Shown here: in pieces, positions 1 through 64,000 of the stretch
How positions within the stretch are numbered: position 1 is the stretch's first letter
Layout: each line of letters opens with the position of its first letter
Assembly (NCBI GenBank): GCA_033980235.1
Contig: CM067065.1
Span: 6,713,328-6,777,327, forward strand
Direction: 5' to 3'
Origin: Diadema setosum
Taxonomy: Eukaryota > Echinodermata > Echinoidea > Diadematoida > Diadematidae
Length of the DNA: 64,000 bases
Program-made: the position numbers and the translations under genes
Notes under the pieces: model-generated
Seen by the model: only the letters and a program-made list of their open reading frames with translations
The model's database searches: none
What the model was told of the DNA's origin: nothing

Positions 1-615
1 CGACCAAAACGCTTCATAAAATGCCCCCCTGAAATTTCTTCCTAGGAGCTTCTTATTGTAAATTCAAATTAGGCCATCCTTTATATCCCCATAGCATCAC
101 CACGTCCTTTCTTTTAAAAAGCCAATGGAAAATAATGTACAAAAACCATGTATCATATTCAAAGGAACCAACCAATGAAAATCGCATATTTCTTAATTTT
201 AGTAATATGACGTATGGTCAAATACACGTGTGTTCTCTTTTCTCATGCCCAATATGGGCATCAAAGTACTAGGGGTCTAATGTTGCTATCTTGCCTATCT
301 TAACAACGTACCGGTACTTAAGACGGGTGGAGCTTTCCTAATCTTCCAAAAATTCTTTCCTAAGTGCATTCTAGAATACCAACTTCTTCCTAAGTCAGAA
401 ATTTGCATGAACTCCCTCCCCTTCCTAAGTGTCTTCCTACGTTTAGGAAAACAACAACAACAACTTGAAACTTCTAAAACTTAAAAGGAAGATTTTCAGA
501 ATACCACTTAGGAAAAAAATAGTGACTTCAGGAGAAATTTCTTCCTAGGAAGGATTTCAGAATACCATTCTAGGTTTATGAATGTCATTTATTTTTTGCT
601 GTGGTCGGACTGCAG
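1..615. repeat. ACAA2 intron segment with repeated TTCCTAAGT/ACTTAGGAA words
   Basis: No coding exon was recognised. From about 335 to 575 the sequence contains many forward and reverse copies of cttcctaagt and cagaatacca, suggesting a degenerate palindromic element that ends about 40 bases before the first exon. The missing ACAA2 exon 1 should lie upstream. Confidence 0.4.
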
Positions 616-782
616 GTATCTTCATCGTTGGTGCCAAACGGACCCCATTTGGAACATTTGGGGGTGTGCTGAAGGACAAATCCGGCACAGACCTGTGCGA
701 AGTGGCTGCAAAAGCAGCACTTACAGCGGCTAATATCAACCCAGAAATAATCGACACAACAGTTGTAGGAAATGTAGCTCAG
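616..782 (+). CDS. ACAA2: ACAA2 exon (N-terminal thiolase segment)
   Basis: The exon follows an acceptor ending in tgcag and is followed by donor gtaaga. It starts with the last two bases of a split glycine codon and encodes the AKRTPFG segment and the first helix and strand up to GNVAQ. It ends in phase 0. Confidence 0.92.
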
Positions 783-3700
783 GTAAGAACTATTTACCTT
801 TTATACAATCTATTAGGCTTATTCTTGTAAGTTGTGCTTTAATTCAAAAACAGTATACATTTGATAGAACTATTTCAGATACTCATGAGAGAATTAAGCA
901 CTCTGAGAGCGCAGACCTCTGCCAAGCATGCAGCTCATTTCCACCACTGATCTTATTCATCCATACAGATCAATGATTTCCACCCATCTAGGCCTATACG
1001 TATGGCAATGCGTGACCACTGAAAGTCACCCAATTTCCCGTAAAGAGCCTTTTGTTACATCATAAACTTCCAGCTGTGTGGCGCGTCTCGCCTTAGCAGA
1101 AACTAGAGCACGCACTAATAGTGCGCATGCAAACCTCAAATACGCCCACCCTGAACTCCCAAGTTCATTGACCCTACCTGCCAAAATATCAAAAATCCTT
1201 CATAAATTCCCCCAAAATTCTCGGATCACTGCCAAAATTTAATCATCTGTTACTTGTGTAATTCTCAACCTTTCCTGTAAGTTTCTGCCAATTCCCATAC
1301 CGGCAACTACTTTTTGTGTTATTTTGCACACCCATGGACAAACACACAAACAAACAAACAAACAAACAAACAAACAAACAAACCAAGGGTAGTGAAAACA
1401 TAACCTCCTCCCTTGGCGGAGGTAATAATACACCTACAGTATGATGCAATGACAATGTTACCCAAACTACGTCGTAGTGACTACACTGTTAGTACACATT
1501 ATTAGCATTGATGCAGCTTGATCTTGTTGATACACTATATGAAGAGTTTGTTTGCAAAAACCGATAAGTCCATTTTTGAAGATTTTGAAGTACGGTCTCT
1601 GTCATAAAGCACAAAATAATACCTTTTAAATGATATATTGGTCACTGCATATTAAGGTACATTTTTGAAGTTATGGTCAAAAGAAGCAAAATTTTTCTTA
1701 TTATTGTCTTTGTTTTTCTTGACCTTTAACCGCGAAGATCTCCATTTGGCAAATATGGACTTATCGGTTTTTGCGAACAATCTCTTCATAATATATTCTG
1801 TAGAACCATCGAGAATTTGTTGACGATCTGTATTATCAGTTCATGAAAAACACTCAGTAAAGAGCTACAGGAATAGCATCCTGAAGACACGATTTCATTC
1901 GTCGGTGCATTCTGATTAAATAGTTTTGTAATTAAATCATTATCAACTCTTGACAACACAATGTGCAGTTACTGTAGGCCTTATGTAAATATTTTTGCAC
2001 AGGTGATCAAAGAGGGACTTGAGAGTTTATTTGTTGTTGTTTGTTGTTTGGGGGAGGGGTAGGGGTGGTTTCAATGAATTGTAACCGTAATACGGCTGTA
2101 GTATAGAATAGAACACAGAATTGCTTCAAGTCTTAGAGCACTGCTTTTTCTCTGATTTACCATTGCTATCTGTACAAATGCCCATTCTGTTTAAAAGGAA
2201 TAATTTTTATTGGCATCTATGCAGTATTACATCTTGAGAGGTTGAATTTGATGATGCATTCAGATTACATTGACAGGTGTGTAATGACCTCTGCCAAGGG
2301 GGTTTAAAGGTGCATGGTCCCGGTGTTTTAGTCAAATGCATACGCGGGCGCACGGCGCAAGTTTCCTATAGAGACCTACGCTATTGACTCCTCTTTAGCA
2401 CTTACGCTGTGGCCCACTTTCCCGAGTCCGAAGAAGTCCGATTCAGTGTAGTCAGTGGTCCGATCACAGTTCGGCTCATAAATCAACTGAGGGGGATGAC
2501 AGCTTTAGCAAACTTCTTTTGTTTTGTCATAATAAGAAACACATAAATGCACGCACCCTGACATTACTACAGACTGCGTGATGTGCAGAGAAGACAACAA
2601 AGGCAACGTTACTCTATAGGAACCTTGCGCCGTGTGCCCGCGTACGCATTTGACTAAAACACCGGGACCATGTTGTACCTTTGAAATGTTTTTGTCACTG
2701 TTGGTTTGTTTGTTTGGCTGTCTGAACATTGCAAATTAACTCAAAGAGATGTGAACAGATAAATCGGATGAAACTTACACAAACAGTTGATAATGACAGA
2801 AAGAGCAGATAGTTACATTTTTGTAGTGATCTGGGAATCTTTATCTTTAAAGAATTGTTGTATCTTTTAGCAAATACTGTTTACGCTGAATATTTCGCGA
2901 GGTTTTTATTTTTTGTGGATTTGGCGAGTCAGCTACTAGATTGCGAAATGAAAAACACGCAAAAATATGAATTGACTCTGATCGTGATATGAATGCGACG
3001 TACCCATACACATTTCTCCATTCAGTACGGAGACTCCACAATCGGGAATTTACCACTTTCAAAATCGTCGGGAAGTCTCGATTCGCGAAAATTTAGACTT
3101 GCGAAACATATGGCGCATACAGTAGGCTGAATGAACTTGGGAGTTGTGGATCAGCATGCGTGTATGGTGGAAATGAGCTGCGTGGCAGAGGTCTGCACTC
3201 TCGGAGTGCTTTTCTAATTTCTTAGATACCAGTATGTCATACGTACATGTACCATTACTATACTTGTTTGAACTTTGCTTGTGCTATTGTACCAGCACAA
3301 AATATGACTGGGTGGATTCCAGGGACACACCTAGAGAATTTACAGTATGTGAGCACACACACTAGTCTTTACACTATCGCAGGTACCTGTACATAATTAT
3401 AGACTATTACACACATGCACTCATGTACAATTGTACACTCACCTCAAATACAGTCACGTACATTTGCATATTGCATATTGCATACATGCCCCCATTTGAG
3501 GCACATTTCTATGCCTGTAAAAGTTGGTTATAAATATTGCAGATAAAGATCTTTGTACACATGATATATGTATTATTGAACAAATTGATGGTTGTTAGTA
3601 CAAAGGTTTGTATAGGTTATTCAAGTCAAAGCATATAGTACAGTGTACACTGTACAAGTATGTTATACATTGTACATTGTAATAATTGGCCCATGTTCCG

Positions 3701-6700
3701 GCATGATCTCTGGGATGTAAACTTGAATGTGTTGAATATCTCTTCGAATAACTGCTCTAGAAGCTTTTTTTCTTTCTTTTTTTTTTTAATAGCAAAATAA
3801 CAAAAGTTGGTTGCATTTTATGAGTGAAGCTGCCTTCTCTGGACCTTTTTGGTTCATGTTTGAGCAAATTTCGACTGAATTCACCCTAGCAAGATGTGCT
3901 GTAGCACAGTCATTGCTTTAGTTGGGACTGAATGCAGCTACTTAGAAATGTACAGTATGTACAAATGTAAGGCCTTTTCTTTAGTACGTACACATTGTAC
4001 ACTGTACACGTACAGGTGTACCTGTACGTGTGTGATTTGCACCAATCTGATTTTGTAGAACAGCCAGAAGTAACAACATACCTAAAACTGTGTTTGTCAT
4101 TTATGCATCCAATATGCAAACATTGATTTGGGTATGTGGGGCAATGTACACATACAATCATTATGCTGTATGTAGGCCTACAATTTGTGTGTCGTTGGAA
4201 GGTTTAGTCCTAAACAATTTCAATATATCCCCAAACAGTGCTTTCATCAGTGAAATATAGTTTAATGAACCTTTGGGGTTTTTTCTCTCAAGTTCATTAC
4301 TCAGTAGTAAATAATAAATGTGTGATTTCATTGATTTATCGAGTATCAAGCATTTGCAAATTTGGTTTTGAAATTAACCAATTGAGTAAAACAACACAGG
4401 GGTCAGTCATTATGTTGGCAAACCAAAGATGAAATTGCAGCATAACTTGCTCGTAGAATCAGTTCTGGTGATGAGCACTAAGTTTTTGTTCATTTATTCA
4501 TTATTATTTATTTATTTTTTCTTTTTGCTTTTTCATTTGTTTTTCACTTCAGACATCATCCGATGCAGCATACACAGCTAGGCATGTCGCTCTGCGGTGC
4601 GGAGTTCCCAACTCGAAGCCTGCCCTCGCTGTCAACAGGCTGTGCGGGTCTGGCTTCACCTCCATCGTGTCGGCTGCTCAGGTAGGTTTGGGAAAACGGT
4701 GTATCACCATTATCATAGTTCATTCCCTGCCCAGTTTGGAATAGGTACATTGAATTTTGAAAGCCACAAAAAACACATGAATGTGTGCATCAAAGTGTGG
4801 GCTCATGGGTAACAGTCAACTCCAGTTAAGTTTCTTTGGCTGCATGTGTACATGTATGTACTGTAACTGAGATCAGTGATAAAGCTATAAACAATTCAGT
4901 GGGGATTCTTGAATATATCGTCGCCGGTCGCACGAACCGACGAATCACTCGATTTTTGGTCAAATTTTCGATTTTGAGATTTTCAGTCATTTCGATAGTA
5001 GATATTCCATACTACATATTCTGAAATTCTCAGTGTGTAATTCGGTGTAATTTTTACGTAGTTATCACTTTTGTAGAAGTATGTAATTCCATTTGTGAAA
5101 ATTATTTGTTTTCCCCATAGACGCGTGTGTTAAACAATCAGGCGATTCGACGGTTCGGTGACCGCGCGAACTAGTATGCGCGGACTGAACCGACGAATCA
5201 GTACCCATTGACTTGAGTGTAGTTTTTGAGATTCAACAGTTCATTAACCGCGCGCACAGTGCGCGTACTATGTAATACATGCGTTGACAATGACAACGCT
5301 CAATGTACATGTACATATGGACACACATGGAAAATGACAACGTTATTTGCAGACCGAAAATACATGCATGCAGCTCTTTGACGATTTCCCGCTTATTTGT
5401 TAACAATACAATTCGATAAAAACTTCACAAGTTAGAGCAAGAATTGAAGTCTGATGTACTACAAAAATAATTGGAAATTATAGACATGAAAGTGTAGCAA
5501 CCATAAGTCAAAAATGGGTTAACTTCAAACGAGATTTTCTCGAATTGTCATTCTTACGCAAACCTGAGGGATTCGTCGGTTCGTGTGACCGGCGACGATA
5601 TATGGGGGGTGTTTCATCAACGCTTGCAGCGCCGACAACTGTCGGCACTGACCAATTTCAGCAAAATCCTTGGTTTTGATTGGCTGAGATGCTCTGGTCA
5701 CTGCCTGTTACTATGGTGATTCAAGTTGTCAGCGCCGACAAACGTTGATGAACAGACCTGTGTAGCCTTCCTACTCTGTGAATCCCCACACTATCTGGCC
5801 TTTTATCAAATTCGTTATATACCGGAAGGTCAAACTCAAGGAAATTGTATGTCTGATATAGTATGTGTTTATAAAGATGAAAAATTGTGCTGTAGTATGA
5901 AAAATAAAAAGTTTTAAAGATTCATAATGTGTTTGATTTTTAAAGTGTATTTGCATTCCTTAAAGTCACAATAATGGCAGAGCTGCAAAGAATACACTTT
6001 AAAACAGTAGTGAAAATGATCGTGACAGGAGTGATTGAGACTTTTTTTTTCGTAGTCTTTCTTCTTTCTTGCGCACGCGCAGTAGTGCAGAGACTCCAAC
6101 TCTCCCGCTTTCGACAGGAGATCTCCCGCTGAAAGCCCATTTTGTCAAAATCTGCCGTTCTCCCGCTTGAGATTTAATTTCTCCTGCCCTGGCTCTGTGT
6201 CTCCCACGAGAGAGATTTTGAACCCGAGCGCTTCCAGGGTTCTTAAGCGGGCCCTGGACCCCGGCCGCAAGGGTTTAGATTTTAGATGTTAGATTATAGG
6301 CCTACAGCTTCGCGCTCATGATGTGCGCACATCAAGTTTGAGTCTCCCGTTTGCTAGGGGTTTCAGGCGGGAGAATCTCCAGATCAGAAGGCGCTTGGGG
6401 TTGGAGTCTCTGCTAGTGACCCAAACTTCTCAATCTTTGGATCGAGAAGTTTGCCTACCGGTGTGAAGGGACGACGAAAGAAGGTAAAGACGTCCGCAAC
6501 CGTAACCTTCTCAATCTTTTGCCAGACTGACCGCGGCTTGTGATGTCATCTGTGTCTTAAATACAGGAAATCCAGTCCGGAGATGCTGAGGTCGCCCTCA
6601 CGGCAGGTACGGAGAACATGAGCATGGCTCCATATGCCCTGAGAGGGGCGAGGTTCGGGACCAAACTTGGAGAGGACCAAAAGGTAGGGGTGCAGAAAGA

Positions 6701-6893
6701 ACATTAACCTAGAGAGATGCCAATGACTGCAATTTTTGCAATATTGTTTACTTTGTATCTGTGCTGTTTTCATCATCTAAAGAAACAGTGTATACATGTG
6801 CAGTTTAACAGGTATATACAATATATATTTTTTCCCAAAGTTCTGTTGAGAAAGAGATAGATAGATAGATAGATAGACATATATAGATACAAT

Positions 6894-6949
<56 letters not shown>

Positions 6950-9900
6950 ATTTTATTGAGGTAGATTCAGGTCTCGCAGTCATACATGTAGGACTAAATT
7001 GCACATTTCAGTAAAATTACATCGTAAAAGAGACAACAAGGATTACAAAACAAGTATTCATACAAAAGAAACATCGTTTTGAATGATGAGCAATGTACTG
7101 TTTGTTTTTTTTTTTTCTTCTGCCTTTAACCAAAACATGAATTTTGCTTTCAGGTTATTATTAGTGCTAATGTGCCCACATATGCATCTCCGAGGAGAGA
7201 CCTCTTCCTTGGACAACTATTCCTTCTTTTTTTTTTTTTTTTTACTTTATGTAAAAAATACTAAAGGTTTCATGGGAAATAATGTTATTTTCACCAAGAC
7301 TATGCCTTTTAGTCCCTCAGAATGCTGCTCTGCATTTTACAAGGTTAGCATTCCTTTGCTAATATCAATAACATCAACTGGCCATACTAGTTTAACCTGT
7401 TGAGGACGAGTCCCGAGTATACTTGGGCAGGTGTCTATGGGAAATGCGTGTTGTAGCAGAATCAAACCATTCTCAACGGGTTAATATCAGGCAGATTGCA
7501 TGACCATCTGAGTTCAAACTGTCTCTGTGCAGCTAGAGGACACTCTGTGGGCGACACTGACCGATGCACACATCAAGACCCCAATGGGCATCACGGCCGA
7601 GACCCTCGGGGCCCAGTACAATGTGACGAGGCAGGACTGTGATGAGTTTGCTCTCCTTGGCCAGCAGAGGTGGGCTGAAGGTGAGTCCTGGGCATCAGCC
7701 ACTGGGCCATTCCATTCCATTGAGTTTGGGTATATGTTATGATTATCGGAATGTGGAAATTTAATGTCTTATTTAACCCATATCAGGCCAACGCACTTGT
7801 GTAAAACAAGCACCCAAATGGCCCAGCACCTTTCGCGCACACACGCCGACAAACAGACAACTCTTCAAGCAATCGCTCTTCAATAACAAGCAATGAAAAA
7901 AACATAGACAATTTATATATCATTTGAAAGAGGAAACGAATCTCTTTAATATGGTATATAACATGCTGCCATTCAATGCATAGTACAGTCATAGTACTCA
8001 GCGAAAATGAATGACGTCGTTCATACATCATTTCATTCACTACGGGATATATCCGTATGTGGCCCCTGCGGCGTTCTTACGAACTACAGAATATCCCGTA
8101 GATCGCCTGATATGGGTTAACTCTTTACGGTATATGCCACGTTCGTATGTCTGACTCAGTCGACGGCATGCCAACTTGTTGTTGTTGTTATTTTAAAGAT
8201 CAAAGGAAGAGAGAGAGAGAGAGAAATGGGGCCCTATACAAATAATTTGCCCCAGACAGCATGCCAACTTCACTAATCACACATTCTGCTGAAATGCACA
8301 AACCCACCCAAACTGATCGATAAATCTCTAAATTCCACAGTACAATGAAAGCCTTTCTCGCCATTCCGTTCCTCTCACATATAGCTTGCTTTTCATGTGG
8401 TGATTGACAAGCAAGTGGTAATCCATACTGGATTTGCGTGTACGTGCTAAGTTTCTGTCGGTATTTTGTGTACAAAAGTCATACCTTTACACTAATGTAG
8501 CTACTAGGCATTTGAAAGAAAAACAATCACAGATTCGTCATACATATTACTTCAACGCAAAGCTTTTCATATTTTCTTCAACTTTGCTCACTACATCTAC
8601 AATTCAACAAAAATCTATATAAGTTACATAGATTTGAAAAACATAATCTTTTCTCAAAGTGTGACAACTTTGCTGACTCCGAATAATGTGGCACTTAACC
8701 CTAAAAAGACTGGGGGGGGGGGGGGCGTAAAAGGCCCCCCCTCCTCGACATTTCGCGCGATTACTCTGCAACACGCAATGCTCTCGCCGCGATGCTCTAT
8801 GACTTTTTTCTTTCAAGTTTCCCGCACATTTTGACGTCAAATTTGTGACGCCCGGGGGTACGGTTCTGAAGTTACATAACTTTTTGTACATGCACGTGAG
8901 ACCGAAAATGGCTCAAAAATGTGATTTTGTGTACAAAGTCAATGCAAATTGAGTTTTTTCACATGGTTCATATAAATATGCTTATTTTTACTCTCAATGG
9001 CTAAAATTAATTTGTTTTAGTAGTATTATGCTTCAAAAAGTGTCTGCCACAAATTTTGTTTAAAAAAACAGTAAAAACAAAAAGTCGAAAAAACAAGGAA
9101 ATACATAAGAAATTCATGAAACAATAAAATAAATAAGAAATTAATTTTGATACCGAATTTTTTTTCAAGTACATATGCGAAGAATGCCACAAAGCATAAT
9201 TAGACCAAAAATGAGCACTTTTGGAGGTTTATTTACTGATTTAGATCAAGGAATCTGATTTCTCGCATAAATTAGCATAATTAATCAAAATAAAATAAAA
9301 GAAGACTATTTTGGAAAATTTAAATATACGATCTTGTAGATTACAATGCACACTACCATTCTGCAAATTTCCGCGGCAATCGCGCAATCCACGGCCGAGA
9401 TCTTGAGGGGGGGCCCTTTAGGCCCCCCCCCCCCCCCCAGTCTTTCGAGCTACCAAAATAGCCCAGTCTTTTTAGGGTTAAAGGAATCCCACTGTGGCAC
9501 ATAAAGAGTAAATAAATTAAAAAAAATGACTTAACAGCAAATCTATTGTACATAAGTTGCCATCTGAAGCACCCCTGACAGGGCACAACTACATAATTAT
9601 ACACTCCCCAAACTGTGGGATAGATCTAGTGGAAGCAAAGAGTCAATTCTATTCTTTCAGTTTTGTACCTGATGGTGTGCAGTTGTTCATACCTTTCCTC
9701 TAGTATTTTGCATGTTCTGCTGCTGTCCCCTCTCTGTGAGTGCATGCTCTCCTTTGTATTCAGTTTGTACAATAAAAGTCACCATAAAGCCATGATGAAT
9801 TCTGAACAATGCTTCTGCAGCAAACAAGGCGGGAGTGTTTGAGGCCGAGATGGCCCCAGTGGAGCTGGTTTCCAAGAAGGGCACCAAGGTGATTGACACC

Positions 9901-12900
9901 GACGAACATCCGCGGGAGACGACCCTGGCGCAGCTCGCCAAACTCCCTCCCGTCTTCAAGAAGGACGGCCTGGTCTCAGCAGGGAACGCCTCTGTAAGTC
10001 TTGCAGGGATTCGTGGGTTCATGCTGGTAGAGAAATCTTCATGACTGAGATTTTCTATAGCAGTCTGCAACAAAATACACCTCTCAGCCTGGTGTCTCCC
10101 TCAATATTAGTTACAAGTCTTTATCCTTTAGACTCCTGTATATTACAGAATACATATACCACAGTAATGATATTGATAATAGCTATTTGTATACCCCATA
10201 CATGTAGGTCCACCTTTTTGTGCTCATAGTGCTTCAAAAAAGAAAGAAAGAAAAAAAATACTATATGTGACCCTGCATCACAATACCAACAACTAGAGAG
10301 GCACTCTGAGGGCGCAGACCTCCACCAAGCATGCAGCTCATTTCCACCACTGATCTTGTTCTTCCATGGAGATATCAGTGATTTCCACCCATACATACTT
10401 ATAGCATGGTGAGTTGAAAGTCGCCCAATTTCCCAATGTAAGCCTTTGTTCCGTCATAAACCCTCAACGGCATGATGCGCCATGCCCTAGCAGAAACTAG
10501 AGCACGCACTTTAGTGCGTGCATGCAAACATCAAATACGCGCAGCCTGAACTCCCAAGTTCATTGACCCTACCTGCCAAAATATCAAAAACCTTCATAAA
10601 TTCCAAAAAAAAATTCTCGGATCACCACCAAAAGTTAATCGTTTGTTACTTGTGTCATTCTAAACCTTTCCTGCAAGTATCATCCAAATCTGTTAAATAC
10701 TTTTTGTGTTATTTTGCACACGGACAAACTAACTAACTAATGAACAAACAAACAAAAAACAAACCAACGGTAACGAAAACATAACCTCCTCCCTTGGCGG
10801 AGGTAAAAAAGTCACCAGACATGGATTTTTAGCTTAGGGCAGATTCCGAAAGAGCAGACCTTAATCTTTAAAATGATGTATAACTCAATTCAGATGGACT
10901 CCCTAACCTACATATCTAAATACTGGAAAGAAAGCACAAACTCAGGAAAAGTGTGAACTGAGAAAAGAGGCTCTGAAGTACAGTGTCTATTCAAGCTCTT
11001 AATCTGTATCAAGCTGTGTAAGCTGCGTGATGAAAGGGGACAAAACGCAGGATGTAAATCACCGGAGCAACAATAATGAAGGGATTATTAGATAAAGATG
11101 AAATATGAGCATGTTCTATTAAACACATTCTGTCCATGATTAATGCCAACTTTCAAAGCAGTAGCATTATCCTTTCAAAAGTTATTAGACTTGAAAGTGA
11201 ATAGTGTTCAAAGGATTTTGAGAAATGAAAAGGGGCCTCTAAGACATATCTGGTCATTCTACTCTCTCCCCTAAAAAGGGTTGTAGAAAGACTCCTGAAA
11301 ACACACCTTCCCTTTCATTTTATGATCCAGAACTAAAGGATAATGTAGAAGAAGGATACTAGTAGTTCTTTCAGAAAATATGAAAAACGTAAGATTGACT
11401 CGGTTGACCCATTTCACCTTTTTTGAGTCCTTGTGTAAAATCAAGGGGTGCGACTTTTTGTTGGTTTTGTGATGCACGGTCACATGTACGTATACACTGA
11501 ATGTCAGTGGTGATTTGCAAAAAAAAACTTTCAAACCACCAAAAAAAAATGCTGTTGGCTCCAATTCCTGAAAATTCATGCCACAGATAAATCTTGTTTC
11601 ACAGTATGTACACATAGATCATAATGCAGAGAATTCTACTTATAATGACTTATTAAAAACACATTGAATGAAAGCCTGAAACCTGTTGAGCATATTTCTC
11701 TGTACTCTGTCACTATTTTAGGGTATCTGTGATGGAGCCGGAGCAGTGATCATCGCCAGTGAGGAGGCGGTTGCCAAGCACAACCTGACTCCACTTGCCA
11801 GACTGGTCAGCTACAACGTTGCTGGGTGTGACCCCAAGATCATGGGCATCGGACCGGTGTACGCTGTTAGGAATGCTCTGGGCAAGGCGGGTCTGTCTCT
11901 GGATGACATGGACCTTTGTGAGGTAATCTCCAGAGACTCCAACTCTCCCGCTTTCGACGGGAGATGTCATGACAAAAGCCCATTTTTGCAAAATCTCCCG
12001 TTCTTCCACTTGAGATTTAATTCATCCCGCCCTGGCTCTTTTTCTCCCGCTTGAAATAATTTTTTACTTAGTGTCATCGTATGTTGAAAAATAAAGTTCA
12101 GATAGCACAAGAGAGCATCTATGTAGAACCCTAGTCCTCAAACCTAGACTCTGGACCCAGGCGGCAAGGAACTTTGCCCTTCGCGCTCATGATGTGCACT
12201 TTTTACACATCAAGCTGGAGTCTCCCGTTTGCAAGGGGCTCAGGCAGGAGAATATCCAGATAAGATGGTGCTTGGGGTTGGAGTCTCTGAATCTTATTTA
12301 TGACAAATATATTTGATACTCTTTTGATGATTTGACTTCAAACTAGATTTTCTCAGCTAAGCCGTCATCCTTGTGGCGGGTCACATACGGTCGTTTGCTT
12401 ATGTAAGCTGTCATGCTGGTGGTGATACAAAATTAAGGACTGAAATTAAATCATGTTGAGCATGATACACTGATGACTTCAAATGAAGTGATTACTCTCG
12501 ATGATGTGAATCAGTGTAAGAACAATAGCAGCGTTGACAAAATTTATTTACATGTGATATGTTCTTTGAAAACAAAATACAGACACTTAAAGTTTACTGT
12601 GTAGATTTCCTCTGAGATAGGAAGGGATTTCCCCAAAAATATTGTGTTAAAGAAAACCCAAAAGAAAATGTAGGAATTAAAAACCATTGAAAAATTTACT
12701 TGTATTACTAAAGCTTTGACAATGACTTCTCCCAGGTCAATGAAGCCTTTGCTGCCCAATTCATCGCAGTGGAACGGGAGCTGGGATTGGACCGTGCCAA
12801 GACCAACCTCAACGGGGGAGCTATTGCACTTGGCCATCCCGTCGGAGCCTCGGGGGCCAGAATTACCACCCACCTAGTGCATGAACTCAGGTACAATTTG

Positions 12901-15147
12901 GTTGCGACATGAAGGCAGCATTTGTGTTAAATGCTTTTTTGTGCTGATAAAAGAAACATGGGGCTTTCTTGATGTTCAACCCTTTTGCTCCAAACAGTTC
13001 AACCTTTTAATCTTTCTAGTGTGATAAAAAAGCACTTAAGTAGCTTTACCTCTTTCAGAAAAAAGGGGTAACATTTGCTACCTTTAACATAATATGTCAT
13101 TATCAAGTAGAGAGACTGTGTGCTTTTGAAAAGAAATATATCTATTTTGTTGTTTTTTTTTCAATTATTCATTCACAGCAGCCAACTAAAATGTTTTAAA
13201 GATATCAAATATGTGACAGCTTAACCCTATTCTAACTGGGCTCTTTGAGACCAAGTTTTTTACTGAGGGGGGGTCAATTTAACCCCCCCCCTTCAGATCT
13301 CGGCCGCCGATCGCGCGATCGCCGCGAAATTTTGCCTGAAGATAGAGCTGGATGTCAACTACAAGATTACATCGTCATACAATAGAAAAATATTGCCTTT
13401 CTATTTTTAATAAATTAATTATGCAAATTTGTGCATGAAATCATATTTTCACCTATAACTCCATTAAAAAGACTGGAGGATTGCTAAATTTTTGTGTCAG
13501 AATTCCTCATGACACATCAAACAATTTTCGTGTAAAAAAATAGCTCAGTTGAAATTAATTTCTTTTGTTTTTTTATTGTTTTGTTAATTTCTTATGTATT
13601 TTGTTTTTTCAACCTTTTGTTTTCTATTGTTTTTTTTGCCAAAACTTGTTGAAGGCACTTTTTCAGGCTTATCTACACTAGAATTGATAAATTTCAATGG
13701 TTAAAAGTTGAAATAATCTAATTTATATCAATTTAACCAAAAAACACAATTTGCATTGGATTTGCACATGATATCATGAATTTGAGCTGTTTTTTGGTTG
13801 ACATGCATATGCAAAACATTATGTAACTTCAAAAAGGTGTACCCGGACGTCGCAAATTTGGTCTCAAAATATGCAGGAGACTTCAGTGAAAAAAGTCGTG
13901 AAACGACGCGGCAAGAGCTTTGCGCGTTGCGAAATCGTGGCGCAAAACGTCAAGGGGGGGGTCAATTTGACCCCCCCCCCCCGTTAGAATAGGGTTAACT
14001 CAAAACCCACAAAAAGTAGGCCAAAATGAATGTTCACTTTTCTTAATACGTAGCTTAAAAGAGTAAGCTCTGAGCTTTGAAATTATAACTTGCTGAAATT
14101 GATCAATCCTAACCCACTGAAAAAGTGTTTGATATAAGAGAGAATATGGAGGTGCAGTTTCATAGAAAAGGGAGAAAAGAATATTTCAAAATTAGGGTCA
14201 CTCAGGGGTGCTGAGCAGAAGTATGCTGTACATGTTGTATCAATGAAAATGACAGTGAAGCAGTTCCTCTTTGAATGAAATATAGTCCTAAAAAAAAAAA
14301 AAAAACGCACAATCAAACAAACAAACAAAAAAAAGAAACTTTCAATTTCTGGATTTGGCTTTAAACTCCCAAATATTGTACAAAAGGTAGAAAAGAGGTT
14401 ACTCTTCCTGGCAAGACAAACTGTAAAAATCATCAATCTGAATGACTATGTAGGTCTATTACAGAGAATCCTACTCCCTCTTTGTGGGTTTTGGGCCAGG
14501 CGGTCTGATATGTCATTTGTTTCTAATAGATGACAAAACATTCTGTCCCATGGCCTTTTCTGACAATGTATGTACGAAAGACAGGGCTGCTAACATATCC
14601 TTTTTTCCCCTCCATACCGGTCAGACCTGTCCCTGTCGGACCAGTGCATATATGTAAATGCCCATTTTTTTCATTTTTTTTACTAGTTTTGTTATTTTTT
14701 AGATGGGCCCCAACAATGTTATCTTAATTTTTTTTTTTACCCGTAATTTCACAACAGTAAATTTGTCAGTTCCTGATTAAAGTGTTACTGGCCTGACAGT
14801 GATTTTTACGGGATTGGGTCCGTCAGACCTGTGTCAGTGCCAAGCCTTGCAAAAGTCATGCTATTGATGTATACATGTGTACTATACAAAAGATGAAATT
14901 GACTAGGACACCAGTCTGCCTTAAAAGCAGCCATTTATAAGGAAGGCCTAGTTTGTATTTTAAAAGACAGATATGCTAGTTTGAAAGTCTATTATTTTGT
15001 CATACATGTATCAGTTTGTGTCTAACCCACCTATTCTTGTCTCGTGAATGTTTTCTGATGTGCAGGCGCAAGGGTCTGAAGTACGCTGTGGGATCAGCAT
15101 GCATCGGTGGTGGCCAGGGCATTGCTGTAATCTTGGAGCGAGTCTAG
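616..15147 (+). CDS. ACAA2: 3-ketoacyl-CoA thiolase, mitochondrial (acetyl-CoA acyltransferase 2), 8 exons, 5' end missing
   Basis: This gene encodes the thiolase that cleaves 3-ketoacyl-CoA with CoA to release acetyl-CoA, the last step of mitochondrial fatty acid beta-oxidation. Exons: 616-782, 4553-4681, 6567-6683, 7533-7680, 9821-9993, 11722-11922, 12736-12890 and 15066-15147, all with GT/AG borders and compatible phases. They give 1172 coding bases, about 389 residues; vertebrate ACAA2 has about 397, so only a short N-terminal exon is missing. Visible motifs in order are AKRTPFG near the start, NRLCGSGF with the acyl-accepting cysteine, [14 protein letters not shown] with the catalytic histidine, and CIGGGQGIA with the second catalytic cysteine. 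No frameshift or stop is seen. The close match to ACAA2, including the GTENMS and PPVFKKDG segments, favours it over ACAA1 or ACAT. Introns are full of palindromic elements. Confidence 0.95.
891..1424 (+). mobile_element. Non-autonomous element, ACCTCYGCCAAG family, copy 1
   Basis: It begins near gcgcagacctctgccaagca and ends with cttggcggaggta, so the ends are a short inverted repeat. A second copy in the same orientation is at 10287-10806 and a reversed one at 2286-3215. It contains an AAAC microsatellite and no coding frame. Confidence 0.65.
1339..1383. repeat. (AAAC)n microsatellite
   Basis: Around ten near-perfect tandem copies of the tetranucleotide lie inside the element at 891-1424. 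Confidence 0.85.
1541..1788. mobile_element. Palindromic MITE with ~30 bp inverted ends
   Basis: The left end starts gaagagtttgtttgcaaaaa and the right end reads its reverse complement up to caatctcttc. The 248 bp between has no coding capacity. Flanking tat/ata may be a short target duplication. Confidence 0.6.
2305..2683. mobile_element. MITE with ~65 bp inverted repeats
   Basis: Left arm ggtcccggtgttttagtcaa through cgcacggcgcaag is matched in reverse at 2612-2680. The interior is noncoding. It lies inside the 2286-3215 element. Confidence 0.7.
2873..3122. mobile_element. MITE with TACTGT termini and TTTCGCGA words
   Basis: The ends are tactgtttacgctgaat and the approximate reverse complement ending gcgcatacagta. 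Repeated tcgcga/ttgcgaa words fill the interior. No gene. Confidence 0.5.
3216..4552. other. ACAA2 intron remainder, TGTAC-rich
   Basis: No gene or clear element. The stretch has many tgtac/gtaca words. A perfect 12 bp inverted repeat with a 2-base loop lies at 4006-4031 (arm acacgtacaggt). Confidence 0.4.
4553..4681 (+). CDS. ACAA2: ACAA2 exon with nucleophilic cysteine
   Basis: 43 codons, phase 0 to 0, acceptor ttcag and donor gtaggt. It encodes [10 protein letters not shown] and NRLCGSGF. The cysteine in the latter forms the acyl-enzyme in thiolases. Confidence 0.93.
4913..5603. mobile_element. Palindromic element with GAACCGACGAATC words
   Basis: The ends are inverted: tcgtcgccggtcgcacgaac on the left and the matching gtgaccggcgacga on the right. 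The 13-mer gaaccgacgaatc or a near match occurs four times, twice as a central hairpin at 5144-5199. No coding frame. Confidence 0.65.
5610..5756. mobile_element. Short MITE, ~30 bp inverted ends
   Basis: Left end tgtttcatcaacg..gcgccgacaact and right end agttgtcagcgccgacaaac are inverted copies. It directly follows the 4913-5603 element. Confidence 0.65.
6088..6412. mobile_element. GAGACTCCAACT palindromic element, copy 1
   Basis: It starts cagagactccaactctcccg and ends ggggttggagtctctg, an inverted pair. A second copy is at 11931-12289. The ctcccg word recurs inside. No coding frame. Confidence 0.7.
6567..6683 (+). CDS. ACAA2: ACAA2 exon (GTENMS segment)
   Basis: 39 codons, phase 0 to 0, acceptor atacag and donor gtaggg. 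It encodes a [10 protein letters not shown] segment like the GTESMSQAPY segment of vertebrate ACAA2. A GAGACTCC-type palindromic element ends about 155 bases upstream. Confidence 0.93.
6854..6948. repeat. (GATA)n microsatellite, interrupted
   Basis: Two runs of gata/taga tetranucleotides are split by about 25 bases. Confidence 0.9.
7392..7484. mobile_element. 93 bp TTAA-flanked palindromic element
   Basis: It starts ttaacctgttgaggacgag and ends ctcaacgggttaa. Related copies of almost the same size are at 15634-15728 and 15839-15931. TTAA duplication with CC after it suggests piggyBac-type mobilisation (inference). Confidence 0.65.
7533..7680 (+). CDS. ACAA2: ACAA2 exon (LEDTLW to QQRWAE)
   Basis: 148 bases, ending in phase 1. 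Acceptor is gtgcag and donor gtgagt. It encodes the loop-domain start and the QQRW helix conserved among thiolases. A small TTAA-flanked element ends 48 bases upstream. Confidence 0.92.
7773..8120. mobile_element. TTAA-flanked MITE
   Basis: The ends are ttaacccatatcaggc and cctgatatgggttaa, a perfect inverted pair over about 14 bp with TTAA at both edges. The interior has no coding frame. Confidence 0.75.
8695..9481. mobile_element. TTAA-flanked element with G/C-run arms, copy 1
   Basis: It begins ttaaccctaaaaagactggg and ends cccagtctttttagggttaa, 20 bp inverted ends. Long G and C runs sit just inside. A related 778 bp copy is at 13221-13998. Noncoding. Confidence 0.8.
9821..9993 (+). CDS. 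ACAA2: ACAA2 exon (FEAEMAP to AGNAS)
   Basis: 173 bases from phase 1 to phase 0, acceptor ctgcag and donor gtaagt. It encodes EMAPVEL, the DEHPR segment, PPVFKKDG and AGNAS, all thiolase landmarks in the expected order. Confidence 0.93.
10263..11485. mobile_element. TGTGACC-ended ~700 bp element, copy 1, interrupted
   Basis: It starts tatgtgaccctgcatcacaa and ends tgtgatgcacggtcaca. It is interrupted by another element at 10287-10806. Other copies are at 34583-35110 joined to 39946-40155, and reversed at 43641-44341. The ~100-residue reading frames inside look spurious. Confidence 0.75.
10287..10806 (+). mobile_element. ACCTCYGCCAAG-family element, copy 2
   Basis: It is closely similar to 891-1424 along its length, from gcgcagacctccaccaagca to cttggcggaggta. 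It sits inside the TGTGACC element near that element's left end, so it inserted later. Confidence 0.75.
11722..11922 (+). CDS. ACAA2: ACAA2 exon (DGAGA to DMDLCE)
   Basis: 67 codons, phase 0 to 0, acceptor ttttag and donor gtaatc. It encodes [21 protein letters not shown] and DMDLCE. A palindromic mobile element starts only 8 bases after the exon end (see 11931). Confidence 0.93.
11931..12289. mobile_element. GAGACTCCAACT palindromic element, copy 2, beside a splice donor
   Basis: It starts cagagactccaactctcccg and ends ggggttggagtctctg, as at 6088. It begins 8 bases after the ACAA2 exon end at 11922, so it forms the intron from position +9. Confidence 0.75.
12736..12890 (+). CDS. ACAA2: ACAA2 exon with NEAFA and GHP motifs
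   Basis: 155 bases, phase 0 to 2, acceptor cccag and donor gtacaa. It encodes VNEAFA and [16 protein letters not shown], which carry active-site asparagine and histidine. Confidence 0.94.
13221..13998. mobile_element. TTAA-flanked element with G/C-run arms, copy 2
   Basis: The ends are ttaaccctattctaactggg and gttagaatagggttaa. Both ends carry a G run followed by tcaatttgacc or its variant. Internal words are shared with 8695-9481, in reverse orientation. Noncoding. Confidence 0.8.
13999..15065. other. ACAA2 last intron remainder
   Basis: A-rich and T-rich runs only. No exon, RNA gene or clear element recognised. Confidence 0.4.
15066..15147 (+). CDS. ACAA2: ACAA2 last coding exon
   Basis: 82 bases, acceptor gtgcag, ending in stop TAG at 15145-15147. 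It encodes the [12 protein letters not shown] motif with the second catalytic cysteine. The short C-terminal tail ends LERV. Confidence 0.94.
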
Positions 15148-15387
15148 CGAACGAGACTAGCCGATCTGCAGTTTTCATCCGTAGGCTCTGTCCTCCAGAT
15201 TAATTCCTATCAATTTCAATTTCTGTTTACAAATATGTCGGTTTCAATTCATTTTTTTTCCCCCAGAATTATCGTACAATACAAAAGGAGTGCATTAAAA
15301 AAAAAAAAAATGAAAACAATTGTATATGCAAACACAAACTAATTAATTGTTCAAATTAGGTGAAACCTAAAGTCTGCAGATATAAGA

Positions 15388-15393
15388 AATAAA
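15388..15393 (+). terminator. ACAA2: ACAA2 polyadenylation signal
   Basis: An AATAAA hexamer lies 241 bases after the ACAA2 stop codon, the first clear one downstream. The region 15148-15400 is therefore the likely 3' UTR. Confidence 0.6.
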
Positions 15394-15633
15394 GTTATAT
15401 GTGAATTTAGAATAGTATTTGTGACTGTAATCTTGCAAAGCAAGTGAAATATAGGGCCTACATAAATGCAGGCCTGTGAAAAGATGGATATCGGTCAAAG
15501 GAAAAGTGCATCTATAAAAGCATGGACAACTACTGAGACCAAAGTGTTGAGTGAAAAGATATAAGAAATTTAAAAAAAGAAGTTATCTTTATACACCAAG
15601 ATTTATTCTGAAGACGAGCATGGAATTTACAGG

Positions 15634-15728
15634 TTAACCCATTGAGGACGGTTTGATTTTACTACAACACGCATTTCCCATATAGAAGCTTGCCCTAGTA
15701 TACTCGGGACTCGTCCTCAACGGGTTAA
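15634..15728. mobile_element. ~95 bp TTAA-flanked palindromic element
   Basis: The ends are ttaacccattgaggacg and cgtcctcaacgggttaa, making an almost perfect inverted pair. It is the reverse-oriented relative of 7392-7484. Confidence 0.7.
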
Positions 15729-15838
15729 GGTCCATGTCAGCGGCTGAGTAATGACCTTCTAACAGAAGTCTGACACAGCTCTGTTTCTGACTGAACAGAA
15801 ATCAGCAGTATAGCAGGCAGTTGGGTATGTTCCTCTCT

Positions 15839-15931
15839 TTAACCTGTTGAAGACTAGCTCAGAGTATACTCGGGTAGGTGTCAATGTGAAATATGTACTT
15901 TGGCAATATCGCCTTGTCCTCAATGGGTTAA
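15839..15931. mobile_element. ~93 bp TTAA-flanked palindromic element, third copy
   Basis: It starts ttaacctgttgaagac and ends gtcctcaatgggttaa. It lies 110 bases from the copy at 15634-15728. Confidence 0.65.
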
Positions 15932-17589
15932 CCCTGTTACTGGTGTCTGTATCCTGTGTATGCACTGCATCAATGACATTCTATAGATGGCGGTTGCAGG
16001 AGGATTAAAAGAGTTGATTGACAGCAGGACAGAGCCAAATGACACATGGAATATTCCATAATTATTGCCTTCCTTGGTTTTTCAGAGGTACATGTGTCCA
16101 GTGAGTTCAGAATTAAATTTGAAGTCCACAGTATGACGTACTACATATTTACAAGCTCATGAATTTTGTGCATGGTATTCATTTGATTAAAAAAAAAAAA
16201 AAAAACAGAGGAAAGAATTGACTAGAGCTCATTGATAGTGAGAAAACAAAAATTGATAATACATGTGTACCTTTAAAGTATTCAGTATACAGGGTGAAAT
16301 TGTGTAATTCCAACAGGGAATGGTGGAAGGAAAACATTCAAGTATCATTAATATGCCAGAGCTGCACAAGATATAAAAGATATTTTGTACTTGAATATAA
16401 CCTTGTTCATTTCTGGGCATTTTCTGTGGCTTGGGCGGAAATTTATTCATTTCCTTTTATTTGACTACTCTGGGTCCAGCACAAAGAATGAGGCAGTTAC
16501 TGGTACATATATGATTTTTTTTTTTTTTTTTTGATTTATCATTGTTTTTTTGTGGCTGTACTTGTGTGGACAAGAAATATTGACTGGTTATTTTGATGTT
16601 GTATGCTTTTATGACAAGCCTGCCTGTCGTATTTCTGAATATATGAAATATATAAAAACTATCATGAATTTTGTGCTTGAAGTTTAATTGTGTTCTCTAG
16701 TGTCATAACATAATTACAGACATGTATATGATTTGTATTATTCATGATAACGGTGGCTACGAGTATGGCGCACAGGTCCACTTTTCAGTGCCCATGGCGC
16801 TTCAAAAATGAAAAGATAGATATGCACATGTTCACACATTACAACAAAGAAGAAAATGGCAAACAACAAACAAAAATACCAAATAAAGAATACAATATAA
16901 TACCATATAAAGAATACAGTTGTTCTTAATATTAATTTTTTTATTTTTTCAGGCAATTCCGTTCTATATGTGCAATGAACTGTTGTTGGTTTTCAGTGAT
17001 ATATCTGTGGTGCAATAATGGACGATTTTGGTATGTTTTTATGACTGCATGTCTGTCATGTACAATTGGGAGCGTTAAAGCGATTCCCTCTCTGTAAACA
17101 CATGTAAAACCTCACATTTGAATACACACACACTTATGGGTGCACACACAAACACAATACACTCACCCGTATCCTTACACATTATACGCACACACATGCT
17201 CACCGACACACCTCACAAGCGCCTCAAAACATTTTCGAGATACAGTAAAAAGTTGTTTCCTCGTGGTAAGAATTGTAATTTTATATATTCTAAATAAGTT
17301 TGCTTTTATACAAGGAAGGTTTTTTTTTTTGTGTGTGATTGTATTTGTCGTATATTAATAGACGGCTTTGTTATGTTTTGTGGATGCATGTTCTTCAAAT
17401 ACAAGAGCAATTCAGCAATGAACAAACACGCAAACCCATAATACGCTTGAATACACACCCGCTAAATACACACACGAACCGCGTACACGTTATACACACA
17501 CATGCTTTAAAGACACATCACTCAGGCATCTCAGCAGATGTTCAAAATGCACCAAGAGGCATTTTACTCGCAGCAAAGTATCGGAACTA
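15932..17589. other. Intergenic region with CA-rich, weakly duplicated segment
   Basis: No gene recognised. Segments near 17010-17230 and 17344-17560 look like an old direct duplication with acacaca-rich stretches. A short motif near 16770-16810 (cttcaaaaatgaaaag) resembles 10206-10245. Confidence 0.3.
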
Positions 17590-17592
17590 GTA

Positions 17593-17770
17593 TTTGCTTC
17601 AGAATGGTCTCGTATTCAATACAAGTAATGTGCACTTCAATGTTTCCAGCTTAGCATGCCTGTACAGTGTCGGGGCAATCGTTCAGCCCGTTAACGACGC
17701 CCCGACACTGTACAGTCATGCTAACCTTTACTTGTCATACTTGAATATGAAACCATTCTGAGCAAATAAT
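17593..17770. mobile_element. Near-palindromic hairpin element
   Basis: The inner arms are ctgtacagtgtcggggc and its exact reverse complement gccccgacactgtacag around a ~22-base loop. Outer arms (cagaatgg..ttcaa and its complement near 17740-17765) extend the pairing. It is probably a MITE. It could fold as a long RNA hairpin if transcribed. Confidence 0.65.
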
Positions 17771-18318
17771 TTTCGCACAACAACAGATGTATAATGTACT
17801 CTTAAATGAATCCACAAGGATTGGAACAATCATCCTCCGCATTCCCACTGATTCCCACTAATCAGGTACTACCATTCCCTTAATTCCCGGCCAATTTCTC
17901 ACTTTTGTCATAGTCCATTTGATAGAAGGTTCATTCGATTTAGCATAAATCGTCGTTATCGCACAGCGTGTTTTTCGAGTAATTATGCAACTTATGTTCG
18001 ATTTAGCATTTCAACCAAATGAAATTTGAACATATGTCTAGTATGTAACATATGACATCGTAAGAAGGGTATTCGAATGGGCAGACAAGGTACTCTACGT
18101 TTATTCAAATCTGAAAATGGTATTTGAATCATTCAGTTTTGAGAATGGACTGTCAAATTCCTAATATATATTATTTAAATTTACGTCATGTTATGTCTAT
18201 TTTGAAAAGGTGAGAACATTTCAACGTGTATTTCAATTCAACTTTTTGTTTCATCCACACACGGTTAAGCAGCAGAAGTACATATATCATATTTTTGACC
18301 CTACATAACTTGATTTTT

Positions 18319-19465
18319 ATGCCTCCACCACGAAGTGGTGCCGGAGGCATTATGTTTTCGGGTTGTCCGTCTGTCCGTCCGTCCGTCCGTCCGTCTTTCC
18401 GTCCGTCCGTAATGAATTTTGTGGACAAGGTAACTATCAAAACCTGTTGAGGTATCCTAATGAAACTTGGCATGTATGTGTATTAGGGGGTGAAGTTGTG
18501 CCTATCAACTTTTGGGTGCACGTGCTCAAGGTCAAAGGTCAAAAGGTCAAGGTCAAATACATAAAATTTCACTATGTCCACCATATCTATGTAATGCTTG
18601 AAGATATTTTCTTGAAACTTAGTGTATACATGTATTACCCAATTTAGATTCTGTGGTGAAAGTTTGGGTCGTGAGGTCAAAGGTCAAAGGTCAAAAGGTC
18701 GAGTAAAAGTATTAAAACTTCTTTTTTTTCTCTGTAAATTGGAAAATTGTTCAAGGTATCTTCATGGAACATAGTATATACATGTACTGACTGGCAATGA
18801 TTATCTAGAGAATGTAGGGTTCATGGGGTCAAAGGTCAAGTGCAACACTTCAAGATTTTACTATTTCCCTCATGTTCATGCAATGCCAGCAGGATTATTT
18901 TTTTTAACACTTTGTGTATGCATGTGTAACCTAATAGAAATTCTCTGGAGATTTTTTTTTTTTTTTTTTTTTTGGCCTCAAAGGTCAAAAGGTCAAAGAT
19001 CAAGTGAAAGTGCTGAACTGACTTTTTCCTCCATATCTCGGAAGTGGCTCAATTTATCGTGAAACTTACTGCATATTTATGCATGTTCTACCTGAAAGTG
19101 ATTATCTTATGAATTTTAGGGTCAAAGGCCAGATGAACATGGTAACAATTTACTATTCAGTACAGAAATTGCACTTTTTCTCCATACCGGTACCATGAAA
19201 ATTACTCAATGCATAAATGTATGAATGGGTCAAAGTCAAGTTAAAGTCCTTAAATCCCCAAATACATGCTCTCCTATTCATCCAATTAAACCAAGGTCAA
19301 GGAAGGTAAACATTCAACACATTTGTGACAAACTTGTCATTTCAATATTTTGCCAGTTTTGTGAAAATGTAATCACACATTGTCCACATGTACTATCTAG
19401 ACCTATTAGGAGAATCATGCATTATGGCGGAGGCATACCAGTCGCCATAGCGCCATTTCTAGTTT
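18319..19465. mobile_element. Repeat element with GTCCGTCC run and AGGTCA arrays
   Basis: It begins atgcctccaccacgaagtgg, a hairpin with ccggaggcat, then a (gtcc)n run, then repeated blocks of aggtcaaaggtca. It ends near ggcggaggcatacc. Such elements are common in marine invertebrate genomes. Several blocks are perfect direct repeats of AGGTCA spaced by one base. Confidence 0.6.
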
Positions 19466-20618
19466 TTTCTGCTACTCTCCTTTACTTTTATACATGTCAT
19501 TATAGGCCTACCTGTGCCATTACTACAGATTAACCGTATCTTCTTACGTCATGATAGCACAAGTTAGATACAGACGTGTATCTCAAGAAGACATTAAAGA
19601 GGGACAGAAACATTTGACGATCATAACCTTCACTAACTAGATTGTATGACACACTCGGAATAAGGCACTCAACAGCCAGATAAGTTGTGGCCACTGTACA
19701 TGCGCTATCTTCTGACTGCGTGACTCAATAAGCACATTGAATAAGACTGGTGTCAACATCTGTAAAATGAATACGAAATTATGAAATGTTATAATGCTTA
19801 CTGAACAATAACTGTGATGAAATAAGATAAAGAACCAAAAACATAAACATATCGGATAATTGTCTACAGAACTTGTTAAATTGGATGGCCCAAAATGAAT
19901 TCAAATGGACGAGCGCAGCATGTACTGATCACGTACTATATCATTCTAAATTGGATGAACGAATAGCGAAATGGTGCTTGGCTTTAGAATTTTGGTTGAA
20001 AAAATGTTGATTAGAATGAGGTTGACGGTGATTCGATTGCTCTAAAATGGATTTGAATAAAAAGATCATAAACTTGAAATAGCGAACATGTCATCCAGGG
20101 TAACTTTTGCTAGATTAAATGCAGCAGTAAGGAATCGTACTGAAAGAGGCGCGGAATTGGTCGGGAAACCTTTATTAAAGATTGATTTGTTTTACAGTGG
20201 TTTGGATATCTTAGCCATTTTACAACCGATTTTCATCAAATAAAATTTGAATTCCTCTTGAAATGGTATGCTTTTTAACAGTGGTTTCTTATAGTAGGTC
20301 CTATCTTATAAAAGTTAAAAAGCTCTTTTTGATTTTTTAACAAAACAAGCAATTTTCACTAGCTTATATTTGCAAGAAACCACTCCTTCCCTAAGTACCT
20401 AACTCGTAATTCTAATTGGGACTATACATTGTTTTCACAAAATCTACATTTACATATATTGGGCGAAGATTTTGGAATATTCTCTGTGATATTTCAAAGA
20501 GACCCCAAGTTTTATATCTTTCAAGATTTATCCGTATTAAAAAAAAAAAACAACAACTGTCGACAAAATCTACCTAAGTCTCATCATCAAAATTAACTTT
20601 TTTATATTAACATTACGA

Positions 20619-20653
<35 letters not shown>

Positions 20654-20764
20654 AGGAAAGTTTTTAGTGGTTGCAAAATAACTGGAACATCAAGCTTTAT
20701 TTTCTTTTAAGATCAAGCCATTGCTATGTGGCTCCCCACACCCATTATTAGACTCTTGTCTCGA
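19466..20764. other. Intergenic region without recognised gene
   Basis: The stretch 20150-20345 resembles part of the TTAA element at 38586-38983 (words ggatatcttagccatt and attttcatcaaat). Poly-A runs lie at 20538-20550 and 20622-20650. Nothing else is seen. Confidence 0.35.
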
Positions 20765-21055
20765 TATCACATAATGGGGTATAGGGGATAAGACTCCCGA
20801 CTCCTAATCGGAGGACCAGAGTTCGATCCCCGCTGAATGCTTCCTTCTTCAGCCAAGGCGTCTTTACCCGCCATGTACGGAACAGCCCACTCCACCACGC
20901 AAGCAGGACGTACATGCAAGGAGGTACTATACCTCCTTGGTACAAGTGGGTAGGCAACAAGGCAACGCTACAGGGCAATGATAATGGCGGGGCCCTCTAG
21001 AATAGTGGCAACACTGTTCAGATACCCTTGAAGAAGAAAACATAGTTCTGTACGT
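20765..21055 (+). mobile_element. tRNA-derived SINE
   Basis: A tRNA-like head at about 20771-20835 has an anticodon stem-loop ccga-ctcctaa-tcgg (anticodon CCT, arginine-like) and a B-box-like gagttcgatcc. A unique body follows. The degenerate acceptor and T stems argue against a working tRNA gene. Confidence 0.5.
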
Positions 21056-21535
21056 TTTTATGTTCACACCACGAAATTAGTTTCTCTCTCTCCCTCTCCT
21101 CCTCTTCATGACAATTGAATTCGACAAAGTAGCCTTATGGCTGAGGATGGGCTTGGAAAAGCCATGAGGCCTTTTGGAACCTGACACGAATAATCTTATC
21201 TTGCACTTTGTTTTCTGTCCATACTGCTGCCAAAAATGTAGCGGCCAATCAGCGACCGCATTGCTCGCAATGGCGTCTCATCTAATGAGTATGCTTAAAC
21301 ATGCATGCCGGCGGCCTGCTCATCCGTGAGTTTCCATAATCCAGGCTGCACTGCCTGCGTTGACACACGGTTCATTTAATTGGCATTGGCCTACCAACTG
21401 CAGAATGAGTCATAGTATGATAATTCATATTTCATTCGTGCACTCGTGAAGAGACGGGGGTTAGGGTTATGGGCATGTCTACTGGATCTCAACTGCACAA
21501 CCCCTCTTGCACACACTACACTGTAGGCCTACATG

Positions 21536-22230
21536 ACTCAAGCCATGTTCAGACGTATTTCTGGTCGGAGTAAAAATTTATGGCACGGCAATTAAAATTC
21601 AAATTAATGCATATCTTACCACGACCCTTGTGTCCAAACGACGGTCGTGGGAAGAAACTCCGACCAATCTATGTGCAAGGGTCGGTGTAACTTCCGGAAG
21701 TGGTAGCGACGCGCACATCGACCCTGCGATTGTTTTTTTTTTTTGTTTTTTTTTTTTGTTTTTTTGTTTTTGTTTTTGTTTTTTTTTACCAGTGGCACTT
21801 GTCTTCTCCATTCTTGTTGATGGAAATTTTGGCAAGAGCGGCAGCTTCTTCGTCGCGATCGACTAGGTTAGAATTGCACTACACGCGCACGTGTAGTCGC
21901 AAAATGTCAACATTGCGATTTGACCCAGGAAGTTTTACCTAGGTCGTAAGGTATGTATGTTCATAAAATACTCTGAGGGCTTGTCCGCACGGGCAATTTA
22001 CTCCGACCAGCTAGTCGTGGTAGCGAGATACTCCTGACAAAACTCAGGAGTGTCTCGTTCGGAGGAAGAGGTCGCGGTAAGTTCCTCCGATCGGAGGAAC
22101 TTACCACGACCATGTTCAGACGGGCACTACTCCGACCTATCCTCCGAAGTTACTCCGACCAAGCTTCCTCCGTCCCTTCCTCCGAAGTTACTCCGACCAA
22201 AACTGCCTCCGTCTGAACACAGCTTCAGAG
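21536..22230. mobile_element. Palindromic element rich in ACTCCGACC words
   Basis: The ends are inverted: ccatgttcagacg on the left, cgtctgaacacagc on the right. Forward and reverse copies of actccgacc recur inside, with a hairpin cctccgatcggagg at 22082-22100. Lysine-rich reading frames over its T runs are spurious. Confidence 0.6.
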
Positions 22231-22702
22231 TCAAGTGCTTATCCACATTCCAATGCTACACGTTACACACATTGAATGTTTCACAAAAGAGTTTCAATGG
22301 CATTCAGTATCTCCCCTCCCCCCCCCCCCCCCTCATTCCTCAAAAAAAAAAAAAAAAACAAGTCTTCCAATGAAATTGCAAGGCCAAGAAAACGATATGT
22401 TGGGTGCGGCCTGCTTGGCACGCATCCTGTGCATGCACACATCGCGTTTCCTTTAGGACAAAACTATATCACGTGGTGCTATTTCTTTGGTTATCCATGT
22501 CCTGTATCCAGCAGGTTTATAACGGAATAATCCCATTTGTGTCGAAATGGTATTGCACGGATGAGCTCATTTATTGCTACGTCTTGAGATCTGACAATAA
22601 AAATGCGATAACTTGACAGGCATGCATATCGGACAGACGATCCTAAAGTCACTTTTTCTGAACTGTTTCATGTCTTCGACTATTTATATCCTATATTCTA
22701 CG

Positions 22703-22775
22703 ATGGGTAGAATATACAACTTCGTTCTGCTACTGTCATTGACTGCGGGTCTGCTTCCTGGGCAAACTACATCAG
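22703..22775 (+). CDS. Signal-peptide exon of the Ig-NACHT gene
   Basis: ATG at 22703 opens 24 codons: MGRIYN, then a hydrophobic run FVLLLSLTAGLL, then a small-residue region typical of signal peptidase sites. Donor gtaagt follows at phase 1, matching the Ig exon at 40181. In-frame ATGs lie upstream, but this one places the hydrophobic core correctly. Assignment to the distant Ig exon is inferred from phase and strand. Confidence 0.55.
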
Positions 22776-25700
22776 GTAAGTGTATCTTTATACGAACTTG
22801 TAAACCTATCAGTGGAGCATTGACTGGTCTCAACCTATAAATATAGGTTTTCCCGTCCAATCTCATGAGATTTGCATTTGTTTTAATAATGCGAGCATTC
22901 ATTTTCGAGCGAATTTGAATGATCATCGAGATCAACATTCAAAAAGCTAAGTAATTTATATATTCAATTTAATTTCATCAGCGTTCGAATTCCTGATTAT
23001 GTCACATAAATGTGTGAACAGCGCGTTCAAATTAAAAATACACATGAAGCGCATTAAATTCGCATCAGCACATCAGCTGCGATGAACATTAAGGAATTCA
23101 AATTACCGAATAGGTAAACATTTCCAGCATCTGGGCAGTGTTTTTCGTTGCTGCTCGTGTTCTTTGTGTATTCTCTTTTACATCTGTTTGAATAATGGTG
23201 CAATCACTCTCAGACATAGCCAAGGTGCCTGGTGCGTCAACAGAATCGACGGCTTAAGAGACTGAGAGAATGAACATCGAAATTATGAATAATGATTGGT
23301 CCATGGGCCAAGACCCGAAAAATGGGTTAAGTACCACCTGAGGTGGCAAAACCTTTTTGGTGTCATTTTGTTTGTCGGGCATAGATATGCTTATCAAGCT
23401 ATGATAACATTTCCAAATGAGAAGCTTAGTTATAATAAATGAATTTTTAACCAATTTGGTCTCGTTTTTATATCCGTATACTTCTGAATCGAAACTAACC
23501 GCTATACAAAGAAGAGCGCTGTCTTCTGTATGTCCACAGGTGTTCTGTTGTAAACGCGATGCGCTTAGACTTTATTCAAGGCAACGAAGGGAATATCCAA
23601 AGGGTTATGATGTCCACAACTGTCACGCGGTGCGCTTAGTCTTTATTCAAGACGGCGAAGGGAATATCCAAACTTATGATATAGCGTATATCCCTTTATC
23701 TAAAAACAACAGCAAAAAAGGCAATTCCTCGTGAATTTTGCCGTATTTTTCAATTATTCATCATTTTCCGGTGAAAACGCTACGGTGAAAACGCTAATGC
23801 CACGCCAATGTCGCTTTATTTCCATCTAACAATGAAAGATAATGCAAAAACAATGTGCCAGTACACTACAATACATTATGATAAATAATATTGTAAATGA
23901 ACAGAGTGATTTTTGTTTAAAACTGATGTAATTGTTGAGAGGGTATAGTATAAAAAAAAACAATATAGATAATCCCTTTTATGAGGAACTCTAGATATGA
24001 TAACGCTACATTTTTTTTCGTTTTTTTCTTTTTAGCATTGTTTACCAGAATATTGTTGTTAATCAGGCAAAAACAAAAAGACAAAAACAAAAACAAACCA
24101 CAGACACGGAAACAATTGTCACATAATTAGTCCATGGGCCAAGACCTGAAAAATGGGTTATTGGTTACATCTGAGGTGGTAGGTTCTAGTTGTGCATGTT
24201 GAATTTGCATATATCTAAGGACTATATTTTGCAATGATAGCATTTTCAGAGTAGTAGCTTAGTCATAGATTTCAGCCATTAACCCGACCAAGACCAAATA
24301 TTTTTTTTGACACTCTTTGACCAAAGACAGGCAAAGTGCGACCTTCGATAATTTCAAGGTTTTTAAACCAATTCCTCTGAAATTTGGCACATATTATATT
24401 CAGCATATGATGCTCTAAAAATGACACAATCAAAATTTCACCAGTTATATTAAATCAGAAGCACAGTGAAATGTAACAACTAACCTTGATCTCCGGGACG
24501 ACCTCCACTCGTACTTCCAGCTCGTGATGGAGTTGCGTGGCATCAGATCTCTCTTTCTTTCTTTCACCCCCTTATTTTGTGTCTTTGACCTTCATTGTCC
24601 TGTCAATGTGTTCTTAATTTCTGTTACAATACTGCGTCTTTACATTATATGACAATTGTTTTCGTGTCTGTGTGTGTGTGTGACGTGTGTGTGTTTTGCC
24701 TTATTAACGATATTCTGGTAAACAATGCTAAAAAAAAAAACCAAACAAAACAATGTACAATTATCATATCTAAGTTCCTAAACAAAGGGATTATCTATAC
24801 AACTGTTTTTATACTACCCTCTCAACAAATACATCAGTTCAAAGCAAAAATCACTCTGTTCATTTACAATATTATTTATCATAATGTATTGTAGTGTACT
24901 GGTACATTGTTTTTGCATTATATTTCATTGTTGGATGGATATAAAGCGACATTGGCGTGGCATTAGCGTTTTCACCGGAAAATGATGAATAATTGAAAAG
25001 TACGGCAAAATTCACTTGGAAATGCTTTTTTTTTTTGTTCCTAGATAAAGAGATATACACTGTATCATAAGCTTTGTATATTCCCTTCGCCGTCTTGAAT
25101 AAAGACTAAGCGCTGTGGAAATCATACCATTTGGATATTCCCTTCGCTGCCTTGAATAAAGACTATATAAGCGCACCGCGTTTACAACAGAACACAATCC
25201 ATGTGGACATATGCAAGTCAGCGCTCTTCTTTGTATAGCGGTCAGTCTCGATTCAGAAGTAAACGAACATAACAACGAGACCAAATTGGTTAAAAATTCT
25301 GTTATTATGACTAAGCTACTCATTTGGAAATGCTACCATAGCTTGGTAAGCATATCTATGCCCGACAAACAAAATGACACCAAAAAGGTTTTGCGACCTC
25401 AGGTGGTACCAATATCTGGTCTGGCCCATGGACTAATTATGCAAACGAAGGAATATCCCAATGCAATGTATCTCACACACATTTCAAAGCTCAAACGTGA
25501 CTTAAAACAAAATCGGTAATACGACTTTAATCACACTTAACATAACGATGATCTCATGTGATCTCTCATTATGTTGTATAGCAACACAATGTGATATCCA
25601 TTTTGATGGGGAAATAATATGAAACTAACCGAACAGAAAAATAACGTGAAAAAGAGATATCGAAATTGAAAAGATAACGCTGAACGTTGATGAATTTGAC

Positions 25701-28700
25701 ATTCATCAACCTAAGGATATTCGTAAGAATTGAGTAGAATTACAGGACTTGGTTATGATAATTGAATTTGAACGTTCAAAAGTCAGAGTTGTGTGCCTAT
25801 AAATGAAATTGAAACTGGTATTTGGTGCGAACTTGAACGTCTATCCAGCTGGCGCGAAATTGAATGCCAACTTTGATCCATTTAAATGAATGGATTTCTG
25901 TCTAAATTGAATGAAATAAAATCCAAAAGGAATGACATGAAATGAAATTGAATTCTCAAAGAATTATGAACCCTGAGAGTAGAACAGTGTCAAAAATACC
26001 TTGAACTTGAACGTCTTGTCATTAATTCGAATGCATATCTGATGAAATTTGGCGGGAAAACCTATACTATCACTGAAATGTGTGTATCAGAATGATGAGA
26101 GAGAAGACCAGAATATCAACAGGGGCTGTCTAAATATAGGATTCCCGCCCAATTTCATAAGATTTGCATTCAATTAAACGATGCGGTCATTCAAGTTGGA
26201 GTGAATTTGAATGATCACCGAGATCGACATTCAAAAAGGCACCTAGTTCATTCAATTGAATTTCATCATCATGCGATTTCATGAGTTTCTCAAACAGAGG
26301 TGTAAAAAGGGAATTCAATTAAAGATTCAAGTGCAACGCATATTAATTCGCATTAGCAACGCCGCACACTGACCAGAATGACCTCAAAGTGCGCCAAAAT
26401 TGTATTCCATTGTTTCTTTTTACCCATATAAGGTGTTTAGGGGTAATTTTGGGCGTAGAATTAAGTGAACATAATTTCAAATTCATATGACGTCACTGTG
26501 ATGCTGATTTTTCATTGGCTACGAAAAATCTGTCTATAAATGATTGTAAGGAGTTGATTTAAATCTAATTGAAATACCCTCCAGTCTGGGAGGAAGTGAA
26601 TTTGCATATGAATTTAGTCGGGTTGGAGGCATCCCACATGCAGGTGTTTGACAGCTATTGTTTCCCGGCATAGTTACGTTGCAGCAGCCAGCGTAGTATA
26701 GGCAGGCTCACAAGAAGTGAAGCTGCCACACCCTATCTTGCCACCAGACAGACCAGACGCTGCAGAGACTTGTCTAGCAGTGATGCCACAACTGGGGTGT
26801 CCAAGGCCCAACTACGGCTGTTAAGGGTATAGTGGAGCTTCGTCCAGATAAGCTCACACAATCACCGGGTCGAGACTCCACAGGTGTCTCCTGTTCAGCC
26901 GCTGCCTGGCCCGTTGCCCGGATTTCCCTCGCCGAGTTCGAGACGCACCCCCTCCACAGTAACGCCGGTTACACGGGGCTGGATCCGTCGCCTTCGCTGA
27001 ACCGCGGTCGGCCGGTCGAAGGACGTCGTTGTCGCCCCGACATACTCTCCTAGCGCTCCGCGTTCGCCGTCTCCAAGGACACACAGATGTCGTCATATAT
27101 ATGGAGAACGCCGATTCGCGAAGCAAAGTCAGTATAATAACATTCCCCATTAACTGATAAACCGGAACCATAAGTTTGCACTGAACTGAACTCTGAACGC
27201 TGACCGACATTGTGGTCAGGGATATGATTTGTTGTGGCAAGCCACATGTCCACGCCGTCTCATAAGTCAATATTGTGAGAAGTGTTGTAGTACTTGGTTA
27301 CTCAGTTTATAAGTCGGAAGATTAACATTGAGAGTTATTAGTTTTGGGGTTAGAAGGTTGTTAGTATTTGATATATTATGGGATAATAGTCATTTAATCT
27401 GCGAGATATGTTTAAGCTCTGAGCTCAGAAGACGATTATATTGTACGACCGGATGTATGATTTGAAGACTTGATTACACTTTAATAAATGCACACAAAAT
27501 TTCAACGGTACTTTATCTCTTCTTATATTTCATTTCGGGTGATCAAACTGCCTCATCTAGACCAATAAGCTAGTTCACGTGTAACACACTGTGACAATGA
27601 TGAATAAAGGCTTAAAAGCAATGTAAATCTTATAGGCTGTTTTTTATTCTTTAAAGATTAATTTTAAAAGGGGGTGATTTATCTTTTCACATTCACTGAC
27701 ACTGCTAATCTATTATCATTGAATACAATATGCTTACATACTATGTAACAGAAAGTGTATAAACATTCGGGTTTCGTTAAAAGAATCGAATTCATGCTAG
27801 AAGTCCATACACACGTATTGCAAATAATACTGTTGTCCGTGTAAATTAGTGAGAATATAAGTTTATGATCGCTGTACCTTTGGGTGAATTTCTTCACTCT
27901 ATTCTAGCAGGACATAATGTGTGATATAGCATCAATCTCTCCACTTTAGGCCTATGCCATATCAATTCATACAAGCGCAACACTCGAAAAACCATATTGT
28001 CTCATTTTACTGGAAAGATAATACATTGTGAAGTCAGTAATCAGGAAAATGAAAGGTTATAACTTAGCAACTAAGAATGAGTCTGCCGTGTATGAAAGTT
28101 TAATTGAAAAAGCTATAATGAAACATTTGTTTTTCATGAAAAATCTATCGGAATCACTATCATATGAAATTGTAAATTCATCCTCTGTTCCACAAGGATA
28201 TTTTTCTCATCAGTCAGTCGTCGGAAGCAAAGTTTTTTTTTTTTTTCTTTTTTGCTTCCGGCAACCCACAAAGTGTATGGGATCACAGCTGATGAATCCG
28301 ACGTGTATTGGTCGCCTATCAGGTCAATGACAGACATGTCCAACATGATCTGATGAGGCAAAATCGTCCGATGAGGATCACCCGAGCAATGTCTGACACT
28401 GTAGTCGGCCAACACAATCGGATGCATCAGACTGCGATCCAATACACTTTGGTAAATGGCCGGAAAGCAATAGACTTTGATTCCAAAGAGTAACCGACGA
28501 GAATAAAATTTCTGTGTTTTGGTGTATAACGTTCTATTTGCATATGTCAAGGGTGGAATCGAAGTATTTAGGTATCCGTACAGTATGTTTCGCAGAGGGA
28601 GTAGCTTATTTAGAGTAGTGGCTATGACAATATTAATGGACAATAATGGCTATGGCCTTAGCTATGTGCAATTATGTACTCTTTTATCTTTGGAATAGAG

Positions 28701-31700
28701 GTCGTTTAGGAGCCGGAACTAGCCCTATACATGTATTTTATAACTCCTTTTACCTCTTATTCAGTGTTAATCATGTTTCCTGGCCTTTAACGTTCAAGAA
28801 AAAAAAAAATGAAAAAATAATGCCGCCCTCATGCGGCGCCGTATGATAACAGAATTCATAAGCGGCTGCCAGGTCCAAAATAGACGTAATGTGCCGCAGA
28901 AAATCGGCTCTAACACAAAAAGTGGCAAAAGGTGGCAGCCAAATCTGGTATCAGCTTAAAGCTTAGACATCAGGAAATATGGTGGTAATAGAATTGAGTT
29001 AGAAATCCGTGGAAATCTAAAACTTTTTATATGGATATATAAAGAACACAAATAATTAGGCTCTTTTCAAGGATTTTTAGCGTAAGATATTGATGAAGAG
29101 TAAATGTCTTTGCATTTTTACGGCATTCATAACGTAAAAAAACTCTGAGAGATATGTGGGAGAAATTACAGGTTGATATCTCAAAAACTACATGTTGAAA
29201 TTACTTATTTATTAAAGAAGTTACAGTTTTCTTTGAAACTCTTGAAATGTTGTATTTTGCTACTTCAGTTAATATACCCCTGCAATGTACATTTCTGATC
29301 TAAATATTTTAATGAAATATTCTTCAAAGTATTTCCTCTCAAAAGCGCATGTCAAAAATTAAAAATTCCCAAGTGCCCAAAATGACTTTTGGCGCACTTT
29401 GGTATCTCTCTGGCCCACTGCGCGCCGTAGAGAGCGAAAAGGAATTCAAATTCACGAGAAGGCAAACAGCTACAAAGTATGGACAGTCATTTTTGTTGTA
29501 AATTTTATTCTTTGTAGTTACCTGTTTTTGAATATGCAAACTGAATATACATTGCAACACTATTTGCAATGTGACTTTTGACCTATACTGGCTTATAACT
29601 CGCTTTACCCCACTATCAAACACATTTTACACTTTGTTCTAGGTCCCCCCTCCCCATATTCCATCAGATTTGCATTCGATTTAACGATGCGGACATTCAA
29701 GTTCGAGTGAATTTGAATGATCATCGAGAACATTCAAAAAGGTACCAAGTTCATTAGATTTTCTTACCTGAATATCAATATATACGTTATGTACCGAACG
29801 TTTAATTTTGCAACGTCCATGGATTGACGTTTTAAAGACGTTTTCCCAAAAACCTTTGTTTTGTTTTGTTTTTTTGGCGGTAAATGCTGCTAAGTCCAAC
29901 TTTGAAGCCATCTGTACGTTTCAAACATGTTCGTCGTTGACGAAGACCTATGGAACTTAGGAAAAGTAAAGATTTAAAAAAAAGTTTAGAAAATGTTCTG
30001 AAAACGTTATGTGTTTGCTGGGGCAAAATCTAATGAATTCACACAAAGTTCCATAATAATATTTTATGAGAGATCTTAATTTTGTGTAATCAGAATGTGA
30101 TTTCAGAAACACAAAAATAACTTAAACAAAAACTAAAATCTCATGCCATGATATCTTCAGGGGTCCAAACAGAAAAGGGAAAAACAAGAACAACTCTGGT
30201 TTGATAGTTAGATACTTTGTTTTTCCTTTGTCTATACACATTTATACTCCTTAATCAGAGATATTGGAAAAACGTATGTTGTTTACCGACAACTCCGGAG
30301 GGTTTGTGTGAGGGGGGGGGGGGGGAGGGGGCTGGGGTTGCGGGGAGTCAGAGAGGGATCACAAAGTATTGAAAGGCAGTAAGGAGCCACCATAGAAAAG
30401 TCCGTTGAATAGCTCTATTCACATCACATCGTTAATAATGAACAATTTGTTTAATGTGTGCGTCTGCTAGCCCCCGCGCCATGTAGCAGCTGTCTGCCTT
30501 TGCGAGAAATAATATGCGCGGGATTGTATTATAATCTATTGTGTCATAATTCTCCCATGCTGCGTGGGTGTACACTAGGAGGGCATTCTGACTGCAAAGG
30601 GCATTGCTTTTAGGCAATAGGGATTACCGCGTGAACTTTGAACTAGGCTCGTCTCATGCAAAAACATGCTTTCACAAAAGGTGGGAACGGTATAAAAAAT
30701 CGGAGAAAATTGCCTACCATAAAATGCGATGCAGTTGTAAAGAGCGAATTAAAAAACAAGAAAAAAAGAAAAAAAAATAATCCAAATTTGAGCGGCTACC
30801 ATTTCTTAACTGTCAGCTATGAAGAGTTCAAAATTAGCATTAAGGATAAAAGAACGCTTCCTCTTTCCATTTATATATACCTACATGTAATTTTGTTGAC
30901 AAATGCCATGCATGACTGGTCACATGGACTTTAAAAACGATCTTGACAAATTGCATTTTTTTCCAAGTTGAAGTTTCACATGGATAAAGAATGAATGTCT
31001 CACTGAATTGATGGAATCTGTTAATCATGGTCAAATTAACAGTTCAGCCTGCATGACTGCAGGTTTTATGTTTAGGGTTTCTTGCAAAGTTTTATGGTCA
31101 ATGGCCTTCAACATGATACTGTTGCTGATGATTCCGTCACTCCCACAACCTAAGGCTAACCCATTATTCATTTTCTCTTCCGTCATATTATGTAAGACAA
31201 TACTCTTAAAACATCCGAGTCAGAACTGACCCGGAACTGGGTCCGTTGGGGTCACACACCGTTCCGGGTCAGAAATGACCAGTAATGGGGTTAGATATGA
31301 CCCATTCAGATTTATGAATTGTGTCAGGGTGACCCCATTCGGGGTCTTCATGACCAAATTCCAAGTAATTTTTGACCCGGAACGGTGTGTGACCCCAACG
31401 GACCCAGTTCCTGGTCAGCTCTGACTCGGATGTTTTAAGAGTGAAGGTTTGTCGCTACAAGTTTTGCGTTGAATATGAACAGAGGAAATGTTGGACAATA
31501 AAGTGTTGGAAGAAAACCTAAACACACACCTTAAACACAAACCTGCATTCATTTAGACTAACCTTTATACACATTGTCACTTTCATTGACAGATCTCCCC
31601 ATTCAGTGAGACATTTGTTCCTTCATGTGACACTCAAAAACTTTGAAATAAAAATGCGATTTGTCATTGGCTTCGTTTATCAACTTTCCCCTGTTTAAAC

Positions 31701-33818
31701 CGCTTTCCAAAGCCCTTTCCAAAGCCCTGTACTATTAATGTGCCGCTTGTTTTCTAAGAAGGGACGGCGAAAAGCAATAACCATCATAGGGTGCGTTTAT
31801 CAACTCTTTCTCTCGGCAGAAACAAGTTTTCCAAACAGCTTTCAAGGAATTTTTACGAGTTGATAAAAGCAAAGCTGTTTTGAAAGCCCTTTCGGAAAGC
31901 CTTTTCGAAAGCCGCAAATTTGTGGCTTTCCAAACAGGTTTCCTAAACAGGTTTACAGAAACCTGTTTGTAAAAGCCTTTTGAAGGTGATAAACGCAAAG
32001 CTGTTTTGAAACGGCTTTGTAGTATTGTACTGCAGTTACGAACAATGCACGCCTTATGACCTCTTCTCCTCGGGTCGAATTGCGCAATGCAGCTATGCAG
32101 TGACAGGCCAGTTATCGTGTTCGCGAAGAGTTGATAAACGCAACTATTTTGGAAGCCGTTTGTAAAGGGCTTTGGAAAGAACTTTCGAAAGCCGTCTAAA
32201 CAGGGGATTTTTTTTTTCTTTATATGTTTTATTGATTTCAACTAATGACATAAAATTTATTTCTATTGTTTGTGTTATTTGTATACCATAATTAAACAGG
32301 GGAAAGTTGATAAACGCAGCCACTCAGAAATGATTGAAGTATGTGCTAAACTGGAGCTGCCTCACAGATAGGAAGACAATTGATTCATGTGGCATTGCAT
32401 CATGACTCGTCACTCTTGCGTTTATCAACTCGTAAAAATTCCTTGAAAGCTCTTTGGAAAACCTGTTTCTGCCGAGAAAAGGAGTTGATAAACGCACCCT
32501 TAGAAAACAAGCGGCACTTTAATAGTACAGGGCTTTGGAAAGGGCTTTGGAAAGGGCTTTCCAAAGGGCTTTCGAAAGCCGTTTAAACAGGGAAAAGTTG
32601 ATAAACGCAGCCATAAAGAGATATCTTCCTTTGAGAGTGATGAGTCATGATGCAATGCCACATGAATCAATTGTCTTCCTATCTGTGAGGCAGCTCCGGT
32701 TTAGCACATACTTTAAATATTTTTGAGTGGCGGCATGAGACTTTGACTGCGTTTATCAACTTTCCCTTGTTCAAACGGCTTTCGAAAGCCCCTTTCGAAG
32801 CCCTTTCCAAAACCCTTTCCAAAGCCCTTTCCAAAGCGCTTTAGAAATGGCTTCCAAAATAGGTGCGTTTAACTCTTCGCGAACACGATAACTGGCCTTT
32901 CACTGCACAGCTGCATTGCGCAATTCGACCCGAGGAGAAGAGGTCATAAGGCGTGCATTGTTTGTAACTGCAGTACAATACTACAATGCCGTTTCAAAAC
33001 AGCTTTGCGTTTATCAACTTCAAAAGGCTTTTACAAACAGGTTTCTGAAAACCTGTTTAGGAAACCTGTTTGGAAAGCCACAAATTTGCGGCTTTCGAAA
33101 AGGCTTTCCGAAAGGGCTTTCAAAACAGCTTTGCGTTTATCAACTCGTAAAGATTCCTTGAAAGCTGTTTGGATATTAACCTGTTTCTGCCGAGAAAGGA
33201 GAGTTGATAAACGCACCCTTTCGAAAAGGCTTTCCGAAGGGCTTTCAAAACAGCTTTGCGTTTATCAACACGTAAAAATGCCTTGAAAGCTGTTTGGTAA
33301 ACCTGTTTCTGCCGAGAAAAGGAGTTGATAAACGCACCCATAGTTGGCTTCAAAGTTCCCGTGCTCAGTAATGCAACCAACACTGTGCCCTCCATAGCTG
33401 GTAGCCATCCAAAGTTGGACTACCTTCTTCTTATTATTTTTCTTTATACGCGCTGTAGAACCTCATATTAAATTGCATTAGGACGTGGCAGGCATTTAAT
33501 GATTTTTTTTTTTTTTTTTTTTAATATACTCGGATTGGAAACTGACAAGTAGGTCTACCTGCACTGTGTGAGTCGGATCCAATTTTGGTCTGATCTTGAA
33601 TTTCTCTTTTGAAATACATAACAAGCCTGGACAGGGAGCAGTCTGTCTTTCAGGTCGATACACACTTGCTGAAGTTGCAATAGGCTTTCTCTGTCAAAAT
33701 GTGTGCTAAATCTTAGCAGGTGTCAATTAATTAGGTGACCCGTGATAGCTCAAGAATCACCTCCTGTTCTTGTACGAATTTTTTACCCTTTGTTTCTTTC
33801 TGAATCCTGCGCGGCGCG

Positions 33819-33878
<60 letters not shown>

Positions 33879-36800
33879 AAAACTCAATCTCTAAGCTCCT
33901 GAAACTTCAAGCACTTACGTATCATGACCTCACGATGATGTTGGTTTCTTTTTTATTTTCGTGATCACTCAACCATGACGCCATTATGACGTCATTTTCT
34001 AATATCACATTATTGCCCCTCGATAGGTCCCTTTGTAAACATTACTTTCCAGTGGAAGTTGGTAGATGCAGAATTATCCCTCGTAATGATCTATATATCT
34101 CATTTATAGAAAATTACCCAGGCACCTACGCGCGCGCCAACATTTCAAAATGTTAAGTCGAGCAGGAAATAATTTTGCCTATGATTTCAGACCGATTCGA
34201 ACATTTCAGAATTTCTCGCACCATGCGCGCCTTTTCGGCAGGAAAAGAAAACTGATTTGTCTGCAGGGAAACGATTTCTAATTACATAGTTTTTTCACTG
34301 ATTTTCAAGTCCTACAAATTTACATGTCATGACCACTATACATTCCCTCAATTTACGTATAATTAGTTTTTCCTAACTTGTCCTTCAGTACACATCTAAA
34401 GTTATTTCAAGGAAAACTACCAAGACTGTAGCTCATCATCAGAATAAATCAAACTTGGATGGATGAATTTGTCTAATTTCTTGTATGTTTAAGGGCTAAA
34501 AAAAGGAAACATTCCTAAGAACATTAATATGAACTCGCATAAAATACAATCACACACACACACACACTTGCATACACATAATATGTGACCCTGCATTACA
34601 AAACAAAGAAAAATTCGCTAGATGTAGATTTTTAGTTATTAAAAGTCAGATTCTAAAGAAAAGACTCTTTTATTGATGTGTAACTCGAGTCAAATGGACC
34701 CCCCCCCCCCAATTCTCAATATAAATACTGGAAAGAAAACACACACCCTGGAAAAGTGTGAACTGAGAAAAAAGGCTCTGAAGTACGAGATTTATTAAAG
34801 CACATAATCTTTTACCAAGCCGTTAGATACTGGCTGTGCGATGGAGGGACAAAGCACAGCATGTAAACCACCAGCGCAACAACAATGAAAGTTATTAGAT
34901 TAAGCTGAAATTTATCATGTTCTTTTGACACATTCTGTCTATACTAACTTTCAAACTTTCAAAGCAGTAGCGTTTTCCTTTCAAAAGTTATTAGACTTGA
35001 AAGTGAAGAGTGCAGTGCAAAAGGATTTTGAGAAATGAAAAGGGGCCTCTAAGACATCTGCTGTTCATTCTACTCCCCCCCCCCCCCCCCGAAAAAAAAA
35101 AAAAAGTTGTAGGAACAAGGCAAGTGCCGAAATGGAGTGCAGGTCACCAGACCGACACCTACGAGTCATACAGCTCACAAGTTATACAGCTCACAACTCA
35201 TAAAGCCCATGAGTTATAAAAGCCCACGAGTTTGACACTGAGTAATATAAGCCCATGAGTTATACAGCCCATGAGTTCGACACTACACACAAAAGCCTCA
35301 CGAGACCGACACCATGGAGCTACCATGCCGACACTAGGCATAGAAGTCAGACCGACAGGATGAACAGCGCCACCTAAACCAACTAATAGTATAGGGTGTC
35401 GAGATAATGACATCAGGACGAAATGAGAGATGGAAAAGGAGAAGTTGCTAGGGGGTTACTATGTTAATTACCCTCTCTTACCCCTGAACTATTCAAAATC
35501 TTTAACTGTGGTAGCGCGTTTGAGTGTTTGTGAAAAAAAATAAACAAAATTCAGTAAACTTGCATGAGATGTTTCACCATTAATTTCAAGAATACCAACA
35601 CACCCTCGTTTCCCTTTCTGCAAAACATATACCGGTATGTTATACATCTGCTTACAGAAAAAAGAATAATAAGATAAAATGTCGATATTCAGATCACCCA
35701 ACTAGAATGATAGTAAGGTGTGAAATGAAGTTTACGAGAAAATATTTCACAAATTAATGGTCAATGTTGCAGCTAGTGCTCACATGTTTTACATGAAAAT
35801 ATGGAGGCGAAGTAGTCACCTGCAAAGGTGCTGATTTCGATAGTACAAATTCACAGAAATTATATAATAATTGTCTATTAAGGTAGCTTCAGGATTCGGA
35901 AAAAGAACATGAATACAACTTCTCTTCTAAAAAAAAATACACCAGTTTGAGGAGGTAATTCTATAAACATAAGCCACAAATCGAGGTGAATTGCTGCGAT
36001 ATAAAACGTTTTCATCCTTTGAATGTCAAACATTATTGCAACAGAAAAAAAAAAATACAAATTAGTCTAAGCAGGTGGATATAAGCAGGAAGATAGGATA
36101 TCCAATAAGACCTACTTCACTAGTGAAACAAGAAAGAAAAGGGCGAAAAAATTACATCCTATCCACCCATATTAACTCTTTATGTGCTATCGTGTAAACC
36201 CCAGCCTGTGTGCCACATTATTCTGACAGGGCAACATCGCCATGCTTTGGGAAAACATTTTGTTATCAATTCGATGTAACTTTTGTAGATTTCTGTTAAG
36301 CTGGACATGTAGTAAGCATTGTTGTAGAAAAAATGCAACACTTTGATGTAAACTGTATGACAAATCTATGATTGTTTTTCTTTCAAATGGCTTGAGAGAT
36401 ACATTATTGTAAAGGCATGACTTTTACACAAAAATCAGTGACAGAAACCTAAAATTCAAACGCAGAATCCAGTAGAAATCACCGCTTGCTGGTCATTCAC
36501 CTCATAAATGCAAGGTACGTGTGAGAGGATTGGAATCGCAAGAAACGCTTTCATTGTACTTTGTCATTTGGCGATTTTTCGATCGGTTCGGCGGTTTTAT
36601 GCGTTTGAGCAGAACATGCCAAGTTGGCACGCCGTCGACTAAGTCGGGAGTGCGAACATGCGATGGCACATCTAGAATAAAACCAATACATCGTTCATCG
36701 TTCACGAAAAGGACAATTCTATTTTAAAAAAATGTAACACTGTCGCTCCGGTAGCGTGACAAAATACCCTGTAAAAGCAAACACGTGTAGAAATACAGAC

Positions 36801-39800
36801 TTGATGTCGTTGATATGTAGATGGTGCTTCTCAATAAGCCAGTTCGTAATTAGCTCACGTACACCTTGGTACAAATGACCTTTATTTTTTCTTAGTTGGT
36901 TAGGCACACCACTCGTTTTCAAAGCAGTATAATGCATAAGCTGCCCAACATAACAATTTATGGAATTCGTGTTCAAACAAAGTATGAACTTGTGTTTAGA
37001 CCAGGTGACTAGAATAGTCCGTCAGTTGACACTTTAGCAGGCATCTAATTCATTGTTTCGTATTGAATGCAATAACAACCTTTTTCTTTTGATATTGCCA
37101 AATACCAGGCTTGCTGTCAGGTGGATGTGCTGGCAAGCACTGTTTAGATAAGGATCACATGAATAATCATCACATTACAGATGCTTATCTCGGTGAATTA
37201 ATAAACCAAAATGCCTGTTGGTACAAATGACCTTTTTCTGCTCATGCGCAAAGTGGAATTACGAACTGGTCTATTAGTTACAATCTCTTGCTCGATAGCG
37301 TACCCGCCAGTGGATGTAATTTTCCCCTTCATGGAACACCCTGTACATGTACATATTTGTAATTGACATGTAGATGGCGCTGTTAATCCTGTCGCTCTCG
37401 TGAGTCTTCTTTGTCCAGTGTTGCTCTCGCAGCATTTCTTTGCCTTGTTTCGGTCTCGTGAGCCTTCTTTGTCTAGTTTCAGTCTCGTGAGCCTTTATTA
37501 TGTAGTGTCGGTCTCGTGGGCTTTCTTTGCTTAATGTCGAATGTCGTGAGCCTTTTGTGTGAAGTGTCGAACTCATGGGCTGTATGACTCGAGAGCTGTA
37601 TAACTTATAGGCTGTATGACTTATGGACCTATTTTTGATGTCGGTCTCATGGACCGTATGACTCGTGGGTGTCGGTCTCGTGCCATGACACCCCCCCCCC
37701 CCCCCCCCAATTTGTCTCGCCCACAAATGTACCACAACACATTTGTACAAATCGAACTTTGATTGTTATGAAGTGGAATCAAGGCAGGGTGTTAGTACAA
37801 CAGAAGTAGCTTTGTAAAACAAGAATTATTTCCAAAGAAAATGGTCGAAAAAAGAACATGGAACAGTATATTTTAATGATTGTTAAAATTTCATATGGCT
37901 GATAAAAAAAAAAAAATGTGTACATTCAAGTATATCGTTACGTCCCAGTCACATAGACATCCCGGATCACCCCGGACCATACCGGATCTGATCCGGGACG
38001 CCTTGGACATCCTTAGACATCAGTGTATGTCCGTGTAGATCCGGGGACATCCGGGAGGCTGACACGGCAACTTTCGGAGGTCAAAAACATCCGACGTCAT
38101 CCGGGGTTTGCCGTGGTGGCAGAGCAATCCGGGGTGGTCCGTGCGGCTGCCGTGTAGCTGCCGTGTTAATCCGTGTATAGATGCCGTGTTTGTCTGTGTA
38201 GACGCCACGCTCTTCCTGCCTTATCCGTGTAGCTGCCGTATTTATACCAGGTGTACAGTCATACCAACGCTCGTCGACACTCCATCTTGGTCGAAGGTAT
38301 TCCTGATCTCCCTGGATCTCCCCAGATCACAGTGTAGATCCTTGAGCGTCTGTGTTTATATGTGACTGGGGCATTAGAAATAACATGATAAATGATCATG
38401 AACATGATCGGTATAAACACAGTCAAACCTAACATTGGCCCCTGAAAGTTTGTTGAAAAATGTCTGTGACCTATGACTTTGTGGTGATCTTCAACTCTCC
38501 AAAGGACATCAATCACCAAAATTTGGTCGCAAACATTCCTACAGAGCAGAAGCTATAAGCCATAATCGCAACACGCCGTGAAAACTTAAAGGGACTGTAC
38601 AGTAGGGCCTACTGGTTGAGGTGGGGATTCATGTTTTGAACATTCCTAAGTGAGATAATGAGAAACCTCTAATTAAATGTAAAAGAGCATGTAATCTTAA
38701 GAAGGATTCAAGGTTTATTTGATGAAAATTGGTTTTCAAATGGCTGAGATATCCAAAAGTGTGATAATAATAAAAGGCGTCAGGTCACGCTTTTTATGAG
38801 GACCTCTTGTTCCACCTTGTTTTTGGATATCTCAGCCATTCCAAAACCGATTTTCATCAAATAAACTTTTGATACACATTAGAATTGCATGCTCTTTGAC
38901 ATCTCATAGAGTGGTTTCTGAATATTTTGTAAAATGTTAAATGCTAAATCCTCACCTCTACCAGAACTGTACACCCCCTTTAACATAGACCCCTAAAAGG
39001 TCGTTGCCCCCGTTTGTGACCTTTGACCTTGTGGTGTCATTCAACTCCCCAAGGGACACCTACCACCAAAGTTTGGCCATAAAAGTCCAATCAGAAGTTA
39101 TGAGCGATGATCGAAACGCACCGTAAAAACCTAACATTGACCCCTTAAAGTTTATTAAACCTTGTTCGTGACCTGTGACCTTGTGGAAACCCTCAACTCC
39201 CCAAGGGACACCTACCATTTAACCCGTTCCTTCCGAAATTCTCTGAGTTCTTTTAATGCCTCCACGCTAGATCTTGTTTTTCTTTTTCTTTTTTTTTTCC
39301 GTGGACGGAGAGGTAGACAGGTTGGTAATCCACCTGTGTGAAAGCAGTCAAGCGGCACAGTGTATTCCCCTTTCCACGATCAACTATAATGTGCCAGTGA
39401 ACAATGCAAATATCGACAAATATAAACTAAATCAAGATAAAGGCAAATAATACTGTGAAATACGCATTTTGCAAACAGAAGGAGAACAAATGCCTATAGA
39501 ATAAACTCTGATCTTTTCATCAAACCCACTTTCTGGGCATTTTAAGACAAAGAAACATGAATTTAGGCCACGAAAGCAGGCACTCTTGTCTTCATTTTAT
39601 ACCAGGTTCCCGTATATCAGTTGTTCCCACGGGAACGGGTTTTAAGTCCGGTCACAAATGGACTATACCAATCAAAAGTTATGAGCCATAATCGAAACTT
39701 AACATTGGCCCCTTAAAGTTCGGTGACCCCTGTCTATGACCTTAGACCTTCAGGTGACCTTCCTGTTTGGTATCATGTGCAACTTGGCGTAAACACTCCT

Positions 39801-42800
39801 CACTCCAAGTTTGATTGACATTGAAACACTCGGTACAAAGTAATTTTAGTTTTTGTATATAATTATAGCGTTGTGGGCGGACGACGGGCGGACAGACACC
39901 GCAGTTGATCTCTTAGCCTCCCTTCACCTCCAGTGGGCTCGGCAAAAACTGCTGCAAACACACTTTACCATTCATGTTATGACCCCAAACTAAAAGGAAG
40001 TATAGAAGAAGGATGACTTTTTTCAGAAAATGTGAAAAATTCAAAATTGCCTCTATTGAACCATTTCACTTTTTTTTTTTTGGGGGGGGGGGGGGAGTCC
40101 TCACATACAATCAAGGGTTGCGACTTTTTGTTGGTTTTGTGATGCACGGTCACAAGTATGAATTATGCACTATCTTGTAGCCTCAGTGGTCAGCACTGAC
40201 CCTACGGTTCGAGGATGGAGAGGGGAAGGCATCCGATTGCATTGCGATATCCAGAAGGGACCTGTAAGAGCTGTGTACTGGGACAAGGTGACCACCTTGC
40301 AACGGGAGGAGATGAGGACGACGAAGGCTAGATTTTTCGATGGGGACTTTGAGAGCAGGGATGAACGGTTTCACATGGACCAAAACTTTGGCCTAGTTAT
40401 CACCGACCTGGAAGTGGCAGATGAGGGTCTCTACTACTGTCAGGTGCTGCTGGAGAATCTTGAGGTCTTTTACAATTCCACCATTATGAAGATAAACTGT
40501 AAGTAATATTTGTCATATCACATGTGATTTAAACTGAAAAGGTCAACTCAAGGGAAAATTGTGAAATGAAATTGAATAGTGCCGAAATTCTGACTTATTA
40601 ATAAATCATCTGCCCTAACTTCACACTAAATTTACGGATAATGAATGAGCTTCCTGCCTCTATCATTAATACATCATTATTTGTACTATATTTCTGACTA
40701 TTTAGTTGATTATATTGAGTACACTAGTCTTTCATTCTTTTTTTTTCGGGGGGGGGGGGGGTGGGGGATGGAGCAGCCGAATCAGTCACTGGTAATAAAT
40801 AATAATTATGTTCCCAAATGTTCAGTAGTTTCCGTGAATGAAATCACACTGACAACACTCCTTCACTTTATAAACCAAGTGAGAAATAGGAATCCATGGA
40901 TTGCTGTTTACTACTTACTGAGCAGCCTATTTTGGGGAGCTGCCACTGTGTGTTGCAGTTCACTTTTCGTGATTAACCTCAACCGATACCTATTTTCATT
41001 CTTGCCATTTGTACTTTTCATGATACGTCAATGAAACACAACCATGTGGGCCTATGACTAGCAAGCAGATATCAAGTCTGTTAGAAGTGTTGCAGAGTAG
41101 AAAAGAACAAGTCCATGCGCTGCGGCTACTTCTCTACATGTTTTTTCAGGCACAGTATAAAAGGACCAATATGAAACATGTCATTTCACATAGCATTTCA
41201 TATCTCTCTAGCGATGGCATCGAAACATACCATCGAGGAATGCGTTGATATGAGTCAGTTTCATCAAGGCCGGTGTATATACCAGACTCCCTCTAACACT
41301 GCTTCCTTCAACCTTACGTGTGTCGTGAGTGGATTCAAGCCAAACATTTCCATGCTGTGGACGCAGGAGTCGGGAAAGAAACTTAATTCCGCGGTTGCAC
41401 AACAGACAACGCTACCTGACGGCACGTACGAGAGGATCGAGACAATAGTTGTTTCATCAAGTCATGGTGCAGAACAAACCTTGACGTGCATGGCTGTCGG
41501 TGACCCCCTGAACGGAACATCAACCGCAGAAATCATCATTCTTCCTTTACAAGGTTTTGTGAAACGTTCTCATTTAAGTGCTTCCATAGGATAACTGGTA
41601 ATATCAAACAGAGGTGACGATGTTTCAGTAAATAGTTTGATTCAAACTTGTTTACATGTAGGTACTCAACAACCACCCTACAATGGGGGCTGTTCGTTAT
41701 TCCGAAGATTTGCTGTTCCGAAGGTTCGTTATTCCGATGGGTCGTTAACCCGAAACAAGCAAATTCTCTATACCTAGAGGTTCGTTAATCCGAAGGTAAA
41801 AAAGGGTTCCTTAATCCGAAAATTTGTGGCGTTATTCCGAAGGTTCGTTACTCCGAAGTTAATCCGAAAATAAAATTCGGAACAATGAACCTTCGGAATA
41901 ACGAATCTTAGGAATGAAGAGCCTTCGAATTAGCGAACCTTCGGAATAACGAGCTGTAACCCCCTACAATAACCATAGTGCAGGTTTCACAAGCCAAATA
42001 ACCAATACAAACTTTTGAAAGAAAAAGTATACTATTCTTATGTAGTTTTATGATGCTGGCAGCAATAACGCATTCAGATTTATGCTTTACCTTAGTAATT
42101 AAAAAAAAAAGAGAGAGTGAAAATTAGGCCTCTGTTTTTGTAAACTTACAACGACGAAATTTAAAAGCAGGTACAACATAAAATGTACAAGAATTGTTTT
42201 GATGGTCTTTGATACAAATAATCTTTCCAAAGATGGCAATTGTACTCCTCTCTTGAGTTTAGACCTCAGATATTGTTTGAATTATTTCCACAAAGAGATA
42301 ACAATTGCACACTCAATCAAATAAAAACAACAAAACAATGGAATCAGGCATCTGCTTACATGAATTGCATTGGCCATTGTCTGGCCCCTCTCTTTCTGTA
42401 ACAAAAAACAAACAAACAAAACAGAAACGTTTGTGGGTAGGGCCTTGTGAAAAGTCTTTAAATAAAGGAATATCAATTTCGTTTCAAATGTTTATTTGAT
42501 CCATTTTTTCCAATATAATTTTATACATGAATAGAGATTCTGTTTAATAATATCACATAAAATATCAGTATACATATTTACAATATACATGATTCGAAGA
42601 CGGAAAATATGTGTCAAATTATTCCACTAACAAAATCATAATTATATTGTATTACCACATTTCCAAATAATTACCTCAGAAATTATGCAGAAGTAATTCT
42701 TGTGGATAAGGGATCATTCTTCAATACTTAGATTCATACAAAAATTGTTATTCCATGTACTTTCTACTTCTTTAATAGGGTTAAAGAGGTACAATGGACA

Positions 42801-43448
42801 TCGAATAGAAGAGTCGTGAAAAGTTGCTAGCACGCAATAAGCTTCCCTTCACTATCAAAGACATATGGGTCTCTCTCATCGTTCGACCACAATCTATACA
42901 AAGGGACCGCCCTTATTATAGAAGTGCACTTCTCTTATTTCGAATTTGATATCAAATTCAAACACCAGATGAAAAAAAAAATCTTTGAAACAATTTTTAC
43001 TGATTTACATCCTGTATTGCTGTAACATCTTCATCGTACCAGACAGGGTAGTGAAACATTCCTTTTAAGTTTCAAAAGAATGTTTGAAAGTCGTTATACC
43101 ACAACAAATCAAGTTTGTGCATTTCCACAATGTTCAAGTTTGTTAATATCTTTGACCTAAACACATACGAAGTTCCAAAGGTTTTGAGAACATTCTCAGA
43201 AGCTTGTATTCTAAATATAATACTACAATTTTAGTTAAGGTTACATTTTCTGTTCATTTCCGCCTATTATCAAAATGGTTTTCTAAAATTTGTTTTTTTT
43301 TTCTTTTTATAACGACACCTTTTATTATCACTGTTGAGGTTTTCATTCATTTTCGGCATGACGAACCCTATTTCATATTCGGATTACAAACGAATCTTCG
43401 GAATAACATACCTTATTATGGAGACGCGGAACGTTTTTTTTTTTTTTT

Positions 43449-43487
<39 letters not shown>

Positions 43488-46453
43488 GGGTGGGGCAGTA
43501 CGGGAGGGAGTACTTCAAGGTAATTTTTAGAAATTGAAATTCATGGATGTTGTCATTGTTGCCCCGATCCCCCTTTTTTGACGAGACAAAAGTGTGCGTG
43601 TCCCCCCCCCCCCCTCCTTCCGTTCCGCCTACCTTGTTACAAGTGACCGTGCACCTCAAAACGAACATAAAGTCGCACACACTGATTTTGCGCGAGGACT
43701 GAAAATAAATGAAATTGGTCAACCTAGCCGAACTTGACTTTTTCATATTTTCTGAAAGAGCGGATCTTCTTTTACATTATGCTAAAATTTGGTATCATGA
43801 AACGGGCAGGAAAGTGTGTTTTTTTTTTAGCAGTTTATCTCAAACATGTTTGGTAGAATAGTGTGATTAGGTGTGTTTTTAGAATCCCTTTTTCATTTCT
43901 GAAAAACCTTGTCCACACTATTCACTTTCAACTCTAATAACTTTCGAAAGGATAGTGCTACTGCATTGAAAGTTGGCATTAATTATGGACAGAATGTGTT
44001 AATGAGGCATGCTTGATTTCAGTTTAATCTGATAATCCCTTCATTGTTGTTACTCTGGTGGTTTACTTCCTGTTTTCTGTCCCATTCATCGCACAGCCAG
44101 CGCGGTTTGGTAAAGATTAAGCGCTTGAATAGACACTGTACTTCAGAGCCTCTTTTCTCAGTTCACACTTTTCTTGAGTTTGTGCTTTTCTTTCCAATAT
44201 TTAGATAGGTTAGGAGAGTCCATTTGATTTAAGTTATACATCATTTTAAAGCTTAAAGTCTGCTCTTTCAGAATATAGTCTTAACTAAAAATTCATGTCT
44301 GGCGACTTTTTGTTTGTTTTGAGGTGCAGGGTCACATAATATGTATCTTATTTTCGGAAATATGAACCTTCGGAACTGTATCCGTTGCATATTTTTAGTA
44401 AAGAATTGCTGCTGTATCATTATCATATTTCAGGAAAACGTGGCAATTTGGGTCTCATCATTGGACTGGTCATTGGTGTACCTGTTGCCTTAGCCATTGC
44501 ATTTCTTCTTGTTCGAAAGTTTCTTCAACGATCCTACCGTGACTACCTATCTGTTATCTTTGGTAAGAATCGAAACCATATTTTTTTTTTTTTCTACACG
44601 ACCGTTCATTTTGTTTTCAGTGTTCCTTCTTTTTTTCTGATCCACCACGTCATGTTGATTTGCTATGATACAAAATTAGGGTTATTTAGGTGCCTTAAAT
44701 TTCCTTGAACGACCCAAATTGTTTCTTAGTAATTTTTCTTACGAGAATAATGGTGTATTTTCTAACTATTCCAAAGAACGATTCTTATCTAAACAACATT
44801 ACTTGAAAGGCATTCATTAGCTTGGAGGAAATTATCTATATGATATCCAATACATAGAAATAAAGGTAATGAGTTTTGAGGCTCGTTTTAGTTTACAAAA
44901 GCCAATGGTTAAAATGATATCAGTCGTTAATCTGACAGACATGGTTGTTGGTTTACGGTTGCCATGGCAACCAGCAATATCGGACATAGCTAAATTACAT
45001 ATCAAAATGTTTGTCATAAGATTTTAGGACAAGTGACCAAATTTGGTTGAAATCGGGTAAAGGGTGTAGGCGTAGCAAACGAAAATATGGTAGGGGGGAG
45101 CACAGTGTGCCCTCCCCCGCCCCCCCCCCCCCCCCCCTTGGGCTTTATAGGGTTAACGTGTCGCTTGATCAAGATACCGCTATGTCAGGCCATTAGATGT
45201 ACAAACAAGAAAGCTAAGACGAGGGGGAAAACGTTTTGCCCCTCACAAACCCAGAGAAAAACAGATCTCTCCCACTTTGCCACTTCATGGTAACACCGGC
45301 ACTGCAAAGCCGAGTCTAGTGGCTCACAGTTGTTGTGACAGCGTCACTACTCAGTTGTTCGCCATCCGGTCCGGAAGGATAGAGGAAGCTAGGCGATCAT
45401 CATCGCAACTCAGCTAACATTTGGACGTTTTTTGAACGTTCTTGAAACGTTCCAAGTTCGTAATTTGGACGTTTTGTCAAAACGTTTTTAGAACTTTTTT
45501 TGTGGCAGGTTTTTGACGTATTTAAAACGTTTCCAATGGACGTTATCATTTCAAAAAAAAAAAAATCTTTTGGAATTTTTAAGGAAATGCAGAAAACCCT
45601 CTGGACGTTTTAGACGTCAGTAAAACCTTTTAAGAATATTCAAAACGTTCTGTGGGCGTTCTTCGGACGTCCAGAAAACCTTTGAAAACCGTCCAGACTG
45701 TTGAAAAAAAAAGCGTTTTAAGAACATCTAAAAAGTCTTATGACCCGTTCCAGAACGTTTAGAGAACCTTTCATATCCGTCTAGAACGTGCAGACAACCT
45801 TTTAAGAATGTTTGATGTTTATTTTTTACTGGGTATTTAAAAAAAAGACATATTATCAAGGCACAATCTCTGATTAAAGTACCCTAATCCTAATCCTATA
45901 TAATCCTAACCTAACCTGTTCCTAATGTCCTATCACCTATACCTATTGCATCCTATTCCCAATTGAAGAATATGTGTCACATTCTTATATATACCAGCAA
46001 AATGTTGTAATGCATGAAGACATAGTTACTAAAACTAGATCACACACACCTTAATTAGGCCTATTACCACATGAAAATGCCTCTTCATAACACAATTTGA
46101 AGTCGTGAATAACTGAACAATAACGTAGGTGAGTTTATTGTTAACACAGAAAGTTTGAAACCAGCATAAATCTTCATTTCTAGATTTCAATGTCTTTTAT
46201 CTATTACCACTAGTTTTCAAATCTCATTTTCTTATTTGAATATTCATAGATAGGCATGGATATTCATGATTAAGAAAGCAATGACGAAAACGTAGCGGAC
46301 CAAATAAAAATGTTTTTCAAACGTTCATAAAAGACAAAGTCGACGTAGCAGGCGAGATAAAAACGTTTTGTGGACGTTTATAAAGGACGAAGACGTAGCA
46401 GACTTAACAAAAACGTTCTGTGACGTCCATTGACGTTTTTAAAACGTTCCCCC

Positions 46454-46486
<33 letters not shown>

Positions 46487-49400
46487 GTGCTTTGCGGTAA
46501 ATGCTAATTCCCAACTTAGACGTTGTTATGTACCCGTTAAAAAAAAATCCATTTTATAAGAAGACGTACGGACCCTAAAAAAACCCTGAAAACGTTATGT
46601 GTTTGCTGGGAAGCTGTCTGTGCCGCTCCCGGCGGCTCCTGCTGCAGCTGCATCAAACCATCGCTAATGCGCTCCAATTCACGCTCTGAAAACACTGGTT
46701 CATACGCGTAAAACACAAAGGTAACCAATTTGGAGATTGTCGATCGTATATGATAAATAATGACGTTGAAACATTGAAACTTTTGATTCAGAATAAATAG
46801 CACGAATGAATTAAGGACGTTCCTCAGTTACGTTTGTGCGCATCCTAGCTGAGCAGGTTGGTCAGATGAGCTGAGCTGAGATAATAGTAGATCGAGCTAG
46901 AGTGTACTACGTACAGACACCCGACAGCTTCCCACCGTGGCCGCGTTGGGCGGCCTCGCTCGGCCCGCATGCCTGCCGACTGTACACTCTTAAAACATCC
47001 GAGTCAGAACTGACCCGGAACTGGGTCCGTTGGGGTCACACCGTTCCAGGTCAGAAATGACAAGGAATGGGGTCAGCTATGACCCATTCAGAGTCATAAA
47101 TTTGGTCAGGGTGACCCCATTTGGGGTCTTCATGACCAAATTCGAAGTCATTTCTGACCCGGAATGGTGTATGACCCCAACGGACCCAGTTCCGGGTCAG
47201 TTCTGACTCAGGATTTTTTAGAGTGTACGCGTTACGTACTACGCACAGTTCAGCGGTCCGAGCCGCATACATGGTCGGCTTGGAAATGGAAGTGAGCTGT
47301 TTCCATTTCAATTCCGTAGATCTGTTTTGTGACATGCAGTACATTATTTGTTCATCAACATGAGCACCACTAGTCGAGCACCACTAAGTCGGGGACAACT
47401 ACTAGACTAGGTATTGTAACAAACAAACAAACAAAAACAAACAAACAAACAAAAACATAAACACATATGGCACACTTTTTATCTTTAAGTTTAACAACTA
47501 AAAACTATCTGAGTATCTCTCACTTGCATCCAATTAAAGGCATAATTTACCATTTGCAGGTGAAAGCATTAGTGCTTTAAAATAGTTCTAAAATGTGAGT
47601 TAGGGATAGAAACAACCACTGTCAAAATTTGAATCCGTATAATTGATGTGAAGTGTTGTTAAATACACAAAATGTGAACAATAGTTATAATAAAAATGTT
47701 TCCAGACTAAACCGTATACAGTTACGGTTTACTGAGAAAAAACCTGATATCTCCTTATATTTTAGGTTTTATTGCAAATATTTCATATGGTAGGATGTTT
47801 TATGATACAACAGACCTGCATATATGCATCAAATGTGATATCTTGAACATTTTTGAAATCACTGCTCCCAAAGGTAAACTGGACCTTTAATATCATTACG
47901 GGCTGTGCAAGGGAAATAAAAAAGAAAATAACAAAAACGCACATGCTCCTTCCTTTCTGAATATTTTCCAAGCAATCACTACAATTTTGACAATTTTCTT
48001 TTGAAAAATACATGGGGTTTTGAGTTTACAGCATGAGATTCATGAACCCATCCTAGATCAGGGTATCTCTGCATTGGTTCCTGACCAGATTTGGGGTCTT
48101 ACGATGATTTTTGTCGCACGGAGGCGCTGCCATGGTAGCACAAAAGCGAGCGCACGACCACCCCCCCCCCCCCGATGTTACAATTGTTCTGCATTAAGTA
48201 ACCCTTCTTGTACAATTTGATCAAGTTTCATGAAAATACCATTGGTTTTGAATGTACAGCATGACATTCATGGTCCCCACCTAATCAGGGCACCCAGGAT
48301 AAGTTTATAACCAGATGTTTGGGTCCCAGGGTGATTTCTGTCATACATTGGGGTGCAGCCGGCACAACAAAAGAGCACCCGAACCCCCCACTCACCCCCC
48401 CCCCTCCCCCATTTTTATTGTGTTTCTGGAATTAGTAAGCTTTGTTCTACAATTTTGTCAAGTTTCGTGAAAATGACATAGGTTTTGGATGTACAGCACG
48501 AGATTCTTGAACCAACCCGATCAGGGCATCCCTGGATAGATTTATGACCAAATCGTAGGGGTCTTCAGTGATTCCTGCCTCACGTGGGCATTGCTAGCAC
48601 AGAAACGAGCACACGAACCACCCATTTTTACAAGCTTTATGCATTTAGTAGCCATTCTTCTATACGATTTAGTCAAGTTTCATAAAAATGACATGGGTTT
48701 TGAATGTACCGCATAAGTTTTTTTAACTTTCTCCTATAGCCCACCCCAAACAGAAAACGTTCCTGACAAGGATTTGAGAGATTCATTGTTTTCTGCCGCG
48801 TGAAGGCGCTGCTTGCCCAAGAATGAGAGTGTAAACCCCAACTTGAAAACTTTTTCCTCGTTTTGGGTACCTTTCTGTGCAATTATTGCAAATTTGGAGA
48901 AAATTAAATGGATTTTGAAAGAATTATGGGGATTTAGGTTTGCCATTGCCGATTCTGTTGCCTATCATGGCCAGGCCTTGTTCTCATAGCGCTATCATTT
49001 TCATACTTGACGGTAAATGTAATATGCGTCAAAGTCCCCCAGACGAAAACAAGTACACGAACCTGTGGTTTTATTTGCATATTTTGGCCTTTGGATGGGT
49101 CAAAGTTACGGTATGGAAAGTTTGAAGAAAATGATACGGACTTTACTTTAACTGAGGAACGTCCTTAAATGACAAGAATAACGTGACTGTGCGGTAGTTA
49201 TGGTCTTTGGAGCCTGATGATTGATAACGTGTTTTTTTTTTATGGTAATAAAAGTTTTGATGTAAATTGTGCTCTTAAACAAGAAAAAATAATAGTAAAA
49301 TCTAGAGCGCTAACGAGGTAGTGAAATATTTTTTAATTATTATGATCATATGAAATATATCAAGTTGGAATAATATTCACCGCGAGGTTTTAATAGTGAG

Positions 49401-52400
49401 TGTACGCCCCAATAGCTAATCACACACGTTCAGCGCAAAAATGTTCACGCTTTCAGAGTAGCCCAAACAAATGAGTACATGAATATAAGAACGACCCAAG
49501 TCCAATTTTTGGCCAAATTTAGTTTGACATGGGAAATTGTAGCTTATGCATGGACTCATCTTGTGTATAAATGATAAATCCTAAGTACCCCCGGAAGTGC
49601 CTGAAATAAATGAGTTAAATCTTATATGAATGTAAACATGAAGGACTTGGGTCGTTCTTACATTCATATTATAGCGCCCTCTCTCGTCCTCTCATCTCTA
49701 TAGCAGAATATCATGTATATGAATCAAAGAACGACCCAAGTCCATATGAATCAAAGAACGACCCAAGTCCATCACACAAAATGGCCTCTCCACAATTAAT
49801 GTAAATGTTAATCGTCATAATAATATATGTTCTAAATTGTATATACAATGTTGCCTTCCCATCACAGTTAAATAGAATATTATTGGACAAATAAAAAAAT
49901 ATGAAGTTTTTTTAAGTTTACTTGAAATGGTCATCCATGGACTTGGGTCGTTCTTATATTCATATACTCAAATGGCTGCATTCAGCTTCAAGTAACAAAG
50001 ATCGCAGCGCTTGTTTGATTTTAAGTTACATTTTCTTAAATGTGAACGATAAGCCCTGTGGTGTGTTTGGTCAATCAAAAGGCAATAATGTTAGCTGTAA
50101 GGAGATCTTAACTTGCATTTTAACATTACTTTTCTTCTCCTTTACAGGCAGACCATAAAAAATAATACTCATATGCCTGCAGAAACTGTTGAAATTTACT
50201 TTAAAATCGAGGAGACGAGTAACGTGTAAAATAGCGTTATGATACCATGGTCTCATCTGGGTAACGCCGAATGTGTTAGATATTACCCACAAAAAAAGTA
50301 CCTCGGAAGGATTGCTATCTTACAGCATACCCGATCGTGGTTGCAATGTAAGTTCTAATGTCTATTACAATATATGGGGCCATCTACAGCTCTCATCTTG
50401 CGAGACGAGAGCTAATCGCCTGCAACTGCTTGGCAGCTGCATCCCATTCGTTTCTAATGCGTGAGGAAAATACAAGAAATGAGAAAAAATCTTCATTCAA
50501 ACCACTAATGGTCTGAGTAAATTCACTGTACTTCTAAGGTAGTTTTTGGCGGATTCAAGAGTGTCCTAAATGGGATCGAGAACGGAACAGGGTCTTTTTA
50601 TTTCTTTACATTGAAAAAAAGTCTTTTTTTATGCGTATGTTTAAATTTTCGTCATAGTTTGCAGATATTTGTGCCAGTGTAATAAATTATACCAATGGAT
50701 CCTATTCCCCCTGTAGTCTCTAAAAGCTGGCCCCTAAAGTTCTATAAGTTCCTAGTAAATAGTACACAAGAATGCGTGGAAGGTAAACTGCCGTACTCAG
50801 GTGAGCGTGAGACCCCTGAGTCTTTGTTTAAGGTCAGAAATAAAATTGCCCAGTTGAGAGCATTCCAGAGGGATCATACAAAACGTAACCTGTTCCATAT
50901 GGTTATATCCACGCAATGATTAAACTGCTCTTTAGGGCTTTCAGAATGTCGTTAAAAAACTGGCAGAATGCGGCAGTTGTTTTGTATCATCTTTGACTTT
51001 TTGTGATACCTTATATCAATATCAAAATATGTCTATAATTCACAGCTCAAAAACGTGAACAGTCCAGACATATCAGATTCTAAAACAGTTATCATGTCCT
51101 TAAGTTCTTACAATTATACAAAGTAATCGTTTTCATGGCGATAAACCTGTCCCCCTCAATGCATCTATGATGATGGTTATTCCACGCATTTTCAAAGTGG
51201 TCTCGCTACAAACTACAATTATTGACTTCAAATACACATATCTGTTAAGTATTTGGTCACAATCGGTTACTCTCAGCTATATAGCAGTTCTGCTATTTCA
51301 GTATATTCCTGTTATTTTGCACGAGATTCATTAAAATTAAACTTCTGATAAAATTACATCCCGGCCGTCAAGGGAATGAATGAAGTATTATAAACTTGTA
51401 GTCGTCATGTTCTTTTACTGCGAACCCAGATTAATAAGGAGGAATTGAAAATGGTTACCGTATTTTTATTATTTTTTAGGGGGAGGGGGATTTATCTGTT
51501 GTTTTACTTGCTCTCATGTTTAATGAAAACAGATGAATAATCACATTGATACGTAAATCACCTTTACAAAATGAAGAAGAAAAGTCATTTATAACTGTAG
51601 ACAAACGAACACATGTGCTTCTATAATGCTGTACGTAATCTATCTACAAATTCTTGACCTTGCATTGATCTGCTTTATTACATTTACCTATACACTTCAA
51701 ATGCAAGCGTTAGGTTAGCATTACTGCATTTGCCTGTTTTTATTTCCTTATTTCAAGAACCATCACGCAGCACGTTGACACCTGACCAAATACAACAATG
51801 CAAAGAAGAGCTGAAGGCGTATTACCGTGAGTCACTACGCAATGTCACGGTAGATCCATTGATCGTGATGGAACGTATTGCATTCGATAAGATTTACACC
51901 GATTTGAGTCTATTTGACCGAAGTAATATGCGTAAGACCCAAATTACGTACGAGGATCTTTTGACCAACATTGAGAGTGAAGATGGCTCAAATCATTTTC
52001 TAATCGAGGGTGAGGCAGGTGTCGGTAAATCAACACTTTGCGCTAAAATTGCCTGGGACTGGTGCCAGGGAAGAATTCTCCAGGATGTGGACATGGTGAT
52101 TCTAATTCCTCTTCGACAAGTCTATAAAGAACGTGTTAGATATTTTCTTAAGAGGTATTTATCTGATTCAAATAGAGCAAGATTAAAGGCGATAGACGAC
52201 TACATTTCGACAAATCCATCTAAAATTCTTTTTGTGTTTGATGGGAACGACGAGTTTTTCACTGTCACAAATAATGAGATCTACTTAATTTTAAAAGTAC
52301 AGAAATATCCTTCATGCAAGGTAATTGTAACAACTCGCCCAAATTACACATATGAATTTAGGGATGACGTGTATGTTGGAGATTTTTACACTTTTTTCAG

Positions 52401-54363
52401 CGTCGAAGGATTTACCACTGAAAATATAGAAACTTATATTAGGAAGTACTTTCGAATGAGCGATAAAGACGCTCTTGCAGAAAACTTGATCAGTTTCATG
52501 GAAGAAAATGATGTTATTCGGTCTAATATGGCCCCCATTCCCATCTACTGTGCAATGCTTTGCCTCATGTGGAAGGATTTCTGTGAAGACAGACCAAAAG
52601 AAGTGCAGCAACTACGAACTTTCTCCAATATCTTTCAGAAAATGATCTCTTTCCTAAAAGAACATTACGCATGGAAATGTTGCAGAAATCGTGATAGATT
52701 ATGTCTCTCTGAGTGTGTAAAGGAAGCTGGCAGAGCGATTGAAGATGTGAGTGAGATAGCACTGATCGGTATATTGGAAGGAAATCGTTCATTTCCAGAA
52801 GAAGAGTTCTGTGAGTGCCTGGAGTCGATGCAAACATGCGGCAAAATCGGAGTTATGAAAGAACGGACAGATGTCAGCAGTATGACACGTCGACATGATG
52901 TCGACACTCCATGCGTCCCTGTTACAACCATTTCGTTTCCCCAACAGTTGTTCCAAGAATACTTAGCAGCGGTGTATATTGTGAAATTATTCACCGACAA
53001 TCATGATGATCATACCAAGTACAACGACATGAAAAGTAAACTTCTTGATCAACATGAGAACTTCCGTCACTTGCTCTACTTCACTTCAGCTTTAAGCAAT
53101 GAACTTGCTCTTGATATCATCAAGGACCTGAAAATGGCAGATGACAAGTATTTCTGTGTTGACGTTGCGTTTGAGTGTCATACTGAGGAGGCCGTCAGAG
53201 CAGTGGGAGAACGATGGAAACATTACGAATTAGCATCAAATATGTCACAGCATACGCAGTCCGGAGTTGTGTTTATGGTGTGCTGTAAACAGGCGGTGAG
53301 TGACATTGCTTGTATACGAAAAACCATGTTAAGCCACAATTAGATCATGGAAAAAAATGACCATGCAATAAGTGATCAATGTGCCTTTGCCTTTCTCAAA
53401 GTTTGATTTAGTGCAAAATAGCCAACCATCCTCCTTCGATAATACAGACATTTGAAATCATGACATGGTTGAAGGATAACACTTTAACATTTGAGTTCAT
53501 GGAGAAGTCGAATATCTGTCTAGAAATTATGTTGGTACAGATAATTTCCTCTTTTTATATGATGAAGTGAGTTGGTTGATTCTAAACTGCCATCCCATTT
53601 ACTTTATGTCTTGTTGACCAATTGTCAATTGTGGAGGCAATTAGAGTCTGAACAGTGTAATCGAGTCGAGCAATATTTTGAAAATGACAAAGTGGGCTTT
53701 ATACAAATATCTGGGAGAGAAAGTATAAACGTGTTTTACACTCTACACTGTAAGAACATCGGTGTTAGATTTAACACCATGGGTGTTAAATCTAACACCG
53801 ATCAAGTCTATACAGAGGACAATACCCACAGGTGTTTATAGGTTTGTTGTGATGGTGTTGAAAAGTGTTCATCTGGCACTTCGTGGTGTTAATATGGCAC
53901 TTCGTCTGGTGATATATTTGACAACAATTTTTCAACAATGACACCACAAGATGTTGATTTAATATTGCTGGTGTTAGCGTCAATGGTATAACACCCGCCC
54001 AACTTCAGTAGTGGGCCACACCAACTGGTCATGTGGTGTTACTGTTGTGTAAATGTGTTCACGCCTTCTTTTCAAAACTCAAGTACTTTATCGGAAAATT
54101 CTTAATTGTCTTGTTGAAGTTCAAAATCAACAAGAAGAACAGTAACTAAGAAAATATTCAACAAACATTTTATGTTTTGAAGTGACACCAAGAGGTGTTA
54201 TAACATCACAAACATGAGCACCAGAAATTTAACACCAGCTCGGAGTTTCATATTTAACACCAGACTTTTCGCAGTGTATAGTACTATTAAAAAAAAAGAT
54301 GAGACCGGTCTCTAAAAATTACCGATGCCAACATGCTACTGCATTCACATGACAACCCCCTCC

Positions 54364-54420
<57 letters not shown>

Positions 54421-54908
54421 TACATTCACATAATGTGGCAAAGGTCTCCACCCCCTCCCCTAACTTCCGAAAAAAAATATGCAGTGTCTGAAGTACATCA
54501 CGTAGGTTTGGTTTGGGTCATACTCGCCAAGCTATGTAAGGTGAACTTTCAGATACTGTGCATTACGTTTTATCAGTACAAAGAGCATGACTGCTGATGC
54601 ACTCATGTCCATTATACCTCCCAGATCCACCTTAGTTTATTCTGATTTTTCATGTGAAAAATTAATTACGTCTGCACATTCAAACATCATTTTATTGTAG
54701 TAGTATTCACTACTCTCTATCTATGTTCATCCCCATTCAATAGCGAACGTTAACCATCAATAATGTGAACTACGGGAGAACCATGTCACGTGACCTGGCG
54801 GAGGGTTTGTGTTCCAGCTGCAGTATTTTGCGCAAGGTAACAATAACTGACTCACAATTTCACGCAGACTTCTACGAAATCCTTGGCGCAGAGGCTTCGA
54901 ACTCTCAG
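22703..54908 (+). CDS. Ig-Ig-transmembrane-NACHT-LRR receptor (six-exon model, 3' end open)
   Basis: Exons: 22703-22775, 40181-40498, 41212-41553, 44434-44562, 51758-53295 and 54744-54908. Together they make 855 codons without a stop. Predicted layout: signal peptide 1-24; V-like Ig domain with cysteines 46 and 111, W58 and DEGLYYC; second Ig domain with cysteines 167 and 223 and W180; transmembrane helix about 250-271 followed by basic residues; NACHT with Walker A GEAGVGKST at 372-380, Walker B ILFVFDGNDE from 444 and sensor TTRP near 479-482; leucine-rich segment from 801. NACHT proteins are STAND-type NTPases that oligomerise on activation, often in innate immunity. A membrane-spanning Ig ectodomain would place the sensor outside the cell; that role is inference. 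Every junction agrees in phase. Exon 1 is the weakest link because of its 17.4 kb distance. Further LRR exons are expected after 54908. Confidence 0.72.
22840..23110. repeat. Dispersed repeat, copy 1 (TGAATTTGAATGATCATCGAG family)
   Basis: The stretch aatttgaatgatcatcgag with flanking tagatttgcatt-like words recurs at 26138-26360 and 29645-29760 in the same orientation. Confidence 0.55.
23294..25440. mobile_element. Large foldback element, ~800 bp inverted arms
   Basis: The left arm 23294-24125 is matched in reverse by 24645-25440. Shared landmarks are the gtccatgggcc ends, cctgaggtgg, gggaatatccaa repeats, the ccgtatttttcaattattca block and the accagaatattgt block. The 520-base centre opens with another copy of the end sequence at 24128. 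No transposase frame is seen. It lies in modelled intron 1 of the Ig-NACHT gene. Confidence 0.8.
26138..26360. repeat. Dispersed repeat, copy 2
   Basis: It is similar to 22840-23110, including gatttgcattcaatt and aatttgaatgatcaccgag. It lies on the other side of the 23294-25440 foldback element in the same orientation. Confidence 0.55.
26640..27560 (+). other. GC-rich segment and possible LTR remnant
   Basis: 26870-27080 is unusually GC- and CpG-rich for this window. From about 27275 the sequence is AT-rich, with a TATA-like word and an AATAAA near 27482. This could be the 3' part and LTR of a decayed retroelement, or a CpG island. No family was identified. Confidence 0.25.
28235..28495. mobile_element. 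Palindromic MITE
   Basis: caaagtgtatgggatcac..gatgaatccga on the left matches the reverse complement of tcggatgcatcagactgcgatccaatacac on the right. The minus-strand 169-residue frame across it is therefore not a gene. Confidence 0.55.
28496..29644. other. Intron stretch without recognised feature
   Basis: No exon, RNA gene or clear repeat was seen. It lies within modelled intron 1 of the Ig-NACHT gene. Confidence 0.35.
29645..29760. repeat. Dispersed repeat, copy 3
   Basis: It repeats the 26138-26360 head: gatttgcattcgatttaacg and aatttgaatgatcatcgag. Confidence 0.55.
29810..30022. mobile_element. Short copy of the AACGTT-type element
   Basis: It ends gaaaacgttatgtgtttgct, the same end as the 45409-46610 element, and contains gacgttttaaagacgtttt. 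Confidence 0.5.
30023..31201. other. Intron stretch without recognised feature
   Basis: A G run at 30314-30328 and A-rich stretches were noted. No coding or RNA feature was recognised. Confidence 0.35.
31202..31442. mobile_element. Palindromic MITE with ~80 bp arms, copy 1
   Basis: It starts actcttaaaacatccgagtc and ends in its reverse complement. Inside, cggacccagttc and gaccccaacg are mirrored. A second full copy is at 46986-47225. Confidence 0.85.
31663..33345. mobile_element. Modular foldback cluster punctuated by GTTGATAAACGCA
   Basis: Arms 31663-32205 and 32745-33345 are inverted copies, with another inverted pair inside the centre (32395-32620). The 13-mer gttgataaacgca or its complement occurs about 16 times, separating blocks built of gaaagc/gctttc words. 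The segment gacctcttctcctcgggtcg and its complement is another shared module. Apparent proteins here of up to 168 residues are translations of this repetitive pattern. Confidence 0.8.
33346..34582. other. Intron stretch; poly-A run at 33824-33870
   Basis: A long A run and a short CA microsatellite (34552-34567) are the only clear features. Confidence 0.4.
34583..35110. mobile_element. TGTGACC-ended element, copy 2, left part
   Basis: It matches the first ~500 bp of the 10263 copy (without its insertion), from atgtgaccctgcattacaaa to gaaaaggggcctctaagaca. The right part resumes at 39946 after about 4.8 kb of other elements. Confidence 0.75.
35120..37690. mobile_element. Foldback element with ~16 bp tandem units in its arms
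   Basis: The left arm (about 35150-35360) is made of units like ttatacagcccatgag, drifting to ccgacacc-type units. The right arm (about 37375-37690) carries the reverse complement units, ctcatgggctgtatgac and ggtctcgtgagcc. The middle has no recognisable transposase. A 158-residue minus frame in the right arm is a repeat translation. Confidence 0.7.
37939..38375. mobile_element. MITE with CCCAGTCACATA ends
   Basis: The ends are gtcccagtcacata and tatgtgactggggc, inverted. The interior repeats ccgtgtagctgccgtg-like words. Noncoding. Confidence 0.65.
38586..38983. mobile_element. TTAA-flanked palindromic element in the tandem array
   Basis: The ends are ttaaagggactgtacagt and actgtacaccccctttaa. 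Internal words ggatatctcagccatt and gattttcatcaaata appear on both strands. A partial copy is near 20150-20345. Confidence 0.75.
39219..39645. mobile_element. TTAA-flanked MITE in the tandem array
   Basis: The ends are ttaacccgttcc and ggaacgggttttaa. Removing it with one TTAA restores the register of the surrounding tandem unit. Confidence 0.65.
39946..40155. mobile_element. TGTGACC-ended element, copy 2, right part
   Basis: It matches the last ~200 bp of the 10263 copy up to tgtgatgcacggtcaca. It ends about 25 bases before the splice acceptor of the first Ig exon. Confidence 0.75.
40181..40498 (+). CDS. V-like immunoglobulin domain exon
   Basis: 318 bases, phase 1 to 1, the classic symmetric phase of Ig exons. 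Acceptor cttgtag, donor gtaagt. It shows the first cysteine in RLHCD, the core tryptophan in VYWDK and the DEGLYYC motif before the second cysteine. NST near the end is a possible N-glycosylation site. A mobile-element end lies about 25 bases upstream of the acceptor. Confidence 0.88.
41212..41553 (+). CDS. Second immunoglobulin domain exon
   Basis: 342 bases, phase 1 to 1. It encodes FNLTCVVSGFKP, a core tryptophan in MLWTQ and TLTCMAV, giving the two Ig cysteines. Three possible N-glycosylation sites (NLT, NIS, NGT) support an extracellular position. The donor, G then GTTTTG, is weak but is the only nearby GT with the right phase. Reading through it meets a stop at 41592. Confidence 0.8.
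41685..41955. repeat. Tandem 16 bp units GTTCGTTATTCCGAAG with inverted end
   Basis: Forward units run from 41693 to about 41870. Reverse-complement units (ccttcggaataacgaa) follow at about 41890-41955. Lone units recur at 43372-43412 and 44345-44378, suggesting a larger foldback element split by insertions. It lies in the intron after the second Ig exon. Confidence 0.7.
41956..43371. other. Intron stretch without recognised feature
   Basis: AT-rich sequence with no exon or element recognised. Confidence 0.35.
43452..43485. repeat. (GT)n microsatellite
   Basis: About 16 tandem GT copies follow a T run. Confidence 0.9.
43641..44341 (-). mobile_element. TGTGACC-ended element, copy 3, reversed
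   Basis: It reads as the reverse complement of the 10263 copy, from aagtgaccgtgcacc to gaggtgcagggtcaca. It ends about 92 bases before the transmembrane exon. Confidence 0.75.
44434..44562 (+). CDS. Transmembrane-helix exon
   Basis: 43 codons, phase 1 to 1, acceptor atttcag and donor gtaaga. It encodes a glycine- and aliphatic-rich helix of about 22 residues, followed by RKFLQR as a stop-transfer signal and a short cytosolic linker. The orientation fits a type I membrane protein with the NACHT inside. Confidence 0.8.
44563..45408. other. Intron stretch after the transmembrane exon
   Basis: A C run at 45115-45137 was noted. No gene recognised. Confidence 0.35.
45409..46610. mobile_element. 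Palindromic element built of AACGTT/GGACGTT words
   Basis: The ends are cagctaacatttggacgttt and, inverted, aacgttatgtgtttgctg. Both ends carry dozens of aacgtt, gacgtt and aacgtcc words in different phases. The middle is AT-rich and noncoding. A short relative is at 29810-30022. Confidence 0.65.
46986..47225. mobile_element. Palindromic MITE with ~80 bp arms, copy 2
   Basis: It is nearly identical to 31202-31442 along its whole length, with the same actcttaaaacatccgagtc end. Confidence 0.85.
48005..48720. repeat. Tandem array, ~230 bp unit, about three copies plus a partial
   Basis: Units start at the ggttttgaatgtacagcatg-like word near 48012, 48243, 48480 and 48697. Each has a C-rich block after gagcacacgaacc. 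Unit lengths are about 231, 237 and 217. Confidence 0.75.
49478..49972. mobile_element. Foldback repeat with AGAACGACCCAAGTCC units
   Basis: The 16-mer agaacgacccaagtcc occurs forward near 49488, 49727 and 49755 and reversed near 49643 and 49939. The ends read tgaatataagaacgaccc and gggtcgttcttatattca. Confidence 0.7.
49973..51757. other. Intron before the NACHT exon
   Basis: No convincing exon. A 74-residue open frame at 50695-50919 has no recognisable family and lacks clear splice sites. Confidence 0.35.
51758..53295 (+). CDS. NACHT NTPase exon
   Basis: One long exon of 512 codons, acceptor tttcaag, donor gtgagt, phase 1 to 0. An ~80-residue helical lead precedes the NTPase. Walker A is GEAGVGKST (from 52009), Walker B ILFVFDGNDE, and CKVIVTTRP matches NACHT sensor 1. 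The winged-helix and helical regions follow, with a QEYLAAVY segment typical of NLR C-terminal helical domains. No stop or frameshift is present. The exon could instead read on to a stop at 53341-53343, giving an LRR-less form. The family is certain; the ligand is unknown. Confidence 0.93.
53740..54285. mobile_element. Palindromic element with GGTGTTAAAT words
   Basis: It starts ctacactgtaagaa and ends ttttcgcagtgtatag. Just inside the left end is a perfect 21 bp stem with a 3-base loop at 53758-53802 (arm starts atcggtgttagatttaacac). Many gtgtta/taacac words follow. It lies between the NACHT and LRR exons. Confidence 0.65.
54364..54418. repeat. (CA)n microsatellite
   Basis: About 27 tandem CA copies. 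Confidence 0.92.
54744..54908 (+). CDS. Leucine-rich repeat exon after the NACHT exon
   Basis: 55 codons, phase 0 to 0, acceptor caatag and donor gtaagc, not part of any long open frame. It encodes two related LRR-like units: RTLTINNVNYG.. then LRKVTITDSQFHADFY. The latter resembles echinoderm NLR repeat exons. Its phase fits the donor at 53296. It ends in an open donor, so at least one more exon is expected; none was recognised before 64000. Confidence 0.65.
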
Positions 54909-56283
54909 GTAAGCCCTTGACACGGCATAATAATTCTCAATTGTTTGATAACAAAACTTCTGAATAACGAATTTTCAACATGATGACTGCCATCATTGTC
55001 AGAACGAGCATCGACCTCACAAAGCTATAGTCAGCTACAAATAACAATAGATCCTTGTGATCGGACGCAATTTTCATACAGATCCAATAGCCGTGTAGAA
55101 CCCCAAAACGTCAAAATCGACCACTATTAATGACAAAATTACCACAAATAACACGTCAAGCACAAATGTCAGAATTCCAACAAATGTCATAACACGTCAA
55201 CCACAAATGTCAAAATATGATTAGCCACAAATGCCATAACGTGTCCAACACAAATGTCAAAGCTTTCACTTTGAATGCAAATGTCATAACCCGTTAACCA
55301 CTGACAAAACTCATTGTTTACACTAAAATAATGAAAAATAGCCAATCACCATTCAGGATAAACCAAGCCAGTTTGTCTACTTCTTACTTTCAAAAGGTCT
55401 ACTTGCCCCATGGTCTGATGAGCACTTGGTCTAATAAACATTTGGCCTCATTGTCACCTGGTCTAATTCCCATTTCGTCTTATTGCCAGTTGGTCTAATA
55501 CCAGTTCGTCTAGTGTCCAGTCAGTCTAATGTTCAGTTGTTCTAACACCGGTTGGTCAATTGCCAGTTTTTTCTAATTCTCACTTGGTCTAATTTACACT
55601 TCTTCTATTTGGTCCTATAGCCACTTGGTCTAATTGGCAGCTCGTCCAATCATCATTTGGTGTAATTGCCACTTTGGCTAATGACTAGTCAGGCTAATGC
55701 TAAGTTGGGTTACCATAAGTGTCGCTATGTGAAGTTGGCCCATTTCATAAATACGCAGGTCTATAATGGTAAATCACCACCTTTCTCGAAAGGGTCCGGA
55801 TGTAAGCTCACAATCTAAGAAGCATACATTAGATTTCGAATTATCTACTATGCCAATTTCAGTGCGCCAGAATTAAAAGAGACATACGAAATGAACAGTC
55901 GTGCTCCCCGCGTACTTTAACCTTGAATCTTAGTGGGCGGGGCCATCTTCTTATGCGTATGCACTCCCCAAAAATGTGCATAAATATTCTTTTTTAAATT
56001 TCCGTTTTATTCTGTCCATAGTTGGTGTCTACCTAGGTTACAACAGCTAGTTAAGGTTCCTAACACTCCTATTCTAATGAATATCAAACATGAATTTGCG
56101 TTTTTATGGATGTCTGGAAGTATCACGAAATTGAATTTTCTTAATATCATTTTTTTCCTTTCCCACTTGACCTTGAGCTGAAAGATTACATCCTGCATAT
56201 TTAGATGGCAAAGGATATGCTTTTTTTATCAGCTTAAACGGAATGTTCATTACATTACTCTCTCTCTCTCTCTCTCTCTCTTT

Positions 56284-59200
56284 ATAATAATAATAATAAT
56301 TGATATGATTTATATAGCGCCAAATCCACTCTGCAGAGTGCTCTATGCGCGGAAGGAAGAGAAAGGGAAGGAGATAATTACAGGACATACAAATATCAAA
56401 TACATGTAATGAGTAATCAAACGGAGGCCTTAACAGAACAGGTTAGTTTTTAGACTGTTTTTAAAGGAGTCTGATGAAGAACAATTTTGTATGGCTGAAG
56501 GAAAGTTATTCCATAAGGTGGGAGCAGCATGGCCAAAGGCACGTGTGCACCGTATTGTAGTGAATCTTGGAATTATAAGAGAACCGGAGGTGGATGAGCG
56601 TAGAGATCTAGCAGGGATGTAATTATGGAGTAAGTCAATGTTAAACTGAGGAGCAGCGCCCTGAATGCAATGGAAAGTCAGAAGTAAAATCTTAAAACTA
56701 ATGCAATCTTTGACTGGTAACCAATGAAGTCATCTCAAAATAGGGGTGATGTGAATGTGCTTCTTGGTTAGTGTAGTGATGCGTGCTGCCGCATTTTGAA
56801 GCCTCTTTAGCATGGAAAGCTGAGTTTGAGATAAGTTAAATAAGACGGAGTTTCCAAAATCGTGCCTAGAGGATATCAAAGCATGGACTAATTTTTCGGT
56901 AGAAGATTTGTTCAAATATTTTCTAATGAAGCCGATATTGTGAAGTTGGTATCTTACAGATCTACGAATGCTAGAAACTTGATGAGACATAGTCTTCTTC
57001 TTCTTCTTCTTCCGTGTAGTACAGTCCATAAAATGTGTATCAGCGTACTAGTGTGTGGGCAGGTGTGGTGCAGGCATGTACAGTGTCATTAAAATGTCTA
57101 CAAAGTCACTATGTGCTGCTAAAAATACCCCTGGTTGTTAACGCAGTTGTATGTCCTGCACCCTCTTTTTGAATATATCTAGAGAGGTGCAGTTGACAGC
57201 ATCCAGAGGAAGGCTGTTCCACAACCGGATGGCATCTGGGAAGAATGATGATTTGTAACATAACGTTCTTGTGTGAGGGACAACAAATTCAGGGTATGTC
57301 CACGATGCAAGTACGGAGATGGTGCAGGTACGGTATAAGTCCGTGAGAGGTCCACTAGGGAGTTCATGACCCTGTACATCATTACTGCCTTCAGCTGGGC
57401 TCTGCGTTCTTGAAGTGTTTGCCAATGCAGTTGGTGAATCATTGGCGTAACACTCCTTGTCCATCGATAGTCGCTAAGGACAAAACGTGCGAAACGTCGC
57501 TGGACTTTCTCTAATTTGGTGATGTACTCCTGTGTAGAGGGGTCCTAGACAGTATTAGCATATTCTAGGATAGGGCGCAACAGAGTTGTGTAACAGAAGA
57601 TTTTTGTTTTCCTTGGGCAGGCGTTGATGTTCCTTCTGAGGAAAGCTGATGTTGAGTTTGCTTTCTTGCTTACGGTATCACCATGATGACTCCAGCTGAG
57701 GTTTTTGGTTAGGTGGACTCCAAGGTACTTTGCTGTGTCTGCCCTCAAAAGTGTCTGCCCATGGAGGCAGTAGGGCTGAGTGATAGGCTTCTGTTTCTTG
57801 TTTACAGTGAGAACCTGACACTTTGGGGGATTAAACTTCATGATCCAATCCTGTTCCCACTGCTGCAAAGCATTTAGATCTTGTTGTAGTGCAGAAGAAT
57901 CCTGTTCTGATGTGATTTTGCGATACAGCATGCAGTCATCTGCGAACACACGTACTTTCGTATCAGAAGTCAAGTACTCTGGCAAATCATTGATGTAGGC
58001 TAAAGAAGAAACATCAGAGGTCCAAGGACACTGCCTTGTGGCACCCCAGATGTAACGTCAGCGATTTTCGAGGATGTCCCCTCAAGGATCACCTGCTGAG
58101 TGCGGTCCTGCAGGAAGGCGGCTATCCAGTCATTCAACAAGCCCCGTATTCCATAAAACTGTAATTTGTATAGCAGCCTTTGGTGTGGGACTTTGTCAAA
58201 TGCTTTGGAGAGATCAAGTAGGATGACGTCGTGTTGTTCCCGAGCATCAATTCCTTTGGCCAGATCTTGAACAGGAAGGATGAGCTGGGTTTCACAGGAC
58301 CGTTTCTTGCGGAAGCCATGTTGTGCGTCATGTAGGACATTGTGGCTGTCTAGGTGATCCATGATGGAGCTGCATACGATGTGTTCCAGTATTTTACAAG
58401 AGACAGATGTTAGGGAGATTGGTCTGTAGTTACCCGGGTGGTTTCTTTCGCCTTTCTTATAGATGGGCACAACATTGGCTCTCCTCCAGTCACCAGGAAC
58501 TTCACCCTTATCCAAGGATGTCTGGAAAAACAGTGTGAATACTGGAGTAAGTTCTGCTGCAAGATCTTTCAACAATCTCACTGGGATGTCATCGGGTCAG
58601 GTTGCCTTGTGGATCTGAAGATTTGAGAGATGTTTAAACACACCACTTTCTGACACCACAATATTCTTCATGGCTGGGTACGGACTGGGGCCTTTGTCTA
58701 CCATGCAAGTTGGATCCTCATCGTGGTTAAACACTGATACGAATCGGTCATTCAAGATGTTGACTTATTACAATCTATAGCATTACACCCAGGTTGCGAC
58801 AGGTTTGGGACACACTAATTGACATGCCGGAAAAAGAGATGAAATTTTTGTCAAGTTTACCTAATTGTGTCGTCGAACCAAACATTAAAAACTCAGATTT
58901 ACCCGTATTCAATTTCAAAGAATGTGAGTTCAGCCATGAATAAACATCGTTCATATTGCATTCTCAAGCTGACTCAAAGCATGTAAGGCATCGACCTGGT
59001 TAGGTTTGAAAGATGAATAAAGTTGAATGTCATCAGCGTATATGTGATAATTAATTTTGTGCTGACAGAATGTGTCCCAGGCTAATAAGAAAAACGGAAA
59101 ACAATGTGGGCCCGCCCACAGAGCCCTGTGGAACACCGCAATTGAGAGGCATAGCATTTGATTTACAACTGTTGACACACACTGCCTGTGAATGGCATGA

Positions 59201-60325
59201 AAGGTAAGATTTAAACCATTCGTATGCCTGACCTTTAACACCAAGATATTGGAGGGTGTTTAACAAAATTGCATGGTTAGCGGTATCGAAGGCGGATGAC
59301 AAATCATGTAAAATCATAGCAGTAACATTTCCTCGATCCATTTCCTGTAGAATAAAATTCGACACATTAAGGAGGAGGGTTCCTACGCTATGGTAAGGAC
59401 GATATGCGGATTGAAAAGGATCGAATAAATCATTAACCAAGAGATAATCTGTAAGTATGGAGAAAACAATCCTTTCAAAAATTTAAAACAAAAATGGAAG
59501 GTTACACACGGGGCGGTAATTTTGGAGTGAATCTGGGTCTAAGGAAGTTTTTTTTTTTTTTTTTTCAAAAGAGGTGTTATATATGCACATTTCAAACATG
59601 ATGGGACGTAACACTGATCAATACTTAGGTTCACAATCATTGAAATAATAGGAACGAAAATGGATGAACAATATTTTATCAATATAGTGGGGACTGGATC
59701 TACATGACATGACTTGGGAGGTAAGAGCTTGGATCTCGTCGGGATCAGTGGGCTTCAGGGATTCAACAGAAGCTGTCGTGAGGGGCTCCTGTGCCGATTC
59801 GTCTGGACAGAGACTGTTACTGATAGTCTCTACCTTATTCCGAAAGTAGTTAATGAAAGTCTCGGCCATTGCAGAACTGTCCGTGAGGGATGGTAATGGT
59901 GAAGATTGCTTCCGATTGAGAAGGCGGTTGGCAACGGAGAAGAGCCGTTTGGAATCTTCGCCACAGTCTTCGATGAGGCCCACATAGTAAGATCGTTTGG
60001 CCTTTTTCAGCAGGGAGTTTACCACATTCTTCTGAGCACACAATAATGTCCTGTCAGTTTCAATTTTACCGTTGGAAAGCCATTTGCGCTCGAGTCTCCT
60101 ACGTTTCCGCTTCGCCACCGCAATGTCAGAGTTGTACCAAGGAGAGTCAGTGCATTTCCTGATCTTCCTAGTCTTTGCAGGAGCATGTATATCGAGGAGT
60201 CTGCTGAGCGCTGAGTTGTACTTTTCTACAACGCAGTCCACACTGTCAGTTGGGGAAAGCATCAATTTGCAGCTGAAAGTATTCTCGTTGATCTATCCTG
60301 TTGAATTTCTTGATATTGCGGCAGG
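56284..60325 (-). mobile_element. Outer LINE remnant (CR1/L2-like), split by another LINE
   Basis: 5' to 3' on the minus strand: the linker after the endonuclease (from about 60325, CRNIKKFNRID then PWYNSDIAVAKRKRRRLERK), reverse transcriptase blocks (59440-58951) with AFDTANH, GVPQGSV and YADDIQLY, then RNLGVML at about 58785. The sequence resumes at about 56990 with SSIRRSVRYQLHNIGF and runs HWLPVKDCISFKILLLTFHC to a stop near 56440. The 3' tail is an ATT repeat. The 5' end is truncated and frameshifts are present, so it is inactive. Confidence 0.85.
56985..58775 (-). mobile_element. Inner LINE remnant inserted into the outer LINE
   Basis: A 5'-truncated reverse transcriptase on the minus strand shows VVPIYKKGERNHPGNYRPIS, LLDLSKAFDKVPH, SGVPQGSVLGPL, FADDCMLY and KYLGVHL, and ends near 57138 with a short 3' UTR and a GAA repeat tail at 56996-57013. 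It has an in-frame stop near 58596 and a frameshift near 58000, so it is inactive. Both junctions fall inside the outer LINE's reading frame. Confidence 0.85.
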
Positions 60326-60397
60326 TGAATGATTACTGCTTTATTTCATTGGCAACTTATATTCTTTATACACATTAGAACTTATATGGCAAATACA

Positions 60398-60430
<33 letters not shown>
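60398..60430. repeat. (CA)n microsatellite
   Basis: About 16 tandem CA copies beside the truncated 5' end of the outer LINE. Confidence 0.9.
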
Positions 60431-60434
<4 letters not shown>

Positions 60435-61705
60435 ACCGTAATGGTATGATGTCTGTTTCATGGATCTTAAATGGGGGAAGAAAAATAGTTGGTAGGAAGG
60501 AGAGAAAAAGCGAGATCTTTAATAAAAAAATTGAAACTTATAACAACTGTGTGATTTCAGATAGAGCTAGAAAGTTTTTACGATTTTTTAGTTCCTTTAT
60601 TTCATTCTTACGTAGTTTCTGTATTTTCGTCCAAAATCATATATCATAAAGAATCTTTGTGATTATCAATAAGAATAAACTGACGATGAAACAAAAAAAT
60701 GGCAATAATACAATAAGAAGACATGTAAACTCAACATATAAGTATTTTCCCATTTTCACCATCAAAGTTGTAATTTAATAGTTGTAATAAACAATAAAGT
60801 TATGGTTGCGTATGCTTCATTTTTTAAGCACTGTCCATGTGTCTTAATTAGACCAAGTGAATCAGCAAGTGACAATTATCCATTAGTGGTATATAATAAC
60901 CGATATGAGGGTAGCCCAAATGAATATTAGGCTAGGTGAATATTATACCATGTTGAAATGAGACGAAGTGAAAATTAGACAAAGTGGCAATAAGCCGAAG
61001 CGGAAATTAGACCTAATTTTATTAGATCAACTGAAATTAGACTACGTTTTTGTAGGCGAATCGTTACTTAGACGGACTGGACATTAGACCATAGGAATTA
61101 GACGAAATACCATGGTAAAAATACCATGTGATTGTAGACAAACCGACTATAGCTCGAATGGTGTTAGCCCAGCTGGTGATTAGACCAAGTGAACTGGGCA
61201 AAGGAAAAAGAAGAACTAATAACCACAAATTATTGAGTCAGGAAAAATCATGATGTAAGTGATCCAAGAAAACTTTTATGTAATCCAATGTACATAATTG
61301 TGTACTGCGTATTATGTACATGCAGTATTATAATGCAATCAATTAATTTTGACACACCGTTGACGCGCTATTTGCACTAAAAATAGAAACTTTGACATTT
61401 GTTTAACATTTGTTATGGCATTTGTTGTTAATCTTATTAGGTGATCCAAGAATTTTTGACATTTGTGTTTGACGTGTTGATATTAATTTGCGGGTAATTC
61501 TGAGATCAACCTCCACCAATCGAGTTCCATCCCATTAAAGAGACAGACGGACAGAAAGACTAGGGAAGTATACGAAGAGAAGCTTCCCTTCACCTCCCTG
61601 GACAGACAAACGTTGATCAAATTGATTGTAGTATGTTTCACTATGTTTTATAATTTTATTGCAAGCAATGAGTTTTAGCATTTGTGGTCGATCTTGACAT
61701 CTGTA

Positions 61706-62988
61706 TGCTCTATAAGACGTAAATGCTAATATTCGTTCACATTCGTTGACATCACAAATCAGACAAGAACTGAGATTGACGTTATACTCTCAGTAGCTGC
61801 ACCGAATTGGCTTCATTCCTACGTTCAGAACGTGCAGATTCGTCATACAACAGCCGGATCCGTTTCTCGTCTATTAACTATTGTCATTATCACCTGAAAC
61901 TGCTTGTCCCTCTTCCTCACCTTTGTACGGAACTTCACCAGCACCCCATGGTGCAGTTGTCAATCCCTGATAGTTCCGAATGCTTTCCTTGAGCAGCAGC
62001 TATTGGCTTTCGACGGATTTCTGGTATTGTCTCCTTCTTCAGAGAAAAGTATATTATATTCTCCACACTCAAGACTAAATCAATAATATGACTTCAAAAG
62101 CAGCGCCTGATATAGGCCTTGTAGGCCTTGTACTGAAAAGAATGCTTTGTCGACGACTGTTCTGCTCTAAGACTATGCGTTTTAAAATGAGGCATTTTGC
62201 TGATCATTAACGGAGCAGTATGGGGAAACTGCTGTTATTGACCAAGAAACTAAGAAATAATGCTAGCAAACTTGCAATGGATAACAGTAACTTTACTCGT
62301 AAAATGTTCTAGTTATGTTTGCTCACATCTTGCACGATGAATACGTTGTTGCTGAAATGACTGCTGCTTCCTCTCTTGCATATGAGGTCTGCTTCTACAC
62401 CACAAAATATGGTGATCGTCCTTTTTTCTACAATTGCCCCTTCGCTCTGGAATTCTCTACCTGCGTATATATACATCTGAAAAACGCATGTTTACCGAGC
62501 TAGGCATCGGAAGACATTGGGCTGGCGTTTACAGTCTTCTTTTAGTGACAAACAGCAAAAAACAACAAAATTAACACAAGTGTCTCATTTTACGTGACGA
62601 AGGTCACAGCGAACGATTTTCTTCGCGGGATAAACGATTATTTGGACCTCTTAATGTGGAACGCCATGCATTTCAAAAGTCTTGAAAACCCATGATCAGA
62701 GATTGTTTTTGTTTTTGTTTTTGTGTTTGTTTGTTTGTTTGTTTGTTTGTTTGTTTTTTGGCTTATGCAGCGTTAGAAACCTGTGATCAGTAGTTTTTAC
62801 TTTTCCCAAGCAAAGAATAGGGCCTAGCCTCTGATCAGTGGTTTTCCCGACTTTTGCAACACATGGCATTCCATACCCGTAACGTCAAAGATTCACCGCG
62901 GCAGTCAACGTCTCTACTAGTTGTTATGAATTGGGGGTGTTGTTGGACAGGCACTGACTGGTCTTGATGACAATACCGAACTACTTAA
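61706..62988. other. Stretch without recognised gene; (GTTT)n at 62705-62757
   Basis: Short open frames near 61807-62086 and 62315-62503 have no recognisable family and no LRR pattern. A GTTT microsatellite is clear. Confidence 0.35.
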
Positions 62989-63510
62989 GGCCACCGCACA
63001 TTTCACGATCAGACTGGTCTTAAAGTCTTAAGCCAAGTTGGATCTTAAGACCAGTCGTACGACTGGACACCGCACACTATACGACCGAACCTTACGAGAC
63101 AGTAGGCTTACGACTGTAAAGCTCGCGTAGTGCGCAATGCGTGCGCTTGCATTTTACTGCAATGTGAATGGCTGAAAGCCTACGACTGCTCGTAGAAATT
63201 CAACATGTCAAATCTCTACAACTGGCGCTAAAGGCCACCGCACACTACACCATCAGACTGGTCTTAAAGTCTTAAGCCAAGCTGGGTCTTAAGACCAGTC
63301 GTACGACTGGACACCGCACACTATACGACCCGACTGTAAAGCGCGCGCAGTGCGCACTGCGTGCGCTTGCATTTTACTACATTGTGAATGGCTGAAAGCC
63401 TACGACAAGTCGTAGAAATTCAACATGTCAAATCTCTTCGACTGGCGCTAAGACCCAGTCGTACGACTAGAAAATGGCAAGACTGTGACGTCACACTTCT
63501 AGTCTTAAGG
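62989..63510. mobile_element. Tandemly duplicated palindromic element
   Basis: Two units (62989-63231 and 63232-63451) start aggccaccgcaca and share actggtcttaaagtcttaag, gtcgtacgactgg and attttactrcattgtgaatg. Each unit contains hairpins such as ccagtcgtacgactgg. The second unit lacks about 22 bp near aaccttacgagacagtagg. Confidence 0.75.
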
Positions 63511-64000
63511 TCTTAAAGAAGAAATTTATAGGAAGTACAGTGTAATATCATATAAATTGACTGTTTTCCATCATTTCATGTTATTTTGATTAATTTCTGA
63601 CATAAATCATGCAATAAAGTTGTCTCTGCTTTGAATATACGAATCTTTATTTTTACCAAATTTGAGCACTGGAAAAAGTTTGATGCGGCTACGAAAAAAA
63701 AAAAGTGCCAAATCTGTGACGTCACCACGTGTGAATGCAACCCTGTGGGATTTACGTATCTATAGGCAAACTGTGTGCACTTTTCAGGAAATTGGTGTGT
63801 AATTTGTTGTCAATCTAGAATGAATCGTCCGCCAAAACTATATATTCACGTCGTGAAATTGTTTGTGTTCATTGGAATCATATTTTAAACCAATAAATTT
63901 ACGGAAAAACAAAGTTTTAAATGCACAAAACCTATCGTCAGCTCAAGATTCACAATTGCCGTGATCAGCTGTTCCTTCGTACAGCCACAATTTGCTGTCA
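63511..64000. other. Window end, nothing recognised
   Basis: AT-rich sequence without coding or repeat features that could be supported. Confidence 0.35.

Follow-up and report, generated by a model that had tools for sequence, protein, structure and literature searches.

The window, a stretch of 64,000 nt from chromosome 7 of Diadema setosum, contained six exons on the + strand that joined exactly into one frame of 855 codons, with GT-AG borders at all introns and phases of 1, 1, 1, 1 and 0. A sequence-only reading of this DNA had proposed the same exons, frame and phases, and the exact join bore them out. Exon 1 (22703..22775, +) carries the start codon and a signal peptide (MGRIYNFVLLLSLTAGLLPG...), ends in a phase-1 donor and could be aligned to the N-termini of homologues. 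A profile built from 26 of these N-termini scored it at 26.9 bits in a search of 54,549 peptide windows, in which the next non-overlapping window reached 0.95 bits; an alternative first exon was rejected, as the search ranked 22703 alone. The signal-peptide exon lies 17.4 kb 5' of exon 2 (40181..40498, +), which encodes the first Ig domain, a V-set (Pfam; tblastn with homologues down to E 1e-36). Exon 3 (41212..41553, +) encodes the second, C-type Ig domain (Pfam; tblastn E 1e-51), and its donor is weak (G/GTTT), as it is at 3 of 5 paralogue loci. Exon 4 (44434..44562, +), identified from the join and by tblastn (E 1e-11), encodes a transmembrane (TM) helix at about 44451-44513 and a basic stop-transfer. 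Across an intron of 7.2 kb follows exon 5 (51758..53295, +) with the NACHT ATPase and then a helical/winged-helix region (Pfam; tblastn E 0.0); its reading frame remains open past the donor until a stop at 53341. Exon 6 (54744..54908, +) encodes about two LRR-like repeats and had 86 tblastn matches to homologues, the best at E 4e-17. Since exon 6 ends in a donor, the gene continues 3', and no convincing exon was found downstream of it as far as 64000. When 120 homologue proteins were searched against the window (tblastn, E 1e-3), the matches were confined to the Ig1, Ig2, TM, NACHT and LRR exons, all on the + strand. Reverse transcriptase ORFs are present at 57.5-59.5 kb of the window, and among eight minus-strand window frames one matched reverse transcriptase and seven had no match (Pfam, E 0.01).

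Domains of the encoded protein

Pfam analysis of the joined protein identified a V-set in Ig domain 1 (E 1.6e-10) and NACHT at E 9.4e-24 (4.7e-24 on the exon frame). The second Ig domain was weaker, with matches below or near the cut-off (C2-set_3, 2.4e-4; ig, 2.9e-4), and the exon 3 frame alone gave C2-set_3 at 1.9e-5 and C1-set at 3.7e-4. This domain has an additional Cys pair ahead of the B-strand Cys. Within NACHT we read Walker A as GEAGVGKST (52009..52035, +) and Walker B as FDGNDEF in the region ILFVFDGNDEF (52225..52257, +); the residues of both are intact in the window copy and kept in ten aligned homologues. Apart from the weakness of the second Ig domain in Pfam, the signal peptide, two Ig domains, TM helix and NACHT with intact Walker motifs claimed earlier were all recovered. 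The LRR segment claimed with them held up in part: the repeats of exon 6 are LRR-like and number about two, but the joined protein had no Pfam LRR match. In the predicted structure of a homologue, P0024, the LRR-like region alternated between strand and helix at a spacing of about 25-28 residues. This model matched NLRC4/NLRP3/NOD2 first and then the V-C pairs of TCR, Fab and butyrophilin; as modelled, P0024 combines an NLR core with a V-C Ig pair. The vertebrate proteins share NACHT and the helical fold that follows it with the Diadema protein, and their LRRs may correspond to its LRR-like repeats; they are cytosolic and begin with CARD or PYD. In the joined protein, Pfam detected no Death, CARD or PYD N-terminal effector domain (E 0.01), and the place usual for such a domain is occupied by Ig-Ig-TM. 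The signal peptide, Ig ectodomain and single TM helix with basic stop-transfer are those of type I Ig-superfamily proteins and predict that topology. The Ig part of the window protein contains four N-glycosylation sequons, and among 77 homologues the sequon density, before any correction for composition, was higher in the Ig part (2.24 per 100 aa) than in the NACHT part (1.18).

The Diadema family and the integrity of the window copy

Among the matches listed, 77 of the 132 Diadema proteins, all of them gene predictions like the other homologues, had Ig1 and Ig2 ahead of NACHT, and 74 of these 77 had a hydrophobic segment between the Ig pair and NACHT; NACHT without a recognised Ig was found in 32/132. 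To this we added 14 other NACHT exons of the same genome, each searched over 10-20 kb. Exons for Ig1, Ig2, TM and a juxtamembrane (JM) segment lay upstream of eight, with all eight Ig pairs on the NACHT strand, while at the other six the Ig pair was missing within the 10-20 kb searched. At one of the loci, on C4, the run from signal peptide to NACHT spans about 6.4 kb. Near the homology edges at the eight loci, a phase-1 AG/GT occurred at 71/72 junction sides in a lenient window that would give one at ~40% of sides by chance; the Ig1 acceptor was off its usual position at 2/8. The window NACHT was 58% identical to ten homologues that were 73% identical among themselves, and its branch in the NACHT tree was longer (0.5). 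Its dN/dS was about 0.45-0.49 relative to L004 and L002, two rows that nest with it in the tree, and a value below 1 indicates that the frame is under constraint. Exon order, frame and phases, the multi-copy family of the same build and the constraint on the frame are thereby established at the level of sequence. Gene prediction and genome layout together point to a large multi-copy family of surface NLRs in Diadema, so that such receptors would not be confined to sea cucumbers.

The sequence-only reading had taken the exons to form one gene, and the whole-chain homologues, together with the same exon order at paralogous loci, support that fusion. Two adjoining genes, one for an Ig-TM receptor and one for an NLR, in phase by accident, would be compatible with the 7.2-kb intron before NACHT and with the 7/132 Diadema proteins among the matches listed that have Ig without NACHT. 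Four of the 14 sampled NACHT exons also lacked Ig exons over 20 kb, and a Death-like ORF was recognised by eye at three of these four loci; one of the three matched Pfam Death, at no better than E 0.01. We nevertheless consider two genes very unlikely, because the same cassette recurred in order and strand at 8/14 NACHT loci, homologues read through all the parts, and no Death exon was found when it was sought in the TM-NACHT intron. A chance join of the exons was rejected on the same homologues and paralogous loci. An unlikely reading, but a less remote one, is that the architecture is genuine in the family and the window copy is no longer functional. The JM exon, present at 8/8 Ig-bearing paralogue loci, could not be located in the window. 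Nor did we find a convincing LRR exon or gene end on the 3' side, where the reverse transcriptase ORFs lie, and the NACHT has diverged from its homologues as described above. Against decay, all six exons are open with intact splice sites, the Walker motifs are retained and dN/dS is well below 1. Loss of the JM exon leaves the frame intact, as the exons are phase-1, and the homologue P0006 also is without it.

Surface NLRs in other animals and a model for the receptor

The sequence-only reading also described known NLRs as cytosolic and devoid of Ig and membrane domains, which was contradicted by AjNLRC4 of the sea cucumber Apostichopus japonicus, published in 2021 as an Ig-Ig-TM-NACHT surface receptor (PMC8699970). 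Microbe binding, surface location and phagocytosis are published for AjNLRC4 only; it is reported to act via beta-actin and Arp2/3 and to dimerise through its Ig part. A second A. japonicus protein, AjNLR-new, likewise combines Ig, TM and NACHT in a single chain, but its report gives it two TM segments and places NACHT outside (PMC13133943); no A. japonicus protein of its length (1197 aa) was among the matches listed. Some NLRs of Chiridota heheva have a V-set (PMC8913654), transmembrane NLR architectures are reported from sponges (PMC12909245), and a pearl oyster has NACHT and Ig families within one region, with no Ig-NACHT chain in the part of the account available (PMC9646362). The Ig-TM-NACHT design is thus already known from sea cucumbers; different here are membership of sea urchins, many copies, LRR-like repeats and another NACHT lineage. 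By sequence, the Diadema receptor is built like AjNLRC4, with two Ig domains predicted outside, then TM, then NACHT predicted inside on a single chain, and it may work alike without being an orthologue. As published, AjNLRC4 differs in having no LRR and in having a further TM at 776-795. The sea cucumber protein P0154 (BSL78_15342) has NACHT at 606-757 and a hydrophobic peak from 476, which fits the published AjNLRC4 coordinates (NACHT 600-757, TM 483-503; PMC8699970), and may be AjNLRC4. By eye P0154 has two V-like/C-like pairs, while the Diadema receptor has one.

We consider it likely that the locus is one gene for a type I receptor, with a signal peptide, V and C Ig domains outside, one TM helix, and a cytoplasmic NACHT, winged-helix and LRR-like repeats, that acts by ligand-driven clustering. 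The Ig pair would engage a microbial ligand or one on other cells; receptor clustering would bring NACHT modules together, and nucleotide-dependent NACHT assembly would trigger the response. Because searches of the chain revealed no Death or CARD domain, the most likely output would be uptake or a cytoskeletal response, the kind reported for AjNLRC4, or signalling via a separate adaptor. It is rather doubtful that NACHT is merely a scaffold, with signalling via actin or adaptor binding and no nucleotide switch; the reported route of AjNLRC4 through beta-actin and Arp2/3 and its Ig-part dimerisation (PMC8699970) would suit a scaffold, but the intact Walker A and B of the window copy and of ten aligned homologues speak against it. 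An inverted topology with NACHT outside, claimed for the related build of AjNLR-new (PMC13133943), is extremely improbable for a chain with a signal peptide, a single TM helix with basic residues after it, and four sequons in its Ig part. A chain that senses ligand outside the cell and carries its NACHT switch within would allow a direct test of whether NACHT can be driven across a membrane. Diadema species have suffered past mass mortalities, and their Ig-NACHT family is an obvious place to seek recognition genes.

NACHT lineages and N-terminal modules

Outside Diadema, the Ig-TM-NACHT order was seen in P0154 and in S. purpuratus XP_011672506.1 (P0133), which has Ig domains, a TM peak at 359 and NACHT, with 31% identity across 93% of the query. 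A Cys-pair motif occurred in 12/13 non-Diadema Ig-NACHT proteins; its pattern was drawn up once these sequences had been viewed. The Diadema Ig2 profile reached at most 17.5 bits per domain on non-Diadema Ig-NACHT proteins, and IgE chains in PDB scored up to 38 bits when the profile was built from 8 Ig2 sequences. We therefore do not take homology of the Ig module between sea urchins and sea cucumbers as shown, since these Ig2 scores give it no support.

In the NACHT tree, which left out P0146 and P0159 (long rows), the holothurian NACHTs including P0154 formed a separate clade (100/99), with a warning of long branches at the junction of the holothurian and Patiria rows, and the Diadema receptor NACHT fell outside this lineage. 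The closest NACHT lineages were Death-NACHT NLRs, P0115 of Diadema, P0134 of S. purpuratus and P0137 of Lytechinus, which have a Death domain where the Diadema receptor has SP-Ig-Ig-TM. The Diadema Ig clade had P0115 as its sister (100/99), and P0133 paired with P0134 (98/84), so that Ig-bearing NACHTs occupied three separate places. AU tests on the quick tree rejected a single clade for the whole set of 23 Ig-labelled rows (p 4.7e-46) and a clade of Diadema Ig proteins with P0133 (p 1.2e-41), but L002 and L004, both nested with the window, were missing from the two sets. Once these two rows were included, the quick tree gave no rejection (p 0.23), whereas the careful tree with the same set rejected (p 1.7e-52) at an almost equal likelihood drop (286 vs 288). 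Since the two disagree, our inference rests on branch supports and identities. P0133 and P0134 were 88.9% identical over 405 aa, and P0133 shared no more than 44% with any Diadema Ig protein of the set. P0133 could be a gene-model fusion; taken as it stands, the presence of Ig-TM and Death N-termini on 89% identical S. purpuratus NACHT regions suggests module exchange. Because of this pair and the three places in the tree, we tentatively propose that echinoderm NLRs were repeatedly made into surface receptors by swapping N-termini (Death vs SP-Ig-Ig-TM) at one phase-1 junction before NACHT, giving the large Diadema family. This junction may prove a clean example of how immune receptors exchange modules.

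The window gene and its Diadema homologues

We analyzed the window (G000:C7:6713328-6777327, in a genome of 885.7 Mb and 96 contigs) for the six plus-strand exons that the sequence-only reading had joined into one receptor. The six-exon structure was borne out, as every intron was GT-AG, the phases were 1-1-1-1-0 and the joined frame had 855 codons. The signal-peptide exon (22703-22775) was identified by the frame join and by a profile built from 26 homologue N-termini, with which it scored 26.9 bits, the highest among 54,549 peptide windows from the two strands (next non-overlapping window 0.95); it lies 17.4 kb upstream of the V-set Ig1 exon (40181-40498). The Ig1 and NACHT (51758-53295) exons were found by Pfam and tblastn, the Ig2 exon (41212-41553) by tblastn and more weakly by Pfam, and the TM (44434-44562) and LRR (54744-54908) exons by tblastn. 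In the joined protein, Pfam recognised a V-set domain, NACHT and, less strongly, a second Ig domain. The window matches of 120 Diadema proteins (tblastn, E 1e-3) were confined to the Ig1, Ig2, TM, NACHT and LRR exons, all on the plus strand.

The joined chain as a protein query gave 193 matches, of which the 120 listed were all from D. setosum and D. antillarum, many with 97-100% query coverage and 50-59% identity. These homologues are gene predictions. Among the 132 Diadema proteins listed by two protein searches combined, NACHT was present in 125, Ig together with NACHT in 93 and Ig without NACHT in 7. Ig1, Ig2 and NACHT, with Ig2 ahead of NACHT, occurred in 77/132. A hydrophobic segment separated Ig2 from NACHT in 74 of these 77 (absent in P0048, P0051 and P0065); the earlier reading had proposed to seek this order in related genomes. 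Four gene models (P0001, P0002, P0004 and P0121) had two Ig1 and two Ig2 matches, and three (P0003, P0004 and P0062) had Ig again downstream of NACHT; such models reflect either ectodomains of larger size or tandem genes run together in one prediction.

Paralogous loci and features of the window copy

Of the 101 other scored NACHT matches, we scanned the upstream DNA of 14, hand-picked rather than random, covering 20 kb at nine and 10 kb at five. At eight of the 14, Ig1, Ig2, TM and juxtamembrane (JM) exons lay upstream in order on the NACHT strand, and at a C4 locus signal peptide through NACHT spanned ~6.4 kb. The C16 locus had the JM exon alone within 10 kb, the C2 locus had none of the four exons within 10 kb, and four loci at C7:0.90-1.46 Mb had none within 20 kb. 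A phase-1 AG or GT was found within ~4 codons of the homology edge at 71 of 72 junction sides of the eight Ig-bearing loci, a lenient window with a chance expectation of roughly 40% per side. At a stricter position the Ig2 acceptor fitted all eight loci and the Ig1 acceptor six (exceptions C7:12308799 and the C31 locus).

The JM exon was not found in the window copy, as in homologue P0006; with every intron there in phase 1, the window frame is kept. The homologues' later LRR exons had no convincing match up to 64000, the best being short or inside a minus-strand element. On the minus strand at 57545-59482, downstream of the last exon, lie ORFs for reverse transcriptase (RVT_1, E to 2e-25), so that an element occupies the place expected for the 3' part of the gene. 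Between the NACHT and LRR exons, an AACACC/GGTGTT-rich stretch (~53745-54290) with ends of about ACACTG...CAGTGT, judged by eye, looks like a short inverted-repeat element.

NACHT identity was 58% between the window and ten homologues versus 73% among the homologues; the corresponding Ig2 values were 69% and 71%. The dN/dS of the window NACHT exon was ~0.45 against genomic NACHT locus L004 and ~0.49 against L002. Across nine loci, mean dN divided by mean dS came to 0.37 in Ig1, 0.26 in Ig2 and 0.36 in the first part of the NACHT exon, and there was therefore no sign of positive selection at the whole-exon level.

Relatives and possible exchange of N-terminal modules

A second protein search with a shifted length filter brought up S. 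purpuratus P0133, with Ig, TM and NACHT (31% identical over 93% of the query), and P0139 of Holothuria leucospilota. Searching with P0139 uncovered a family of holothurian Ig-NACHT proteins, among them Apostichopus P0152, P0153, P0154 and P0157, the last with no TM peak above the set threshold apart from the N-terminus.

A NACHT tree of 41 rows placed the window in a single clade (99/95) with 11 Diadema Ig proteins and two genomic NACHTs, L002 and L004, which were represented by NACHT alone. The sister of this clade was a Diadema Death-NACHT protein (100/99). P0133 was likewise sister to a Death-NACHT protein, P0134 (98/84), with 88.9% NACHT identity over 405 aa; its NACHT was 68% identical to that of Lytechinus Death-NACHT P0137, and no Diadema Ig protein in the set exceeded 44% identity to P0133. 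We tentatively favored a swap of Ig-TM and Death modules at the phase-1 junction before NACHT. Alternatively, the Ig-TM N-terminus may be ancestral and frequently lost, or P0133 may be a false gene model. AU tests on the Ig-bearing grouping conflicted, with p 0.23 on a quick tree and p 1.7e-52 on a careful tree; the holothurian rows, mostly Ig-bearing, formed a distant clade (100/99) where the program warned that long branches meet. At three of the four C7 NACHT loci lacking Ig exons, an upstream ORF looked Death-like by eye; Pfam matched Death in just one of these ORFs, and weakly (E 0.01). The apparent donors of these ORFs read as phase 1, as did the acceptors of the NACHT exons at L009, L011 and L021. 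The three Death-like ORF loci, G000:C7:1429788, C7:901998 and C7:1456465 (upstream pieces L009, L011 and L014), belonged to a second NACHT group.

Receptor type, predicted structure and mechanism

The claim that known NLRs lack Ig and membrane domains failed, since Ig-TM-NACHT receptors are already described for sea cucumbers (PMC8699970, PMC13133943). Sea urchin Ig-NACHT proteins appeared in no title or abstract opening among the open-access matches listed. The receptor type is thus known, and the sea urchin form is new within that literature scope. The published coordinates of one precedent, AjNLRC4, fit P0154, which may be the same protein.

The anatomy fits a sequence in which, we infer, the V-C Ig pair would bind ligand outside the cell, ligand-bound receptors would cluster and NACHT modules would assemble under the membrane. 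For AjNLRC4, PMC8699970 reports surface location, microbe binding via Ig, dimerisation and phagocytosis dependent on beta-actin/Arp2/3. Pfam at E 0.01 detected neither Death nor CARD nor TIR in the joined window chain, and the receptor would therefore need either a separate adaptor or a direct link to the cytoskeleton. The Ig-TM-NACHT protein P0147 had a Death domain at its extreme C-terminus (E 1.2e-11) and P0148 was likewise listed with Death; judged by domain content, these two would hold outside sensing and an inside death module within one chain.

The structure predicted for homologue P0024 from an alignment of 18 rows (mean pLDDT 75.2, pTM 0.61) comprised a pair of beta domains, a helix spanning 254-275, the NACHT core and three terminal strand/helix units; confidence was low for the signal peptide, the TM helix, the linkers and parts of Ig2. 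Foldseek listed NLRC4, NLRP3, NOD2 and other NLRs first, followed by the V-C pairs of T-cell receptors, Fabs and butyrophilins. The Ig1-Ig2 order of the window and homologues resembles the V-C order of antigen-receptor chains. The Ig2 exon frame scored 21.2 bits with Pfam C1-set, barely above the 21.0 cut-off, and the best PDB matches of a C-type Ig2 profile were heavy chains of IgE (38 bits).
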